Positions 1 through 64,000 of a stretch of 64,000 nucleotides of DNA are shown here, piece after piece (the stretch's first letter is position 1; each line of letters starts with the position of its first letter). Source of the stretch: Paraflavisolibacter caeni (GTDB lineage Bacteria; Bacteroidota; Bacteroidia; Chitinophagales; Chitinophagaceae); contig NZ_JAOTIF010000005.1 in NCBI RefSeq assembly GCF_025628885.1, positions 186,001 through 250,000 on the forward strand, written 5' to 3'. A program made the translations under genes and the position numbers. The notes below the pieces were generated by a model. That model was not told where the DNA came from. It worked only from the letters and a program-made list of their open reading frames with translations, and searched no databases.

Positions 1-1
1 G

Positions 2-418
2 GCGCCTCATGGCGTTTTTATAGGTCCCTATGCTGCTTTTGCCCAATTCAAAAGAGACAACCAATGGGCTTATACTGATCCTAATTCACAAGGCAAACTT
101 GTGCAAACAAACTTAACAATGAACATATTTACAGTAGGTGGAGAAATGGGCTACCAGTTTATTTTGGGAAAGAGAGTTGCTCTTGATTTTGTTTTGATCG
201 GACCTGGATTTGGCTACTATAAAATCAATGCAAAAATAAAAAGTGACCTTAGCCAAGCACAAAAAGAAGAATTACGTGGGGCAATTAAAGACCTTATTAC
301 TGAGAAATTTCCCGGGCTAAATAATATACTGGCTAATAAGAATTTTGATAATGAAGGAGACATCCGTACATGGAATTTTGGCTACCGTTATATAATTCAC
401 ATAGGCTATGTATTTTAA
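2..418 (+). CDS. Outer-membrane beta-barrel protein, C-terminal part (DUF3575-like), N-terminus outside window
   Basis: The reading frame is open from base 2 to the stop at 418, so the 5' end lies before the window; the GTG at 101 is internal. The visible 138 residues alternate Gly/aromatic strands typical of a small porin-like barrel (GVFIGPYAAF near the edge, then GGEMGYQFILG, VLIGPGFGYYKI) and end in an aromatic residue after the strand IIHIGYVF, as outer-membrane barrels usually do. A charged stretch of about 40 residues between strands may be an extracellular loop. The DUF3575 assignment rests on the GPGFGYYKI-type strand pattern and is tentative; another small barrel family is possible. 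Confidence 0.6.
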   Translation, partial: APHGVFIGPYAAFAQFKRDNQWAYTDPNSQGKLVQTNLTMNIFTVGGEMGYQFILGKRVALDFVLIGPGFGYYKINAKIKSDLSQAQKEELRGAIKDLITEKFPGLNNILANKNFDNEGDIRTWNFGYRYIIHIGYVF

Positions 419-624
419 TGCTTTGATCCCCTAAAGTTCTAACCGAAGATACTGGTAACATCAAGTTCTAATGCAAGAACAGATATCACTTTGCCAACAA
501 TTAAAAATCATGGCAGAAGTCTGTGCAATAGATGTATGGGGTATTCAACCAGTTGCTTATTTTGGCATCAACCAACACTTTGATATAAGCATTCTTCATA
601 CCCAGGGCTCCTTATCAGCTAACG

Positions 625-1065
625 GTGGCGCATGATAAATTACCATACAGTAAGTTGCTTTCCTTTTTAAGGGAAGATGATCCGCAGGAAGAGAAGCTAT
701 ACTTGTCACCAGTTAAAGTAAAAGAGCTTCAAAGGCGTATAGATCAGCTCATGGAGGAACAAAAGCCATTTTTGCGGCAGCATTACACCATGACCGAAAT
801 GGCTCATGACCTAGACATACCATCCTATCAACTCTCAGCATTTGTCAACAAAGTGATGGAGCGGCGCTATACCGACCTTGTGAACCGCTACCGTATTGCG
901 TACTGTTTGAATTTCATTAATAACAATTCATACACTACACTCAAAGTGCACCAACTTTCATTGGCCTGTGGCTTTAGCAATCGTAATACCTTTATCAGTG
1001 CTTTTAAAAAGTTCACAAACTATACACCGCATGAATATCTCTCTCAATTGAAAACAGCAAGGTAG
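625..1065 (+). CDS. Short AraC-family transcriptional regulator (DNA-binding domain only)
   Basis: The protein of 146 residues is almost wholly an AraC-type C-terminal domain with two helix-turn-helix units: the first around residues 57-78 (MTEMAHDLDIPSYQLSAFVN), the second around 108-135 (LSLACGFSNRNTFISAFKK), followed by the usual TPHEYL end. Bacteroidota regulators with this domain normally carry several membrane helices or a sensor domain in front; none is present here. The start is a GTG with no clear ribosome site, and the preceding 200 bases hold no convincing N-terminal domain, so this may be a remnant of a longer regulator or a genuine stand-alone DNA-binding protein. Target genes cannot be told from context. 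Confidence 0.7.
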   Translation: MAHDKLPYSKLLSFLREDDPQEEKLYLSPVKVKELQRRIDQLMEEQKPFLRQHYTMTEMAHDLDIPSYQLSAFVNKVMERRYTDLVNRYRIAYCLNFINNNSYTTLKVHQLSLACGFSNRNTFISAFKKFTNYTPHEYLSQLKTAR

Positions 1066-1072
1066 AACAACA

Positions 1073-1495
1073 TTACTCACCCCATGCAGTAATTACCAGG
1101 TTTCTTGATCCGCCATGATTACGATGCTCACACAAATAAATACCCTGCCAGGTGCCTAAGGCCAACTTTCCATTATGAATGGGTATCACCACAGAACTAC
1201 CCAATAAAGAGGCCTTCAAGTGGGCTGGCATATCATCTGCCCCTTCATAATCATGTTCATAATCCAGATCATTTTCCCTGACGGTCTTGTTGAAAAACAT
1301 TTCAAAGTCGATACGCACTGTTGGATCGGCATTTTCATTGATAGTGAGCGCAGCAGAAGTATGTTGAATAAACACCTGGCAAAGGCCTGTTTTGATATCT
1401 GCAATCTGAGGCGATGACCTAACTACTTCCGTAGTGATCAAATGAAATCCTCTTCTTTTTTCTGGTAATGATACTGCTTGCTGGTAGACCTTCAT
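1073..1495 (-). CDS. YjbQ/UPF0047 family protein (secondary thiamine-phosphate synthase type)
   Basis: About 140 residues matching the YjbQ family from end to end: MKVYQQAVSLPEKRRGFHLIT at the start, the core TGLCQVFIQHTSAALTINENA, the acidic DYEHDYEGADDMPAH segment, and the closing GTWQGIYLCEHRNHGGSR. Family members form small trimers and some have weak thiamine-phosphate synthase activity; the physiological role is unsettled. The frame is open up to an ATG at 1549 that overlaps the stop of the upstream permease gene as TAATG, but the ATG at 1495 gives the length and N-terminus typical of the family and is preferred. The coupling with the permease gene suggests one transcript. Confidence 0.85.
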   Translation of the reverse strand: MKVYQQAVSLPEKRRGFHLITTEVVRSSPQIADIKTGLCQVFIQHTSAALTINENADPTVRIDFEMFFNKTVRENDLDYEHDYEGADDMPAHLKASLLGSSVVIPIHNGKLALGTWQGIYLCEHRNHGGSRNLVITAWGE

Positions 1496-1548
1496 ATGCT
1501 TCAAAGTTAAAACTAAATACCTGGCATGATGGAGAGTGACCGCATTCA

Positions 1549-2301
1549 TTATCGTTTCAAGAAAATAAACACGGCGCCTATCATTGTCAGGAGGATCACG
1601 ACTTTGCGATAACTGTCATCTTTGATTTTCGAAACAATGCGAATACCCGCAAAGAAACCAATGAAAAGTGCGGGCAATAATAAGAGGTCTATTTTCAATG
1701 TATTGAGCGTAATATTGTTCCAGTAAACAAACTGGAATGGTAATTTAAAAAAGTTAATCACTAAAAACACCCAAGCCGCAGTACCTATAAAATCATTCTT
1801 TTCCATGCGCATGGCCAGGAAGTAGATGCTGGAAAAGGCTCCTGCCAGGTTACCAAACATTGTGGTAAAGCCGGAGATCAATCCCATTAAGGCTACAAAT
1901 AACTTGTTGTGAGGAATGGTGAAACGTTTATAAAATTCCAGCAGCAACATGATGACAACAGTAAGGATGATAATAAAGGCCATGACCTTCCTGAAGATGC
2001 TTTCATTCAAATCTTTGCCAATAATTACGCCTATTAAAATACCCACTACCATCCAAGGTAATAGTTTCCAGAAATGATTCCATTGGGCATGGCGATGGTA
2101 ATAATTTACCGCCATTACATCTGCTATACACAACAACGGCAATACAATACCTGTAGAGGCTTTGCCACCAAACACAATAGCCATGATGGTCACGTTCATC
2201 ATGTCGAGGCCTTTCATGCCAGATTTGGACAATCCGATGATCAAAGCTGACAGAAAGATCAGGAACCAATGGAGCATGGATCCTTCAAATAAACCATTCA
2301 T
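1549..2301 (-). CDS. TauE/SafE family permease (putative sulfite/anion exporter)
   Basis: A 250-residue integral membrane protein with about eight hydrophobic helices. The first helix carries the family-like LSALIIGLSKSGMKGLDM motif and a second copy of the pattern (ALMGLISGFTTMFGNLAGAFSSIYFL) begins the second half, as expected for the internal duplication of TauE/SafE transporters. Family members export or import sulfite, sulfonates and other organic anions; the substrate here is unknown. It lies upstream of the YjbQ gene, whose longest possible start overlaps its stop codon. The next 300 bases upstream, shared with a divergent gene, would hold its promoter. Confidence 0.85.
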   Translation of the reverse strand: MNGLFEGSMLHWFLIFLSALIIGLSKSGMKGLDMMNVTIMAIVFGGKASTGIVLPLLCIADVMAVNYYHRHAQWNHFWKLLPWMVVGILIGVIIGKDLNESIFRKVMAFIIILTVVIMLLLEFYKRFTIPHNKLFVALMGLISGFTTMFGNLAGAFSSIYFLAMRMEKNDFIGTAAWVFLVINFFKLPFQFVYWNNITLNTLKIDLLLLPALFIGFFAGIRIVSKIKDDSYRKVVILLTMIGAVFIFLKR

Positions 2302-2601
2302 AATCGACGAAAATAAAACAATCGCTCCAGGCAGGCTGCTTAAAACTGTGCTGTTTCAGCATTTCATTGTGAAGTTTTTATTGAGGGAAAATCAAAAATA
2401 TATTGTAAATTGTTACAAGCAGCAACTTGAAATCAATACAGAATCCGGAACTGAACCAAACAGGATCTCGCCCTTTAAAATAAATATTCCTCTGCCTTAC
2501 ACTATAAAAACGAATTAAGAACGGTGTAAGTTTTACAGGCAAACCCAGGTACAAAGAGCTTAGTGATCGCTTACACTCTTCGATTTAAAAATGACCATAT
2601 T
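2302..2601. other. Divergent intergenic region
   Basis: About 300 bases between the permease gene (leftward) and the secreted-protein gene (rightward). It is AT-rich and must contain both promoters. I see no convincing TAnnTTTG/TTG pair and no strong inverted repeat. Reading frames crossing it have no protein-like composition. Confidence 0.4.
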
Positions 2602-3705
2602 ATGAAAAAATTTCTTTTGCCATTTTTAGCGGCAATAATGAGTTTGTTAAGCTTGCAGGCTTTTTCTCAAGAAAAAGAGGATACATCTGCTATGTTAGGC
2701 TTACCGGGAGACAACCTGGATCTTTATGCCGTATTGGATGTGTTTCAAAAGTCAAAAACAATTGAAGAATTTGAAAAATCAATAAATGATGAAAAAGCAA
2801 AAATCAATAACCTGGATTTAAACCTGGATAAAAAAATTGATTTTATCAAAGTGGCTACTAAGAAAAAAGATGAGTCGTATCAATTTATACTCCAGGTTGA
2901 TGTCAACAAAAAAGAAACACAGGATGTTGCAGTGATCTTATTAGACAAAGATAAAAGTGGGAAAGTCAGCATGCAGATTGTTGGTGACGAGGAGTTGTAT
3001 GGTAAAGATTATGTTATTGAGCCAAAAGGAAATTCGTCCGTTACCGCTAACCCAGGGTATACTGGTGAAAACCCTGTAACAGTGAATGTACCGGCAACAA
3101 CTACTGTAGTTGTTCAATCTGCACCAATCGTACAGTATGTGTATTCACCAGCCTATGTACCTTATTACCCGCCTTATCATTATGGATATTATCCGCCCTG
3201 GTTTGGGTTTGCAACAGTTATGGCAGTGGGCATATATCGTAGCAATCATTATTATCACCACCATGGTTATTATGGAGGTCATTATGGCGGTGGCAATACG
3301 GTAGTTATTAACAATAATAATAACTTCAATAATTATAATAGTAATAGAAACAGGTCTACTACCGTCTCGAATAATATGAATAAGGGTAGTTATGGCAATC
3401 GAACAACAAATAGGGCTGGAGATAGATCTTCTGCATCAAACCGACAATCTCCATCGGCATCCAACAGGGCTGGAGACAGAGCTTCGGCCTCGAATCGTCC
3501 GTCTGCCTCTACATCAGATAGGGCTGGAGATAGATCTTCTGCATCGAATCGTCCTTCTGCATCAACACGACAGTCATCAAACTATTCTTCTCCGTCATCC
3601 AGGTCTAGTTCAATGGGAGGAGGTGGTCGTTCCATGGGCGGCGGCGGAGGTCGTTCAATGGGCGGCGGAGGCTTTGGTGGTGGTGGCGGTGGAAGAAGAC
3701 GTTAA
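2602..3705 (+). CDS. Secreted protein of unknown function with Tyr/His/Gly-rich and Ser/Arg-repeat C-terminal half
   Basis: The ATG at 2602 begins a clear signal peptide (MKKFLLPFLAAIMSLLSLQA, cleavage near FSQ-EK); an in-frame ATG at 2563 would put 13 charged residues in front and is not preferred. Residues about 25-150 are a globular alpha/beta domain (LDLYAVLDVFQKSKTIEEFE, then LQVDVNKKETQDVAVILLDK, DEELYGKDYVIEPK) seen in uncharacterised Bacteroidota proteins. It is followed by a Pro/Tyr/His-rich patch (YVPYYPPYHYGYYPPWFGF), Asn-rich sequence, three 18-residue Ser/Arg repeats and a Gly-rich tail (GGGGRSMGGGG). The low-complexity half is likely disordered and surface exposed. No enzyme motif is visible. 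Confidence 0.6.
   Translation: MKKFLLPFLAAIMSLLSLQAFSQEKEDTSAMLGLPGDNLDLYAVLDVFQKSKTIEEFEKSINDEKAKINNLDLNLDKKIDFIKVATKKKDESYQFILQVDVNKKETQDVAVILLDKDKSGKVSMQIVGDEELYGKDYVIEPKGNSSVTANPGYTGENPVTVNVPATTTVVVQSAPIVQYVYSPAYVPYYPPYHYGYYPPWFGFATVMAVGIYRSNHYYHHHGYYGGHYGGGNTVVINNNNNFNNYNSNRNRSTTVSNNMNKGSYGNRTTNRAGDRSSASNRQSPSASNRAGDRASASNRPSASTSDRAGDRSSASNRPSASTRQSSNYSSPSSRSSSMGGGGRSMGGGGGRSMGGGGFGGGGGGRRR
3409..3570 (+). repeat. Three in-frame 54-bp tandem repeats inside the secreted-protein gene
   Basis: The block AGGGCTGGAGAYAG recurs at 3412, 3466 and 3520, exactly 54 bases apart. Each unit encodes 18 residues (NRAGDRSSASNRQSPSAS, NRAGDRASASNRPSASTS, DRAGDRSSASNRPSASTR). In-frame repeats of this type can change copy number by slippage without breaking the gene. 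Confidence 0.85.
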
Positions 3706-3753
3706 TTATGTACCGAAAACTAATGATCACATCAAAACCACTTTATAAACAAA

Positions 3754-3786
3754 AAGGCTGTGCGAAAATGCTTTTCGCACAGCCTT
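3754..3786. terminator. Bidirectional terminator hairpin between convergent genes
   Basis: A perfect 15-bp inverted repeat (AAGGCTGTGCGAAAA, loop TGC, then its complement) sits between the stop at 3705 on the plus strand and the stop at 3808 on the minus strand. A-rich sequence flanks the left arm, giving a U-tail for the leftward transcript. Confidence 0.85.
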
Positions 3787-3807
3787 AAAAATATATACTG
3801 AGTCTTC

Positions 3808-4284
3808 TTATTCAATTGGCATATCAGAAGCACTCATATCTCTTAAAGCAACATATTTTCCATCTCTTTTTTCAAATAAGCTCATATAATTTCCCGAGTT
3901 AATTGGAGTATTGACAGAATCAACCACTTTAAAAGAACCAATTTCTACAACCTGATTTCCATCATTGGATACAAATACTTCTTTCGTTGTAAATGAAATC
4001 TTATTAGGATTTGAAATGACATCGGCTTTTAAAAAAGATATTATTGAATCCTTGCCCACTAAAGGTGCTCTGTTTTGAAAAAAGCTGATTGCATCATCTG
4101 CATAATAGCCTATATTTCTCAATTCTCCGCTATTGTAAACCGCAGCAAATGAATCTTCTTTAGCCTGAATTTCATTTTTGATTTGTTCTTTATCAATCAC
4201 TACTGCTTCCGGTTCTTCTTTTTTTGCATTACACGCGAACAATAAACTGATGATACACCCTAATGATATCTCTTTTACAGTCAT
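3808..4284 (-). CDS. Small lipoprotein with NTF2/SnoaL-like (DUF4440-type) domain
   Basis: The 158-residue protein has a lipoprotein signal with lipobox LLFAC and Cys18 as the predicted acylated residue, followed by a charged linker. Residues 35-155 look like a nuclear-transport-factor-2 fold: an opening helix (IQAKEDSFAAVYNSGELRNIGYYADDAISF), LVGKDSIISFLKADV, and three long strands ending YVALRDMSASD. Proteins of this type are often stand-alone periplasmic proteins without a known ligand. It is convergent with the upstream secreted-protein gene, the hairpin at 3754-3786 lying between them. Domain call is by pattern only. Confidence 0.65.
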   Translation of the reverse strand: MTVKEISLGCIISLLFACNAKKEEPEAVVIDKEQIKNEIQAKEDSFAAVYNSGELRNIGYYADDAISFFQNRAPLVGKDSIISFLKADVISNPNKISFTTKEVFVSNDGNQVVEIGSFKVVDSVNTPINSGNYMSLFEKRDGKYVALRDMSASDMPIE

Positions 4285-4432
4285 GTTTTTAAGAATTAAA
4301 TCACCTTTAAGTTATGAAAAATAAACCTGATTTTTTAAAATTAATTCTAATAACCAGCTCCCTAACAATAACCAGCACGGTCAAATGAAGCAAAATCGTA
4401 AATCAACAATGTGTTTGCTATGATTCAACTGG

Positions 4433-6958
4433 CTACCTAATATCAATTGCTTGCTCAGCAGATCTAAGTCCATTTGCTTTCACCAATAACCGGCATCGAC
4501 CCTTGGTTCCTGACTTTGCTTTGATGATGACCAGCAATTTTCCATTGAATGCAGGACGCACAGGAGAAGCAAATGCAAGCAGGCTGGTTGGATCGCCATT
4601 GTCGGTCGCTACAATCCCGCCGGCACCTCCTATGCTGCAGTGGATGGTATCTTTTGCCGTAGGCATTATGATGCCATCTTTATCTGTCACGTCAACTGTA
4701 ACAAAAACCAGATCGACGCCATCTGCTTTCAAAACCGTTTTATCGGCAGTTACCTTCAGTCTTGCAGCAGTCCCGCTAGTCTTTACCAATGTATCTGCCC
4801 ATCGTTTTCCATTCTTGTACGCAATTGCTTTTAATTCACCGGGTTCATACACTACAGAGTCCCAACGCAGGCGATATTCATACTGCCCCTTCTTTTTGCG
4901 CCCCAGCGATTTGCCATTCAAAAACAATTCAGCTTCATCTCCCGAAGTATAAATAAATACCGGTGTTACTTTACCGATACGATTGGGAAAGTTCCAATGC
5001 GGCAAAATATGCACCATGGGAAGATCTGGACGCCAGCGTGCCTGATAGAGGTAGAAGCGGTCTTTAGGAAATCCAGCCAGATCAATGATGCCAAAATAAC
5101 TGCTACGCGATGGCGGACGGCTCTTCTGAATTTGCTCCAGCTTCTGTTTTTCTTTTTCTAATTCTTCCGGGCTAAGTGTTGAATGGTTCAGTAACACACT
5201 GGCATCACTGTTGAAGGGCGTTGGCTCACCCAAATAATCAAAACCTGTCCATACAAACTCACCACAGATGGCAGGCGTACGATCAAGCTCTTTAAACTCT
5301 GCATCAGGTAAAGAACCCCAGCCTGGTTCAGTAAGGTCATAAGAAGACACTTGAAACCTGCCGGGGAAGTATTCTCCTCTTGTGCTAATAGTAGAGCTGG
5401 TCTCGCTGCCATATCCCGGTAAATGCTCATGACCATTAAAGTCTAAAAAACGCTGATACAATCCATCTCCGCCGTATCCCTTACCGGAAGCATAGTTCAT
5501 GCCATGCACATCCACATTCAGTTCTACACCACTGAAGGCTGTTTTATTTGGCGCTGAAATACCGCAGGTAGCCGGACGGGTCGTATCATATTTGCGTATG
5601 ATATTTCGCATCTCTGCAAACAGGTAAAACTTATCTTTAGAATACTGCTCTGGAATTTCATTTCCCGAACTCCACATGATAACAGAGGGATGATTTCTGT
5701 CCCGCAGAATCAAGTCTCTCAAATCAGTTTCATGCCATTGATCAAACCAACAGGCATAATCATTTTTGTTCTTAGTTTTTGAAATCCGAAAACAATCAAA
5801 AGCTTCATCCATTACCAAAAATCCCATCTTATCTGCAAGGGCCAGCAGTTCTGGAGCAGGAGGATTATGTGAGGTACGCAATGCATTACAACCCATGGAT
5901 TTCAAAATTCGTAACTGCCGCTCCAAAGCATGAATATTCATTGCAGCACCTAATGCACCAAGATCATGGTGATTACAGGTTCCATTCAACTGCACTCTTT
6001 TACCATTCAGTAAAAACCCGTTATCGTGTGTAAATTGAATGGTTCTAAACCCAAATGACTCACGATATTCATCTACCAGCTTGTTATTCACATAAACTAA
6101 AACCCTGGCCTGATACCTATTGGTGTGTTCTATATCCCACAATAAAGGTTGGGATACATCAAGAATAAAGTTTCCTGTCTGGCTCTTCAACGCCGCTAAC
6201 TGCATAGACTGTTTTGAGCTGGAAGCAACTTTCTTGCCCGGCTTGTCATTAGCATCTAACTGGTAGATTTCAGCAGCATAACTAATGCTTTGGCCCTTCG
6301 ATGTATTATTATCAATCGCAACATCAATTTTTGCCACACCTTTTTTATCAGAAATGCTGGGCGTTGTTACAAACACACCCCAGTGGCCAACATGCACCGG
6401 ATTGTTTTTTACCAATCGCACATGACGATAGATACCAGCGCCGGGATACCATCTTGAACCCAATTCTTCTGTATTCAGGCGAACAGCTATTACGTTGTCT
6501 TTTCCCAACAAAATATGCGGTGTAAGATCGACACGAAACGAACTATATCCATAAGGGCGCTCCCCTATTTTATGTCCATTCAGCCATACTTCTGCATTGG
6601 CCATGGCGCCATCAAAGTCCACATAAAACTGTTTTCTTTTTTCTGAAGGAGCAATTGTAAAATGTTTCCGGTACCAGCCAATTCCACGCCAGGGAAGTTT
6701 TCCTGTTTTGCCATCAAGATCTTCTCTAAATGGACCTTCAATACCCCAATCATGCGGTAGGTTTAACTGACGCCAATCAGCATCTTTAAAATTAGTTTGG
6801 AATACCTGTTCCGGCTCTGCTTTGCTTGAACCATCAGGCTGTGAACCATAACGAGCAAACAACCATCCCCGGTCAAAATTATCTTCCACATGCACTGATT
6901 GGCAATAAACTGATTTGAGGCAGCACAACAGCAAGGCCACCAATAATTTTCTTTTCAT
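4433..6958 (-). CDS. Glycoside hydrolase family 2 protein, putative secreted beta-galactosidase
   Basis: 841 residues with a signal peptide (residues 1-19). Order: GH2 sugar-binding sandwich (about 25-185, with LPHDWGIEGPF and WLNGHKIGERPYGYSSF), immunoglobulin-like domain (about 190-305), TIM barrel (about 310-590) and two C-terminal sandwich domains including a DUF4982-type segment (HWNFPNRIGK...VFIYTSGDEAELFLNGKSLG) and an Ig-like end. The acid/base is Glu434 in SSGNEIPEQ; the likely nucleophile is Glu519 in GYGSETSS; the family motif GEFVWTGFDYLGEPTP follows at about 566-581. Exo-beta-galactosidase is the commonest activity of this architecture, but beta-glucuronidase or another exo-activity cannot be excluded. 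It lies downstream of the large minus-strand locus but behind a terminator, so it is probably transcribed separately. Confidence 0.88.
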   Translation of the reverse strand: MKRKLLVALLLCCLKSVYCQSVHVEDNFDRGWLFARYGSQPDGSSKAEPEQVFQTNFKDADWRQLNLPHDWGIEGPFREDLDGKTGKLPWRGIGWYRKHFTIAPSEKRKQFYVDFDGAMANAEVWLNGHKIGERPYGYSSFRVDLTPHILLGKDNVIAVRLNTEELGSRWYPGAGIYRHVRLVKNNPVHVGHWGVFVTTPSISDKKGVAKIDVAIDNNTSKGQSISYAAEIYQLDANDKPGKKVASSSKQSMQLAALKSQTGNFILDVSQPLLWDIEHTNRYQARVLVYVNNKLVDEYRESFGFRTIQFTHDNGFLLNGKRVQLNGTCNHHDLGALGAAMNIHALERQLRILKSMGCNALRTSHNPPAPELLALADKMGFLVMDEAFDCFRISKTKNKNDYACWFDQWHETDLRDLILRDRNHPSVIMWSSGNEIPEQYSKDKFYLFAEMRNIIRKYDTTRPATCGISAPNKTAFSGVELNVDVHGMNYASGKGYGGDGLYQRFLDFNGHEHLPGYGSETSSTISTRGEYFPGRFQVSSYDLTEPGWGSLPDAEFKELDRTPAICGEFVWTGFDYLGEPTPFNSDASVLLNHSTLSPEELEKEKQKLEQIQKSRPPSRSSYFGIIDLAGFPKDRFYLYQARWRPDLPMVHILPHWNFPNRIGKVTPVFIYTSGDEAELFLNGKSLGRKKKGQYEYRLRWDSVVYEPGELKAIAYKNGKRWADTLVKTSGTAARLKVTADKTVLKADGVDLVFVTVDVTDKDGIIMPTAKDTIHCSIGGAGGIVATDNGDPTSLLAFASPVRPAFNGKLLVIIKAKSGTKGRCRLLVKANGLRSAEQAIDIR

Positions 6959-7069
6959 TTCGAATTTTCAAGTCGTTAAAGTAATGATACCATATTTATA
7001 CTCGGAAGTTATTCTGATGCTTTTATCATCATTGTCTCTCACAAGGAAGTTTGCAACCATTGTTGTTCG

Positions 7070-7109
7070 AAAAAAAAAAGGCTGTTCCAATACTAATTTG
7101 GAACAGCCT
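7070..7109 (-). terminator. Rho-independent terminator closing the large minus-strand locus
   Basis: A 12-bp perfect stem (AGGCTGTTCCAA at 7079-7090 and its complement at 7098-7109, 7-base loop) is followed on the minus strand by a run of nine T residues (plus-strand A run from 7070). It lies about 30 bases past the stop of the last gene of the locus. Confidence 0.9.
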
Positions 7110-7141
7110 CACTTTATCAATAATTATTGAAGCTGACTATA

Positions 7142-8863
7142 TTACAACTTTACAAACTCCATTTCATATTGGTTTAACCAAACCGAGCCGTCTAATTTCC
7201 AAGTAGACTGAACAGGTATTTTCAACCAATACATTAAAGTAGTAGCTACGTCCAAAGATTTTGCCCATATAGGAGCTTTTGCCGGATCACCCACAGGTGC
7301 TGTGCATGGGAAGGAAGAAGGCGTACTCCAAGCATAAGCTCCCTTTAGCATAATGTCTTTATTAACCTGGCCGGGAGCTCTATTTCTGAAAAGTTTACCA
7401 TACCCCTCGTTACAAGGCCAATAACCGACAAGGTTACCATACTTAGGATGCTTTGTAATATCCTGTGCACAAACCATGTCCTGTACTTCAGCATCAGTTA
7501 AAGCTTTATTAAAGATCATGCAGTCAGCATAGTAAGCCGTAATACCACCATACCCGGGATCTGCTCCCCAGCCTAAAGTAAGAGGAGAAGTACTAGAAAG
7601 AGAATTGGCAACTCCTGCGCCAGTCAAGTCCGTAGCTTCCAGCCTATTACCATCTGTATATCTAACAACCCAACGCTTACTAGCACTATCCATAAACTTA
7701 AAGGTGAGTGTATGCCAATTATTATCAAATACGTTAGAAGTTGCAGGCTCTATTTTTTTAGTAGAAACAGCTAGATTCCAATTCCCGGCACTATTCGTAT
7801 ATAAAGTCCAGCCATTTCCTGTAAAAGCTTTCTGTTGTTTTGAGAAAAAGTGAGGCCAATTTGCTTCTTTGGAAGAGCACTTAATCTTAACAGAAATAGT
7901 TTGCTCTCCTGTACTACCGAGATTATAGAATCCGCCATCATCTGGAATTGTAGCATTCACAGCAGATGTACCCTTACCCGTTATCTGCGCTCCGTTATAT
8001 CCTGGCTTAACAAGCTCAGTGGGCTTAAATTTCTCATTGTAATAAAATGCAACAGTGTTCACTTCTTGTGTAGTGGAACCACCATAAGTAGTGCCGGTTC
8101 CACCATGTGTACCCAATATAATCACCAACCACTCTTCTTTTGTACCATAGCCAGGTCTGCTCTTAAGCGCGGTCATGATATTGCCAATATACCCATCGAC
8201 TGTTGTTACGGCATCTTTATATCCCTGTGCCGTTGCCGAAAAACCACTGATCTTACCGGCTTTGGCTACGCCATTAAAGTGGACAATAACAATATCTGAA
8301 TTACTGGTTGGCAATTTAGCCACAGCAGAGTCTTTTACAGCGGCATCATCGACACCAAGTATTTTATTCTCAGCCTCTGCAGCTAATTTACTCATCAGAG
8401 TACTCCAACTTGATATAACTGTAGTACGGGTGTCAGACTTTGAAGAACTAAGAATATAGTTCAGGAAAGATGGATAGTTCTTAATGGCTCCGTGCTCATC
8501 TCCATCCTGAGGTTGCGTATACACCAAGGAGCTGTCCGATATCTGATGTTTAGCGAAAGGCACACCGCTCATCAGCGTTTTCCAGGAAGAGGCATCTGTT
8601 GTGGACTCATCAGAAAAACCATCATAGGTGTACTTGCTATGTAGCTTCATGCCTTCCAGTACTGTTGGCTGAATCGTTTTATACTCAGCCCCAACAGCTC
8701 CATCAATACCAATAATGAGCACTTTCCTTTTTAGAGGAGCAACTGTATCTGTATTATTCTCAAAATATGGAGGAGGATCATAATAACGTACACAGGAAGG
8801 AAGTGTAGCTAATGCCAGCATCAACACCGGCAGTAGAAAATTTATTTTAATTCTTTTGATCAT
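7142..8863 (-). CDS. Lipoprotein with alkaline-phosphatase/phosphodiesterase fold and LamG-like (DUF4983) domain
   Basis: 573 residues. A lipoprotein signal ends at LATLPSC (Cys24). Residues about 45-275 form an alkaline-phosphatase-superfamily domain: metal-site strand VLIIGIDGAVGAEY, nucleophile region TTDASSWKTLMSGVPFAKH, and a later strand LVIILGTHGGTG that retains a His where phosphodiesterases have TSDHG. Residues about 310-460 are a concanavalin-like/LamG sandwich (FYNLGSTGEQTISVKIKC, WHTLTFKF, LTLGWG), then a C-terminal segment shared with the paralogue at 10990-12804 (YGNLVGYWPCNEGYGK; YWLKIPV..W.LDG). It is the last gene of the SusCD/M60 run. Phosphodiesterase or sulfatase-like activity, or glycan binding by a catalytically weak fold, are both possible. 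Confidence 0.75.
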   Translation of the reverse strand: MIKRIKINFLLPVLMLALATLPSCVRYYDPPPYFENNTDTVAPLKRKVLIIGIDGAVGAEYKTIQPTVLEGMKLHSKYTYDGFSDESTTDASSWKTLMSGVPFAKHQISDSSLVYTQPQDGDEHGAIKNYPSFLNYILSSSKSDTRTTVISSWSTLMSKLAAEAENKILGVDDAAVKDSAVAKLPTSNSDIVIVHFNGVAKAGKISGFSATAQGYKDAVTTVDGYIGNIMTALKSRPGYGTKEEWLVIILGTHGGTGTTYGGSTTQEVNTVAFYYNEKFKPTELVKPGYNGAQITGKGTSAVNATIPDDGGFYNLGSTGEQTISVKIKCSSKEANWPHFFSKQQKAFTGNGWTLYTNSAGNWNLAVSTKKIEPATSNVFDNNWHTLTFKFMDSASKRWVVRYTDGNRLEATDLTGAGVANSLSSTSPLTLGWGADPGYGGITAYYADCMIFNKALTDAEVQDMVCAQDITKHPKYGNLVGYWPCNEGYGKLFRNRAPGQVNKDIMLKGAYAWSTPSSFPCTAPVGDPAKAPIWAKSLDVATTLMYWLKIPVQSTWKLDGSVWLNQYEMEFVKL

Positions 8864-8910
8864 ATCTTATTTTTTACACGATTGTTTTCTGTTGCTTACA
8901 CTACTTATTA

Positions 8911-10962
8911 TTAATACAAGACATTAAGTTCAGATAATGCTGCGTTAGGACCATTATAAAGATCGGTGGTGCCGGATGGTATAATGAACCTGAAATAACG
9001 CATTTTTATGCTAGCTCCACCAGATAGGTAAAAGTTTTGAAACTTCTGAACATTCGCAAGCTGAACACTATAACCTGTTGGCGGTTGTAGCGTTAGCGTA
9101 AATTGCGATTTGTCAATTAAATTATAGGTTACGCCATCCGTGCTATAATATAACTGCATATTCTTAATAGCTCTGGATGTTCCTGTTCCGTTCTCCCTTT
9201 GAGCAAAGGCAAAGCCCTTAACATCAACAGGTGTCAACATATCAACATCTATTTGGTATGGAGCCGCTGTAACACCGCCACCTGTACCGTAGTTGGTATG
9301 CCAATAAGTAGTGAAGTTACCATCTAACATTTTAGGTAACGGGCCATTACTATTTGCCTCTTGAGTTGAATATGACCCGGTTAATGTCCATAAAGACCTC
9401 AGGTCGGTAAGTATAGTATTACCTCCTTGTCCTGTAAGAGGATTGTAGTTCCAAATATCCTGCCTCATTAAAGGATATTTAGACATCTTGGCAGAGGATA
9501 TATTACTAATATTGATACCCCATTGCTTAAAGAAAGGAAGCCAATTCAACCCTGTGAAGTTACACACCGTTTCATACACGAAATCTCTTTTGTCCTGATC
9601 ATTCTGGGAGATGCGTACTGCCTGTCTTGCCTTTGAATATAGCTCACCCATGATGTCCCATCCATTATAGTTAGCACCTGCTGGTACTTTTTCAAATAAC
9701 TGCAGGAAAGGTGTCAGGCGGGCAAAGGGATCATTAATTCTAGAATCCGTACCATCAAAGTTTTTGCCGGAGGTATTGTCTGCGGCAAATGTCAATGCAG
9801 ACGGTATCATGGTTGCCAAAGCAGGATGCTTGGCAGGCCATGCGCCCGGATAAGTTGCAGACTGACGCTTAGCAGCCTTAAAGACAAACAAGTTGTTGGA
9901 GGTTTCACCCAAGGATGACCAGCTCCAGTATTTGCCCTGCTGGTTATTATGCCCCAATTCATGGTAGATACCCCAACAGCCGCCACCTCTAACCTGGGAA
10001 ATATCCGTCATCATGGCAAACCAGTTATAGTCATTATACGTTACCACAGGATAACCGGCGTGCCCATAACCTGCAACCGGCTTGATATCCATCACAACAC
10101 GCCAAGGCAGTAAAGGAGCTTTATCTGCGGGGTTAGCAGGATTGGCAGATAGTTTTTCCCATTGATAAAAATCATACTTAATGGAGTTGTCCCATTCTGT
10201 CATCAATGCAACAGGATCTGCTATTGGTTTGGAGATGCAATACTCTCTAGGCACTGTAAAGATGGCATTCTCGCTACGCAGCTCCAGCCAGGGAACACAA
10301 GAACTTTGAATTGCCGCTTTCCATACAATAGGATCGGTTTCGCCCAGTATAAAGTCAGGAGATCTCAACACGTTAGAAAAAACAAGATCCACGGGAGTTT
10401 TCACCGGAGTGGCCGCAAGAATATATATATGTCCACCGTAAAGATTCCGGATATAGTTTCGACCAGGAGACAATTGAGAACGAGAATAGATGATAGGGTC
10501 TCTGTCCGGATTCTCAATGCCTGACAGGTTATCAGTCCAGGCGCCTACCTGAACAGACAAATTGTATAAGCCGGTAGGCACATCCACTATCGCCAGTTCA
10601 CCAGGCCCGGCATAAAGCCCTGTGCTGAACAGAGGTTGCGGCGGTACACTCATCCGAAGATCCTCGCCCACATAGTTATAATCAAAGTTCATGCGGACGG
10701 TTGTGTCTTTCAAACGAGGCGCCTCAGAGCACACAAGTCCGGGAAAAACCCTTGCCTGTGCATACTTACTGGCATCCACTGTTTTGATACTGGTATCTAT
10801 GGTCACACTAGCAGGCAATTTACTATCCCCGGGTGTTCCGTCTTTAGCCTGGTATAGATCCCTCTTAGCACAGGCAGTGCCAAGAACAACAAGGGATAAA
10901 GCGACTATTGTAAATCTTTTGGCAAGAACAATAGAGTTCATGTTCATCGTTTTTGTATTCAA
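8911..10962 (-). CDS. M60-family (enhancin/SslE-like) zinc metallopeptidase lipoprotein with F5/8-type C domain
   Basis: 683 residues with a lipoprotein-type signal (Cys31 in LGTACAK). The peptidase M60 domain spans about residues 90-490 and carries the zinc motif HELGHNNQ (His334, Glu335, His338) with a downstream GETSNN whose Glu353 is the likely third ligand region. A discoidin/F5/8-type C carbohydrate-binding domain follows at about 530-683 (LPKMLDGNFTTYWHTNYGTG, GFAFAQRENGTGTSRAIKN, MRYFRFIIPSG). M60-like peptidases cleave mucins and other O-glycoproteins in characterised cases, so this is the clearest hint that the surrounding SusCD locus targets glycoproteins. It sits between the two phosphodiesterase-fold/LamG lipoproteins. 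Confidence 0.85.
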   Translation of the reverse strand: MNTKTMNMNSIVLAKRFTIVALSLVVLGTACAKRDLYQAKDGTPGDSKLPASVTIDTSIKTVDASKYAQARVFPGLVCSEAPRLKDTTVRMNFDYNYVGEDLRMSVPPQPLFSTGLYAGPGELAIVDVPTGLYNLSVQVGAWTDNLSGIENPDRDPIIYSRSQLSPGRNYIRNLYGGHIYILAATPVKTPVDLVFSNVLRSPDFILGETDPIVWKAAIQSSCVPWLELRSENAIFTVPREYCISKPIADPVALMTEWDNSIKYDFYQWEKLSANPANPADKAPLLPWRVVMDIKPVAGYGHAGYPVVTYNDYNWFAMMTDISQVRGGGCWGIYHELGHNNQQGKYWSWSSLGETSNNLFVFKAAKRQSATYPGAWPAKHPALATMIPSALTFAADNTSGKNFDGTDSRINDPFARLTPFLQLFEKVPAGANYNGWDIMGELYSKARQAVRISQNDQDKRDFVYETVCNFTGLNWLPFFKQWGINISNISSAKMSKYPLMRQDIWNYNPLTGQGGNTILTDLRSLWTLTGSYSTQEANSNGPLPKMLDGNFTTYWHTNYGTGGGVTAAPYQIDVDMLTPVDVKGFAFAQRENGTGTSRAIKNMQLYYSTDGVTYNLIDKSQFTLTLQPPTGYSVQLANVQKFQNFYLSGGASIKMRYFRFIIPSGTTDLYNGPNAALSELNVLY

Positions 10963-10989
10963 CTAATTTTATAATCTGTTATCCTACCC

Positions 10990-12804
10990 TTAGTTTATAT
11001 CAGCATAAGTAGGTATCCAACTCTTTCCATCTAAGCCCCATCCATTTATATTAACTCCTAACCAGTAGTAGATCTGAGTAGCTATATCAACAGAATTAGG
11101 AACCGTTTTCCAAGCATCCTCATTCATTGGCGGCGGACATACGGTAGTTGCCTGATCTGCAAAAGTCATCTCGCTATAATTTGTAGGATCCACTATCATA
11201 TCTTTACCAGAAGGACTTAGGTCTTTCAATTTTTTCACTCCTCCTTCTACTACTACTGGAAATCCTGGCCAAAAACCAATCAGATTGCCATAATATGGAT
11301 CAGAAGGATCTATAGTAGTAGAGCAATAATTACTGGAAATGTATGAATCACTCACCGCTGTATTCCAAATCCTTAAGTCAGTTATTAGGACATTATCAAA
11401 TTTAGGGTTATCATTGGCTTGAAATAAACCAACTCCAATATTAAGTGGATCAGTGTTGCCAAAATCAGTGTTAGCGATATCGCAATACGCGTCACTAGCT
11501 AAGGCCTTTGCACCATCTGTATAAACATTTACCCTACGCGTATTCGCATCAATTTTTTTCACCACCATTACAAGGGTGTGCCATTTATTATCAAAGCAAA
11601 CCTGCCCACTTTTAGCTTCTTTTTTTGTAGCACCATCATAAAAAGTTGCAAACCAAGTCTTACCATTATTAACAGAATAACTGCCAGGAATGAATGTCCA
11701 GCCCTTAGTGGAGTTATGATCTCTCTTTTTTGCAAAGAAAGGCACATAATTATAATCAGTATTTACAGCCGGAGCAGCTGCTTTTATTTTACACCACATA
11801 GTCATTTCCTTGTTTGCTCCAAGATCATACCTATCATCATCTGCCACGGTTGCCTGTTTTTTATCAGCCTTCTTTCCAGAATACACTGGAGCGGTACCTA
11901 AATAAGGGAAAAATGCTCTAGTTCCAGAATTTCCAACGGATTTACTACTAAATCTTGGGCTATAACAAAAGAAAAAGGTATTATGCCTGCTATCATCAAA
12001 TGGTACCCATGGATAAGCCGTCGACGCAACATTACCACCTTTGTTGGAAGTGATGATAACCATCCAGTTCTCGTTTTTAAAAGTTGGTCGTCTTTTCATT
12101 GCATCCAGGATATCACCAATCTTAGTATCAACATCTAAGATGGCATCTCTGTATGCTAAAGAAGTGGCAGAATAAGATGAAGCAGCTCCCGCCAAATCCA
12201 CACTATTAAACTCTGCCATCACCACAGATGAGTTCTGTGTGGCCAACTCATTCACAACAGCGTCTCTTGTAGCCGCATCATTGCTGAAAGAGCCTTTAAC
12301 TGTAGCATCTGCTGCCAGATTATCAGCGAGACTACCCGTAGAGCAATAGGCTACACTTCTCAAGCCAGGTTTTACAGATTTCAACCTGGAGAAGATTGTC
12401 GGATAAGTAGCAAAATCATTGTTAGAGAAATTTGTACCGGTAACCTTATGCTTATCACTTGTAACGCCTGTAAGTAAGGTTGCCCATCCCAGTTCATTGG
12501 TTTGAGCTGTGTTTTTATAGTTATTCAGCGAATTCCATGAATAAATAGAAAAATCAACAAGGCTATTCAAAACCCTGGGGTTAGCCTTCTGTACCTCGGT
12601 ACCCACAGCACCGTCAACCACAATCAGTAACACCTTGACGTCACCTGCAACGGCATTATTGGCACCACCGGCAACCGGAGGGAGCGGATTAGTAAAAGGT
12701 TTGTTACAGGCAAACACAACTGCGCCAGACAATACCAATATCCCCGCCTTTATGAAATTAGATATCCTCTTCATATATGCAACATTGTTAGTTTTAAAAT
12801 TCAT
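10990..12804 (-). CDS. Lipoprotein paralogue with degenerate phosphodiesterase fold and LamG-like (DUF4983) domain
   Basis: 604 residues, paralogous to the 7142-8863 product in order and motifs. The lipoprotein signal has Cys33 in GAVVFACNK; the start at 12804 overlaps the previous stop as TAATG, but the ATG ten codons in (MKRISNF) gives a more ordinary signal peptide. The N-terminal fold has VKVLLIVVDGAVGTEVQ and TNELGWATLLTGVTSDKHKV, but the strand that should carry Asp-His reads IITSNKGGN, so two metal ligands look lost. The LamG part (LGANKEMTMWCKIKA, WHTLVMVVKK) and the C-terminal YGNLIGFWPG and WGLDGKSW motifs are kept. It may act in glycan binding rather than catalysis. Confidence 0.72.
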   Translation of the reverse strand: MNFKTNNVAYMKRISNFIKAGILVLSGAVVFACNKPFTNPLPPVAGGANNAVAGDVKVLLIVVDGAVGTEVQKANPRVLNSLVDFSIYSWNSLNNYKNTAQTNELGWATLLTGVTSDKHKVTGTNFSNNDFATYPTIFSRLKSVKPGLRSVAYCSTGSLADNLAADATVKGSFSNDAATRDAVVNELATQNSSVVMAEFNSVDLAGAASSYSATSLAYRDAILDVDTKIGDILDAMKRRPTFKNENWMVIITSNKGGNVASTAYPWVPFDDSRHNTFFFCYSPRFSSKSVGNSGTRAFFPYLGTAPVYSGKKADKKQATVADDDRYDLGANKEMTMWCKIKAAAPAVNTDYNYVPFFAKKRDHNSTKGWTFIPGSYSVNNGKTWFATFYDGATKKEAKSGQVCFDNKWHTLVMVVKKIDANTRRVNVYTDGAKALASDAYCDIANTDFGNTDPLNIGVGLFQANDNPKFDNVLITDLRIWNTAVSDSYISSNYCSTTIDPSDPYYGNLIGFWPGFPVVVEGGVKKLKDLSPSGKDMIVDPTNYSEMTFADQATTVCPPPMNEDAWKTVPNSVDIATQIYYWLGVNINGWGLDGKSWIPTYADIN

Positions 12805-14474
12805 TAATTTTCAAGCTTCACTTTTACAATATCAGCAACTTCTTTATTGTTAAACCGGTCGAAGTTACCTACCAGGATTACAGCCGGAGAGCCGTCACTA
12901 GTTGTAGATTCTATAAAGCTATTGATAGTACCTCTAAATAACCCGGTGTTATTATAGCCGGCAGCTAACGTACCATTGCTATTCAAAATCATAAATCCGG
13001 GACGAACAATATAATTACCTGCCGAAGTACTGTATTTACTGAAGCTACCGGCAACCATGATCTTTCCGTTATTTAACTGAGCGGCAAAGTTAGGTTGCCC
13101 GCCATCCACACTACCAAACGTAAAGGTGTTGTCCACATTACCATTTCCGTCAATCATCACAATTCCATTGGCTGGTACTCCATTGAAGCTTTTAAATGAA
13201 CCTAGCAGCAAATACTTGCCGGTGGTTGCATTATAAGTGATACGGCTAATAGAACCACCCACAGCACCAGCCTTACCTGCGTTGAACGTAGCATCAACAG
13301 ATCCGTCTGTATTATTGATACGGGCTATATAGTTTACAGCCTGACCATTGAATGTAGAGAAGTTACCTACGATAATAATCTTACCATTACTCTGTTGCAC
13401 GGCATCATAAATAAAACCGTTCCCATTAGTCAAACCCTCTTTTTTGGTCATATCAAAATTAAAGGTGGAATCAAAAGTACCGTCTGGCTTCATGCGAATC
13501 AACTGCCTGATCTTCACGAGATCAATTTGAAAACCTGTTTTGGTTGAACGTTCATAAAACGTACTGACATGGCTGCTAAAGTTACCCACAACAATAGTGT
13601 TGCCGGTTGACGCATCATTAAACGCCTTAGTGATACCTCCGGATGTTCCTCCATTAAAAGCAGGAACAAGAGCGGTTCCATCTTCGGGACGATTAACCGG
13701 GTCAGGATTAATCACATCAACAGTTTTAGTCGACAATGCTCCGCTTGATGTCAATAGGGTAATATTATTGATATTCCCCATGGTATCAACCGATCCAAAC
13801 GAGCCGAAAGCTAAATAATTACCTGAAATCGGAAGTAAACCGCTCAGCGAACCACCGAGTCCACGCTTACCCATAGAAAACGTTGAACTATATTCACAGG
13901 TATTCTTAATGATGGCAACGGAAGTAATGGGTATATCGACGGTTGCCTTATTATTATAATTAGAAAAACTGCCATAGATAATATAGGAGCTAGCATCATC
14001 GGGTTTAGAAATAATACCACTGATCGAGCCGTTTGATACATAAACATCAGTTTTGAAATCAGGATCAATAGATACCTTTCCTTTTACGGTAAAAGTAGGT
14101 CCAAAGTAGTACTCTCCATTAATCAACACCGCCGAAGCTCCGGAGCTTGCCCCAACAGGCACTTTCACGGCTACAGTGTTTTCAGCAACAGACACAACTT
14201 CTGCTTCCGTTTGGTTAATTAAGAACTTAAACTGTCCCTCTTTTCCTTTCAATCCGTTTACATTAAAGGTTACAACAGAACCCTCACCCCCAGTAGCAGG
14301 ATAAGGGGCTCCGTCTAAAAACTTAACTAGCTGAGTCAGAGCTGCAGGGTATGTTTCTGTCGGCTCCAGGTCTTTTTTCACACAAGAAAAGATCATCACT
14401 GCCGCTAAAAAGCAACAAAGTGCCAGTGATATTTTTTGTTTCGTTTTTCCTGTCATTATTGAAAATTTTGTCAT
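12804..14474 (-). CDS. Lipoprotein with IPT/TIG-like (DUF5008-type) N-terminus and delta-60 repeat propeller
   Basis: 556 residues. The lipoprotein signal has its Cys in MIFSCVKKD; an ATG six codons in (MTGKTKQ) is an alternative start. Residues about 50-135 look like an IPT/TIG immunoglobulin-like domain (VVTFNVNGLKGKEGQFKFLIN; AVKVPVGASSGASAVLING). From about 270 on, several delta-60 (DUF5122) units recur: IRMKPDGTFDSTFNFD, IIIVGNFSTFNGQAVNYIAR, VDATFNAGKAG, YLLLGSFKSFNGVPANGIVMI, IMVAGSFSKYSTSAGNYI. Such repeats fold as a beta-propeller and in this position, between SusD-type and enzyme genes, suggest a surface glycan-binding protein. Its stop overlaps the next start by TAATG, so translation is probably coupled. 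Confidence 0.75.
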   Translation of the reverse strand: MTKFSIMTGKTKQKISLALCCFLAAVMIFSCVKKDLEPTETYPAALTQLVKFLDGAPYPATGGEGSVVTFNVNGLKGKEGQFKFLINQTEAEVVSVAENTVAVKVPVGASSGASAVLINGEYYFGPTFTVKGKVSIDPDFKTDVYVSNGSISGIISKPDDASSYIIYGSFSNYNNKATVDIPITSVAIIKNTCEYSSTFSMGKRGLGGSLSGLLPISGNYLAFGSFGSVDTMGNINNITLLTSSGALSTKTVDVINPDPVNRPEDGTALVPAFNGGTSGGITKAFNDASTGNTIVVGNFSSHVSTFYERSTKTGFQIDLVKIRQLIRMKPDGTFDSTFNFDMTKKEGLTNGNGFIYDAVQQSNGKIIIVGNFSTFNGQAVNYIARINNTDGSVDATFNAGKAGAVGGSISRITYNATTGKYLLLGSFKSFNGVPANGIVMIDGNGNVDNTFTFGSVDGGQPNFAAQLNNGKIMVAGSFSKYSTSAGNYIVRPGFMILNSNGTLAAGYNNTGLFRGTINSFIESTTSDGSPAVILVGNFDRFNNKEVADIVKVKLEN

Positions 14475-14502
14475 GAATATTCTTGTATTAAATCAGGGCA
14501 GA

Positions 14503-15225
14503 TTATTTGGTATAATCAATTCCTTTATCAATTACATCGTCAATAAACTGTGTTGTTTCAAATCCAAAATTGTGATACGCATAATTCAAAATATGCACAA
14601 ATCCGTTGGATGGGGTCACATTCACGGTAGAAACCGTTACAGAATACCAGCTATTGTAATCTAATGGAGTTGAGATGGACGGGATATAGGATAAACGCAA
14701 CTGATGGTATCCTGCATATTTAACTCCTCCTGCATCATTATAGATAACGCCAATATTCATCAGGGCACCGGCATAAGACTCATAGATCTGTCCTTGATAA
14801 GCCGACAGGTTGCCAGGATCAAGTTGCGGAAAGTCATTCATAGACTTTGCAGACTTGAACAGATAGCGTGATAATTGCCTTCTCCATACAGCAGAATCAA
14901 TTTGCTCCAGCTTTGTAACCCAAGGTTTGCCATCCCTCTCAAGCCTTTGATTTAAGGCAACGAGCGTACGACGTACACAGGAATCATCAGGCAGGAAAAA
15001 CGTTAGTTTTTTAGTTTTCAAAGAATCTTCCAAACCGGCAAGCTTAACAATCTTATTGATTGAATCCCAGGTGCCGGGCTTGGATTTAATATAATCCAAA
15101 ATAGTTCCGTTGAAAGTAGCGGTCTGTTTTCCGGTATCCATAAAATATCCGTCTTTTTGGCAACCAACCATAAACAACAAGGCCGCGATCAATGCAAATA
15201 CCTGGATTTTTTTTATAAAGTTCAT
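14503..15225 (-). CDS. Fasciclin-domain lipoprotein
   Basis: 240 residues with lipobox FMVGC (Cys22). The rest is one divergent fasciclin domain: GTILDYIKSKPGTWDSINKIVKLAGLEDSLKTKKLTFFLPDDSCV at the N-terminal side, then VWRRQLSRYLFKS and a closing NGFVHILNYA, corresponding to the family's G-x-VHVID end. Fasciclin lipoproteins appear repeatedly beside SusCD pairs in Bacteroidota and are thought to assist surface binding, but their role is not established. A second copy sits in the same place relative to the other SusCD pair (21160-21867). Confidence 0.8.
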   Translation of the reverse strand: MNFIKKIQVFALIAALLFMVGCQKDGYFMDTGKQTATFNGTILDYIKSKPGTWDSINKIVKLAGLEDSLKTKKLTFFLPDDSCVRRTLVALNQRLERDGKPWVTKLEQIDSAVWRRQLSRYLFKSAKSMNDFPQLDPGNLSAYQGQIYESYAGALMNIGVIYNDAGGVKYAGYHQLRLSYIPSISTPLDYNSWYSVTVSTVNVTPSNGFVHILNYAYHNFGFETTQFIDDVIDKGIDYTK

Positions 15226-15270
15226 GTGAGTTCTTTTTTGATTAATGATTCATTGCTTTTCAACAGTCCC

Positions 15271-16845
15271 TTACTCCCAATAATTATTCAGGGTCATTAA
15301 TGGATTATTCGTCAACGCACTCTTATTAATTGGCCATGTCCATGCACCAGCCTTGTACTGCTCCACAGTGCAGTGGTAACCAAACTTATAGGCAGGGTCA
15401 ATTATTCTCCTAGTACGCACGATGTCATACCAGTAATGCCCTTCACCGATCAATTCACGGCAACGCTCAAAGAAAATGTCATTTTTTAACACATCACCAG
15501 TAGAAGTCAAAGGCGCAGCCGCCGCTCTGTCGCGAACAATGTTCACTACAGACAGCGCTTTTTGCTCATTCCCCAGGTTAGCTAATGCCTCAGCCTGCAG
15601 CAGGATAGCATCAGTATAACGGAAGATGATCTGACTGGCATCAAAAGAGGTTCCGTCAATTGCTTTAGGATCCAAACTCACATAAAACTTAGTCATGTGC
15701 GACTTGCCAGAACCACTATACATATCAGCCCCTCCGCCATCAAACCAATATGTTTTTCTCTTATCAGACTCTCCATCGGGATAGATAGCCTTTAGATAAG
15801 TAGCATCATAATAAACATACGGGTAACCAGACTGAGAAGGGTTCAGACGATTATAGTACACAAAATCGTAGAAATAAGACCATCCGAAAGACTCTCCATA
15901 GTTTGCATTTTGAGGCACTTCAAAAAGCCCTTCTTTCGAACGACCTTTAAATATTTCTCCATTTCGAGCCAGGTCCAATAGAGCATAAGCACCGCCATTT
16001 TCCTGTCTCAATTCATCACCAAGCTTATCAACATCCGTATAATATTCAGCTGCGTTGGGCGCATCAAAGGAAGCCAACCACATATCAACATGCATCAGAA
16101 GGGCAATAGCAGACCCTCTCATGCCTCGTACAGCCACAAATACCGGATCAGAATATGTCCAGGGCAGGTCATTTTTCACAGCCTGCATATCAGCCTTTAC
16201 GTTCTTCAACACATCCACCATCGGCATCCGCTTCAACGGAGCAGTGTGGTATGCATCCGTATAGTAGGCAACGTCGCCCCACTGGCGAACCATCAGGAAG
16301 TAACTCATGTTGCGAAGAAAGATGGCTTCTGCCTTGTATTGCTTTTTTTCTGCATCAGTAAGCCCCGGAACTCCATCTACACGATCAACCGCAATGTTAG
16401 CAGCAGCAATAACCTTGTAAAAGAATTCCCATTTAGAAAAACGAGCAACATTGAATATTTGGTACCAGTTGTAACTGCCACGTTTAGCGTCAATAAATAA
16501 TGATTTAAGACTATTATTAGAAAGGTCGCCAATATAAGGACGCGTCCCCGCTATCGAAGGATTCTCTCTAGTCATCCCCCCCCTCACTTCACCGGCAAAG
16601 GCAAAGAAAGGGAAGTTGTAACTGCCATTGTCCGCTTTCATATTTTCACGAGCTACCGCCTTACGGAATTGCTCATACATCCCATTGGTAAAATTCTCCA
16701 CATCAGTTTTTGATTTCCAGAAGTTATTCCCGGAAAGAGCATTCGGCGGATCCAGGCTGAGAAATTTCTTACAGCCTGTGCCGAAAAAGAGTATGCTGAA
16801 AAAAACTGATAAACTGATAATACGTTTCATAGATTTCTTATCCAT
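15271..16845 (-). CDS. SusD/RagB-family substrate-binding lipoprotein
   Basis: The ATG at 16845 (MDKKSMKRIISL) begins a lipoprotein signal with the Cys in FFGTGCKKFL; the frame is open further upstream to 16920 but that would overlap the SusC gene by 65 bases and gives no better signal. The product has the SusD plan: LSLDPPNALSGNNFWKSKTDVENF, RFSKWEFFYKVIAAANIAVDRV, AEAIFLRNMSYFLMVRQWGDVAYY, and the C-terminal SusD domain with IIFRYTDAILLQAEALANLG, RCRELIGEGHYWYDIVRTRR and the ending WPINKSALTNNPLMTLNNYWE. It follows its SusC partner with a 10-base gap. Confidence 0.92.
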   Translation of the reverse strand: MDKKSMKRIISLSVFFSILFFGTGCKKFLSLDPPNALSGNNFWKSKTDVENFTNGMYEQFRKAVARENMKADNGSYNFPFFAFAGEVRGGMTRENPSIAGTRPYIGDLSNNSLKSLFIDAKRGSYNWYQIFNVARFSKWEFFYKVIAAANIAVDRVDGVPGLTDAEKKQYKAEAIFLRNMSYFLMVRQWGDVAYYTDAYHTAPLKRMPMVDVLKNVKADMQAVKNDLPWTYSDPVFVAVRGMRGSAIALLMHVDMWLASFDAPNAAEYYTDVDKLGDELRQENGGAYALLDLARNGEIFKGRSKEGLFEVPQNANYGESFGWSYFYDFVYYNRLNPSQSGYPYVYYDATYLKAIYPDGESDKRKTYWFDGGGADMYSGSGKSHMTKFYVSLDPKAIDGTSFDASQIIFRYTDAILLQAEALANLGNEQKALSVVNIVRDRAAAAPLTSTGDVLKNDIFFERCRELIGEGHYWYDIVRTRRIIDPAYKFGYHCTVEQYKAGAWTWPINKSALTNNPLMTLNNYWE

Positions 16846-16855
16846 TTTACGATCG

Positions 16856-19800
16856 TTAAAACTGAACATTAATACCTGCTGCATAACTGCGTGCATTAGG
16901 ATAACCACCCGAGTTATCACGTCCTAATTGCGTTACCATCTCAGGATCTGGTCCGGTATATTTAGAGATTGTCAGCACATTGTTGGCTGTCAACGTCAAC
17001 TTACAAGATGTCATGTGCAAGCGAGTCAACATTTTTCTGTCCACATTATATATCAACACTACGTTGTTGAGCTTCCAGTACGATCCGTCTTCCAAAAACA
17101 ATGTCTGATTAGAGCGGTAAGGTTGCAGCTGTTCTGCCCTAAGAAAGTCAAACGGGTTAGGGTAACGTGCATTGACGGTTCCTCCTCCAAGTTTTTCGCC
17201 GGGAACGGTAGGTTTCCAATAGTTATATTTATCAATGGGCACCAGAGCGCTCATCGTAGCCGGTTTAGCAAAGTTTTGCATCATCTGTGCAAAAGATGCG
17301 TTCAATAAATCACGATCCAGCGTAAACGACCAGTTCATATTGAGCTGGAATCTTTTATACTCCATTTGAGAAGCAAAACCACCGACAAATCTTGGAACAG
17401 GGTTACCTATCGGCAAAAGATCTTTTTCGTCAATAATATAATCACCATTAACGTCTGTCCAGCGAGGGTCGCCTGCCTGGAAAGATAAATAGCCGGAAGT
17501 TGTGCTCAGTGCCTGTCTCAAGCCGGTTGCCATGTTTACAGGAACATTTTCAGTGTTTGCATACACACCCTGAGTATAATACAGAAGGTTTGAAAATACG
17601 TTTCTTCCTAAACGATAAACAATAGGAACATTGCTACCACCATCAGAAATTGTCTGCGTGATCTGACGCAATCCATCAGGAAGTTTAGCAAGTATATCTC
17701 TGTTCATAGAACCGTTAGCAGAAACCGTCCACTTGAATGGATTGGTTGGTTTAAACACCCGAACGGTTGTTGTCCATTCCATACCATAGTTTACAATACT
17801 CTTAGCATTGGTGTTCATTTTAGAGAAACCGCTCGTATTACTCAGATCAATTCCCATCACCTGGTTATCCACAGACCTGTAGTAACCTTCCATCGTAAAG
17901 TTGACCATGTCGCCAAATAAACCGGTTTCAATACCTACGTTTGACTGAGTCTGAGTTTCAGGCAAAAAATGTTCATTTGGAATTGTTCCATAATCAATGG
18001 ATACCGTAGGATTATTATTGTAAGGCAAACCTACATTATAACGCCCGTAGGTATCAAAGATGTTACCTGTCGGCTTGATATTTCTACCCCATGAAGCTTT
18101 TAAAGAACCATAGCTTAACCAATCGTACTTCTCCATCCATTTTTCCTTACCAAAGTTCCAACGAGCACTCACAGAAGGGTTGTTTGAGTAAGGCTGTTTG
18201 GCCCCTGTGGTAGAAAGACCATCTAAACGGAAATTGAAATCAAGCACATATTTACGGTCATAGTTATAGGAGAAAGAGCCTCCATAACCATGCTGACGCG
18301 TTTCATTAAGACTGTTTAACGTACCTCCCAAAGTGTTAGCCCATGAATAACCAATAGGTCCGGTTATCTGATCACTCGCCGTTTGGCTCAATTGGATCAC
18401 ATTCGGACGGAAACTAGTGGCATTAATTTCATTAAATACATAACCACTCAGGTTGTGCACCCTGTTAAGTGTTTTAGTAAGCGATAGCATGGTGCGATCA
18501 TAGATCGTATAGTTGCGATCATTAGAGCTATATGCCTCTGAAGTACCACCACTCAGGTAAGAGGGCGTGAACCTGTCAGAAGATCCGGTAACCAGGTTAT
18601 AACTCAGCAAATTGCCAAAACGAACGCCCTTAACCGGCTCATACTGCATATCCCAGCTTGACGAAATATTAATCGTCTTATTATTATTAACCACATTCGC
18701 TGTAGCCAACGCACTATTGTTATCAGAGAACAACGAAGGTGGAGGCAACAGTGAGGAGGAATTAGCACTGCTTGCCACACCGGTTTGAACAAGCCCTACC
18801 CCACTACCATTTTTCTTTTGTCCCAAAGAACTTGACAAATTAACAGTCATTCTAAACTGTTGCGAAGGGGCATATAAGGCATTCATACTTAGTGAATATC
18901 TTTTAAACCCGGTATTTTGAATGATACCGTTCTCCTGGTAGTAGTTAAGGTTGGTTTTATAGTTAAACTTATCATCACCACCCCTGATACTCATGTTATG
19001 TTGCTGGTTGTAAGTATTCCGGAAAAAATAATCCTGCCAGTTGGTAGCGTTATTATAATACGGATTCAAACTATCTGATAAAAACGGAGTTGAATTAATC
19101 AGGGACAGTGCATGCTGATAAGAAGTATCATACTGCAGGATGCTGTTGATACGAAACGCACGCTCTTCCTTACCACCAATCGTTTCTCTCAATTTTGGGG
19201 GAGTTTTCACAAACACGTTTGTAGAATACTGCACAATAGGCACTTTCGATTTACCACGCTTTGTGGTAACGATAATAACACCATAAGCAGCTCTGGCACC
19301 ATATTGAGAAGTAGCAGCAGCATCTTTCAACACGTCCATTTGCTCAATATCTTCCGGTGGAATCAACGATAATGGGCTGATACCGGCACCACCGCCCTGG
19401 AAACCATACTCAAAGTTTGAGTTCATATCTACAGGTACACCATCAATCACAAACAAAGGTGAGGTAGGAGTCAGGAAACCATCAGCACTAACAGTGCTAC
19501 CTGATAAACCACGAATATTGATAGTTCCCATACCGCCCGGAGAACCAGAATTGTTCTGTATGTTCAAACCAGCTACTTTACCCTGCAAAAGTTCCATCAC
19601 ATTCGATACCGGTACATCCTGCAAAGCTTTACCACTCAATACCAGGCTTGAACCGGTAGATGTTTCACGAGTTTTAGTTTTAAATCCCTGAACCACAACT
19701 TCCTGCATGGAATTGTTATTCGGTGAGATACTGATTTCAACCCCAGATACACTGGATAAAAAAGTTTTACGGATCGGCGTATAACCTGCATATGTAAACA

Positions 19801-20056
19801 CCAGCTCCGAACCTGCATCCACTAAAACTGTAAAAGCACCTTTTGAATCAGTTGCTGCAATTGTTTTTTGCGGTTTGGCCGTAGAGATACTGACTCCTGC
19901 CAATAAAGTTTGTTGCGCCTGGTCCTTTACAACACCCCTTACCGTTATTTTATTTTGCGCATAACCCATGTTACCAAAAGATGTAACAAGGATCAAAGCA
20001 GTTATAAATGACAACAATCTCATTCCAATCAATTTTTGTTTTTTTATACGATACAT
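16856..20056 (-). CDS. SusC/RagA-family TonB-linked outer-membrane transporter
   Basis: 1066 residues. A signal peptide ends near GYAQNK (start at 20056, or the ATG eleven codons in). A carboxypeptidase-like regulatory domain follows (KITVRGVVKDQAQQTLLAGVSI, DSKGAFTVLVDAGSELVFTYAGY), then the TonB-box region EVVVQGF, the plug (VMELLQGKVAGLNIQNNSG, NIRGLSG, PLFVIDGVPVD, DIEQMDVLKDAAATSQYGARAAYGVIIVTTKRG), and the 22-strand barrel to a terminal VQF. With its SusD partner it should form a lidded importer of oligosaccharides or glycopeptides. It is the downstream of the two SusCD pairs on this strand. Confidence 0.95.
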   Translation of the reverse strand: MYRIKKQKLIGMRLLSFITALILVTSFGNMGYAQNKITVRGVVKDQAQQTLLAGVSISTAKPQKTIAATDSKGAFTVLVDAGSELVFTYAGYTPIRKTFLSSVSGVEISISPNNNSMQEVVVQGFKTKTRETSTGSSLVLSGKALQDVPVSNVMELLQGKVAGLNIQNNSGSPGGMGTINIRGLSGSTVSADGFLTPTSPLFVIDGVPVDMNSNFEYGFQGGGAGISPLSLIPPEDIEQMDVLKDAAATSQYGARAAYGVIIVTTKRGKSKVPIVQYSTNVFVKTPPKLRETIGGKEERAFRINSILQYDTSYQHALSLINSTPFLSDSLNPYYNNATNWQDYFFRNTYNQQHNMSIRGGDDKFNYKTNLNYYQENGIIQNTGFKRYSLSMNALYAPSQQFRMTVNLSSSLGQKKNGSGVGLVQTGVASSANSSSLLPPPSLFSDNNSALATANVVNNNKTINISSSWDMQYEPVKGVRFGNLLSYNLVTGSSDRFTPSYLSGGTSEAYSSNDRNYTIYDRTMLSLTKTLNRVHNLSGYVFNEINATSFRPNVIQLSQTASDQITGPIGYSWANTLGGTLNSLNETRQHGYGGSFSYNYDRKYVLDFNFRLDGLSTTGAKQPYSNNPSVSARWNFGKEKWMEKYDWLSYGSLKASWGRNIKPTGNIFDTYGRYNVGLPYNNNPTVSIDYGTIPNEHFLPETQTQSNVGIETGLFGDMVNFTMEGYYRSVDNQVMGIDLSNTSGFSKMNTNAKSIVNYGMEWTTTVRVFKPTNPFKWTVSANGSMNRDILAKLPDGLRQITQTISDGGSNVPIVYRLGRNVFSNLLYYTQGVYANTENVPVNMATGLRQALSTTSGYLSFQAGDPRWTDVNGDYIIDEKDLLPIGNPVPRFVGGFASQMEYKRFQLNMNWSFTLDRDLLNASFAQMMQNFAKPATMSALVPIDKYNYWKPTVPGEKLGGGTVNARYPNPFDFLRAEQLQPYRSNQTLFLEDGSYWKLNNVVLIYNVDRKMLTRLHMTSCKLTLTANNVLTISKYTGPDPEMVTQLGRDNSGGYPNARSYAAGINVQF

Positions 20057-20068
20057 GTATGGCGTGTA

Positions 20069-21127
20069 TTAATCGTTGACGAATTTGGGATTATCTGATT
20101 TGAAGGCAAACACAATTTCCCAATCTCCGGGCTCGTAAATAGCAAAGTCCAGCCCCAGCGTTGCCTTCTCCGTTGCACCACCAAATCCAAGTCTTGAATA
20201 GGAGAAGCGAACTTTAGCCCTTTTACCATCACCGGTGGTAAAGCGCGTAGGCAGAGCAACAGCAGGAATAGGGTATGCCACTTTATACGTAACGGACTCA
20301 TTGGTCATCACTTTATTAAAACCATGCACCAGGTTATCCCAGTCAGTTGTAGCAAACTTAGCTGGATCAATCGGGTTGTATAACGTGTCCAGGAACCTGA
20401 ACGTAAGTGAGTTAGTTGGTGTAACACCTTGCTTGATCACTTTTCTGATATAGACTTCTATATCGCCATAAGAAAGATAGCGGTCTGTGGTCAGTCCTTT
20501 GATTGACGAAACAACAGAAGGCGTAACACCATTAGAAGTTGGTTGTCCGGTTGAAGCATTATAGTTAGAGGGCTCATAAGGGCGCTCTCTCATAGGCTGC
20601 AATTTCAGATTACGGAAATATCTACGACCGCCGGAGTTAGAAAGCTCCACATCAAACAAATAGCCTGAGTCCGGTTGCGCTCTCATAAATGAGGATTTAG
20701 CAGCAGCCCACATTGTAAAAGAGCCGGAGTGCTCTCCAATTTCAAAAAGTGGCCTGTTTTGTATTTCTCTTTTAGCATCTATCTCTTCTACAGATTTTTC
20801 CAAACCAGTATATGCCGTTTTCCAAACCAATACAGGAAATACATCCGTAAGCTCAGGAGCCGGCTGACCATTTCTTCTACGTGGATTCACAACCCGGAAT
20901 GTAGAGGGATAAGTAGTGCTTCCCTGGTAAAAGTTATTAGTATAATTGGTAGTGCGCCCCAATATAGGTTGATAAACATCTGTTGTATACTGCGAATCGC
21001 TACCCACAGTTTCCCTTTCCGCTGGCAAGAATTTTTGACAGGAGGAAAGGAGCAGCACAGTTCCGGCGCAGAGCAAAGACATTGCAATACCTGGTATATT
21101 TTTAATTGAGCTGTTCATTGTAACCAT
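20069..21127 (-). CDS. DUF5007-type lipoprotein
   Basis: 352 residues with a lipoprotein signal (Cys30 in LLLSSCQKFLP; a second ATG at codon 4 is possible). The body is beta-rich without enzyme motifs: GSDSQYTTDVYQPILGRTTNY, SGSFTMWAAAKSSFM, TPTNSLTFRFLDTLYNP, LGLDFAIYEPGDWEIVF. This matches the DUF5007 proteins found between fasciclin and SusC genes in other Bacteroidota loci, known only from such contexts. A role in surface binding of the substrate, next to the SusC protein encoded 12 bases downstream, is an inference from position. Confidence 0.72.
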   Translation of the reverse strand: MVTMNSSIKNIPGIAMSLLCAGTVLLLSSCQKFLPAERETVGSDSQYTTDVYQPILGRTTNYTNNFYQGSTTYPSTFRVVNPRRRNGQPAPELTDVFPVLVWKTAYTGLEKSVEEIDAKREIQNRPLFEIGEHSGSFTMWAAAKSSFMRAQPDSGYLFDVELSNSGGRRYFRNLKLQPMRERPYEPSNYNASTGQPTSNGVTPSVVSSIKGLTTDRYLSYGDIEVYIRKVIKQGVTPTNSLTFRFLDTLYNPIDPAKFATTDWDNLVHGFNKVMTNESVTYKVAYPIPAVALPTRFTTGDGKRAKVRFSYSRLGFGGATEKATLGLDFAIYEPGDWEIVFAFKSDNPKFVND

Positions 21128-21159
21128 CTTTCGATTAATAATGTTATGACTGATAAAAA

Positions 21160-21867
21160 CTATGGTTTTTGGTTAATTAACCGGATAAACTCATATCCGA
21201 ATCCAAAATCATGACCTGGAGGCAGCAAATGCACAATACCATTGGAAGTTTTAATATCAACTGTCATGGTATTTACCCGAACCCAGTTTTTCACAAAAAG
21301 AGAGTTCTTTGGATCGCTGAAACAAATAGCCTTGGGGCCTCCATTTAAAAATCCTGCCGCATTGGTAGGCACATATTGCACCTGCATATTATACCCATAA
21401 CGTATAGATGCAGCCATTCTGCCATCCGTATATCCCTTTAGGCTGTCACTTGCCAGCTTTCCGGGAATAATATAGCGGGCCAGGAACATATCCAACGTTG
21501 TAGAATCCATTGTGCTTAAAGTAACCGGAGGCAACACTTTAGGAAGAGAGTCCTTACGTGCTTGGTTAATATTTTGCAACGCCAGCGAAAAACTGCTGTT
21601 ATTGGCCGCGAAAAGAGTAACCGAGCCTGTTTTCAGAGAATCAGCCAAACCCGTTACACGACCAAGCACCAAAAGGAGAGAGTCGTACAAACCAGTTTGT
21701 GATTGCAGATACTCGTAAGTTGTACCATTATACGCACCTGCAGTAGTCTTATAGTTATAATAGGTATCGTCTTTGCGACAGCTTGTCAAGGAAAACATGC
21801 TTATAGCAACCAGGCATAGCATCAACAAAGAACTGCCGGGGATAAACCTTTTCAAATTCATTTTCAT
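21160..21867 (-). CDS. Fasciclin-domain lipoprotein
   Basis: The ATG at 21867 (MKMNLKRF; a third ATG lies at 21861) begins a lipoprotein signal with Cys in MFSLTSCRKDD; the frame is open up to 21906 but the extra 13 residues are basic and would precede the signal awkwardly. The remainder is one fasciclin-like domain: GTTYEYLQSQTGLYDSLLL, TGLADSLKTGSVTLFAANNSSF, LDMFLARYIIPGKLASDSL and the closing SNGIVHLLPPGHDFGFG. It parallels the fasciclin protein at 14503-15225 in both size and position after a SusD gene, consistent with duplication of a SusC-SusD-fasciclin unit. Confidence 0.8.
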   Translation of the reverse strand: MKMNLKRFIPGSSLLMLCLVAISMFSLTSCRKDDTYYNYKTTAGAYNGTTYEYLQSQTGLYDSLLLVLGRVTGLADSLKTGSVTLFAANNSSFSLALQNINQARKDSLPKVLPPVTLSTMDSTTLDMFLARYIIPGKLASDSLKGYTDGRMAASIRYGYNMQVQYVPTNAAGFLNGGPKAICFSDPKNSLFVKNWVRVNTMTVDIKTSNGIVHLLPPGHDFGFGYEFIRLINQKP

Positions 21868-21919
21868 TTGTTTAAGTTTTTTTGTTACACGAGCAACGGT
21901 ATTCATTCAAGACTCCGTG

Positions 21920-23488
21920 CTACTGCCAATAAGCATTTTGTACAAGTTTGGGGTTACGATTCAATACATCCTGGGCTATTGGCCAGTAAATGCCTCCTTG
22001 ATCGATCAACTCATTAAAGGCAGCATTATTATGTTTAATTCGGTTATAACGAATGAGGTCATACCATCTCCATCCCTCACCCATTAACTCTCTTCTTCTT
22101 TCTGCGAAGATCTCATCAATCGGATCAGCACCTGATGCTGGAGACACAGATGTAATCTTTCGTTGTCCCCTGATAACATTCAACTCCGTAAAAGCATCGT
22201 TAGTTTGTCCGAGCACGGCCAATGCCTCAGCACGTAACAATCTGATCTCTTCCAAACGAGTAAATACAATGGAAGAGTTAAACACGGCAAATTTTCCACG
22301 ATTACCAGCCGAACCATCAACCACACGTACTTTTTTAAATACAGGAACAGCAGAACTATAATTTTCAAAATATCTGGTAGTAGGCAGCTTGAGGAAAGTA
22401 GTAGTATCTACGCCAAAACGATCATCATTACCATTAGTTTTTGGGAAAATAACAGAGATAACATCTTTCGGAACATAAATATCAGGCATCTGCTTAGACA
22501 TTGCATACAGCGTTGTATTGGCAAGTGTCAGTTCCTCAATATGCCCTTCAGTAGTGGTTTCACCTTTTGTCTTTAAAAAGCTGAAACCAAGTAACTGGTT
22601 ATACCCTAAAGTGGTATTTGATGCATCAAACAAACTATTGACCACCTCATCACTGCTTAGCAACTTAAGATTACTTTTTGAAGCATTGTTAATGATAAAA
22701 TCAGTGTAGATAGCAACATCCACATAACGTCCCTGCCATGCTGCAACATGCGCCAATAAGGCATAAGCACCCAGGCGGGTCATTGGCATATTCAACCAAT
22801 AGGCGGAGTTATTGCCATAATAGTTGTTAGGGAACTTCTGCTCGGGATCATTTCCTGAATATAAATAAGGAAGATATGGAGCAGCCTCTTTCAACTCCTG
22901 TTCAACAAAAGAAAGAACAGCATCCTGTTTAGTACGAGGCAGTTGCTCAAAAGTGCCATCCTGCGACCTGGTGATCAGAGGCACATCGCCCCAAATCCTC
23001 ACCATATAAAAATATACGAATGCTCTGAGTGTTCTTGCCTGTGCGATATCCAGCTTATAATAAGATTCTGTATATCGTTGATCGGCCTCACATTCTTTAA
23101 CTCTTTCGATAAACAGATTGCAGGCATTAACTACCGCATAAAAACGACGCCAGTTAGTTACCGATTGAATAGCAGGAAACGAAGCGTTCAGGTTTCCGTC
23201 TATGATAGCCTTTAAATCAGGGCGGGAAACTGATTTGAAATCACCGCTACGCAACTCGCCTAACAACCAGTGCGCATTGTTATCCGCCACCGCTGCACGG
23301 AATAGTCCATACAAGCCTATTAAACCACTACGCGCATCTTCATATGAGGTCCAATGACCGGCCTCGTCAGCCTGGCGCGAAGACTGAATATCTAATTGCT
23401 TATTACAGGAACCAAGGATAAGCAGCAGTCCTGTTGCCAGTAACAAAAGCCAACTCCTGTTCATAAACTTATTTTTAATTTTCGTCAT
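21920..23488 (-). CDS. SusD/RagB-family substrate-binding lipoprotein
   Basis: The ATG at 23488 (MTKIKNKFMNRSW) is chosen because it leads directly into a lipoprotein signal with Cys in LLILGSCNKQLD; a longer frame begins at 23509 and a shorter start at 23464. SusD motifs are present in order: WTSYEDARSGLIGLYGLFRAA, VVNACNLFIERV, ARTLRAFVYFYMVRIWGDVPL, FVEQELKEAAPYL, and the C-terminal LEEIRLLRAEALAVLGQTNDA, FAERRRELMGEGWRWYDLIRYNR and WPIAQDVLNRNPKLVQNAYWQ. Partner of the SusC protein encoded immediately upstream. Confidence 0.92.
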   Translation of the reverse strand: MTKIKNKFMNRSWLLLLATGLLLILGSCNKQLDIQSSRQADEAGHWTSYEDARSGLIGLYGLFRAAVADNNAHWLLGELRSGDFKSVSRPDLKAIIDGNLNASFPAIQSVTNWRRFYAVVNACNLFIERVKECEADQRYTESYYKLDIAQARTLRAFVYFYMVRIWGDVPLITRSQDGTFEQLPRTKQDAVLSFVEQELKEAAPYLPYLYSGNDPEQKFPNNYYGNNSAYWLNMPMTRLGAYALLAHVAAWQGRYVDVAIYTDFIINNASKSNLKLLSSDEVVNSLFDASNTTLGYNQLLGFSFLKTKGETTTEGHIEELTLANTTLYAMSKQMPDIYVPKDVISVIFPKTNGNDDRFGVDTTTFLKLPTTRYFENYSSAVPVFKKVRVVDGSAGNRGKFAVFNSSIVFTRLEEIRLLRAEALAVLGQTNDAFTELNVIRGQRKITSVSPASGADPIDEIFAERRRELMGEGWRWYDLIRYNRIKHNNAAFNELIDQGGIYWPIAQDVLNRNPKLVQNAYWQ

Positions 23489-23528
23489 ACCTGTATAGTT
23501 TCTTGACAATTGGAAAGATTTTACCTGA

Positions 23529-26471
23529 TTACAAATTCAGTTTTACACCGGTGATAACAGAAGGTGACATCGGTAATCCATAACCTGTATAGATGCCGTT
23601 GTAATTCACCAACTCAGGATCATCACCTTTAAATGGAGTGATCGTGAAGAGATTAGTTGCTGACAAATAGAGCTCAAGCTTTCTGAATGATTTGTGCTTG
23701 CTCATGCTCTTTGCAAAATCGTAAGAGAGCGACAAGCTACGCAGCTTTAAGAAAGAAGCATCGTCTAAGAATAAGTTTTGATCAACCCGGTAAGGAACAA
23801 CACTGCTCCATGGATTATATACAGGATAAGATGAAAGATCCATCTTTTGCTCCCAGAAAGTGATCTCTTTTATAGAATTGATATCATTATTAGCGTCCGT
23901 ATTAATAAAGTCAAGACGAGATGAAGCGTACTGATTCAATACTTTTCTGCCCAAAGCAACATAAAACTGCACATCCAAAGAGAAAGCTTTATAACCAAGG
24001 GTACTTCCAAAACCTCCGCTTACCTTAGGCAGGTAATTCCCCTGTAATGTTTTGTCGTTATCATTAATTACATAATCTCCATTGATATCACGCCAGCGAG
24101 CGTCACCAACCTGTATAGGTGTACCTTGGTAAGAAATGCGACGTCCTTTTAAAGGATCAACCGGGATCTCTGCATCAGATTTATAGTCTCCTAAATTATC
24201 CAACAACCAAAAAGCATCAATTCTTTTGCCTACAACCAGCTTATTATTGCCGATAACCAACTCATTCAGCCCTCCTGGTAATGCAGTCAGTTTGTTTGTA
24301 TTGTAATTCATATTCAAATTACCAACCCAGCTTATTGCATGATTTTTGGCGGCGACAAGCTCTGCTGTAATAAAAAGATCTACCCCCTTGTTATTTACTG
24401 ACATACCCGATTGATAAGCTCCAGTATAACCCCACTCAGATGCAACAGGAATAGGAAGTAATTGATCTTTATCATCTCTGTTGTAAACATCCGCAGCAAC
24501 TCGTACACGATTGTTCAACAAGCCTAAGCGAACACCTACATTCATTTGATCACTGTAAGCCCATGGAATACCATAACCAACCCAGCCACTAGTATAAGGT
24601 CTTGAAATACCAGCAATACCATTATAAGAACCTAACCCAGGCTCGCTACCCCATCCAAGATCAACACGGTATTGAGCACCCGCATTAAAGCGGTCGTCGC
24701 TCAACAGTTTACCCAATCTTCCCCATGAAGCAGAAAGAGATAGAGCGTCTGTAACAGAGCAAGAGGAAAGCAAATGCTTTTTGATATCCCAGTCGGCACC
24801 CACAGAATAATTAGTCATCCATCTGTTGTCAGGCTGCATATTGGAAGAACCATCACGCCTAACAACAGCATTAATATTGAATATATCATCAAATGAATAA
24901 GTAGCCTTACCGGAAAAAGAGATCAATGCACTACGCATTTTAGCGGGATAGTAATAAACCATAAAAGAAGTAGGCTTCAAACTTGCCGGATCAACCACAT
25001 TGATCTTCACAAAGTCATTCGGACCGTTGTATGCATAGGCGTAATCATATTTATATATATCGCCCATGAAAGATTGGCCAGCCTCGAAGTTTAGTTTGTT
25101 CTTGCCACCAAACCTAACATCATAACCAATGGTATTGCTACCGATGGCACGTTGATTATACGAGGAGTAGTTAGATACAAAGTTATTGCCCTCTAATAAG
25201 GTAGTTGGCCAAAAGGCATCGCGAATACCTTCATTATAATCAAATGCCAAACGTCCATTATAGTGGAATTTATTAAGGTCTGCAGAGACAGCAAGATATC
25301 CTTGTATTGCATTATTAGCATTATTATCTATCGCCTTATCAAATTCGCTCAGATAAGAACCATACAGATTTTTATTTGGCGTAAGAGGATTGGTAAGATC
25401 AGGAATATAACGTTGCTCAGCCAGGCGATCACGCACATTGCGATTTCTCACTCTTTGCAAGCGGTTATAATTGATCATGCTAGACACCGTCAGCCATTTA
25501 AGAGGAGCTGCATTAATGAAGAAAGAACCGGTATAACGACTCAAAGATGTGTTATCTGCAATATTGGCGTTTTTGGTAGCGCCTCCGAAGAAACGGAAGT
25601 TTGCTCTATCCGATCCACCCGTAAGACTCAGGTCCATATTATAAAGAGGCGCATTCTTATAATAAAGATCACCCCAGTTAGCAGGACCATAATAATCAGC
25701 ATTGGTAGAATCTCTTAAATAAGGAGGATAATTTAAGCGATCGCTAATGCTCGCATACTTATCATAAAACGGCGCACGGAAATTATTTTCATAAGCGGCG
25801 TTCACCGGAGTAACGTTTGGCTTCAGTGCATAACCATAATAGCTGTTTACTGAAATATCACGGTAGCCCGAGTGAGCATTTTTGGTGGTGATCCAAATAG
25901 CGCCATTTGCAGCGATAGGACCAAGAGTCGCCAAAGTAAGCGGATCCTTAATTACTTCGATCGACTCAATATTATCCGGGTTGATCGTAGAAAGAAGATT
26001 CGTTGCAGGTCCGATTCTATTAAAATCGTAACGCTGAATTTCATAAGCAAACGGATTATCCTGAATCAGAGGAATTCCATTCAGAAAAATAACCGCCTGC
26101 TGGTCAAAGAGTTCACGTTTACTAAGTAATGGCGAAGATATGCCTCGAATAAAAAGATTCTGCTCTGTACCCGGTTCTCCACTTGGCTCCTGTACATACA
26201 CACCGGCCACATTTCCTTTTAGTAATTGTTGTAACGAAATATAAGGTTGGGAACTTACTGACTTTAAAGGAAGCTGGTTGAGCCCTTTGAAGTTTGCAGA
26301 TAACTGTTCCAGTTTCACTCCATTTGTAACAACAATAGACGAGTCTTTTAGTTTAGTATTCGATACCGAAGATGTATCAGATTGGGCACATACTTCAAAA
26401 ACAGAAATGATGGCCAACGCAGAAAAAATTGCTTTCTGAAAAGTTCTCGAGGGCAACAACCGGATTTTCAT
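23529..26471 (-). CDS. SusC/RagA-family TonB-linked transporter lacking the usual N-terminal carboxypeptidase-like domain
   Basis: The ATG at 26471 (MKIRLLPS) starts a signal peptide ending near VFEVCAQS; the frame is open to 26501. Unlike the two other SusC proteins here, the mature protein has no carboxypeptidase-regulatory domain: about 50 residues after the signal the plug begins directly (PYISLQQLLKGNVAGVYVQEPSG, LFIRGISSPL, AVIFLNGIPLI, NIESIEVIKDPLTLATLGPIAANGAIWITTK). The barrel is full length and ends in KLNL. It is the first gene of the eleven-gene minus-strand run and is paired with the SusD protein downstream. Confidence 0.93.
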   Translation of the reverse strand: MKIRLLPSRTFQKAIFSALAIISVFEVCAQSDTSSVSNTKLKDSSIVVTNGVKLEQLSANFKGLNQLPLKSVSSQPYISLQQLLKGNVAGVYVQEPSGEPGTEQNLFIRGISSPLLSKRELFDQQAVIFLNGIPLIQDNPFAYEIQRYDFNRIGPATNLLSTINPDNIESIEVIKDPLTLATLGPIAANGAIWITTKNAHSGYRDISVNSYYGYALKPNVTPVNAAYENNFRAPFYDKYASISDRLNYPPYLRDSTNADYYGPANWGDLYYKNAPLYNMDLSLTGGSDRANFRFFGGATKNANIADNTSLSRYTGSFFINAAPLKWLTVSSMINYNRLQRVRNRNVRDRLAEQRYIPDLTNPLTPNKNLYGSYLSEFDKAIDNNANNAIQGYLAVSADLNKFHYNGRLAFDYNEGIRDAFWPTTLLEGNNFVSNYSSYNQRAIGSNTIGYDVRFGGKNKLNFEAGQSFMGDIYKYDYAYAYNGPNDFVKINVVDPASLKPTSFMVYYYPAKMRSALISFSGKATYSFDDIFNINAVVRRDGSSNMQPDNRWMTNYSVGADWDIKKHLLSSCSVTDALSLSASWGRLGKLLSDDRFNAGAQYRVDLGWGSEPGLGSYNGIAGISRPYTSGWVGYGIPWAYSDQMNVGVRLGLLNNRVRVAADVYNRDDKDQLLPIPVASEWGYTGAYQSGMSVNNKGVDLFITAELVAAKNHAISWVGNLNMNYNTNKLTALPGGLNELVIGNNKLVVGKRIDAFWLLDNLGDYKSDAEIPVDPLKGRRISYQGTPIQVGDARWRDINGDYVINDNDKTLQGNYLPKVSGGFGSTLGYKAFSLDVQFYVALGRKVLNQYASSRLDFINTDANNDINSIKEITFWEQKMDLSSYPVYNPWSSVVPYRVDQNLFLDDASFLKLRSLSLSYDFAKSMSKHKSFRKLELYLSATNLFTITPFKGDDPELVNYNGIYTGYGLPMSPSVITGVKLNL

Positions 26472-26640
26472 AATTAATTTAGTTGGGTTTTCCCTTTCCA
26501 ATCACAGCCAACATCATATTAAATTTTTACCCCATCCTTGAAGGACTAGTTCAAACTAAATTTGGCACAGATTGATTAAAGGAGCTCCAAATTAGATGGT
26601 AAATTGCACCCTGCAAAACGTGCAAGGCTGTAGTGCAGCA

Positions 26641-26676
26641 GCGCAAACGTTTGCATTTTAATGCAACCGTTTGCGC
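26641..26676. promoter_or_regulatory. Tandem LacI-type operator / long inverted repeat upstream of the SusCD-M60 locus
   Basis: A 16-base arm at 26641-26656 and its inverted partner at 26661-26676 (one mismatch, loop TTTA) make a long cruciform-capable repeat. Each arm is itself a LacI-family style palindrome with a central CG: GCAAACGTTTGC at 26643-26654 and GCAACCGTTTGC at 26663-26674, centres 20 bases (two helical turns) apart. Another small inverted repeat (TTGCAC/GTGCAA, 26604-26625) lies beside it. The site is about 165 bases from the SusC start and 230 from the oxidoreductase start on the other side. Confidence 0.6.
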
Positions 26677-26906
26677 AATATTTTGATCAGTTTTTCATTC
26701 TTTATGGTCGGCCATTATTGGAAATTCTATTAAAAGCAGTAAAATATCATCTATTACATATTCAACTATTTGATTTCAAACATTTAATATAATTTTATAT
26801 AATATTATATTATTATATAAATGACACAAAACTGTTATTCCGGTTTTCATTGTTTGCATTAGGGCCTAACCTGCATAGAAAGTACATTCGTAAAAAATAA
26901 ATCAAG
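26677..26906. other. AT-rich intergenic remainder between divergent genes
   Basis: The part of the 435-base divergent gap not covered by the operator. It includes a very AT-rich, nearly palindromic run at about 26787-26822 built from TATAAT/ATTATA words. No TAnnTTTG promoter with correct spacing was convincing. Confidence 0.35.
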
Positions 26907-27938
26907 ATGGAATTAGGTATCGGTATGTTTGGCGATCTGCGTATCAACAGTAAAGGTGAAGTGCAACCCGCTCAGCAACGAATGCAGGAGTTGATCGAGG
27001 AAATCAAATTGATGGATGAGGTTGGCCTGGACTTTTTTGGTATTGGAGAGCACCACCGCCCTGACTATGCCGTGTCTACACCCGAAATTATTATAGCTGC
27101 CGCAGCAACAGTGACGAAAAATATCAAGCTTGGAAGCGCAGTTTCCGTATTGAGCTCGTCCGATCCGGTTCGGTTGTATCAGAGCTTTGCGACAGTGGAT
27201 CTCATCTCTGGAGGCAGGGCTGAACTGATGGTAGGCCGGGGCAGTTTTACGGAATCGTTTCCACTATTCGGTTATGATCTGAAGGATTATGATGAACTTT
27301 TTGAAGAGAAACTAAACCTGCTGTTGCAAATCAATAAGGAAGAACGGGTAACCTGGAAAGGCCAGTTCCGGCCGGCCCTGGCGGACCAGGAGGTTTTGCC
27401 CCGTGCAGTCAACAACGACCTGGATATCTGGGTTGCGGTTGGTGGCACCCCCGAATCGGTGTTGCGGGCAGGACGTTTGGGACTGCCAGTGATCTTTGCG
27501 ATTATTGGAGGCAACCCAGCCCATTTCAAACCCCTGTTCGATTATTATCGAAGGGCATACGATCACTTTGGCCACAATCCAGACAATTTCCAGGTGGGTG
27601 TGCATATGCATTCTTTTTTTGGTGAGAACAGCCAGCAAATTGCGGATGAGTACTACCCATTGTACTCTGCCCAGATGAACAGGGTTGGCCGGCAAAGAGG
27701 GTGGCCTCCCTATCAAAAGCAGCAATTTGAGCAGGGGCGGGCGCCGCATGGACACCTAATTATTGGAGACGCCCATGAAGCGATTGATAAGATTTTAGAG
27801 ATGCAGGAATTGTTTGGCTTAACCCGTTTTTCTGCCCATATGGATGTAGGTGGACCTTCGCATCAATCGATGATGAAATCGATTGAAATTTTTGGAACGA
27901 AGATCGCTCCTAAAGTGAGGGAGGCATTAGGGAAATAG
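26907..27938 (+). CDS. LLM-class flavin-dependent oxidoreductase (luciferase-like)
   Basis: 343 residues covering the bacterial luciferase-like TIM barrel. Recognisable are the first strand MELGIGMFGDL, LMDEVGLDFFGIGEHHRPDYAVSTPEIIIAAAA, IKLGSAVSVLSSSDPVRLYQSFATVDLISGGRAELMVGRGSF, and the later IWVAVGGTPESVLRAGRLGLPVIFAIIGG. These enzymes use reduced FMN or F420 to oxidise small molecules; the substrate cannot be read from sequence. A DUF1737 gene follows 50 bases downstream and probably shares its transcript. It is divergent from the SusCD-M60 locus. Confidence 0.88.
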   Translation: MELGIGMFGDLRINSKGEVQPAQQRMQELIEEIKLMDEVGLDFFGIGEHHRPDYAVSTPEIIIAAAATVTKNIKLGSAVSVLSSSDPVRLYQSFATVDLISGGRAELMVGRGSFTESFPLFGYDLKDYDELFEEKLNLLLQINKEERVTWKGQFRPALADQEVLPRAVNNDLDIWVAVGGTPESVLRAGRLGLPVIFAIIGGNPAHFKPLFDYYRRAYDHFGHNPDNFQVGVHMHSFFGENSQQIADEYYPLYSAQMNRVGRQRGWPPYQKQQFEQGRAPHGHLIIGDAHEAIDKILEMQELFGLTRFSAHMDVGGPSHQSMMKSIEIFGTKIAPKVREALGK

Positions 27939-27988
27939 ATAATCCTTGCTGTCGCATGGGTGTATTTTTAACCCATAAATGATCCTAT

Positions 27989-28189
27989 ATGAAAGATGCA
28001 TATGATTATAAAATTTTAAAAAACATTGACAGCGATGACTTGGCAAAAGACGTGGTCAAAAGCTTTAGAGAGGGGTGGGAGCCGATAGGGGGTGTATCAA
28101 TGATCACTGCCAGGCTAAACAATGAAGCTAAGTATGAAAAGGATGGAGAAATATTGCTGGTCTATGCACAAGCTTTGGTGAAGAGATGA
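27989..28189 (+). CDS. DUF1737-domain small protein
   Basis: 66 residues: YDYKILKNIDSDDLAKDVVKSFREGWEPIGGVSMI, then EILLVYAQALVKR, which is the DUF1737 pattern (short beta-hairpin, helix, GWxxxGG, and YxQALxK end). These proteins are small, cytoplasmic and without known function. The stop codon lies inside the left arm of the terminator palindrome at 28180-28227. It probably forms a two-gene transcript with the flavin oxidoreductase. Confidence 0.75.
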   Translation: MKDAYDYKILKNIDSDDLAKDVVKSFREGWEPIGGVSMITARLNNEAKYEKDGEILLVYAQALVKR

Positions 28190-28227
28190 AAGGCTGGGGA
28201 TTGCAATCCCCAGCCTTTCATCTCTTC
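28180..28227. terminator. 48-base perfect palindrome acting as bidirectional terminator
   Basis: A 23-base arm (28180-28202), a central GC and the exact complementary arm (28205-28227) give one uninterrupted palindrome. The core GGCTGGGGATT makes a strong GC stem and the stop codon of the DUF1737 gene (28187-28189) is in the left arm. It lies between convergent genes, the other being 28296-28592 on the minus strand. Confidence 0.85.
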
Positions 28228-28295
28228 AGCGCCTCCCATATTGAGCGGGTTGCACTTCACCTTTAAAATACTTCATCGGTATTCCTCTTGGCATA

Positions 28296-28592
28296 TTATT
28301 TCCGTCTCTTTTCAAAAAATTCCTTCTTCGCCTTATGAAATACACTCTCTCCAGGTTTAAGTCCCTGCTCATACAGTGCCCGCAGCTTTGGATCCCTGTG
28401 AATCCTGCTGGCATAGGCATTGGCTTCTGCTAGTAATTGTCGCTGAACCTTCTGTCGTTGGGTTGCCTTATGACGGCTCATATCAGGATATTTGCTCGCC
28501 ACCGTCTCATCGCCATACTGTTTAAACACAATTTCTTTTCCGATAGCACCACGCAGTGCTTTCAACAGGGAATTACTGATTACTCTTGCCAT
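28296..28592 (-). CDS. Small basic protein of unknown function
   Basis: 98 residues, very rich in Lys and Arg and mostly helical in character (MARVISNSLLKALRGAIGKE, then HKATQRQKVQRQLLAEANAYASRI, and a C-terminal AKKEFFEKRRK). There is no signal peptide, membrane segment or metal motif. The composition would suit a nucleic-acid-binding or structural protein, but I do not recognise the family. It is flanked by a terminator palindrome downstream and by the 11-bp repeat arrays upstream, and seems to be a single-gene transcript. A longer-looking frame at 28226-28420 on the same strand is out of frame and lacks protein character. Confidence 0.6.
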   Translation of the reverse strand: MARVISNSLLKALRGAIGKEIVFKQYGDETVASKYPDMSRHKATQRQKVQRQLLAEANAYASRIHRDPKLRALYEQGLKPGESVFHKAKKEFFEKRRK

Positions 28593-28633
28593 AGCGGTAG
28601 GATTTAATGATGTTTCATTTTTACTTCATAGAT

Positions 28634-28688
28634 AAGCCGTACTTAAGCTATACTTAAGCTATACTTAAGCCATACATCAGCCGTACTT
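28634..28688. repeat. Array of five 11-bp tandem repeats (AAGCYRTACTT type)
   Basis: Five consecutive 11-base units: AAGCCGTACTT, AAGCTATACTT, AAGCTATACTT, AAGCCATACAT, CAGCCGTACTT. It is in the gap between the unknown 98-residue gene and the SDR gene, both on the minus strand, and directly upstream of the former. Confidence 0.85.
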
Positions 28689-28700
28689 AAGGCTAGGCTA

Positions 28701-28755
28701 CTTCGACCATCCTTCGACTATCTTTCGACTATCCTTCGACCATAGTTCGACTATA
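28701..28755. repeat. Second array of five 11-bp tandem repeats (YTTCGACYATC type)
   Basis: Five consecutive 11-base units: CTTCGACCATC, CTTCGACTATC, TTTCGACTATC, CTTCGACCATA, GTTCGACTATA. The unit length equals that of the neighbouring array but the sequence is different; 12 bases separate the two arrays. The rest of this 323-base gap (28756-28915) shows nothing. Confidence 0.85.
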
Positions 28756-28915
28756 CTGCGATATTAATTCAGATAATTCTTAAAAACAAGGGAAAACCAA
28801 AGTTCATGCTGGAACACTAGGAAAGCCTTTAAAGGGGTGAAATGACCTGAGAATAAAGTTACAAAACTAATCAATCCCATACTCCATCTATCATCTGCCA
28901 TTTCAGGTAAGTGAA

Positions 28916-29632
28916 TTAGGGATTGGTGGAAAATACACTGGCCTCTTTCACGAACACTCTCCTATTCAGCTTTAGCTGGGCGATGATCAGTTCTGCAAAG
29001 TCTTCAGGATGCATCACACGCTCAGGATCACCTGTAATTAAATTCCCCTTGTGCGCCAGTTCTGTAACAACAGTGCTCGGGGCCATAGCCGTTACACGGA
29101 TATTATGCTTTCTTACTTCCTGCATCAGGCTTTCCGACAGACCAAACACTGCAAATTTTGAAGCTGCGTACGCACTGGTAACAGCACTGCCCGATTTGCC
29201 GGCCGTAGAAGAGATATTGACGATATCGCCTGTTTGGCGCTCAATCATTTGCGGAAGCACGGCACGGGTTGTATAATAAACGCCAAAAACATTTACCTTG
29301 ATCTGTTCTTCCCAGACCTCGGGTTCCAGTTCCAAAAAATTGCCAAATGTAGCAGTACCAGCATTGTTAATCAGGATATCGACAGGTCCCAATTCATTTT
29401 GTACTTTTTCAACAGCGGATTCCACTTCGGCCCTGTTACTCACATTTGCTATAGCGTATGCTGCCTTTACTCCTAGTTTCCTGATTTCTTCTGCAACTGC
29501 CTTAATATCCTTTTCCGTTCTGGCCACCAGGCCTACATGTACACCTTCTGCTGCCAATGCGAGGGCTACAGCCTTACCAATTCCTTTACCTGCGCCGGTA
29601 ACCAGCGCTACTTTTCCGTTTAATGATTGCAT
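28916..29632 (-). CDS. Short-chain dehydrogenase/reductase (3-oxoacyl-ACP reductase-like)
   Basis: 238 residues of a classical SDR: cofactor loop VTGAGKGIG (residues 11-19), NNAG at 89-92, a Ser-rich strand [10 protein letters not shown] with the catalytic Ser, and Tyr155/Lys159 in SAYAASK. Arg38 after the second strand (GLVARTEKD) suggests NADP(H). This subgroup includes FabG-like and sepiapterin-reductase-like enzymes; the substrate is unknown. It starts about 45 bases after the end of the DJ-1/PfpI gene on the same strand, so the two may be co-transcribed as a small stress or carbonyl-detoxification pair, which is an inference. Confidence 0.88.
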
Positions 29633-29677
29633 ATTACGTTCTTTGGATTTGTATAAAATAAGTATTACTTCAGCAAT

Positions 29678-30358
29678 TTACTTCTTTAACAATTGCAACA
29701 GCTGGTGCGCTGCATCTTCGGAGGAAGCGGGATTTTGACCTGTTATCAATAATCCATCTTTTACCACGTAAGAGGCCCAGTTTTCTTTTTTGGAATAAAG
29801 ACCGCCTTTTTTCTTCAGTTCATCTTCCAGCAGGAAGGGTACCACATTGGTCAACTGTACAGCTTCTTCTTCGGTGTTGGTAAAACCAGTGACATTCTTT
29901 CCTTTTACCAATGGTTCACCATTCTTCTCTTTTGCATTGAGCAATACAGCCGGCGCATGACATACTGCAGCAATTGGTTTATTTGATGACCAGAATTTTT
30001 CGATCAGTTTGATAGAATGTTCATCGGATGAAAGGTCCCATAAAGGGCCGTGTCCGCCGGGAAAGAAGACAGCATCAAAATCATCGGCATTTACTTCACT
30101 TAATTTTTTAGTATTGGCCAATTGTTGTCTTAATGCCTGATCATTCTCAAAGCGCCTGGTGGCGTCTGTTTGCGCACCTGGATCTGAACTTTTAGGATCA
30201 ATGGGCGGTAGTCCACCTTTGGGTGAAGCCAAGGTAATTTCCACACCATTATCAGCCAAAACATAATATGGTGCAGCGAATTCTTCTATCCAAAAACCTG
30301 TCTTTTCACCTGTGTTTCCCAGTTCTCCATGCGAGGTCAATACAATCAATACTTTCAT
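29678..30358 (-). CDS. DJ-1/PfpI-family type 1 glutamine amidotransferase-like protein (Hsp31-like)
   Basis: 226 residues of the class I glutamine-amidotransferase-like fold. The nucleophile elbow is AAVCHAPA with Cys133 and His134; FFPGGHGPLWDLS carries the conserved Gly-Gly-His loop, and a Glu near residue 18 (NTGEKTGFWIEE) matches the position of the Hsp31-type acidic residue. Members close to Hsp31 act as glyoxalase III or as protein/nucleotide deglycases. The context (SDR gene next door) would suit reactive carbonyl handling. No signal peptide, so cytoplasmic. Confidence 0.88.
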   Translation of the reverse strand: MKVLIVLTSHGELGNTGEKTGFWIEEFAAPYYVLADNGVEITLASPKGGLPPIDPKSSDPGAQTDATRRFENDQALRQQLANTKKLSEVNADDFDAVFFPGGHGPLWDLSSDEHSIKLIEKFWSSNKPIAAVCHAPAVLLNAKEKNGEPLVKGKNVTGFTNTEEEAVQLTNVVPFLLEDELKKKGGLYSKKENWASYVVKDGLLITGQNPASSEDAAHQLLQLLKK

Positions 30359-30513
30359 TGTTTTTCGCTTTTATTTTAACCGGAGGAAATTCTGCTACAA
30401 GAAACGGGCCTATCTGAAAACATCATTCCAACTTATACGCCAAGTTGCAGCGTCCATGGGTTAAAGATTCTGGAGTTAGTTAGTTTTTGCCCTGTTACTA
30501 ACTGCTATTTACT

Positions 30514-32070
30514 CTAGCTGCATTCATGGTTTAACACATTAATCACTCTTTCGTAATACTCCCATGCTTTTTCCGGAGTACTGCCAATACACAGAACACC
30601 CAGTTTTCCATATTGAGATAAGGCGCCCATCAGGTGAAAGATGACACCTTCCTGGGAAGTACCGTCATACATCAATGAATGAAACATGGCAATATCAATG
30701 AGATCAGGCGGAGTTAATCCTTTATATTTTTCAGAAGCCAAATTATCCGAAGAAAAATAAAAACGCTGATTTCCGGATGCAGTATAATAAGCACCTGTTT
30801 CTGCATTATATTCCCCATCCGTTAAAAACTGAAGCATGAGGAGTGGATGGGTGGTTCCTCCTTTCCGCAGGTTAATTTCAATGCCATAATGCTTCCAGGT
30901 ATTGCCTTCTTTTACTGAAATAAAATCAATGGAAAAACGGCCTAATACACCTTTTTCTGCCAACGCCACAGCTACAGACTGTGTTGCTTTTGCAATGGTT
31001 GTATTGTATTCGTTGGATGCAGGAAAATAAGCTCCTAAAAAGATCTGTCCATCTGCACCACCCAATAACTGATCGTGGGTGCTCACGACCTCTATTTCGA
31101 TTGGCGTAATGCGGTATTGAACGGAAGGAGATGCTTTTACAGTTCCTTCAATAAAAGCCTCCACTACTCCACCCATAGCATCGAACTTTTCAAAGAACAA
31201 TGCTTCTGTCAGGTCGCTGGCAACTAATCTTAATTGCCCTGACATGGCAGCCTTTATTTGCTGGTGCATGCCAGGATTATCTTTTATCGTTCCGTATTCA
31301 AAAATTGCATTTCCTTCGCCACTGAAACCATCGTTTAATTTGATTACGGCTTTGCGAAGCGAATGATTTTTTCTTTTTAACTGGACCAGCGCATCAATTA
31401 CCTCATCACGATTTTTTACATCCTCATAACCTTCCGGCACTGGCAGACCACATTGTTTGAACAACTTCCTGCTATTTGATTTTGAACCCAAAGAAAGCAA
31501 TTCCGGGTCTGTACCGAAAATGGGAATACCTAACTGCACTGCCAATGTTCTTTCAAAAGGCGTCACATTAAAGCAGGCCAGGTGCGACATATTCTTATCT
31601 ATAATCTGCTCTTTTATTTTCCGGATCAGCCGTGGCCGCTCCAGTACTTTTTCGGTGAGGGATTTGGCAGAAGCATCATAGCAACTCAGCATGACCAAGC
31701 GGCTGCGTGCATGATTACCCGTGATCCCCTGCAAAAGATGCAGGTAATAATCTACAACAGTTGCATCGATAGGCGTGCTGGTCACATAAACTACTTTTGT
31801 CCTGGGCATGCGCAGCAGCATCAATAAGCAAAGCAACCGCTCCTCGTAAAATACATGACCACTTATTTTGTAAAGTATTTGCTGGTCCAATGTAAGTGAA
31901 GGAAGAATGACTACAGTTTTTTCGGCCAGTTTATCTGGGAAATATTGTTCAAACTGCCGGCCAAACTGGCTTTGGATTTCAGCAAAAGTTTCCAACTCAC
32001 TTAAGGAACCCGGCAGCGGAAAAGTTTCATTGTGATAAAAGGATTTTTTTGTTGCAAGCGTATTTTGCAT
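30514..32070 (-). CDS. Pre-ATP-grasp / ATP-grasp ligase (PGM1-like peptide ligase family)
   Basis: The ATG at 32070 (MQNTLATKKS) is preferred over the frame start at 32097. The protein has about 518 residues. The N-terminal third is a pre-ATP-grasp domain (KTVVILPSLTLDQQILYKISGHVFYEERLLCLLMLLR; VVYVTSTPID; HLACFNVTPFERTLAVQLGIPIFG). The ATP-grasp part follows: NSRKLFKQCGLPVPEGYEDV, KAVIKLNDGFSGEGNAIF with the ATP-binding Lys and glycine loop, VVEAFIEG, and FSIDFISVKEG...GIEINLRKGGTTHPL with the Mg-binding Glu/Asn. Relatives such as the pheganomycin ligase join amino acids or peptides through acyl phosphates. No partner biosynthetic gene is seen on either side, so product and acceptor are unknown. 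Confidence 0.8.
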   Translation of the reverse strand: MQNTLATKKSFYHNETFPLPGSLSELETFAEIQSQFGRQFEQYFPDKLAEKTVVILPSLTLDQQILYKISGHVFYEERLLCLLMLLRMPRTKVVYVTSTPIDATVVDYYLHLLQGITGNHARSRLVMLSCYDASAKSLTEKVLERPRLIRKIKEQIIDKNMSHLACFNVTPFERTLAVQLGIPIFGTDPELLSLGSKSNSRKLFKQCGLPVPEGYEDVKNRDEVIDALVQLKRKNHSLRKAVIKLNDGFSGEGNAIFEYGTIKDNPGMHQQIKAAMSGQLRLVASDLTEALFFEKFDAMGGVVEAFIEGTVKASPSVQYRITPIEIEVVSTHDQLLGGADGQIFLGAYFPASNEYNTTIAKATQSVAVALAEKGVLGRFSIDFISVKEGNTWKHYGIEINLRKGGTTHPLLMLQFLTDGEYNAETGAYYTASGNQRFYFSSDNLASEKYKGLTPPDLIDIAMFHSLMYDGTSQEGVIFHLMGALSQYGKLGVLCIGSTPEKAWEYYERVINVLNHECS

Positions 32071-32210
32071 ACATCTTTCTTTACAGGAATTTACCACTTT
32101 TTAACTGTTCAACAAGGAATTAAAGTGTTAGCATCCGTAAATCATATCGTATTAATTCAATGTAATAAAACGTTCCAGTCATTTAAAATCATCAATTTTT
32201 TCGAAAAAAT

Positions 32211-32240
32211 TTGTTTGTTAAATTAAAACAACTATTTTCA
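32211..32240 (+). promoter_or_regulatory. Possible Bacteroidota-type promoter before the SusCD-inositol block
   Basis: A TTG at 32211-32213 is followed after 19 bases by TATTTTCA at 32233-32240, an imperfect match to the TAnnTTTG -7 element with suitable spacing. The operator palindrome starts two bases further on, where a repressor would cover the transcription start. The 5' leader would then be about 325 bases. Confidence 0.35.
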
Positions 32241-32241
32241 T

Positions 32242-32276
32242 GCTAGTAAAACGTTTTACTTGAACGTTTTACTAGC
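32242..32276. promoter_or_regulatory. LacI-family operator pair upstream of the SusCD-inositol block
   Basis: An exact 14-base inverted repeat (GCTAGTAAAACGTT at 32242-32255 and its complement at 32263-32276) encloses TTACTTG. Inside, AGTAAAACGTTTTACT (32245-32260) is a perfect 16-base palindrome with the central CG typical of LacI-family operators, and the right part, CTTGAACGTTTTACT, is a second imperfect site whose left half CTTGAACG recurs in the palindrome at 50095-50106. The remaining bases of this 500-base gap (32277-32572) show nothing definite. Confidence 0.7.
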
Positions 32277-32572
32277 CATAAACAACAAAACACATTAAAC
32301 GATTGGCCTTATGTTCAAACCATTTTCTCCAATTGACTGGTTAGTATGCCTATGTGATACTCCACCTAGATAATTTCTTATTAAATATCGGCTGAAACAA
32401 CAGATAGCTTTCACTGCAGTACATTCTGATGGAAAGCTATTAAAATTAGTGGCGTTATTGTGATACGCGGAGGGAATTGTGTGTCCTTAAATGAATATCC
32501 TACTATCGACAAAGGGTTTTCCTACTTAAAACGAATTAGATAAGTATTTTTTTATTCAACCAACGATTGTAT

Positions 32573-35536
32573 ATGAAAATTAAATCCTGCCTATTTCTAT
32601 TGCTGTTGTTTTCGTTTACAGCTGCTTTTGCTCAAAACCGATCAATAACTGGTCGTGTTACTTCTTCAAAAGGCAACACCATGCCGGGAGTCACAGTTAC
32701 TCAAAAAGGATCCCAAAACTCAGTTGTAACGGATGAAGAAGGTAAGTATAGTATAATAGTTCCATCAACCGAAAATCTCCTACTCGTATTTTCTTCTGTA
32801 GGCAGTAAAACCCAGGAAATTGCCCTGGGCACAAAGAAAGTTATCGATGTTGTATTGACAGAAGGGGTCTCTACGCTGGGGGAGGTTGTTGTAGTTGGTT
32901 ATGGTAGCCAAAGCCGGAAAAACCTATCGAGTTCAATTTCAACTGTACGCCCCGATGATTTTAACCGAGGGGCCATTACCGACGTAAGGCAGTTAATGCA
33001 GGGAAAAGTTGCAGGGCTCAATATTACTGCCAGTGGTAACCCCAATGCACCTGCTGCCGTTGTATTAAGAGGAGCATCCACTTTAAACAGCTCTCAGTCG
33101 CCTTTATACGTAATCGATGGAATTCCAGGTGCAGATATTTCTGCGATTGCCCCAGACGACATTACCTCAATTGATGTTTTAAAGGACGCAGCGGCTACAG
33201 CCATTTATGGGAACCGCGCAGCCAATGGGGTTATCATGGTCACTACTAAAAAAGGAAGAAGAGGACAATTTTCAATTGGCTACTCGGGATATGTAGGGCA
33301 TGAAAAGGTAGCGAACAGGCTTGAAATGATGGATGCTGACGAATTAAGATCCCTATTAACCAAGAACGGCCAGGCTTTTGCCCCGGCAGATGATAAAGGA
33401 GCAAATACAGATTGGCAGAAAGAAGTTGAGAGGTCTTTTGCGATTTCACATAATCATAATTTGTCCATTAGCGGCGGCACAGAACATGGTAATTACAGCG
33501 CAAGCATCAACTATGCGGAAAAAGAGGGCATCATGAGATTCAGTGATCTGAAGCGTTTGATTGCCCGCTTATCAATAGAACAATCAGCACTGAAAGATAA
33601 AATAAGGTTTGGAATGATGGTTACCAATTCCAACAGTAATGCCAACAATGTTCCATTGTTAAATACAGTGTTGACTCAAATGATCCGGTACCTGCCTGTA
33701 TCACCAGTAAGAAATGCTGATGGGACTTATTTTGAAAACTTTGCAACGGTAAATTCATATAACCCTGTTGCTATGATTGAACAAGCACAGGATAATACTA
33801 AATCCAATAGCCTGATCGGAAGCTTTACCACACATGTAAAACTTCCTTTTGATCTCACCTATGATCTCAATGCTTCTTATCAAAATTACACCAACCTTCA
33901 TGGAGAATACTATAATAGTTATTATTCCAAATACAGTGCCATCAGGAACTTTGGCACCAATGGTCTTGCCTTAAGAAACGCATACCAAAACACTAATAAA
34001 ATATTGGAATCCTATTTGACCTGGAATAAAAAGTATGGCATTCATTCAATCAATGCTGTACTCGGATATTCCTGGCAAGGAAATGTAATTGGGGAAGGTT
34101 TCCAAACAACAAGCACCAATTTCCCGACTGATAATATTGGTTACAATAATCTTTCCTTAAGCAATCCATATGCAATCGCACCTTTCCGGGTTGACTTTGG
34201 TGCGGATGGGATTTACCAGGAAACACGACTTATATCTGACTTTCTCCGATTGAATTACAACCTTAGTGATAAATACCTTTTACAGCTTTCCGTAAGAAGG
34301 GATGGCAGCTCTGTGTTTGGGGCCAATAATCAATGGGGATATTTCCCATCAGCTGGTTTAGCCTGGAGAATCATCCAGGAAGGTTTCATGAACCATCAAA
34401 AGTTTTTCACAGATCTTAAATTAAGAGCAAGCTATGGCGTTACGGGGAATTCTACTGGATTCAATGCCTATACAGCGCAAATCATGTCCGGCAGCTTAGG
34501 AACATTCTATAATAACGGTACTCAAATGGCTGCCTATGGACCTATTCAAGCTGATAACCCGAATCTTGAATGGGAAAAAACAGCAACAGCCAATATAGGG
34601 TTGGATTTCACAATATTGAATGGAAAAATTAGCGGTACACTGGAGGCATATAATAAGAACACTACAGGAATGATCTACGGTTACACTGTCAATCCGGTAT
34701 TGATCCCAACCGGCAGGATCACAGCAAACGGCGGCAGCATGAACAATAGAGGAATAGAACTAAGTCTGAATGCCAGTCCAGTAAGAACCAGCAAGTTTAA
34801 TTGGAATACAAGCCTGAACCTGGCCCATAATAGAAATGAAATTACCGGCCTTACCAATCAATTATTTGCAGGAGGAGATTCTGTACGTATTACAGGACCG
34901 AACGGACAAGGACAAACAGGAAGTACCATACAGATCCTGAAATCAGGAAAGCCTGTTGGACAATTCTTCACACTGGAATATGCCGGTAAGACAGCTGATG
35001 GTATTTCTCAATATTATGATCCGAGCAGAAAGCTCACGACAACGCCAAGGATAGGTGTAGATTATGGATACCTGGGAAGCCCTCAGCCTAAATTATTACT
35101 TGGATGGACCAACACATTCCAATATGGAAATTTTGATTTGAATGTTTTTCTCAGGGGATGTCTTGGAAACAAGATATTTAACGCGACCCGCGCTGACCTG
35201 TTCAGGCCAAGTACCGCACAATACAGCAATATCCTGAAAGATGCTGCCAATGAACCTATCAACGATGTAAACGTTTACAAATATTCTACCCGCTTTATTG
35301 AAGATGGAAGTTATGTACGATTAGACAATGCAACCCTGGCTTATAGTTTTAAAAAGCTTGGCGATAATATTAGAATGCTCAAGGTTTATACAACAGTTAA
35401 CAACTTCTTTGTGATCACAAAGTATAAAGGAATTGACCCTGAAATCAGCCAGGGAGGTCTCGCGCCAGGCTATGATAACAATAATTTTTATCCCAGAACA
35501 AGAACAATTCTCCTAGGCCTGAATGTATCATTCTAA
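32573..35536 (+). CDS. SusC/RagA-family TonB-linked outer-membrane transporter
   Basis: The ATG at 32573 is used (two codons after a TTG in frame) and gives the signal peptide MKIKSCLFLLLLFSFTAAFA. Then come the carboxypeptidase-like domain (RSITGRVTSSKGNTMPGVTV, VTDEEGKYSIIVP), the TonB-box region EVVVVGYGSQSRKN, the plug (VRQLMQGKVAGLNITASGNP, PLYVIDGIPG, DDITSIDVLKDAAATAIYGNRAANGVIMVTTKKG) and a barrel of about 750 residues ending NVSF. It leads a plus-strand run with SusD, three putative periplasmic or surface glycan enzymes and the inositol genes, so it probably imports the oligosaccharide that ends in inositol (inference). Confidence 0.95.
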   Translation: MKIKSCLFLLLLFSFTAAFAQNRSITGRVTSSKGNTMPGVTVTQKGSQNSVVTDEEGKYSIIVPSTENLLLVFSSVGSKTQEIALGTKKVIDVVLTEGVSTLGEVVVVGYGSQSRKNLSSSISTVRPDDFNRGAITDVRQLMQGKVAGLNITASGNPNAPAAVVLRGASTLNSSQSPLYVIDGIPGADISAIAPDDITSIDVLKDAAATAIYGNRAANGVIMVTTKKGRRGQFSIGYSGYVGHEKVANRLEMMDADELRSLLTKNGQAFAPADDKGANTDWQKEVERSFAISHNHNLSISGGTEHGNYSASINYAEKEGIMRFSDLKRLIARLSIEQSALKDKIRFGMMVTNSNSNANNVPLLNTVLTQMIRYLPVSPVRNADGTYFENFATVNSYNPVAMIEQAQDNTKSNSLIGSFTTHVKLPFDLTYDLNASYQNYTNLHGEYYNSYYSKYSAIRNFGTNGLALRNAYQNTNKILESYLTWNKKYGIHSINAVLGYSWQGNVIGEGFQTTSTNFPTDNIGYNNLSLSNPYAIAPFRVDFGADGIYQETRLISDFLRLNYNLSDKYLLQLSVRRDGSSVFGANNQWGYFPSAGLAWRIIQEGFMNHQKFFTDLKLRASYGVTGNSTGFNAYTAQIMSGSLGTFYNNGTQMAAYGPIQADNPNLEWEKTATANIGLDFTILNGKISGTLEAYNKNTTGMIYGYTVNPVLIPTGRITANGGSMNNRGIELSLNASPVRTSKFNWNTSLNLAHNRNEITGLTNQLFAGGDSVRITGPNGQGQTGSTIQILKSGKPVGQFFTLEYAGKTADGISQYYDPSRKLTTTPRIGVDYGYLGSPQPKLLLGWTNTFQYGNFDLNVFLRGCLGNKIFNATRADLFRPSTAQYSNILKDAANEPINDVNVYKYSTRFIEDGSYVRLDNATLAYSFKKLGDNIRMLKVYTTVNNFFVITKYKGIDPEISQGGLAPGYDNNNFYPRTRTILLGLNVSF

Positions 35537-35545
35537 TTAATAAAA

Positions 35546-37174
35546 ATGAACCTGATCAATATGAAAAGAATATTAACATATATCCTGTTCTCAGTGTCTG
35601 TTATCGGTTTGTTGGAATCATGTCATAAAATAGATGTGCCGATAACATCAGAACTGACCCCAAATGTCTTTCCCCAAACTGACGCTCAGTTTTTACAGGC
35701 AGCAGGCCCGGCCTACGCTGCATTAAGAGGAAACTATGGATTGGATTATTGGTTCATGCAGACTTTAAGCTCTGATGAAGCAATCATGCCTGCACGTGGC
35801 GGCAACTGGTATGATAACCAAAATTACCGCATGCTGCATTACCATGACTGGACAAAGGATCATGGATTCACTGGCGCAACCTGGACCTGGTTATCAAGAC
35901 TTATTGGCACCACGAACCAGGCGCTTTCCATACTGGGTCAAACAATGCCAACCGGAGCAACTAAAACTGCCAGTCTTAGCGAATTAAAAGTTGTTCGTGC
36001 CCTCGGTTATTTTATGATGATGGATCTGTATGGCAACGTACCCCTTGATACGGTTTACGGAGACTTCACACAACATAAAAACCTGCCAAGAGCTGAAGTC
36101 TTCAACTTTATTGAGAAAGATGTAAAAGCAGCATTGCCCTACCTAACCCCGACTACAGGTCAGCCTATGTATGGAAGGGCCAATAAGTACACAGCCTTTG
36201 CCTTACTGGCGAAAATGTATGTGAATGCAGCTTATTATACCGGTGCAGATCGTTTTAATGATTGCATTATTGCCTGTGACAGTATCATCAATTCCGGAAA
36301 GTATGCATTGGAGCCAAGAAGTAGTTACCTGAAGATGTTCTATCCGAACAATGGACCGCAAATGAAGGAATTCATTTTTGCCATTCCCTTTGATCCTTCA
36401 GCAACTGCGATGCCTAATACAAATGGTTTTATGTATCGTGCCCGCTATGATGTACCAAGATCAATGAGATCAAAATACAGTCTTCCTTATACTACTGAAG
36501 GCCCCGAAAGCACATTGCCTGAATTTTATGCCCATTTCAATGACCCAAATGACATCAGGAATAACCAATGGCTTACCGGCTTACAATACTATCATAACGG
36601 CAATCCTGTTATGATCACCACAACAAAAAAAGGATATGACCAAACATATACGGGTTCTGACGGAGCAGCAACCTATACGTTCCAACTCAACCTTACACCT
36701 AATATTACGCTTAGGCAAAGTGTAGCAACATTTGATGTTGGCAATGATGAGATTGGATGGAACATGGGATATCGTAATATCAAGTTCTACCCTGACAGTA
36801 CATCCATTTCCAGGAACCAAAACAATGACATGCCTCTCTTCCGCTATTCAGATATCCTATTAATGAAAGCTGAGGCCATTCTTCGTGGAGGTACTCCGAC
36901 ACAGAACCAAACAGCACTTTCTTTAGTGAATGATTTGAGGGCACAACGCACGACTTCTGCGCCATTAACAGCTGTCACTCTTGAAAATCTTTATTCTGAA
37001 AGATCCCGTGAATTTGCAATGGAAACCTGGCACCGCAATGATATGATCCGGTTTGGAAAGTTTGAAGGTAGCTGGGGCTTTAAAACAGACGCTAGTGTAA
37101 ATCGCCGCATTTTCCCTATTCCGACTTCAGCTCTTACCGTCAATCCTAACCTGGTTCAAAATCCAGGTTATTAA
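35546..37174 (+). CDS. SusD/RagB-family substrate-binding lipoprotein
   Basis: Starts nine bases after the SusC stop, at 35546 or at the ATG five codons in (MKRILTYILF). Lipoprotein signal with Cys in GLLESCHKID. SusD landmarks: FLQAAGPAYAALRGNYG, TNQALSILGQ, ELKVVRALGYFMMMDLYGNVPLDT, VFNFIEKDVKAALPYLTP, ALLAKMYVNAAYY, and the C-terminal FRYSDILLMKAEAILRGG, LYSERSREFAMETWHRNDMIRFGKF, FPIPTSALTVNPNLVQNPGY. Forms the lid of the transporter encoded just upstream. Confidence 0.93.
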   Translation: MNLINMKRILTYILFSVSVIGLLESCHKIDVPITSELTPNVFPQTDAQFLQAAGPAYAALRGNYGLDYWFMQTLSSDEAIMPARGGNWYDNQNYRMLHYHDWTKDHGFTGATWTWLSRLIGTTNQALSILGQTMPTGATKTASLSELKVVRALGYFMMMDLYGNVPLDTVYGDFTQHKNLPRAEVFNFIEKDVKAALPYLTPTTGQPMYGRANKYTAFALLAKMYVNAAYYTGADRFNDCIIACDSIINSGKYALEPRSSYLKMFYPNNGPQMKEFIFAIPFDPSATAMPNTNGFMYRARYDVPRSMRSKYSLPYTTEGPESTLPEFYAHFNDPNDIRNNQWLTGLQYYHNGNPVMITTTKKGYDQTYTGSDGAATYTFQLNLTPNITLRQSVATFDVGNDEIGWNMGYRNIKFYPDSTSISRNQNNDMPLFRYSDILLMKAEAILRGGTPTQNQTALSLVNDLRAQRTTSAPLTAVTLENLYSERSREFAMETWHRNDMIRFGKFEGSWGFKTDASVNRRIFPIPTSALTVNPNLVQNPGY

Positions 37175-37258
37175 TGGTTTAACTAAATGATATACGTTAA
37201 CAAATTTGTATCACATCCATACCAAAAATAAAATCTTGTCCCAATCAATTTTATAATT

Positions 37259-39040
37259 ATGAACAAAATTAACCGTAGCGAATTTTTGAAAACTTCCCTG
37301 AAAGCTGGCAGCCTAATGATGTTCAATCAATTGGGTGGTCCTCTTTTGTCTTATGCAACAGATACGAACTATAAACCCGGTCAAAAAGATATTGAACTTC
37401 TTAACCGATTGTTGGCCGCCAATGATATTAAAGTTGCAACTATATTGAAATCTGACAAACAAAGTTCGGGACGCGGACTAGGACAAGATTTTGCGTTCCT
37501 TGCATCTGCTTATACCTCCCAGGGTTCAAAATATTACCACAGTTCATCAATCATTCCTGCACTTGAAAAGTTAGCGTCTGTTTTACAGGAACACCAATCT
37601 GCAGACGGCACGCTTAATTTCGGGAACCTCGAATCACCGCCAGACACAGCATTCCTATTAGAATCGCTCGTTCCAGGTGCTTATATTCTGACAAAGGATG
37701 ATTCCCCGGCTTTAAATAATGTCAAAGGTGAAATCAAGAAGTTTCTACTAAAATGCGGTGAGGGATTGGTAACTGGTGGCGTGCATACGCCTAATCACAG
37801 GTGGGTAGTCTGTGGGGCATTAGCCAGGCTTAATGCCATCTATCCCAACCAGCGATATTTAAATCGAATAGATGACTGGATGGGTGAAGGCATCTTTATG
37901 GATAAAGATGGTCATTACCCGGAAAGAAGCCAGAACTATGGAAATGTAGAAAACAACTCACTCATTACATTAGGGCGATTGCTCAACAAGCCGGCATTGT
38001 TTGCTTTTCCCAGAAAGAACCTGGAAATGGTCTATTATTATATGGAGCCCAATGGTGATCTTGTTATCAATGATTCGCGCAGACAGGATCAATGGTCCTC
38101 GAAAAGCATTATGGCTTTTTACCTGCACTACAGATATTTAGCCATCAGGGAAAAAAATGGCATGTTTGCGGCTATTACCAGATTCATTGAACAAATGGAA
38201 GGTTTTGAAAAGGAAGTAATGGATAATCTTATTTATGACTTTTTAGAGAATCCATTGTTGCAGGAACAGCTTCCTGTCCCTTCAAAACTTCCCATCGAAT
38301 ATGAAAAACTGTTTACTACTTCCAGTTTATTAAGGATTCGTCATAACGATACGGCCACAACACTATTTGGTGGTGCTGATTGGCCAATTACTATCGCGTC
38401 TGGACGTTCCAATAGTCCTAATTTCTTTTCATATCGTAAAGGCAAGGCTATATTAAAATACATGAGGTTGTCGTCCAGCTTTTTTAGCATGGGTTATTTC
38501 TATAGTGATGGCATGAAAAAGGAAGGGAATAAATATGTACTATATAAAAAATTAGAAGTTCCTTATTACCAGCCATTACCCAAAGATAAAAGGAAGCCAG
38601 ACGGAGACTACAAATTGTCACCAAGTATAGATGACCGTTTCTGGAATAAAATGGATTTCTCTAACAGGCCTGTCAGCAATGTTAAGACGCTGGAGACGAA
38701 GGTTACCCTTACGGATAATAATGGGAAAAATGAATTGAATTTCCAGGTATCAGGACCATCGGGGGTTTATGTAACAATAGAGCTTTGCTTTAACGAAGGA
38801 GGAAAACTCACAGGTGTAGTTGAAGGGGAAAATGATAACACCTTTTTACAAAGCGGGGAAGGCACCTACGAATTTGAAGGAGATAAGATCACCTTCGGCC
38901 CAGGAACAGGAAATATTAAAATGATCAGGGGCCTGGAAGGTGAAAGATATAGCACACACTTCGGAAGCCTGAGAACTAAAGGCATGCATGTTTACCTGAC
39001 AGGGGTTACACCATTTAATCACACGCTAAAATTCAGTTAA
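37259..39040 (+). CDS. Exported protein of unknown family with lyase/toroid-like N-terminal and beta-sandwich C-terminal halves
   Basis: 593 residues, not recognised as a named family. The N-terminus NRSEFLKTSLKAGS resembles the Tat-like leaders of many Bacteroidota carbohydrate enzymes but has only one Arg. Residues about 45-330 are helical with conserved-looking polar patches: TPNHRWVVCGALARL (Asn179, His180), DGHYPERSQNYGNVENNS (about 217-234) and INDSRRQDQWSSKSI. Residues about 350-593 are beta-rich. Helical toroid plus sandwich is the plan of several polysaccharide lyases (heparinase II/III-like and PL8-like), whose sites use Asn/His/Tyr/Arg. Position between SusD and DUF4861/GH105 genes supports a uronate-specific lyase that would supply the unsaturated uronyl product GH105 uses. 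This is inference. Confidence 0.5.
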   Translation: MNKINRSEFLKTSLKAGSLMMFNQLGGPLLSYATDTNYKPGQKDIELLNRLLAANDIKVATILKSDKQSSGRGLGQDFAFLASAYTSQGSKYYHSSSIIPALEKLASVLQEHQSADGTLNFGNLESPPDTAFLLESLVPGAYILTKDDSPALNNVKGEIKKFLLKCGEGLVTGGVHTPNHRWVVCGALARLNAIYPNQRYLNRIDDWMGEGIFMDKDGHYPERSQNYGNVENNSLITLGRLLNKPALFAFPRKNLEMVYYYMEPNGDLVINDSRRQDQWSSKSIMAFYLHYRYLAIREKNGMFAAITRFIEQMEGFEKEVMDNLIYDFLENPLLQEQLPVPSKLPIEYEKLFTTSSLLRIRHNDTATTLFGGADWPITIASGRSNSPNFFSYRKGKAILKYMRLSSSFFSMGYFYSDGMKKEGNKYVLYKKLEVPYYQPLPKDKRKPDGDYKLSPSIDDRFWNKMDFSNRPVSNVKTLETKVTLTDNNGKNELNFQVSGPSGVYVTIELCFNEGGKLTGVVEGENDNTFLQSGEGTYEFEGDKITFGPGTGNIKMIRGLEGERYSTHFGSLRTKGMHVYLTGVTPFNHTLKFS

Positions 39041-39100
39041 GCGGCAAAATAATTTTTTAGTAATCAAACTTCATTATTACACAAATCCTATGTTTTTATC

Positions 39101-40390
39101 ATGATCAGAAACGTTTTATTTATTTGGTTGAGCATCACGATCGTTGTCTCTTTCTCATGCAAAAACGGAAGCAACAGTGGCAACCACCAAATAATTCTAA
39201 CTAATACATCAGATGTCAAGCTAACCGATAAGCCAGTCATCATTAAAAGGCAGGATTTGCCCTACAGCAAGGATAGTCAATTATTTCCCTTAATTACCAG
39301 CAGTAATGGTGATACTATCCAGGCGCAGCTAGATGATACTGATCATGATAAAAAATGGGATGAATTATTCTTTGTCATTGATCTTTCTCCAAAAGAAGAG
39401 AAAACACTGAGTTTGGCATGGACCAGTTCTCCGATCAAGTATGAAAATAGAAGCCATGTCCGCTTTGGTGTCCGCCAAACAAAGGAGAGTCATGTAGCTC
39501 CTGCAATGAGTGATACTTTTTATGCAGATCAATTACCTGGTGTTATTGGCTATCAACACTACCAAACGGACGGCCCTACCTGGGAAAATGATAAGGTTGG
39601 ATTCAGACAATATCTTGATGGCCGTAATTCAATTGACGTCTTTGGAAAAACAGTTTCCTATATGACGCCTGATAGTGTTGGAATTGGCAAAGATGGCTAT
39701 ACAGAGAATAATTATAGTGTGATGAAAGACTGGGGGACCGATATACTTGCTGTTGCCAACTCGGTTGGCATTGGTGGCATATCACTTATGATCAAGGATA
39801 GTTTAGCAAGACTTGGTGTAACAGAACAGGATTCTATTAACAATGTTGATTCTACCATCTTCAGGATTCAATCAAATGGTCCTGTGCGCTCTATCATGAA
39901 TTTTTCTTACAAAGGATGGAAACCATTGGACAGGAATTTATCAGTTGAACAAACTACCAGCATATGGCCCGGAATGTATGCATTTAAAAATACAGTGAGC
40001 ATCGATCATCTTCAAGGGGATGAGCAATTGTTGATAGGCCTGGCCAACTCAAATACTGCTAAGAAACCAACAGAACTCATATTGAATGATCAATGGGTTG
40101 CACTGCTTACCCACGATAAACAATCCATAAATAAAACATGGTATTTGGGAATGGCATTGATCCTTCCCAAAGATGTCTACCAGGGATATATAGAGGCGCC
40201 AAAGCAAGGCAGGGTTTCCAATACTTTCCTTGGCAGGTTAAAAATCAGGAATCATCAACCAATCAGTTATTATGCAGTGGCTTGCTGGGAACTAACTGAT
40301 CCACAATTCAGCAAGGCTGATTATTTCACTAATTATGTCCGTAACATGGTTGACCAAATGACAGCAGAAGTTAAAGTAAAGATCCAATAA
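39101..40390 (+). CDS. DUF4861-family lipoprotein
   Basis: 429 residues; lipoprotein signal with Cys20 in VSFSCKNG. The whole body matches the DUF4861 plan: IILTNTSDVKLTDKPVIIKRQDL, IQAQLDDTDHDKKWDELFFVIDL, VRFGVRQ, YQTDGPTWENDKVGFRQYLDGRN, DYGTD-like DWGTDILAVANSVGIGGISL, and the late TWYLGMALILPKDVYQGY. The fold is beta-rich. Family members occur beside GH88/GH105 and lyase genes in polysaccharide loci and may act on or bind uronate-containing oligosaccharides, but no reaction is assigned. It sits 15 bases before the GH105 gene, clearly in the same transcript. Confidence 0.75.
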   Translation: MIRNVLFIWLSITIVVSFSCKNGSNSGNHQIILTNTSDVKLTDKPVIIKRQDLPYSKDSQLFPLITSSNGDTIQAQLDDTDHDKKWDELFFVIDLSPKEEKTLSLAWTSSPIKYENRSHVRFGVRQTKESHVAPAMSDTFYADQLPGVIGYQHYQTDGPTWENDKVGFRQYLDGRNSIDVFGKTVSYMTPDSVGIGKDGYTENNYSVMKDWGTDILAVANSVGIGGISLMIKDSLARLGVTEQDSINNVDSTIFRIQSNGPVRSIMNFSYKGWKPLDRNLSVEQTTSIWPGMYAFKNTVSIDHLQGDEQLLIGLANSNTAKKPTELILNDQWVALLTHDKQSINKTWYLGMALILPKDVYQGYIEAPKQGRVSNTFLGRLKIRNHQPISYYAVACWELTDPQFSKADYFTNYVRNMVDQMTAEVKVKIQ

Positions 40391-40404
40391 TATACCATTC
40401 AGTA

Positions 40405-41769
40405 ATGAAATCAATTACCACAACATACATTAAACTCACTGCGATATTAATGTATTCAACCATACCTTTTGTTGGAAAGGCGCAGACAGAAATAAACCTG
40501 AAAGATGGGAACACGCCCCTGCATATGCTGCAGCCCGATTATCCAACCCGTTATGGCAAAACAACGGTCCAGGACATTAAGCAAGTATTGGATAGAGTGT
40601 ATGGATATCTTAATGCAACTACCCCGGCTAAACTGATTAACAAAGAATCAGGAAATAAAGTCTCTAACTATGGATCGCCCGGGAAAAACTCTGTATTTGA
40701 AAAGGGTGATTTCAGGTTGATCAGTTATGAATGGGGTGTTACTTATGCCGGTATGCTACAGGCAGGCCAGGTCACCGGAGATCAAAAGTTTATAGATTAT
40801 ACAAGTGAGCGTTTCCAACTAATCAGCGATATCATCCCTTATTATAAGGAAGTTTTAGCAAAAGATTCTGCTGAAATAACGCCAGTGAATTCAGTAGTAA
40901 AGCCCCATGCCCTGGATGATGCAGGAGCTATGTGCGCAGCTATGATCAAAGGGCTTAATGCAGGCTTAAAACTTGATCTCCAACCTCTCATTAAAAATTA
41001 TATTGATTACATAAGTTATAAGGAGTACCGTTTAAAAGATGGCACATTGGCAAGAAACAGGCCACTACCCAATACACTTTGGCTTGATGATCTCTTTATG
41101 AGTGTGCCTTCCCTTGCACAAATGGGAAAGTTCACAGGGCAGAGCCGCTACTTTGACGATGGGGTGAAGCAAGTATTACAATTTGCAGGGAGGATGTTTA
41201 ATAAGCAACAAGGCATCTTTATGCATGGATGGGTGCAGGATATGAAGCCACATCCTGAATTCCATTGGGGCCGTGCCAATGGATGGGCACTTATGTCCAT
41301 TATTGAATTACTTGACGTATTGCCAGCAAACCATCCAGGCAGACAACAAATTCTTGACCTGTTGCAGGCACATGCAAAAGGACTTGCCTCCTACCAGTCA
41401 TCAACCGGTTTCTGGCACCAGTTGCTGGATAAAGATGATTCTTACCTGGAAACCTCTTGCACCGCAATATATACTTATTGTTTTGCAAAGGCTATTAACC
41501 GTGGCTGGTTAGATAAAACAGCCTATGGTCCGATAACCCTGCTTGCATGGAATGCTGTAGCATCAAAAGTGAATGCTTCAGGACAAGTAGAAGGAACCTG
41601 TGTGGGTACAGGCATGGCCTTCGACCCAGCCTTCTATTACTACCGTCCTATTAGCAAGTATGCAGCACACGGCTATGGGCCAGTACTCTTAGCTGGCGCA
41701 GAAATGATCAATTTACTGAAGTCTCATCATTATGAAATGAATGACAGCGCAGTTCAGTTTACTAAATAG
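40405..41769 (+). CDS. Glycoside hydrolase family 105/88 unsaturated uronyl hydrolase
   Basis: 454 residues with a signal peptide (to about VGKAQT). The (alpha/alpha)6 barrel shows GH105/GH88 landmarks: SYEWGVTYAGMLQAGQVTGDQKFIDYT, ALDDAGAMCAAMI, the catalytic Asp228 in TLWLDDLFMSVPSLAQMG, FHWGRANGWALMSIIELLDVLP, GFWHQLLDKDDSYLETSCTAIYTYCFAKAI and the closing VGTGMAFDPAFYYYRP. These enzymes remove 4,5-unsaturated uronic acid from the ends of lyase products by hydrating the double bond. Because the next gene begins inositol degradation, the aglycone could be inositol (inference). An activity on rhamnogalacturonan fragments is the conservative alternative. Confidence 0.88.
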   Translation: MKSITTTYIKLTAILMYSTIPFVGKAQTEINLKDGNTPLHMLQPDYPTRYGKTTVQDIKQVLDRVYGYLNATTPAKLINKESGNKVSNYGSPGKNSVFEKGDFRLISYEWGVTYAGMLQAGQVTGDQKFIDYTSERFQLISDIIPYYKEVLAKDSAEITPVNSVVKPHALDDAGAMCAAMIKGLNAGLKLDLQPLIKNYIDYISYKEYRLKDGTLARNRPLPNTLWLDDLFMSVPSLAQMGKFTGQSRYFDDGVKQVLQFAGRMFNKQQGIFMHGWVQDMKPHPEFHWGRANGWALMSIIELLDVLPANHPGRQQILDLLQAHAKGLASYQSSTGFWHQLLDKDDSYLETSCTAIYTYCFAKAINRGWLDKTAYGPITLLAWNAVASKVNASGQVEGTCVGTGMAFDPAFYYYRPISKYAAHGYGPVLLAGAEMINLLKSHHYEMNDSAVQFTK

Positions 41770-41820
41770 CTGTGATTAAAAACATGCAGTATCGATGAAG
41801 AAACCTGTTATCTAAAAAGT

Positions 41821-42762
41821 ATGCTAGTATCGCCACATATATTATTTAACCATTGTTATGGCAAATACACCATTGCTGCGGTCAATGTATTTAACATGGA
41901 GCAGATACATGGGTTATTTGCTGCAGCGGAGTACTCCTCCACTCCTATTATTGTTCAAGTAACGCCGGTGGCAAGAAATTATGCTCACCCAACAATGATC
42001 ATGGCAATGATCAAGGCTGCGGCTAAAATATATCCAAAAGTGGTTTTTTCCATTCACCTGGACCATGGTAATGAAACACATGCACTAGATGCAATTGACC
42101 AGGGATACACTTCAGTAATGATCGATGCATCTCATGATGATTTTGAAAGTAACATACAAAGAACCAAAACAGTTGTGGAAGCAGCACATCCGCGGAATGT
42201 ATTTGTAGAAGCAGAATTAGGTGTCCTAAGCGGTGTGGAAGATGATCTTTCTGTTGCTGAAAATCATGCAAAGTATACAGACCCCTGCCAGGCAAAAGAG
42301 TTTGTGGACAGATCGGGGTGCGACAGTTTAGCGGTAGCTATTGGAACCAGTCATGGCGCTTATAAGTTCAGTGGTGGCAAGGGGTTGCAATTTGCTGTAT
42401 TGGAAAAGATCCAGCAGGCTCTGCCAGAATTTCCATTGGTATTGCATGGCAGCTCAGGTGTGAAAAGAAATGACATAGATGAAATCAACCGACTGGGTGG
42501 AGCGCTGCTGAAAAATGCCAGTGGGGTAACGGATGAAGAAATAAAAAAGGCCATTCCTTATGGGATTTGCAAAGTGAATATTGCCACCGATCTGCGATTG
42601 CTATGGACAAAGGTACACAGGCTATTTTTTGCAGAACATCCAGACCAGTTTGACCCTGTAGTGCCTGGTAAAATGTATATGGAAGCTTATAAAACATTTA
42701 TGATAGAACGCTTTGAAGTATTTGGCTCTAAAGGCAAGGCTTCTGCGCTCAAATTAAATTAA
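41821..42762 (+). CDS. iolJ: Class II aldolase, probable 6-phospho-5-dehydro-2-deoxy-D-gluconate aldolase
   Basis: 313 residues of a class II (zinc) ketose-bisphosphate aldolase. Motifs: IHLDHGNETHALDAIDQGYTSVMIDASH with Asp81/His82, FVEAELGVLSGVEDD, AVAIGTSHGAYKF, LHGSSGVKR and GICKVNIATDLRL, which supply metal, phosphate and catalytic residues. In the inositol pathway IolJ splits 6-phospho-5-dehydro-2-deoxygluconate into dihydroxyacetone phosphate and malonate semialdehyde. Sequence alone cannot separate IolJ from fructose- or tagatose-bisphosphate aldolases, but the gene opens the iol cluster and its stop overlaps the iolB start (TAATG), so the inositol role is strongly favoured. Confidence 0.82.
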   Translation: MLVSPHILFNHCYGKYTIAAVNVFNMEQIHGLFAAAEYSSTPIIVQVTPVARNYAHPTMIMAMIKAAAKIYPKVVFSIHLDHGNETHALDAIDQGYTSVMIDASHDDFESNIQRTKTVVEAAHPRNVFVEAELGVLSGVEDDLSVAENHAKYTDPCQAKEFVDRSGCDSLAVAIGTSHGAYKFSGGKGLQFAVLEKIQQALPEFPLVLHGSSGVKRNDIDEINRLGGALLKNASGVTDEEIKKAIPYGICKVNIATDLRLLWTKVHRLFFAEHPDQFDPVVPGKMYMEAYKTFMIERFEVFGSKGKASALKLN

Positions 42763-43649
42763 TGCACATGACTCATCCTAAAGAATATAAACTGGCAAGA
42801 CGGTCATCCCCTGATAGCAGGGTATATCAAAAAGTTACGGCTGCTGATGCCAACTGGACACACCTGAACTTTGAAGCACGCCTGATGCAAGAAGGCGAAA
42901 CATGGAGTGGTGATACCGGAGCAAACGAATATGTTTTTGTTCTATTGAGTGGCAATTATTCTGTAACGACCAACAGAGGTTCCTGGAAAACTATTAATGG
43001 AAGGAAAGGCGTATTCTCCGGCATCGCCCATACTTTATACCTGCCCAGGCATACATCTTTTAGCCTGGTTGCCGAAAGTGAATGGCTGGACATAGCTGCA
43101 GGCTGGTGTCCATCTGCACATGATTTTCCTGCGAGATTCAAAAAGCCGGAAGAAGTTGCCATAGAAATCCGGGGAGGCGATAACGCCACAAGACAAATCA
43201 ACAGCCTGGCAGAACCAGGATTTGGTTGCAGCAATATAGTAGCAGTTGAAGTATATACGCCATCAGGAAACTGGAGTTCGTTTCCTGCGCATAAACATGA
43301 TGAAAGAAAACTAGCACCGGATGGAACACTAATCGAAGCCGCTCTTGAAGAATTCTATTTTTATAAAATTGATCAGGAACAAGGCTATGCCATTCAACAG
43401 GTGTACACTGAAGATGGAAGCCTGAATGAATTGATGCAATTGAGGAATAATGATATCGTGATGGTTCCCAGAGGTTACCATCCTGTAGTGGCTGGCCATG
43501 GTTACAATTGCTACTACTTAAATTTTCTTGCCGGCAGTGACCAATCACTTGCAAATACACCAGATCCCGTACATGAATGGATTTTCAATTCATGGAAAGG
43601 AAAAGATCCAAGAATACCTATGGTAACTGCTGAAATGAATAAACAATAA
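42762..43649 (+). CDS. iolB: 5-deoxy-glucuronate isomerase
   Basis: 295 residues of the IolB bicupin. Visible landmarks are GETWSGDTGANEYVFVLLSGNYSV, VFSGIAHTLYLPRH, VEVYTPSGNWSSFPAHKHDE with the metal-binding His pair and Glu, LEEFYFYKIDQEQGYAIQQVYT and VMVPRGYHPVVAGHGYNCYYLNFLAG. It converts 5-deoxy-D-glucuronate to 5-dehydro-2-deoxy-D-gluconate, the substrate of the next gene product. The start codon overlaps the iolJ stop and only two bases separate its stop from the iolC start. Cytoplasmic. Confidence 0.93.
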   Translation: MHMTHPKEYKLARRSSPDSRVYQKVTAADANWTHLNFEARLMQEGETWSGDTGANEYVFVLLSGNYSVTTNRGSWKTINGRKGVFSGIAHTLYLPRHTSFSLVAESEWLDIAAGWCPSAHDFPARFKKPEEVAIEIRGGDNATRQINSLAEPGFGCSNIVAVEVYTPSGNWSSFPAHKHDERKLAPDGTLIEAALEEFYFYKIDQEQGYAIQQVYTEDGSLNELMQLRNNDIVMVPRGYHPVVAGHGYNCYYLNFLAGSDQSLANTPDPVHEWIFNSWKGKDPRIPMVTAEMNKQ

Positions 43650-43651
43650 AC

Positions 43652-44698
43652 ATGAAAGATAAAATATTTGACCTGATCACCTTCGGTCGTTCATCCATTG
43701 ATTTGTATTCTCAAAACATTGGGGCTGATTTCGTAGACATCAAAGGATTTGATGCCTTTGTTGGAGGTTCTCCCCTGAATATAGCAGTAGGTGCAAGCCG
43801 CCTGGGCGCTAAAGCATCCATTATAACAGGAGTTGGCAATGACAAGATCGGCGACTTCATTATCAACTTCTTAAAAAAACAGAATGTCGGTACGGATGCA
43901 ATTCCACGTATCAATGGTGCACGTACCAGTGCTGTCATTTTAGGCATAGAACCCCCGGATAAGTTTCCGCTGGTGTATTACAGGGACAATTGCGCTGATA
44001 ACCAGGTAACCATTGATCATGTCATTGATGCCAATATCAGTCAATACAAAATTCTTGAAATTTCAGCAACAGCATTAAGTGTTGAGCCAAGCAGAAGTGC
44101 AGTATTTTATGCAACAGAGATAGCGCAAGATCATGGTGTAGACGTTGTTCTGGATATTGATTTCAGAGCAGATCAATGGAAAGATGTCAGATCATTTGGA
44201 TTAATGGTAAGAGCTCTATTGCCAAAAGTGAAGATAGCCATCGGAACTGAGGAAGAAATATTAGCGGCAACCCTTCAAAATGCGGAACAAATCAGTATCA
44301 AACATCAACAAATTTCAGCACCAGAGATCAAAGGAAATTTAGACGCTTCTATACAAAAGATCATCAGCTCCGGACCTGAAATCCTGATTGTGAAAAGAGG
44401 GTCCAAAGGAGTCAGCATTTATTACAAAGATGGGCAACAGCAGGATGTGCCCGGCTTTCCTGTTGAAGTACTGAATGTTCTTGGTGCCGGCGATGCTTTT
44501 GCCAGTGGCTTTATCTACGGTTATTTACAGGGCTGGAGTTTATATAAAGCCTGCAGGCTTGGAAACGCCTGTGGCGCATGGGTTGTACAAAAGCCAGGAT
44601 GTGCCAATGATATGCCCTATTATAAAGAAATCATGCAGTTTGCTGATTCCAGGGGTGGCTTAATGCCTAACGAGAAAGAAACATTTATGGTCCATTAA
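43652..44698 (+). CDS. iolC: 5-dehydro-2-deoxygluconokinase
   Basis: 348 residues of the PfkB/ribokinase family: opening FDLITFGRSSIDLYSQNIG, substrate loop DAFVGGSPLNIAVGASRLGAKASIITGVGND, a middle VVLDIDFRADQWKD, LIVKRGSKGVSIYY, and the ATP/anion-hole motif LNVLGAGDAFASGFIYGYLQ with the catalytic Asp in GAGD. The RADQW stretch and the gene order distinguish it from ribo- and fructokinases. It phosphorylates 5-dehydro-2-deoxygluconate to the substrate of the IolJ aldolase. Cytoplasmic. Confidence 0.93.
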   Translation: MKDKIFDLITFGRSSIDLYSQNIGADFVDIKGFDAFVGGSPLNIAVGASRLGAKASIITGVGNDKIGDFIINFLKKQNVGTDAIPRINGARTSAVILGIEPPDKFPLVYYRDNCADNQVTIDHVIDANISQYKILEISATALSVEPSRSAVFYATEIAQDHGVDVVLDIDFRADQWKDVRSFGLMVRALLPKVKIAIGTEEEILAATLQNAEQISIKHQQISAPEIKGNLDASIQKIISSGPEILIVKRGSKGVSIYYKDGQQQDVPGFPVEVLNVLGAGDAFASGFIYGYLQGWSLYKACRLGNACGAWVVQKPGCANDMPYYKEIMQFADSRGGLMPNEKETFMVH

Positions 44699-44709
44699 CA
44701 CATAATACA

Positions 44710-46575
44710 ATGGCAACAAAAACTAAAAGGTTAACAGTAGCGCAAGCAACAATTGAATATCTACAGAATCAATTTGTAGAAAGAGATGGTATCGAGTATC
44801 CCTTTTTCGGAGGATGCTTTGGAATATTCGGACATGGCAATGTTGGAGGTATTGGCCAGGCTTTACTGCAATATCCTTCCTTTCAATATTACCAGTGCAG
44901 AAATGAGCAGGCCATGGTTCACACCGCCATTGCATATGCCAAGGTTAAAAACAGGTTAGGCGCTTTTGCATGTACAACTTCCATTGGCCCGGGAGCAACT
45001 AATATGGTTACGGGCGCAGCAACGGCAACCATCAACAGGATACCCGTTTTACTTTTGCCAGGAGATATTTTTGCAAAGCGTTCAGTTGATCCGGTACTGC
45101 AGCAGTTAGAATACCAGTATTCAAACGATATTTCTGTTAATGACTGCTTTAAACCGGTAAGCAAATACTGGGACAGGATCAACAGGCCAGAACAGTTGAT
45201 TGCGGCCTTGCCAAAGGCCATGCGCATTCTCACCTCCCCTTCTGAAACGGGAGCTGTTACCTTAGCACTTCCACAGGATGTCCAGGCAGAATCCTATGAT
45301 TTCCCCATCACGATGTTTCAGAAGAAAGTCTGGCAAATTCAAAGAGTTCGTCCTGACAAGTCTGCACTTCAAAAGGCTGCGGATTTGATCAGTTCTTCAA
45401 AACGACCAGTAATCATTGCAGGAGGAGGTGTCATTTACAGCGATGCCTGCAATGAATTGAAAAAGCTGGTAAACCGCACAGGAATACCAGTTGTTGAAAC
45501 CTATGCCGGAAAAGGTTCTTTACGATTTGATGAATTACAAAATCTTGGTGCAGCCGGTGTTACTGGCACGCCGGGCGCTATTTCGACCTGTCAGCATGCT
45601 GATGTGGTGATTGGCATAGGCACACGTTATAGTGACTTTACTTCCATATCACAATCTGCTTTTCAAAATCCAGATGTCAGGTTTATTAATATCAACGTTT
45701 CGGAGTTTGATTCATTCAAACAGGGAGCTTTGCCTATAATCGGAGATGCAAAAGAAACCATACAGGAACTAGATCAATTATTATCTTCTTTTACCGTGCA
45801 CAACCAGTATGGTTCTGATATCAGCAGGCATAACCAGGAATGGAATGAAACTGTAGATAAAATTTATAGTTTACAACATGGCGTTCCTGTTAGCCAGGGC
45901 GAAGTGGTAGGAGCAGTCAATAATTTCTCCTCTTCAAAAGATATTGTACTGTGTGCAGCAGGCAGTTTACCAGGGGATCTGCATAAACTATGGAGAACTC
46001 AGGATAGCAAAGGTTTTCATATGGAATATGGATACTCTTGCATGGGTTATGAAATAGCCGGTGGATTAGGGGCTAAAATGGCAGATCCATCCCGTGAAGT
46101 ATACGTAATGGTGGGAGATGGCAGTTATTTAATGATGGCGCAAGAGATTGCCACATCCATACAAGAAGGTTATAAAATAACGATCATTCTCATTAACAAT
46201 AACGGGTTTGCAAGTATCGGCGGATTATCCAGATCATTGGGATCAAATGGTTTTGGAACGCATTATAAATTCAGAAACAATACCACAGGGCATTTGGATG
46301 GTAATTACCTACCTGTTGATCTTGCAGCCAATGCTGAAAGTTTAGGAGCCATTGTTTTAAGGACTCAATCCATAGATGAATTTAAACATGCACTTGCGGA
46401 AGCTAAGCAAACAAACATCACAACAGTAATTTATATTGAAACAGACAGGGATCAACGGGTTGATGGATATAGCTGGTGGGAGGTACCAGTGGCAGAAGTA
46501 TCTACCATAAAAACTGTCCAGGAAAGCTTTGAAAGATTAATCAATAATAAAAAACGGCAACGCTATCATTTATAA
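44710..46575 (+). CDS. iolD: 3D-(3,5/4)-trihydroxycyclohexane-1,2-dione acylhydrolase
   Basis: 621 residues, a thiamine-diphosphate enzyme of the acetolactate-synthase fold. The N-terminus has the IolD-specific ERDGIEYPFFGGCFGIFGHGNVGGIGQAL and the Glu-containing YYQCRNEQAMVHTAIAYAK; a central nucleotide-fold domain follows (PVIIAGGGVIYSDA; DVVIGIGTRYSDFT); the TDP-binding motif GDGSYLMMAQEIATS ends in INNNGFASIGGL. The enzyme opens the ring of the dione to 5-deoxy-D-glucuronate. This C-C bond hydrolysis is unique to inositol catabolism, making it the strongest single marker of the pathway here. Confidence 0.95.
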   Translation: MATKTKRLTVAQATIEYLQNQFVERDGIEYPFFGGCFGIFGHGNVGGIGQALLQYPSFQYYQCRNEQAMVHTAIAYAKVKNRLGAFACTTSIGPGATNMVTGAATATINRIPVLLLPGDIFAKRSVDPVLQQLEYQYSNDISVNDCFKPVSKYWDRINRPEQLIAALPKAMRILTSPSETGAVTLALPQDVQAESYDFPITMFQKKVWQIQRVRPDKSALQKAADLISSSKRPVIIAGGGVIYSDACNELKKLVNRTGIPVVETYAGKGSLRFDELQNLGAAGVTGTPGAISTCQHADVVIGIGTRYSDFTSISQSAFQNPDVRFININVSEFDSFKQGALPIIGDAKETIQELDQLLSSFTVHNQYGSDISRHNQEWNETVDKIYSLQHGVPVSQGEVVGAVNNFSSSKDIVLCAAGSLPGDLHKLWRTQDSKGFHMEYGYSCMGYEIAGGLGAKMADPSREVYVMVGDGSYLMMAQEIATSIQEGYKITIILINNNGFASIGGLSRSLGSNGFGTHYKFRNNTTGHLDGNYLPVDLAANAESLGAIVLRTQSIDEFKHALAEAKQTNITTVIYIETDRDQRVDGYSWWEVPVAEVSTIKTVQESFERLINNKKRQRYHL

Positions 46576-46596
46576 AACTTAAATCAAAATTGAATA

Positions 46597-48069
46597 ATGC
46601 TGGCACTAAAAAATTACATTAACGGGAAATGGGTAGAAAGTGTTTGTTCAGAGACAACAGATGTACTTAACCCAGCTACGGCGGAAGTATTAGCAAAAGT
46701 CCCTTTTGGTCCTTCTACAGCCCGGGATATAGACGATGCGGCTCTTGCAGCACATGAAGCCTATTTGCAATGGAAAGATGTTCCTGTATTGAAGCGTATT
46801 CAACCATTGTTCAAGCTCAAGCAATTATTGGAAGAAAATCGTGAAGAACTAGCCAGAATTATTACCATGGAATGTGGCAAAACGCTGGCAGAGTCGAATG
46901 GGGAACTACAAAGATCCATTGAAAACGTAGAAGTGGCCACAGGAGCTCCTATGCAGTTACAAAGCGAATTCCTGGAAAATATCGCAAATGGTATCGATGA
47001 ATATATGATCAGGCAGGCTGTAGGCGTGACTGCCTGTATTGCGCCTTTTAATTTTCCAGCCATGATCTCTTTCTGGTTTTTGCCCTATGCGATTGCATGT
47101 GGCAACAGCATGATCATAAAGCCTTCAGAAAAAGTGCCTTTGACCATGATGAAAATATTCGAGTTGATTGATCAGTTGGATCTCCCCCCCGGGCTTATCA
47201 ATTTAGTACATGGAGGCAAGCATTCAGTAGATGCCATATTGGATCATCCGAAAATCAACACGATCAGTTTCGTTGGAAGCACGCAGGTAGCCAGGTATAT
47301 CTATTCACGCGGGACTGCAAATGGAAAGAGGGTGCAGGCACAAGGAGGCGCGAAGAACCCGGTTGTAGTATTGCCAGATGCCGATATTGAAATGACATCG
47401 CAGATTATTACGGATAGCGTTTATGGTTGTGCGGGGCAACGTTGCCTGGCAGCTTCTGTGGTTATCACTGTAGATAATAATTCTAAAATCAAAGAGTCCT
47501 TATATGAATCAGCCAAAGCAAGAGCAGTAGGTTATGGGTTACATAAAGGAGTCGATATGGGGCCAGTCATTAGTAAAGAAAGCAAACACCGGATTGAAAC
47601 CCTGATTGAGAAAGGCGTGCATGAAGGAGGATCTGTTTTATTGGACGGAAGGAAACCCAATATCAAAGATTACGAACAAGGCAACTTTATTACCCCCACG
47701 ATCCTTGAAGATATCCCTGTACATGGTGAATTAATCAAAACAGAAATCTTTGGACCGGTTATGAGCCTGCTTCACATGAAAACGGTAGAAGATGCACTTG
47801 CTTTTATTAATGCCGGCACCTATGGTAATATGGCCTGCGTATTCACGAATAGTGGCTCAAGTGCCAGAAAGTTCAGAAATGAAGCAATGGCAGGAAATGT
47901 AGGCATCAACATAGGTATTGCAGCGCCCATGGCACAATTCCCTTTTAGTGGCTGGAAAGAAAGCTTTTTTGGAGACCTGCATGGCCAGGGGAAACATGCA
48001 TTTGAATTTTTTACACAAACAAAAGTCGTAGTTGAACGCTGGCCAAAAGAATGGTCCAGGAAATTTTAA
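46597..48069 (+). CDS. iolA: CoA-acylating methylmalonate/malonate-semialdehyde dehydrogenase
   Basis: 490 residues of the aldehyde dehydrogenase superfamily of the MmsA/IolA branch: YINGKWVES start, [59 protein letters not shown], and catalytic Cys283 in [11 protein letters not shown], which is the MmsA form of the motif. It oxidises malonate semialdehyde, made by IolJ, to acetyl-CoA and CO2 with NAD, and can also serve valine catabolism through methylmalonate semialdehyde. Position inside the iol cluster makes the inositol role primary. The gene is also called mmsA. Confidence 0.92.
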
Positions 48070-48080
48070 ACTTACAACAT

Positions 48081-48980
48081 ATGAAAATAGCCAATGCACC
48101 TTGTTCCTGGGGCGTCCTTGAGTTTGAGCTGGATGGTCCTGCCCTGGGATATGAACAAGTACTCAATGAGATTGCCGAAACGGGATATAAAGGGACAGAG
48201 TTGGGCGACTGGGGCTTTATGCCAACAGAGCCCAAAGCTTTAAGAACTGAAATAGGGAAAAGAGGCCTTTGTTTATTAGGCGCCTTTGTACCAGTTTCAT
48301 TATCGCAGGAAAAAGAACATGATCAAGGTATCATGGAAGCCTTAAAAGTGGCTGGTCTAATGTATGAGGCTGGTTATAAAGATGCATTTATTGTACTGGC
48401 CGATAATAATGGAACTGTCGCATACCGCACTAAAAATGCAGGCCGTATCAATGGCGAGGGCGGCCTTACCAAAGACGAAATGAACATCTTTGCTTCAGGA
48501 GTTGAAAAAATAGCAAAGGCAGTTAAGGAAAAGTATGGCATGAGGACAGTCTTTCATCATCATGCGGCAGGATATATAGAAACACCGGCTGAAATAGAAA
48601 GCCTGTTGCAGCTGACAGACCCAGACCTGGTAGGATTATGTTTCGATACGGGACATTTTCAATTTGGAGGAGGTGCAGACCCACTAGATTTCCTGAACAA
48701 GCATTGGCAACGAATCTGGCATGTACACTTTAAAGACCATTCTGACCAAGTAAAAGGTTTGTCAGCCAGGAACAATTGGGATTATTTTGAATCTGTAAAG
48801 CATGGAATTTTTTGCGAACTGGGAAAAGGAAATGTTGATTTTAAGGCTATCAAGAAATTTTTGGAGGAACAAAATTATGATGGCTGGATTGTGGTGGAAC
48901 AGGATGTGTTACCAGGCATGGGTAATCCAAAGCAATGTGCAGAAAACAACAGGATGTACCTGCAAACAATAGGTTTATAA
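48081..48980 (+). CDS. iolE: myo-inosose-2 dehydratase
   Basis: The ATG at 48081 (MKIANAPCSWGVLEFE) is chosen; the frame is open to 48051 but that start lies inside the iolA gene and precedes the family's natural beginning. The 299-residue TIM-barrel (xylose-isomerase-like) protein contains GYKGTELGDWGFMP, HHHAAGYIETPAEIESLL, GLCFDTGHFQFGGGADPLDFL, WHVHFKDHSD and WIVVEQDVLPG, which provide the metal ligands. It removes water from scyllo-inosose to give the trihydroxycyclohexanedione used by IolD. Confidence 0.93.
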   Translation: MKIANAPCSWGVLEFELDGPALGYEQVLNEIAETGYKGTELGDWGFMPTEPKALRTEIGKRGLCLLGAFVPVSLSQEKEHDQGIMEALKVAGLMYEAGYKDAFIVLADNNGTVAYRTKNAGRINGEGGLTKDEMNIFASGVEKIAKAVKEKYGMRTVFHHHAAGYIETPAEIESLLQLTDPDLVGLCFDTGHFQFGGGADPLDFLNKHWQRIWHVHFKDHSDQVKGLSARNNWDYFESVKHGIFCELGKGNVDFKAIKKFLEEQNYDGWIVVEQDVLPGMGNPKQCAENNRMYLQTIGL

Positions 48981-49005
48981 CTTAATTATTCTTAAAAAAA
49001 TTAGT

Positions 49006-50070
49006 ATGAAGCAAATCAATTTAGCGCTTTTAGGAATGGGGCGTATTGGTAAAATTCATTTTAATAATATTCAACAACATTTTCCTCATGCAAAAATAGT
49101 TACTGTTGGGGACCCCCAGATCGACGAGACATCTTTTAAAAAACAATATGGTGATGTTTTCATTTCAAACGATCCAAATGAAGTAATAGAACGGGCAGAT
49201 GTAGATGCGGTATTAATTTGTACACCCACAAGTTCTCATGCTGACCTGATTCAAAAAGCAATCCTTAATGGCAAGCATGTATTCTGTGAGAAACCTATGG
49301 ATCTTTCCCTTGAGAAAACAGCAGCATTATCTGCAATGGCTGCAGATATGGGCATCAAATTAATGCTAGGTTTTAACCGGCGTTTTGATCCTGATTTCAT
49401 GGAAGCACGCAAGGCAATTATGGAAGGGAAAATAGGAAATGTTCAAATTGTAAAGATCACGAGCAGGGACCCGGGCTTACCTCCTATCGATTATATCAAA
49501 AACTCTGGCGGATTGTTCCTGGATATGGCCATTCATGATTTCGATATGGCAAGGTATATCATGGGTAAAGAAGTGGTAGAAGTATATGCAAGAGGGTTGG
49601 TTTTGGTAGACCAGGCAGTTGGTGAAGCGGGAGATATTGATACAGCTTTAACTACGTTGATTTTTGAAGATGGCACTTATGCTGTCATTGATAACAGCCG
49701 AAAAGCTGTATATGGCTATGATCAGCGATTGGAAATATTTGGCAGTGGCGGGATGATACAGGTAGAGAATAGCCTTCACAACAGAAACATTATCTTCAAC
49801 GAAAAAGGTATACACCAGGCACTGCCTCTTGACTTTTTTATGGACCGCTATACAAAGTCATATTTAAAAGAAATGGAATTGTTTATTGATGCATTGCTGA
49901 ATGATACACCAATGCCTGTGGGCGGATATGATGGCTACCAGGCCACAAGGATCGCCATTGCAACCAGGAAGTCTATGGAAGAAGGCAGAAGTGTCAGGTT
50001 ATCTGAAATCACTATCAAGCTCAAAACCAGCTTAAACAGCATGCAACTTAATGAACAGACATCTATTTGA
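49006..50070 (+). CDS. iolG: myo-inositol 2-dehydrogenase (Gfo/Idh/MocA family)
   Basis: 354 residues. The Rossmann part has LLGMGRIGKIHFNNIQ, DAVLICTPTSSHADLIQKAI and the catalytic Lys96 in FCEKPMDLS; the second domain has the typical LMLGFNRRFDPDFMEARKAI, SGGLFLDMAIHDFDMARYIMG and YGYDQRLEIFGSGGMI. The D-x-x-x-H pair (Asp-Met-Ala-Ile-His) fits inositol 2-dehydrogenases. The enzyme oxidises inositol with NAD to inosose, the entry step. It is the last catabolic gene before the transporter, separated from it by 64 bases that contain a palindrome. Confidence 0.9.
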   Translation: MKQINLALLGMGRIGKIHFNNIQQHFPHAKIVTVGDPQIDETSFKKQYGDVFISNDPNEVIERADVDAVLICTPTSSHADLIQKAILNGKHVFCEKPMDLSLEKTAALSAMAADMGIKLMLGFNRRFDPDFMEARKAIMEGKIGNVQIVKITSRDPGLPPIDYIKNSGGLFLDMAIHDFDMARYIMGKEVVEVYARGLVLVDQAVGEAGDIDTALTTLIFEDGTYAVIDNSRKAVYGYDQRLEIFGSGGMIQVENSLHNRNIIFNEKGIHQALPLDFFMDRYTKSYLKEMELFIDALLNDTPMPVGGYDGYQATRIAIATRKSMEEGRSVRLSEITIKLKTSLNSMQLNEQTSI

Positions 50071-50094
50071 TATTTACAAAGAAGAAAATAAATT

Positions 50095-50106
50095 TTGAAC
50101 GTTCAA
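50095..50106. promoter_or_regulatory. LacI-type palindrome between iolG and the symporter gene
   Basis: A perfect 12-base palindrome TTGAACGTTCAA with central CG. Its half-site is the CTTGAACG seen at 32259-32266 (reading CTTGAACGTT on the complementary strand here), inside the operator pair in front of the SusC gene. It lies 29 bases before the symporter start codon. Confidence 0.55.
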
Positions 50107-50134
50107 GCTTATTGCTGAATTAAAACCATCGATA

Positions 50135-51766
50135 ATGAATAGATTGCAAGCCGCTGATTATATAGTTTTCTTTATTTATTTTATTGTAGTCGCTGCTTAT
50201 GGATATTATATCTACCATAAGAAAAAATCGGCGACCACAGATTCCAAAGACTTTTTCCTTGCTGAAGGTTCTCTTACATGGTGGGCTATCGGGGCATCTC
50301 TAATTGCTTCAAACATATCTGCCGAACATTTTATTGGAATGAGCGGATCTGGCTTTGCATTGGGCCTTGCGATTTCCACTTATGAATGGATGGCAGCAGC
50401 AACATTAATCATTGTAGCTGTATTTATTATTCCCCTTTATTTGAAGAACAGGATTTTTACAATGCCTCAATTCCTATCTAAGCGTTATAATGATAAGGTA
50501 AGTACTGTAATGGCCGTGTTCTGGTTGTTGGTTTATGTATTTATCAATCTTACTTCTATCATTTATCTAGGCTCCCTGGCCATATCTTCCATTTCAGGTA
50601 TTTCATTTGAATGGTGTATCGTTGGATTAAGCCTGTTTTCCCTAATTGTTACATTAGGAGGCATGAAAGTGATAGGGTATACAGATGTAATCCAGGTATT
50701 GGTTTTATTAATTGGCGGGCTGATCACGACTTACCTTGCTCTTTCCTTATTATCAGAACAATTTGGATATGGTAAAGACATCATGAAGGGCCTTTCTATA
50801 TTGAGAAAAGAAGCGCCGACACATTTTCATATGATATTTGACTCTACCAATCCACACTATAAAGAGCTGCCAGGGATGTCTGTTCTGATCGGAGGCATGC
50901 TGATCAACAACCTAGCCTATTGGGGATGTAACCAATATATTGTCCAACGCACTTTAGGAGCCGATCTGGTTACGGCTCGAAAGGGGATACTATTTGCAGC
51001 TTTTTTAAAGCTATTGATACCAGTCATTGCAGTATTGCCTGGCATCACCATGTATGTTTTGCATAAAAATGGCTTATTCCAACACGAAATGCTTGATGGA
51101 TCAGGCATCATTAAACCAGACCATGCTTACCCAACGCTCATGAACCTGTTGCCAGCCGGGTTAAAAGGCATTGCCTTTGCTGCACTCACAGCCGCGATTG
51201 TAGCTTCATTGGCTGGTAAAGCGAATAGTATTTCAACAATTTTTTCTTTGGATATCTATCATAAGTATTTTGATAAAAATGCCTCGGAAAAGAAGTTGGT
51301 TATAGTGGGCAGAGGCGCTGTTATTGTAGCGTTGCTGGTAGCAGCCCTGGTAACTCCTGCTTTAAAATCTTTAGACCAGGCCTATCAATTTATACAAGAA
51401 TATGTGGGATTTATTTCTCCAGGCGTGCTGGCAATATTCCTTCTAGGACTGTATTGGAAAAAGACTACAGCCAATGCAGCCATGGCCGGAGCCTTGCTTA
51501 CCATTCCAATCTCAACAATATTGAAGTTTTTACCTGCGTGGACCAATGGTGTTTTCCCTGACTATCCTTTTCTAGACAGGATGACAATTACTTTTGTATT
51601 ATTGGTAGTGATCATGGTTATCATGAGCCTATGGCACACAGAAAATAAACAGGAAAGAAGCATTATTCAAATTGATCAGACCTGGTTCAGAGTAAATCCG
51701 GGCTTTATATATGCCTCCATATTAATATGCGGCATACTTACTGCATTATACACCGTGTTTTGGTAG
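50135..51766 (+). CDS. Sodium/solute symporter (SSS family), probable inositol transporter
   Basis: 543 residues with about 13-14 hydrophobic helices. SSS/SLC5 features include the N-terminal ADYIVFFIYFIVVAAYGYYIY, the loop DFFLAEGSLTWWAIGASLIASNISAEHFIGMSGSGFALG with the sodium-site Ser/Ala-Asn region, NRIFTMPQFLSKRYN, and IAFAALTAAIVASLAGKANSISTIFSLDIY in the eighth-helix region. Homologues include mammalian sodium/myo-inositol cotransporters and bacterial sugar symporters. Being inside the iol operon it most likely brings free inositol across the inner membrane; GH105-released inositol in the periplasm would be its substrate (inference). Confidence 0.88.
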   Translation: MNRLQAADYIVFFIYFIVVAAYGYYIYHKKKSATTDSKDFFLAEGSLTWWAIGASLIASNISAEHFIGMSGSGFALGLAISTYEWMAAATLIIVAVFIIPLYLKNRIFTMPQFLSKRYNDKVSTVMAVFWLLVYVFINLTSIIYLGSLAISSISGISFEWCIVGLSLFSLIVTLGGMKVIGYTDVIQVLVLLIGGLITTYLALSLLSEQFGYGKDIMKGLSILRKEAPTHFHMIFDSTNPHYKELPGMSVLIGGMLINNLAYWGCNQYIVQRTLGADLVTARKGILFAAFLKLLIPVIAVLPGITMYVLHKNGLFQHEMLDGSGIIKPDHAYPTLMNLLPAGLKGIAFAALTAAIVASLAGKANSISTIFSLDIYHKYFDKNASEKKLVIVGRGAVIVALLVAALVTPALKSLDQAYQFIQEYVGFISPGVLAIFLLGLYWKKTTANAAMAGALLTIPISTILKFLPAWTNGVFPDYPFLDRMTITFVLLVVIMVIMSLWHTENKQERSIIQIDQTWFRVNPGFIYASILICGILTALYTVFW

Positions 51767-51869
51767 TTATTTTGTTATAAATAAATATAATGCGATATTA
51801 TTTTGTTCTTAAGGCAGAAAAATTACCTGATGTAGCGTTCCTTGAAAACATACAATTGTTTAAATATAT

Positions 51870-51877
51870 TAGTTTTG
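51870..51877 (+). promoter_or_regulatory. Possible -7 element for the LacI-family regulator gene
   Basis: TAGTTTTG fits the Bacteroidota TAnnTTTG element, 46 bases before the start codon, in a 157-base gap after the symporter gene. The nearest usable TTG (51842-51844) is 25 bases upstream, longer than usual, so the match is weak. Confidence 0.35.
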
Positions 51878-51923
51878 CTTGTATTTTTAAAAGCCAGGAA
51901 ATAACGATTTATTCAATTTAGAT

Positions 51924-52946
51924 ATGAAAAAGGTTTCTATTAAAGACATTGCGAAAGAAGCGGGAGTATCTTTTTCAACTGTATCAATCGTTTTAAACGG
52001 ACAGGGCAAGGAACGCAAGATCAGCGATAAGATGATCACAGAAATTTTTAAAGTGGCAGATCAATTGAACTACCGTCCGAATCAATTTGCTAAAAGCTTA
52101 CGTACAGGCAAAACCTTTACATTAGGATTGATCGTAGATGATATATCGAACTATTTCTTCGGACACCTGGCGAAATTTGTAGAAGAGGAAGCAGATAAGT
52201 TTGGGTATACGGTTATGTTTTGCAACAGTGAAAATAATGAGGGCAAGGCAAGAAACGTTTTAGGTACACTACTGGATAAGCAAATGGATGGATATATTAT
52301 CGCCCCCACATCTGGTATGGTCAACGAAATAGAAAACTTAGTTCGGGAAAAGAAACCAATTGTTTTAATAGACCGTTATTTCCAAAATGTACCGAGTAGT
52401 TATGTAACGATCGATAACTACAAAGGAGCTTATGATAGCGTTGACTATTTGATCAGGCAGGGGTATCAAAAAATTGCTCTTGTAACGAATGAGACAGATC
52501 AAATACAAATCCTTGATCGTGTTGAAGGGTATAAAGCTGCTTTAAGAAAACATAAGATATCTTTTTTACCAGAGTTGGTAAAAAAGATATCTTTCAAAAA
52601 TACGGAGCAAAAAACGATCAAGGAACTGGAAACATTCATAAAAGCACAGCCAGCTATAGATGCTATTTTGTTTACATCCAATAACCTGGGAATTCCAGGA
52701 CTTCAAAGTCTCAGGAATTTAAATATTAAAATCGCAACTGATATTGGCGTGATCTGTTTTGATGATCATGATCTTTTTCGTTTAGCATTTCCTGGGATCA
52801 CAGTAGTATCACAACCTATCAAAACTATTAGTAAAAAGGTTGTCAAACTTCTTTTGGACCAGATCGACGGTAATGTTTCAAAGGATCATCAAATTGTTTT
52901 ACCTCCCAACCTTATCATCCGGGATTCCACTCCTTTGCGTTCTTGA
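51924..52946 (+). CDS. LacI-family transcriptional regulator
   Basis: 340 residues. The N-terminal helix-turn-helix and hinge are complete: VSIKDIAKEAGVSFSTVSIVLNG, then LNYRPNQFAKSLRTGKTFTLGLIV. The periplasmic-binding-protein-like effector domain follows with DDISNYFFGHLAKFVEEEA, PIVLIDRYF, YVTIDNYKGAYDSVDYLI, IGVICFDDHDLFRLAFPGITVV and a closing RDSTPLR. LacI-family hinge helices insert at a central CG, as in the palindromes at 32245-32260 and 50095-50106, so this protein is the natural candidate to repress the whole SusCD-iol block, relieved by inositol or a catabolite. Codons about 211-223 encode an 18-base perfect hairpin (see 52554-52593). Confidence 0.9.
   Translation: MKKVSIKDIAKEAGVSFSTVSIVLNGQGKERKISDKMITEIFKVADQLNYRPNQFAKSLRTGKTFTLGLIVDDISNYFFGHLAKFVEEEADKFGYTVMFCNSENNEGKARNVLGTLLDKQMDGYIIAPTSGMVNEIENLVREKKPIVLIDRYFQNVPSSYVTIDNYKGAYDSVDYLIRQGYQKIALVTNETDQIQILDRVEGYKAALRKHKISFLPELVKKISFKNTEQKTIKELETFIKAQPAIDAILFTSNNLGIPGLQSLRNLNIKIATDIGVICFDDHDLFRLAFPGITVVSQPIKTISKKVVKLLLDQIDGNVSKDHQIVLPPNLIIRDSTPLRS
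52554..52593 (+). other. 18-bp perfect inverted repeat inside the LacI-family gene
   Basis: The arm AAGATATCTTTTTTACCA (52554-52571), a four-base loop GAGT and the exact complementary arm (52576-52593) lie in the coding region and encode the near-repeat KISFLPELVKKISF. The stem is AT-rich but long and perfect. Confidence 0.8.
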
Positions 52947-53070
52947 ATTATTACCACTTCCTAGATTGAATTCAAATTAAAAAACTTAACAAACCAGATC
53001 ATAAACAATTGTTTCCAAAAACGGAAGTTTTAAAGTAAAGGCTTTCTCATACAGGAACCTTCCGTTGTCA

Positions 53071-53104
53071 CGAATCATCGAGGATGGATCACCTCAATGA
53101 TTCG
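53071..53104. terminator. Hairpin at the convergent end of the LacI and Kelch genes
   Basis: Thirteen-base arms (CGAATCATCGAGG and CCTCAATGATTCG, one mismatch) around an 8-base loop. The stop codon of the minus-strand Kelch gene (53094-53096) is in the right arm. No strong U-run follows, so termination strength is uncertain. Confidence 0.5.
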
Positions 53105-55190
53105 TTACCATTAGTTTAGTAGACGCCTGTTCGTTCCCCTGCCTTACAAAAATTACATAAACTCCGGCAGGTAAATCCTGAACAGAAAAATCAACCTGAC
53201 CTGTACTTACATTTCTAACCGAAAATGTTTTATAAACGCCTCCCGTTGTATTTGCTATTTTGATCTCAACCGGCGCGTGGGAAAATCCCTGTAAAGTCAA
53301 TTTAGCCAGTCCGGAAGCCGGATTAGGAGCAATAAAAGCTTTAAAGCCTGTAGTTAGGGCTGTTTCTGAATGATCCTGAGCCTGTATCGATGTAAGGTTT
53401 GCATTGGAAGTCACATCTGACCATACCAGGTGGTCGATGTTTGCTCCGCTTGAACCGATTGCTGTCAATCTTACTTTATTAACTCCATCCATTAAGTTTG
53501 CCGTTATATTCACTGTTGACCAATTGTTCCATGCGCCTGTAGGAGGAAATGCCAATGCAGAAGCAATGACCTTGCGATTTACTTCTAATTTTAATGCTCG
53601 ATTACCAGTTGAACCATTAGCATAACGGAATTGCAATGAAACAGCGCCTGCACCAGGTTTATTTACAGTCCATTCAATATAGTCCCCGGAGTTATTGATA
53701 TAATCACCAAAACCTGTTCCCGTATAACCTGGATGGTTAGACGCAACCACCACTTTATTCAGAAAGGCATTTTCAGCTTCCAGCGTGTTTGGCGAGAGTA
53801 TGGTTAAATTGACACAGTATTGTGCGGCAGTATAACTGGCGCCGTTTTCTGTGCCTGTTGCCGTAATGGTGCCCCGGTACGTACCGGGAGCCAATCCCTC
53901 TGTATTGACTGCTGCTTCCATATCTACTGCATTTTGTATGGCTGTCCCTGTAGCATTTTTTGTCACCGCCAACCAGTTTGCATCAGACGATGTTGTATAT
54001 TCTTTACTGCCATCAATGGTAAAAAGCAAGGCTTTTGTTTTTACCAAACTTCCTGTAGGCAGCTGCAGATTCTCACATTCCGGAAGAAAACCCAACTTAT
54101 AAACAGGAGTTCGAGACAACGTTCTTGAATAAGTAACTTTACTGGGATTATTGTAGCGAGGCTGGCCACCATGAGAGATGACGAATGTGTTATCAATTAC
54201 TTTTGCTGATAAAGTTTCAAACACTTTGGGAAGGGTTAAACTCGTGTCATCTTTCCAGGCCCCGACACCATTGTTTGCAGCGGGATTAAAAATAGTGACT
54301 TTGTTCGTACTTGCTCCATTTGTTGCCTGACCACCTACGACATATATTTTTCCATCAATTGCGAATGTACTGCCTTCAGTATGAGAACGAGGCGTAGGTA
54401 ATGATGGCAACGCAGTCCAGGTATTCGTTACGGGATTGTAAACATGCGAATACTGCTTGTCCTGGCCGCCCCCGCAATCATGTCCAAATTGTCCTCCTAT
54501 TGCATAAATTTTGCCTCCAAGTACAACCGTACTTAAATGATTTCTTTTGACGGGCATCGGCGCAGACTCATTTTTCCAAGGAGCAGGCTGCGATGGATTA
54601 GCCGACCAGTCGTCTACATTCAGGGTCAGATGATATTTCTGTTGATCCCCTGTTCCTAATGTAGCATCGTTACAGGCCGTAATGATGAATCCGCCAAAGA
54701 TATGAAGCGTTCTGCCTAAAAATGCAGCCCCTCCTGCAGCCCAAAGTATTGGGTTGCCGGTAGCTGGATCGATTAATTGCGGGCCAGGAGACCAGGAATT
54801 AGCAGTGATGTTATAAATCCAAATTTCGCTGGTAAGAGGTCCGGGATGTTTTCCTACACGACCACCGATATGCCAGACATTGTCATCGATCAGTGCTGCT
54901 GCGGCGTGCGTGACTGCTTTACCAGGCGGCACAGAATCGAGCAAAGTCCAGGTATTTGATAACGGATCAAATACTTCAGCGCTGGGCTCCACAATACTTT
55001 GCGCAGAATCACGGAAGCCGAAAAAAGCATATACCTTACCGTTGTAAACAACCGAAGTAACTTCCGATCGTGGTTTCCATCCATTAGGCTGGCTTTGCCA
55101 TTGGGCAAAGGAAGGTGCTGAAACCAGGATTAAAGAAATGAAAACATAAAGGTGGTTTGATGGCTTTTTAGGAGTAAAGGGGTTTTTCAT
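53094..55190 (-). CDS. Secreted Kelch-propeller protein with CBM6-like domain and type IX sorting tail
   Basis: 698 residues with a signal peptide (to PSFAQ). Residues about 40-370 contain at least six Kelch units, for example SVVYNGKVYAFFGF, AALIDDNVWHIGGR, AAFLGRTLHIFGGF, TVVLGGKIYAIGGQFG and FAIDGKIYVVGGQA, folding as a beta-propeller. An Ig-like linker follows (SSDANWLAVTKNATG; YRGTITATGTENG), then a CBM6-like carbohydrate-binding module at about 475-600 (LEAENAFLNKVVV, GFGDYINNSGDYIEWTVNKPGAG, LEVNRKVI, DHLVWSD), and a C-terminal type IX secretion sorting domain (FIAPNPASGLAKLTLQG ... DLPAGVYVIFVRQ). No copper-radical motif of galactose oxidases is evident, so it may be a binding protein. 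It is convergent with the LacI gene. Confidence 0.82.
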   Translation of the reverse strand: MKNPFTPKKPSNHLYVFISLILVSAPSFAQWQSQPNGWKPRSEVTSVVYNGKVYAFFGFRDSAQSIVEPSAEVFDPLSNTWTLLDSVPPGKAVTHAAAALIDDNVWHIGGRVGKHPGPLTSEIWIYNITANSWSPGPQLIDPATGNPILWAAGGAAFLGRTLHIFGGFIITACNDATLGTGDQQKYHLTLNVDDWSANPSQPAPWKNESAPMPVKRNHLSTVVLGGKIYAIGGQFGHDCGGGQDKQYSHVYNPVTNTWTALPSLPTPRSHTEGSTFAIDGKIYVVGGQATNGASTNKVTIFNPAANNGVGAWKDDTSLTLPKVFETLSAKVIDNTFVISHGGQPRYNNPSKVTYSRTLSRTPVYKLGFLPECENLQLPTGSLVKTKALLFTIDGSKEYTTSSDANWLAVTKNATGTAIQNAVDMEAAVNTEGLAPGTYRGTITATGTENGASYTAAQYCVNLTILSPNTLEAENAFLNKVVVASNHPGYTGTGFGDYINNSGDYIEWTVNKPGAGAVSLQFRYANGSTGNRALKLEVNRKVIASALAFPPTGAWNNWSTVNITANLMDGVNKVRLTAIGSSGANIDHLVWSDVTSNANLTSIQAQDHSETALTTGFKAFIAPNPASGLAKLTLQGFSHAPVEIKIANTTGGVYKTFSVRNVSTGQVDFSVQDLPAGVYVIFVRQGNEQASTKLMVTNH

Positions 55191-55572
55191 ACAAACGCAC
55201 TTAATCTGTTAGATAAAATCCAGCTTACTGCATGGTACCACCATTTTTCTCCTCTTCTTTGATCAGGAAGAAGTACAATGATGGCATATAACGAGCAAGT
55301 ATCTAAGTTATCTTATAATGGCACTAACCCTACAGAAGTCAATTAACAGGAGTTTCAATAACAAACTTTGCACCTATTTTAGCGTTTATGCCTTATGTTT
55401 TGAATGCCAGCATTTTATTAATTTTATTTAAATCATTTGCAGTGTTTATTGTTGTGCTTCCCCTGTATAAAAAAATTCTCAGTTTGCATTCAGCAGTATC
55501 CTAATAGCGAATAGTAAAGCAGAGGTTTTTTTACGGGATATAAATAGTATTTTCGACACCACACTCTTAATT
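55191..55572. other. Divergent intergenic region between Kelch and histidine-kinase genes
   Basis: About 380 bases carrying the promoters of two divergent genes. TATTTTCG near 55548, 25 bases before the kinase start, is a loose match to a -7 element. I see no repeat, RNA gene or further coding sequence. Confidence 0.4.
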
Positions 55573-58500
55573 ATGCAATCAAGTACCTTAGATAATAAAC
55601 CATCTTCTACCCTTGAGTTTTTATCTGGCGGTGGCGAAATGGGTGAGCGAATCAGAAATTTCGATTGGTCAACAACACCTTTAGGTGCTTTTGAAAACTG
55701 GCCACAAAGTCTGCGTACCTGTATCCGCATCATGCTCACCTCCAGGCAGCCCATCTGGATCGGATGGGGGAAAGAACTCATCAAATTCTATAATGACCCT
55801 TACCAGGCTATTGTCGGGGGCAAGCATCCATGGGCACTAGGCAAGCCGGCATCTGCGGTGTGGAAAGAAATCTGGAAGAACATAGAGCCCATGCTCAGGC
55901 AGGTGATGGAAAAAGATGAAGGTACCTATGTTGAGTCACAACTACTCATCATGGAGCGTAATGGCTACCCGGAAGAGACATACTATACATTTTCCTATAC
56001 ACCTATTCCTGGCGACGATGGAAAAACCGAAGGGATGTTTTGTGCCAATACTGATGATACTGATAAAATCATCAGCGAACGGCAACTCAAAACACTAACG
56101 CAACTGGGTAAACGACTTGCCAATTGCCATTGCAACCAAGAGGTGATTGAAAACACCATAGATACTTTGCAGGAGAACCCGCAGGATTTTCCATTTGCCT
56201 TGTTCCATACCATCAAAGATGGTAAGGCCATCCTGGAACGTTTCACTACCATAGGTAATCACCAAAATGTATTTTTAAAAGAAACGCTCTTAGACTCTGA
56301 TGATCCTATTGCCATAGCAATCAACCGGGCTTTAACTACCAGGGAGTTACATGTATTTGAATACCCGGAAAAAATATTGAAGCATCTTCCTACTGGTGCA
56401 TGGCAAGTACCCCCCAAACATGGCATTGTCATACCCATTATCCAAACCGGGAAGAATGTCCCTTATGGCATCCTCGTTGTGGGCATCAATCCATACCGGT
56501 TACTGGAAGAAAAATACACCAGCCTTTTTTCTTTAGTAGGTGACCAGGTGGCGACTGCATTTGCTGATGTGCACGTATTGGAAGAAGAGCGCAAGCGTGC
56601 GGAAGCCCTGGCCGAGATCGATAAAGCTAAAACCACGTTCTTTTCCAACATCAGCCATGAATTCAGAACACCTTTAACCTTATTGCTGGGTCCCATTGAA
56701 GAAGCGCTTAATGATCTTAATACAATTGAAGAAAACAAAAGGCGTATGGACATTGCCTACCGCAATGCCCTGCGCATGCAGCGACTGGTCAATACCCTGC
56801 TAGAGTTTTCCCGTATTGAAGCAGGAAGAATTGAAGGGTGGTTTACCAAAGTAGACATTTGTTCCTTAACGCAGGAACTTGCCAGTACCTTCCGGTCGGC
56901 TATTGAAAAAGCAGGTTTGCAGCTTCAATTTCATTGTGAGGACATCAAGTCGGAAGTATATGTTGACGTGGACATGTGGGAGAAAATTGTACTCAATCTT
57001 ATTTCCAATGCCTTCAAGTACAGTAAAGAAGGATCGATCACTGTATCTGTAAAGGAAGAAAGTAGCATGGTGCAGTTTTCAGTTGCAGATACGGGCGTTG
57101 GCATTCCACACGACCACCTGGAAAAGATCTTTGACCGTTTTCACCGCATAGAAAACATACAAGGAAGAAGCCAGGAAGGATCCGGAATCGGGCTAGCGAT
57201 GGTTAAAGAGCTGGTACGGTTGCACCAAGGTTCTATTGAAGTGGAAAGCCAAGTTGGAAGAGGTTCAACTTTCACGGTTTCTATCCCGGTTGGGAAAGAT
57301 CACCTGCCTGAAAATAAAATAGTAACAGATTCCTCTATATCAGTAACCGCCCGTCATGCGGATGCTTATGTGCAAGAAGCCATGAAGTGGATTCCCTCAC
57401 CGGAAGAAGACGAACAAGAAGAAAGTGTAGCAGATGCTTCAAAGGAGCCTACTCCGCTCAACACCCCTACTGACAAGAAGTATAAAGTACTGGTTGTGGA
57501 TGATAACAGCGATATGAGGGAATATGTGGAGCGGTTGCTGTCCGTCCAGTTTGAGGTAATAACGGCAGCAGATGGAGCAGATGCCTACCGAAAAGTCCTG
57601 CATTTCAACCCGGATCTTTTGCTTTCTGATGTGATGATGCCAAAGCTGGATGGATTTGGCTTGTTAGAAAAAGTGCGCCAACACCCCGACAGGAAAATGC
57701 TGCCGGTCATTTTATTGTCCGCAAGAGCCGGTGAAGAAGCCAAGGTGGAAGGGTTAGAGGCGGGGGCCGATGATTACCTGATAAAGCCATTTTCGGCCAA
57801 AGAACTGATTGCCAGGGTAGATGCCAATATTAAAATTTCCAAGAGCCGGATTGCCGCTGCCAAAAACCTGCAAAACATCATTCGCCATTCCCCGGTAGCT
57901 ACAGCGCTTTTGCAAGGCCCTTCTTGCATTATTGAAATAGCCAACGAAATGGCACTGGAGATCTGGGGTAGAACCAATGAAGAGGTTATAGGTAAGCCCC
58001 TTATGCAGGCTCTACCAGAAATAGAGGCACAAGGTTTTGGTAAATTACTAGCAGAGGTTTATACAACAGGCAAAACATTCAGGGCCAATGAGACGACAGT
58101 GGAACTGATCCGCTTCGGACAGCCGCAGACAGTGTACGTAAACTTTATTTTTGAACCCTTGCGCAATGACGACAGTGAGATCACTTCCATTATCGCAGTA
58201 GGTATCGATGTTACCGAGCAGGTCATCAGCCGGAGAATAACAGAACAAAGTGAAAAAGAACTCAACGAGCTGGCAAATGCCGTTCCCCAGTTGGTATGGG
58301 CGGCCAACCAAGCCGGCCAAATTACCTATTTTAATGACCGGGTAGCTGAATATGGCGGGGCAAATAAAAACGAAGACGGCACCTGGACATGGGAAGGACT
58401 TGTTCACCCTGATGATTTAATTGCTACAGCAAATACATGGAAGCAGGCGTTGGAACAAGGTACTGCATATCAGGCGGAGCAACGGATCCAAATGAAGGAT

Positions 58501-59385
58501 GGAACTTTCCGGTGGCATTTGAGCCGTGCTTTCCCCTTTAAAGACAAATACGGAAACATTCTTAAATGGTTTGGCAGTGCAACAGATATTCACGTGTCCA
58601 AGGAACATTCCACCATACTGGAAGAGGAAGTTAGAAAGCGGACTGCAGAATTGCATGAACTGAACCATTCTTTACAACGCTCCAACGATGAATTGCAGCA
58701 ATTTGCGCACGTAACCAGCCATGATTTAAAAGAGCCACTGCGCAAGATCAAAACCTTTAATAGCCGCCTGGCTGAAGATCCAGATAATACTTTAACAGAA
58801 AAGTCGAGGAAATTCATTCAAAAAATTGACTCTGCTTCTGACAGGATGTTTGCCATGATCGAGGGCGTTTTAAACTATTCGGTTCTCAATGCCAGCGAAC
58901 AAAAGATTGAAGCGGTTCAGCTTGATGGCATTCTCCAAAATATTGAGTCTGATCTGGAGTTGCTGATCACGCAGAAACAGGCAGTTCTTCATTATACGGG
59001 TCTCCCCATCATAGAAGGATCAGCCGTGTTGTTGTATCAGTTGTTTTATAACCTGATCAATAATTCATTGAAATTTTCCAAGCCTGATGTACCTCCTGTG
59101 ATCCATATTTTTGTCGATTGGGGTTCTCACCATGAAAGTGGATGGGCAGTTATTAAGGTGCAGGATAATGGAATCGGCTTTAACCAGCGTTATGCCGAAA
59201 GAATATTTGAAAGTTTTACACGTCTTAACTCAAAGGACCAGTTTGAAGGTACAGGTTTAGGATTATCTTTATGTAAAAGGATTGTAGAACGACATGGTGG
59301 TTCCATAGAAGCCACCGGCAAACTGGGTGAAGGAGCGATCTTTACCATTCGTCTCCCGATCATCCAAAACCGAACAAGCATTTAA
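55573..59385 (+). CDS. Hybrid sensor histidine kinase with two kinase cores, receiver and PAS domains
   Basis: 1270 residues, no membrane helices, so cytoplasmic. Order: PAS-like domain (about 20-165; FDWSTTPLGAFENWPQSL), GAF-like domain (about 175-335), first HisKA with His362 in FFSNISHEFRTPLTLLLGP, HATPase (NLISNAFKYS, DTGVGIP, GSGIGLAMVKELV), a receiver domain with Asp686 in LLSDVMMPKLDGFG and LIKPFSAKELIARV, two PAS domains (about 765-890 and 900-1015), then a second HisKA with His1050 in FAHVTSHDLKEPLRKIKTF and HATPase (NLINNSLKFS, GTGLGLSLCKRIVERHGG). The response-regulator gene three bases downstream is the evident partner of the second core. The signal and target genes are unknown. 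Confidence 0.9.
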   Translation: MQSSTLDNKPSSTLEFLSGGGEMGERIRNFDWSTTPLGAFENWPQSLRTCIRIMLTSRQPIWIGWGKELIKFYNDPYQAIVGGKHPWALGKPASAVWKEIWKNIEPMLRQVMEKDEGTYVESQLLIMERNGYPEETYYTFSYTPIPGDDGKTEGMFCANTDDTDKIISERQLKTLTQLGKRLANCHCNQEVIENTIDTLQENPQDFPFALFHTIKDGKAILERFTTIGNHQNVFLKETLLDSDDPIAIAINRALTTRELHVFEYPEKILKHLPTGAWQVPPKHGIVIPIIQTGKNVPYGILVVGINPYRLLEEKYTSLFSLVGDQVATAFADVHVLEEERKRAEALAEIDKAKTTFFSNISHEFRTPLTLLLGPIEEALNDLNTIEENKRRMDIAYRNALRMQRLVNTLLEFSRIEAGRIEGWFTKVDICSLTQELASTFRSAIEKAGLQLQFHCEDIKSEVYVDVDMWEKIVLNLISNAFKYSKEGSITVSVKEESSMVQFSVADTGVGIPHDHLEKIFDRFHRIENIQGRSQEGSGIGLAMVKELVRLHQGSIEVESQVGRGSTFTVSIPVGKDHLPENKIVTDSSISVTARHADAYVQEAMKWIPSPEEDEQEESVADASKEPTPLNTPTDKKYKVLVVDDNSDMREYVERLLSVQFEVITAADGADAYRKVLHFNPDLLLSDVMMPKLDGFGLLEKVRQHPDRKMLPVILLSARAGEEAKVEGLEAGADDYLIKPFSAKELIARVDANIKISKSRIAAAKNLQNIIRHSPVATALLQGPSCIIEIANEMALEIWGRTNEEVIGKPLMQALPEIEAQGFGKLLAEVYTTGKTFRANETTVELIRFGQPQTVYVNFIFEPLRNDDSEITSIIAVGIDVTEQVISRRITEQSEKELNELANAVPQLVWAANQAGQITYFNDRVAEYGGANKNEDGTWTWEGLVHPDDLIATANTWKQALEQGTAYQAEQRIQMKDGTFRWHLSRAFPFKDKYGNILKWFGSATDIHVSKEHSTILEEEVRKRTAELHELNHSLQRSNDELQQFAHVTSHDLKEPLRKIKTFNSRLAEDPDNTLTEKSRKFIQKIDSASDRMFAMIEGVLNYSVLNASEQKIEAVQLDGILQNIESDLELLITQKQAVLHYTGLPIIEGSAVLLYQLFYNLINNSLKFSKPDVPPVIHIFVDWGSHHESGWAVIKVQDNGIGFNQRYAERIFESFTRLNSKDQFEGTGLGLSLCKRIVERHGGSIEATGKLGEGAIFTIRLPIIQNRTSI

Positions 59386-59388
59386 ACT

Positions 59389-59778
59389 ATGAAGAGAGTT
59401 GTTTTAATAGATGATGACAGGGATGATGCAGAGGTATTTCAAGAAGCATTGGAAGAGGTAGGCAATCATTTTGTTTTTCAATACTTTGAAAATGGAGAAA
59501 GTGCTTTAGCCGAATGGTCAAAGGAAGAAAAGCTTTTGCCAGATATTATTTTCCTTGATCTTAACCTGCCCCAAATCAGTGGCTGGGAAATTCTACAGCA
59601 TGTAAGGCAGACCCATGACCTGGCTTCCATCCCGGTGGTCATGTATACCACATCGTCCCTGAAAAGTGAGTTGGAAATGTCACTTGACCAAGGTGCCAAT
59701 TTCTTTATTACCAAGCCAACCAATTACAATGAGCTCAAACGTTTGCTCGCAGAAGTGCTCGGTAAAGTATTGATGTAG
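59389..59778 (+). CDS. Single-domain response regulator (CheY-like receiver)
   Basis: 129 residues, a lone receiver domain: acidic pocket VVLIDDDRDDAEVF (Asp8-Asp10), phosphoacceptor Asp57 in IIFLDLNLPQISGWE, Thr in MYTTSS and Lys109 in FITKP. There is no output domain. It begins three bases after the hybrid kinase stop and is surely co-transcribed and phosphorylated by its second kinase core, as in Rcp1-type pairs following phytochrome-like kinases. It may pass phosphate onward or control another protein by contact. Confidence 0.9.
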   Translation: MKRVVLIDDDRDDAEVFQEALEEVGNHFVFQYFENGESALAEWSKEEKLLPDIIFLDLNLPQISGWEILQHVRQTHDLASIPVVMYTTSSLKSELEMSLDQGANFFITKPTNYNELKRLLAEVLGKVLM

Positions 59779-59779
59779 T

Positions 59780-59807
59780 AAAAAAAGCACCTCATTTCTG
59801 AAGTGCT
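59780..59807. terminator. Terminator hairpin with GAAA tetraloop (read on the minus strand)
   Basis: On the minus strand a nine-base-pair stem (AGCACTTCA with TGAGGTGCT, one G-U pair) is capped by GAAA and followed by seven T residues (plus-strand A run 59780-59786). It ends the RNA-binding-protein gene at 59840-60169 and probably also serves the converging regulator gene. Confidence 0.8.
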
Positions 59808-59839
59808 CTATTCTTAGATGTCTTTATAAAGACGTTGGC

Positions 59840-60169
59840 TTAATACCTGTTCTTATTAAAACCGCCACCTTTGTAACCACCACCGTTATTGCTACGGAAA
59901 GGATTGTTACTACGAGCAGGCCTGTCTTCTTTAGGTTTAGCTTCCATTACTTTAATGGTTCTGCCATCAACAGTTGCGCTATCCAGTTCAGCAATTGCTT
60001 TTTTAGCAGCTGCATCATCAGACATCTCCACAAATCCAAAACCTCTGGATCTTCCTGTTTCCCTGTCACTGATCACTTTAGCTGATGCTACTTCTCCATA
60101 AGGAGTAAAAAATTCTCTTAAGTCTTCATCCTGTACGTTGAAGCTTAAGTTTGATACATAAATGTTCAT
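59840..60169 (-). CDS. RRM-type RNA-binding protein with Gly/Asn-rich tail
   Basis: 109 residues: one RNA recognition motif (residues 1-80) with RNP2 IYVSNL (3-8) and RNP1 RGFGFVEM (42-49), and a short disordered tail rich in Arg, Asn and Gly (RSNNGGGYKGGGFNKNRY). Bacterial proteins of this type bind single-stranded RNA and are often induced by cold or act in post-transcriptional control. The next gene upstream on this strand ends at 60402, leaving about 230 bases of leader and promoter, long enough for a regulated 5' untranslated region; I could not identify a defined structure there. Confidence 0.92.
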   Translation of the reverse strand: MNIYVSNLSFNVQDEDLREFFTPYGEVASAKVISDRETGRSRGFGFVEMSDDAAAKKAIAELDSATVDGRTIKVMEAKPKEDRPARSNNPFRSNNGGGYKGGGFNKNRY

Positions 60170-60401
60170 GCTTGATTATTGATAATTTTTTTAACAGATC
60201 TGAGAAAGGCAAGGAGTAAGAAACTAACTAAGATGCAGGTGAAGCAGAATAATTAACGATTACTAATGCAAAGCTCAAATTAACGTGGCGAAGATAGCAT
60301 TTAATTTGAATTCATCTGCCAATTATTTCATAAGAAATCCTTATTTTATCAATTTGAATGCACCAGACCAGGCAATCAGTCCCCAATTATCCCTCAGAAC
60401 A

Positions 60402-61004
60402 TTATTTTTCCAGCTTTAATTGTTCAAAAAACACATCTTCAGCAGCTTCCCTTATTTCTCCTGGTTTCAGATCACCCAACGACAGGTCTTCAATCGATAC
60501 GCGGATCAGGCGCATACAACGATGCCTTACAGCCGCTACCATCTTACGAACCTGGCGATACCTGCCCTCGGTAAGTGTTATCAACAGCCAGGTGCTTGTA
60601 ATATAAGCTGGAAAGTTACGGGGAGAAGGAAAAATATCCCCCGGCGGCTCCACGATCTGAACCTCGCAGGGAGGTGTTGTGTATTCACCTCCTCCTTTTA
60701 TCCTGATCGTTACACCCGTGCGTAACTGATGCAGGGCTTCCGCATCCATCTTATGTCTCACCTGGACCAAATAGGTGCGCTTGTGGGGCACCTCACTCTG
60801 AAACAGAAGGGCTGTTACCTTTTTGTTCGTCGTCAACAGTAACAAACCTTCAGAATGTTTATCCAGCCTGCCAATAGCATGAGTACCTTCAGGAAAATCA
60901 AAGGCAAGATCACCTAATAAATCACCCGGATAGGGACTAATGAACTGTGATTCCATACCATAAGGTTTGTTCACAATAAAATAGCGGAGTGGACCTGGAT
61001 TCAT
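60402..61004 (-). CDS. Pseudouridine synthase of the RsuA/RluE type
   Basis: About 200 residues counted from the ATG at 61004 (MNPGPLRYFIVNKPYGM); the frame is open to an ATG at 61043, which would add 13 residues before the usual family start. The catalytic Asp lies in HAIGRLDKHSEGLLLLT; KRTYLVQVRHKMD and the C-terminal TEGRYRQVRKMVAAVRHRCMRLIRVSI complete the RsuA/RluB/E/F pattern. There is no S4 RNA-binding domain, which is the form of RluE (23S rRNA position 2457) and supports that specificity. Single gene, cytoplasmic. Confidence 0.88.
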   Translation of the reverse strand: MNPGPLRYFIVNKPYGMESQFISPYPGDLLGDLAFDFPEGTHAIGRLDKHSEGLLLLTTNKKVTALLFQSEVPHKRTYLVQVRHKMDAEALHQLRTGVTIRIKGGGEYTTPPCEVQIVEPPGDIFPSPRNFPAYITSTWLLITLTEGRYRQVRKMVAAVRHRCMRLIRVSIEDLSLGDLKPGEIREAAEDVFFEQLKLEK

Positions 61005-61191
61005 GAAAACAAGATAGGGCAATTTGCCTGAATAACCACTCATTTACCAGTCGTTGCACAATAGCATCATCTTCACCTCTCTCCAACGCACCTGTTATTC
61101 AGATTTATTAGTCCGGCATTTATATGGGAGCCGCCAATGTCTCGGACTTCTTCATTAGACTGGCAATCGAGTCTTAATAGGATTAGAATAG

Positions 61192-61223
61192 GAAGCAGGA
61201 AAGGGTACCCCCTCTCCTGTTTC
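61192..61223 (-). terminator. Hairpin downstream of the large adhesin-like gene
   Basis: A 14-base stem (one mismatch, one G-U pair) with a four-base loop, read on the minus strand about 35 bases after the stop at 61258. The sequence after the stem is only moderately T-rich, so this is a probable rather than strong terminator. Confidence 0.45.
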
Positions 61224-61257
61224 TTTGATTGAGGCACATTAACCCCAGACTTCAATA

Positions 61258-64000
61258 TTATTGTTTTATCACTTTTTCTCCTGTCATGTATTCCCCATTT
61301 TTCACCTGGACGTAATAAATGCCTGCAGATAATCCTTTAATTGAAATAACCTGGGTGTTACTTGTCAGGCGTCGCTTTATCACAAGTGCACCACTTGCAT
61401 TATACACCTGGATGATAGCACCTACTTCCAACTTGTTGACTCGTATGTTCAGGTTGTCTGTTGCCGGATTGGGATAAAGCGTCACCTTGTTAGTAGCGAT
61501 GTCCTCTGGAGCCATATCCACTTTCAGGCTGATTGAAGAAGCAGAAGCACAACTACCCAATTTGCAGCCATGCTCCAGATGATCCTGAACATCTGAAGAT
61601 GCAACACAGATGGTTTTTCCATTATGACAGATCATGACCTTGTCACTGTTCCTGCCACAGGTTACATCCAGGATGTTGATCGAAATAGAAGCAGTGGCTG
61701 TGCACCCCTTAATATCCACAATGTTTACTTTATAAGTCCCTGCTTTGCTTACTGGTATAGACTGACTCGTTTCTCCAGTGGTCCATTGATACGTATATGG
61801 AACTGTGCCTCCGGATGGTTTTGCAGTAACGGTAAGGGAAGAGGGACCATAGCCAATATACAATGTATTTTTTTCATCAACAGACGAATTCATAGCATAG
61901 ACATCCGGAATGGCTACTGTTAATTGAACAGGATTAGCATCATCACAATCTGTATTTAGAATAGAATAACCTACAGGAGCTACTGGTTCCGCTAACAACT
62001 TTGGCTCCTTGCCAAGACCGTCACCATCTGCATCTACATAATACAGTTTGTATACGGTTAATGTTTGTGTCTTTGGTGTTGCAGGAGCAAAGGTATCATC
62101 ACCTTCCTGCATCGCAGTAATCATAGCAGTACCAGCTTCTATAATATGAACTTTACCATTAACAATTGTTGCTACATTTTGATTTGAACTGATATAGGTT
62201 ATTGGTAATTGTGATGAGGCTGTCGCCTGAGGATCAAAATCACTATCACCTGCAATTTTATCAGCTATGGCATTAAAGGTTATGATTTGATCATGTTTCA
62301 AGATTGTTAAAGCAACATCATTTCCTGTTCCTCCTTTATATGTAATTGTAAAAGAATTCACTCCTAATGAAATAACACTTCCTTCTTCAAGACCTTGAAA
62401 AGTACCACTTACTGGTTTGTTACCGGAGTTGTCGATGATCAAATGGCTCTCAGCACTCAGTAAGGAATTATTACCCAGATCTGTAAGAGAAAGCTTCGCG
62501 TTATTCAGGGTAACACCATTTGCAACGATTTTGTCAAAAGCTTTTAGATCACTGTTCAATTCAAGGGCATAAGTTGCATCGGAATTTAAAAATATAGAGC
62601 CTGTGGTGGTAAATGTACCTACAGAATTACCGGGAGCAATTGCTGCTCCTGTGCCAGAACCTGTACCAACAGTTATAGCGGCAGAACTGCTGCCTGAGCC
62701 ACTAAAAATACCGGCATTCACCAACAGGGCACTGCGAGTGGAACCGTTCACGATAAGCGTTCCTCCATTTACATTCGTTACTCCTTGATACAGGTTGTTG
62801 CCGCTTAATATAAGCTTGCCTTTATTGACAGTTACGGCACTTGAATTAGGACCGGTAATGGTTGAAGTAACACCGGAACCACTAATAAAATTACCATTGC
62901 AAATAGGGCCTGAAATCACCTGGGTCCCTGTTCCAATTTTAATCAGGTCAACCCTGCCCAGATCTACAAAAAAGCTATGATTTGAAGTATCCAGTGGGCC
63001 GCGGCCAATAGTTCCGGCAAAATTCCCATCCTGGTCATCAGCTCCAATCACCAAAGTAGCGGGTCTTGCTGTCATGCTTGTTTTCGAAATGATATAAGCA
63101 TCATCAGTTCCGTCTAAAGCACCAATGGTTTGTTTCACTGCTGCATTACCGGAACCTGTAAAAATCAGGACGGCCGTACCTTCTGAACCAAGGATCAAAC
63201 GTTGCTTCTTCGGCAATAACACATCGTCTGCATCGGATGTATTGCCTGTTGTATTGTGTAGTTCAATATTGCCTTGTGCCACATTCAAAGGTCCGCTAAA
63301 TTCGTCCCAATTCATGGCTGCCTGAATGCGTAAGCCTGCAAATGACCCTGAATTCCCATATATTGGCGTTTTCACCTTAAGCCCCTGTATTCCAGCTACT
63401 TTTAGAGGAATCCTTGAATTGTTGTTGGCACTTCCCATGAAAAGCTTACGGGCTCCACTATTGATCAATGTCATATCAATGGAAGGCATTCCCGAAAGTG
63501 TAGCAAAAGTTAATTTACCATCGTTTAATCCGCTTGCCAGTGTCAATTCCGATGTTCCACCTGCCGCATAACTTAATGTTCCGATCGTGATGTTATCTTC
63601 AAGCGTTACGCCTGGAATATTCGCAAAGGAGATACCACCAAATGTAGCAGTTGCATTATTACCACTTGGCAGCACACCCCCACTCCAGTTGGTTGGAACA
63701 AGCCATTTTTGAAAACGTTGTGCCGACCCGTTCGTAATTGTATTTGTAGCATTGATTGCAGTACCACCGGGCTTCAAGGCCAGCTGGAAAGTATTTTCAG
63801 AAGCAGCTACTACAGTATAAACAGTATTGGCAGTAAATCCGCCTGGTACAGTACCTGTTAATTTCACATGTTCACCCGCTACCAGAGTTTGGCCTGGCCA
63901 TAATAAATCAGGACTGCCACCGGTAGAAGATATTGTACTGGTAGTAATTCCTGATGGTATACGCTCTCCCGTGCCGTTTGCTATGGTGGTGGTAGGTGTA
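61258..64000 (-). CDS. Large secreted adhesin-like protein with autotransporter-associated repeats and type IX sorting tail, N-terminus outside window
   Basis: The frame is open through the right edge of the window, so the start is missing; the GTG near 63867 is internal. More than 900 residues are visible. An opening Thr/Gly-rich segment is followed by beta-helix-like passenger repeats: NWSGGVLPSGNNATATFGGISF, VNKGKLILSGNNLYQGVTNVNGGTLIVNGST, GSGSGTGAAIAPGNSVGTFTTTG-like units. Then come an Ig-like Big2 domain (ITFNAIADKIAGDSDFD; ATIVNGKVHIIEAGTAMITA), a SprB-like segment (SKAGTYKVNIVDIKGCTATASI), a Cys-rich KVMICHNGKTICVASSDVQDHL motif, and a type IX sorting domain (LYPNPATDNLNIRV; LSAGIYYVQVKNGEYMTGEKVIKQ). 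A surface adhesin or gliding-associated protein is likely. Confidence 0.8.
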   Translation of the reverse strand, partial: TPTTTIANGTGERIPSGITTSTISSTGGSPDLLWPGQTLVAGEHVKLTGTVPGGFTANTVYTVVAASENTFQLALKPGGTAINATNTITNGSAQRFQKWLVPTNWSGGVLPSGNNATATFGGISFANIPGVTLEDNITIGTLSYAAGGTSELTLASGLNDGKLTFATLSGMPSIDMTLINSGARKLFMGSANNNSRIPLKVAGIQGLKVKTPIYGNSGSFAGLRIQAAMNWDEFSGPLNVAQGNIELHNTTGNTSDADDVLLPKKQRLILGSEGTAVLIFTGSGNAAVKQTIGALDGTDDAYIISKTSMTARPATLVIGADDQDGNFAGTIGRGPLDTSNHSFFVDLGRVDLIKIGTGTQVISGPICNGNFISGSGVTSTITGPNSSAVTVNKGKLILSGNNLYQGVTNVNGGTLIVNGSTRSALLVNAGIFSGSGSSSAAITVGTGSGTGAAIAPGNSVGTFTTTGSIFLNSDATYALELNSDLKAFDKIVANGVTLNNAKLSLTDLGNNSLLSAESHLIIDNSGNKPVSGTFQGLEEGSVISLGVNSFTITYKGGTGNDVALTILKHDQIITFNAIADKIAGDSDFDPQATASSQLPITYISSNQNVATIVNGKVHIIEAGTAMITAMQEGDDTFAPATPKTQTLTVYKLYYVDADGDGLGKEPKLLAEPVAPVGYSILNTDCDDANPVQLTVAIPDVYAMNSSVDEKNTLYIGYGPSSLTVTAKPSGGTVPYTYQWTTGETSQSIPVSKAGTYKVNIVDIKGCTATASISINILDVTCGRNSDKVMICHNGKTICVASSDVQDHLEHGCKLGSCASASSISLKVDMAPEDIATNKVTLYPNPATDNLNIRVNKLEVGAIIQVYNASGALVIKRRLTSNTQVISIKGLSAGIYYVQVKNGEYMTGEKVIKQ

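Follow-up and report, generated by a model that had tools for sequence, protein, structure and literature searches.

The block analysed here lies in a window (the whole stretch of DNA studied, 64,000 nucleotides) from the 7.0 Mb genome, in 89 contigs, of Paraflavisolibacter caeni. It comprises 14 genes, all on the plus strand, in the order SusC-SusD-HYP-DUF4861-GH105-IolJ-B-C-D-A-E-G-SSF-LacI, where HYP is our working label for the exported-type protein encoded at 37259–39040. Content, strand, and order are all as given in the original prediction. The spacings along the block are 9, 84, 60, 14, 51, −1, 2, 11, 21, −19, 25, 64, and 157 bases, and the earlier description of the gaps as mostly under 65 bases was right, with SusD-HYP (84) and SSF-LacI (157) as the exceptions. 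This spacing suggests a single transcript for the block.

32246..32259, no strand: perfect 14-base palindrome GTAAAACGTTTTAC upstream of susC, candidate LacI operator (putative function)
32567..35536, plus: SusC/RagA TonB-dependent outer-membrane transporter (TIGR04056, 716 bits; start codon uncertain)
35546..37174, plus: SusD/RagB surface glycan-binding lipoprotein (PF07980, PF14322)
37259..39040, plus: HYP, exported-type, predicted polysaccharide-lyase fold of alpha/alpha toroid and beta sandwich (no Pfam or NCBIfam match)
39101..40390, plus: DUF4861 probable lipoprotein, carbohydrate-type super-sandwich fold in a model (PF16153, 320 bits)
40405..41769, plus: GH105-type unsaturated uronyl hydrolase, probably exported (PF07470)
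41821..42762, plus: class II aldolase, putative IolJ by position, acting to give DHAP and malonate semialdehyde (PF01116, TIGR00167)
42762..43649, plus: IolB, 5-deoxy-glucuronate isomerase (TIGR04378, 320.6 bits, cut-off 205)
43652..44698, plus: IolC, 5-dehydro-2-deoxygluconokinase (TIGR04382, 385 bits, cut-off 300)
44710..46575, plus: IolD, trihydroxycyclohexanedione hydrolase (TIGR04377, 905 bits, cut-off 715)
46597..48069, plus: IolA, (methyl)malonate-semialdehyde dehydrogenase (TIGR01722, 542 bits, cut-off 448)
48051..48980, plus: IolE, inosose dehydratase, by best hit (TIGR04379, 202 bits, below the cut-off of 290)
49006..50070, plus: IolG, inositol 2-dehydrogenase (TIGR04380, 424 bits, cut-off 355)
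50135..51766, plus: SGLT-type sodium:solute symporter (SSF), proposed inositol importer (PF00474; vSGLT E 4e-149)
51924..52946, plus: LacI-family regulator, proposed repressor of the block (PF00356, PF13377)

Adjacent susC and susD genes (TIGR04056, PF07980), co-localised with glycan enzymes (GH105 and, by its modelled lyase fold, HYP) whose export was judged by eye from their N-termini, place the block among polysaccharide utilisation loci (PULs). The palindrome GTAAAACGTTTTAC occurs as a single copy in the genome and is a plausible LacI operator. Its 12-base core, TAAAACGTTTTA, was found in five of 215 loci, one copy (in L067) lying ~70 bases before a LacI-type gene, and in no stretch with iol genes among those 215, so the comparative case for an operator is slight. 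Promoter and terminator scans gave numbers near chance (61 found against 57.4 expected, and 15 against 18.0).

As in the myo-inositol iol operon known from Bacillus subtilis, the functions of IolG, E, D, B, C, J, and A are all assigned in the block, and the earlier claim of a complete inositol set held in this sense: five were assigned by curated models (IolB, IolC, IolD, IolG, and IolA, the last through TIGR01722, all exceed their NCBIfam cut-offs) and IolE and IolJ from their best hits and their places in the block. The aldolase exceeds only the general ketose-bisphosphate aldolase model (TIGR00167, 259.9 against 215.6) and was given the IolJ role because it adjoins other iol genes in relatives. 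Unlike in the B. subtilis operon, the iol set stands behind SusCD, a lyase candidate, and GH105, and uptake would depend on an SGLT-type symporter resembling those found beside MIOX (myo-inositol oxygenase), which is another entry into inositol catabolism. The iol half can stand alone without glycan genes: IolD exceeds its cut-off in five of 298 genomes of the order, and the other four have no SusCD or HYP in the examined stretches around iol and no HYP genome-wide. A KduI/IolB-family gene lies elsewhere in the genome (contig C14) and, as a guess from its family, could encode a KduI for the further metabolism of the uronate that GH105 releases.

Directly downstream of the block, on the minus strand at 53094–55190, lies a gene for a protein with Kelch repeats, CBM6, and a type IX secretion tail, which scores above cut-off with the N-acetylneuraminate epimerase (NANM) model. 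At 4433–16920, also on the minus strand, a second glycan-type cluster encodes a GalB-type beta-galactosidase (NF041463, 1008 bits), a SusD-like protein, and a protein weakly similar to the SslE/ImpA metalloprotease.

HYP and the enzymes and transporter encoded with it

Naming HYP by sequence was rejected, as profile searches gave no Pfam or NCBIfam match and comparison with the PDB gave nothing useful (best profile-search E 0.69). An AlphaFold model built from 21 sequences (pLDDT 84.6, pTM 0.83) was more informative. When it was compared with the PDB by Foldseek, ranks 1–37 were all uronate polysaccharide lyases (10–13% identity, best TM 0.58), including GAGase VII (E 9e-11), PL33, PL17, heparinase III, and hyaluronate lyases, with xanthan lyase at rank 37. 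Xanthan lyase splits mannose from GlcA, the type of bond proposed for HYP. None of the 95 homologues departs from HYP at N179, H180, or Y227, and R275, Q276, D277, R359, R403, and Y436 are likewise invariant over this set; the N-H invariance is partly biased, because the N-H stretch sat in one of the seeds used to find homologues, and Y227 was in no seed. Alignment of HYP with 16 heparinase-type proteins by hhalign placed N179-H180 and Y227 on their N-H and Tyr, weakly (E 0.0036, probability 9%). HYP resembles the heparinase II/III-like lyases (PL8, 12, 17, 33) in its predicted toroid and sandwich and perhaps in these weakly aligned positions, but differs from them in its low identity, in being missed by PDB sequence search, and in its linkage to inositol genes. 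From the model, we infer that HYP is a polysaccharide lyase of a family without a name, and we propose that it would cleave hexosyl- or glucosaminyl-1,4-uronosyl-inositol. The lyase expected by the original prediction, which envisaged an order of lyase, GH105, and inositol import, now has a candidate with a predicted uronate-lyase fold.

Membership of the next enzyme in GH105 is clear (PF07470, 285.9 bits, cut-off 26.6), and its D228 aligns with the Asp of the YteR WLD motif, which we take to be catalytic. It is 54–72% identical to copies in HYP-linked loci and 50–59% identical to copies in pectin-type surroundings, a same-genome copy with GH28-, GH51-, and GH43-like neighbours being 59% identical, and its nearest solved relative is 3k11, which is BT_4174 of a rhamnogalacturonan locus. 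As these identities overlap, GH105 was rejected as a substrate indicator. Activity restricted to rhamnogalacturonan fragments had been named as a result that would count against an inositol glycan, and on this point the outcome is mixed, as the sequence does not discriminate between pectin and an inositol glycan. Among the best 80 HYP loci, GH105 is nearby in one of the 33 that bear MIOX; in the MIOX loci that lack it, GH28 might release the inositol, which is a guess. DUF4861, often the next gene after HYP in relatives, gave a model (AlphaFold, pLDDT 81.3) that resembles parts of GH38, PL26, and phosphorylases, and these likenesses (best TM 0.47) reveal no function.

In three genomes, the symporters beside MIOX are 78–81% identical to that of the window; the figure is 81% for the metagenome-assembled genome Sphingobacteriales bacterium 44-61, compared with 31% and 61% for two iol operons without SusCD and 31% and 47% for the Belliella and Parabacteroides loci described below. 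Close relatives (74%, 78%) adjoin MIOX without SusCD or HYP in two genomes (L201, L202), and this occurrence of its relatives beside MIOX, even where SusCD and HYP are missing, suits a role as inositol importer. It is most similar to vSGLT and SGLT1, which was not decisive as to substrate.

Linkage of HYP to two inositol pathways

A scan of 84,980 species genomes supplied the best 80 named HYP loci used for counting, and more exist. Neighbours within 10 kb on each side, less on some shorter contigs, were labelled by their best BLASTP hits to marker proteins, with genes called by a program that retains the longest frames and cannot be relied on where genomic G+C is high; for two of the 80 (L120, L131) no HYP frame was obtained and no neighbour mark was counted. 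Near HYP, MIOX was found in 33 of these 80 loci, an iol mark in nine (eight at 45% identity or more), and SusC or SusD in 59, distributed over three bands of HYP identity as 28/33, 27/37, and 4/10. L128 was counted as iol on a 39% IolD match, which the 45% threshold used for the tree excludes, and on the tree L127 was labelled by its IolC (54%), its IolB being below cut-off. When the genomes of the 38 unmarked loci and L128 were searched whole, MIOX exceeded its cut-off in 27 of 39 and IolB in nine (35 in union), and together with the 41 others this gives MIOX or iol somewhere in the genome for 76 of the best 80 loci. In the remaining four (L112, L122, L125, L126), neither MIOX nor IolB was over its cut-off genome-wide; two of these, L122 and L125, show an IolB-like match that falls short of the cut-off, and a PI-PLC gene adjoins their HYP.

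The association is also seen among the 298 genomes of the order, of which 20 encode HYP (10 close, with E below 1e-160, and 10 distant, at 33–37% identity) and 59 encode MIOX over cut-off. MIOX is present in 18 of the 20 HYP genomes and in 41 of the 278 others, which thus have MIOX without HYP (Fisher 3e-12, uncorrected for kinship, with the distant-HYP genomes included and a 60th MIOX genome, holding a fragment below cut-off, left out). Every close-HYP genome has MIOX, in nine of the 10 at less than 11 kb from HYP; eight of the 10 distant-HYP genomes have it, on other contigs or megabases away. The distant clade (L037, L044–L052) lies in other neighbourhoods, three of them with weak GH105-like genes. 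HYP homologues also occur in genomes of Acidobacteriota, Verrucomicrobiota, Pseudomonadota, and Actinomycetota.

In a tree of 95 HYP sequences, made by a quick method, the iol label needs four changes, and well-supported branches force four. The iol-linked groups are the window with Sphingobacteriales 44-61, five Cyclobacteriaceae, Parabacteroides PF5-6, and a Balneolaceae genome, and the pair formed by the window and 44-61 is nested inside a mostly MIOX-linked group. The 44-61 locus has nearly the same gene order, with LacI and SSF swapped and 66–81% protein identity. Co-occurrence of glycan and iol genes in other genomes, proposed earlier as a check, is borne out both by this near-copy and by iol genes beside HYP in four tree groups. 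In two of the Cyclobacteriaceae, Belliella calami and Cognataquiflexum nitidum, which were traced to the end, the iol half precedes the glycan half, unlike in the window, LacI-iolJ-B-C-D-SSF-A-E-G being followed by SusC-SusD-phosphoesterase-HYP-DUF4861-GH105. The Cyclobacteriaceae iol loci share HYP, DUF4861, GH105 (all but L075), and iol with the window, at 30–32% identity for SusC, 23–25% for SusD, and 31% for the single symporter compared; because these SusCD and symporter identities are low, what all groups share is HYP and inositol use, not the whole import set. Window SusD is 50–77% identical to the SusD proteins of 44-61 and of Chitinophagaceae-type MIOX loci, and 23–36% identical to those of the Cyclobacteriaceae and Parabacteroides iol loci.

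The window's own genome contains a second inositol locus, on the minus strand of contig C10 at ~38–78 kb (L033, L215), with two MIOX genes, two SusCD pairs (67–72% identical to those of the window), HYP (59%), a symporter (79%), two phosphoesterases, an HGSNAT-like protein, GH89, GH28, and GH92; the MIOX-SusC-SusD arrangement there looks like a tandem duplication. Within it, a 1255-residue open reading frame (L215:7976–11743) has a GH28-like start and matches most of the GH92 marker, possibly as a natural fusion or a gene-calling artefact. Another genome (G255; L206, L236) carries MIOX-SusC-SusD-HGSNAT-SSF-GH89-GH28-GH92-GH28 without HYP, which we read as a hydrolase-only version of the inositol locus. 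In Balneolaceae (L127:11893–13071, L122, L125), HYP directly precedes PI-PLC (PF16670), present as one gene or two; in L127, ABC transporter genes and iolG-B-C-like genes come next.

These observations strongly link HYP and its glycan genes to inositol use. Chance is an unlikely source of the link, because relatives join the same lyase-type protein and importer to the unrelated MIOX, and the functional tie between glycan genes and inositol use claimed for the window is strengthened by HYP being connected elsewhere, with similar SusCD and symporter proteins, to that second pathway. Homologous SusCD pairs beside unrelated catabolic genes had been named as evidence against such a tie; SusCD homologues do adjoin other catabolic genes, but these often belong to another inositol pathway.

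Candidate substrates and relation to known loci

We favour, at a probability of roughly 60%, the reading that the block is an inositol-glycan utilisation locus whose best-fit substrate is the head of plant glycosyl inositol phosphorylceramides (GIPCs). The SusCD pair would bind and import a soluble glycan with a uronic acid on a myo-inositol core and another sugar capping O4, best fitted by Man or GlcN(Ac)-1,4-GlcA-1,2-inositol with or without phosphate, as in the plant GIPC head. In the periplasm, HYP would remove the cap by beta-elimination to leave unsaturated uronyl-inositol, which GH105 would hydrolyse to free myo-inositol and 4-deoxy-5-keto-uronate; the SGLT-type symporter would take up the inositol, IolG-E-D-B-C-J-A would burn it to DHAP, acetyl-CoA, and CO2, and LacI would probably hold the block repressed as long as neither inositol nor a derivative is available. 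In GIPC heads, GlcN(Ac) is linked to GlcA. GIPCs are one main class of plant sphingolipids (PMC4970446), and in their heads a hexose or an amino sugar sits on GlcA, which is joined to inositol phosphate, with pentoses and deoxyhexose added (PMC11496612, PMC4970446); a reference title in PMC11496612 names free Man-alpha1,4-GlcA-alpha1,2-myo-inositol from rose cells. To use this Man-GlcA-inositol, a cell would need a lyase acting on the 1,4 bond, together with GH105, Iol, and a means of importing inositol, which matches the gene set of the window.

Related loci add to this fit. Among the best 80 HYP loci, seven have PI-PLC (PF16670), 35 phosphatase-type genes, 29 GH92, 16 HGSNAT-like genes, eight GH89, 26 DUF4861, and eight GH105, and GH43, an arabinofuranosidase, and GH29 are also encoded in related loci; the HGSNAT-like protein of L095 matches HGSNAT structures at E 4.5e-21 and is a relative of the glucosaminide acetyltransferase. 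The presence of PI-PLC, phosphatase, GH89, HGSNAT-like, and GH92 genes in related loci agrees with the earlier suggestion of GIPCs as a fitting substrate. Enzymes for the cap sugar, uronic acid, phosphate, and inositol of GIPCs are present when relatives are pooled, and the window alone has the uronate and inositol parts only. The window locus has no phosphatase, mannosidase, GH89, or PI-PLC gene, and PF16670, found in three of 13 genomes searched whole, has no match anywhere in the window's genome. Lacking a phosphatase, a mannosidase, and a PI-PLC, the window locus would depend either on heads already released and dephosphorylated or on a contribution from other loci.

The same inositol-glycan logic could serve another substrate, such as GPI-anchor glycans, bacterial or fungal inositol phospholipids, or phosphatidylinositol mannosides, which PI-PLC, phosphatase, GH92, HGSNAT-like, and GH89 enzymes would dismantle. 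The GPI glycan is Man3-GlcN-inositol-P, and the GH92, GH89, HGSNAT-like, and PI-PLC genes of related loci amount to a toolkit suited to its breakdown, GH89, HGSNAT-like, and GH92 genes being present in G255 even without HYP. Bacteroidota themselves have inositol lipids (PMC9246714). We nevertheless consider such substrates unlikely for the window, where mannosidase, GH89, and PI-PLC are absent and where the modelled uronate-lyase fold of HYP and a GH105 for unsaturated uronides would find no uronic acid in a GPI glycan. A lyase-free version of events, in which HYP is a hydrolase or binding protein on a lyase scaffold (for example, an alpha-glucuronidase freeing inositol from trimmed GlcA-inositol, with GH105 acting on side products), would explain how 32 of the 33 MIOX-type HYP loci among the best 80 manage without the nearby GH105 that a pure lyase route needs. 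That all top 37 structural matches are lyases, that the N-H and Tyr residues are invariant, and that the window locus has GH105 but no trimming hydrolase make this version quite improbable.

It is also possible to see the block as a pectin or rhamnogalacturonan oligosaccharide locus (SusCD, lyase, DUF4861, GH105) that fronts an iol operon by chance, the two halves serving different substrates. Several facts fit this picture: the solved protein nearest to the window GH105 is 3k11, which comes from a rhamnogalacturonan locus; a HYP relative (L043, 47%) sits among pectin-type genes (Pel9A-like, PcRGLX-like, two GH105, DUF4861), with MIOX on another contig; and iol occurs without SusCD or HYP in four of the five genomes of the order with a true IolD. 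MIOX near HYP in 33 of the best 80 loci and iol adjoining HYP in four tree groups argue against it, and because attachment to two inositol pathways by chance is not credible, we rejected chance adjacency as the main reading and regard it as very unlikely. For the inositol-glycan reading with a GIPC head as substrate, the functional link, the modelled lyase candidate, and the fit to GIPC are supported, and the checks on GH105, which does not discriminate, and on the SusCD neighbours gave mixed results. The broader proposal, which we regard as evenly balanced, is that the block represents an undescribed, widespread class of loci for plant GIPC head groups in Bacteroidota and Balneolota, built on a new lyase family that would cut the cap off GlcA-inositol and coupled several times to iol or MIOX.

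The type of locus is already known, as are all of its families except HYP. The block resembles other Bacteroidota PULs in pairing SusC with SusD, in encoding lyase-like and GH enzymes whose N-termini are of the export type, in its LacI-type regulator, and in keeping to a single strand; it differs from the usual ones in ending in a myo-inositol pathway (MIOX in relatives) rather than a hexose or uronate pathway and in containing an unnamed family with a lyase fold. Flavobacterium phosphate utilisation systems (PUSI) have a SusCD-like pair beside PF16670 and PF00149 proteins and are induced by phosphate starvation, and their authors suggest lipid head groups as one target (PMC8115612). The SusCD-like pair is shared with the block, and PF16670 with some HYP loci, but PUSI are phosphate-starvation genes, and the portion of PMC8115612 consulted mentions no lyase, GH105, or inositol catabolism. 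Our literature search, which covered titles and the starts of abstracts and took in few subscription journals or preprints, found, among the papers listed, no SusCD locus for GIPC or other inositol glycans. Within that coverage, this combination of genes appears to be undescribed, as do the HYP lyase-fold family and the recurrent attachment of one lyase-type enzyme to two inositol pathways.

The repeated coupling of one release enzyme to two non-homologous inositol pathways indicates the released sugar without the substrate being known. If the inositol-glycan reading is correct, it would give named genes for the consumption of GIPC heads and a new lyase family, and HYP together with MIOX or iol would be a genetic marker for inositol-glycan feeding in bacteria.
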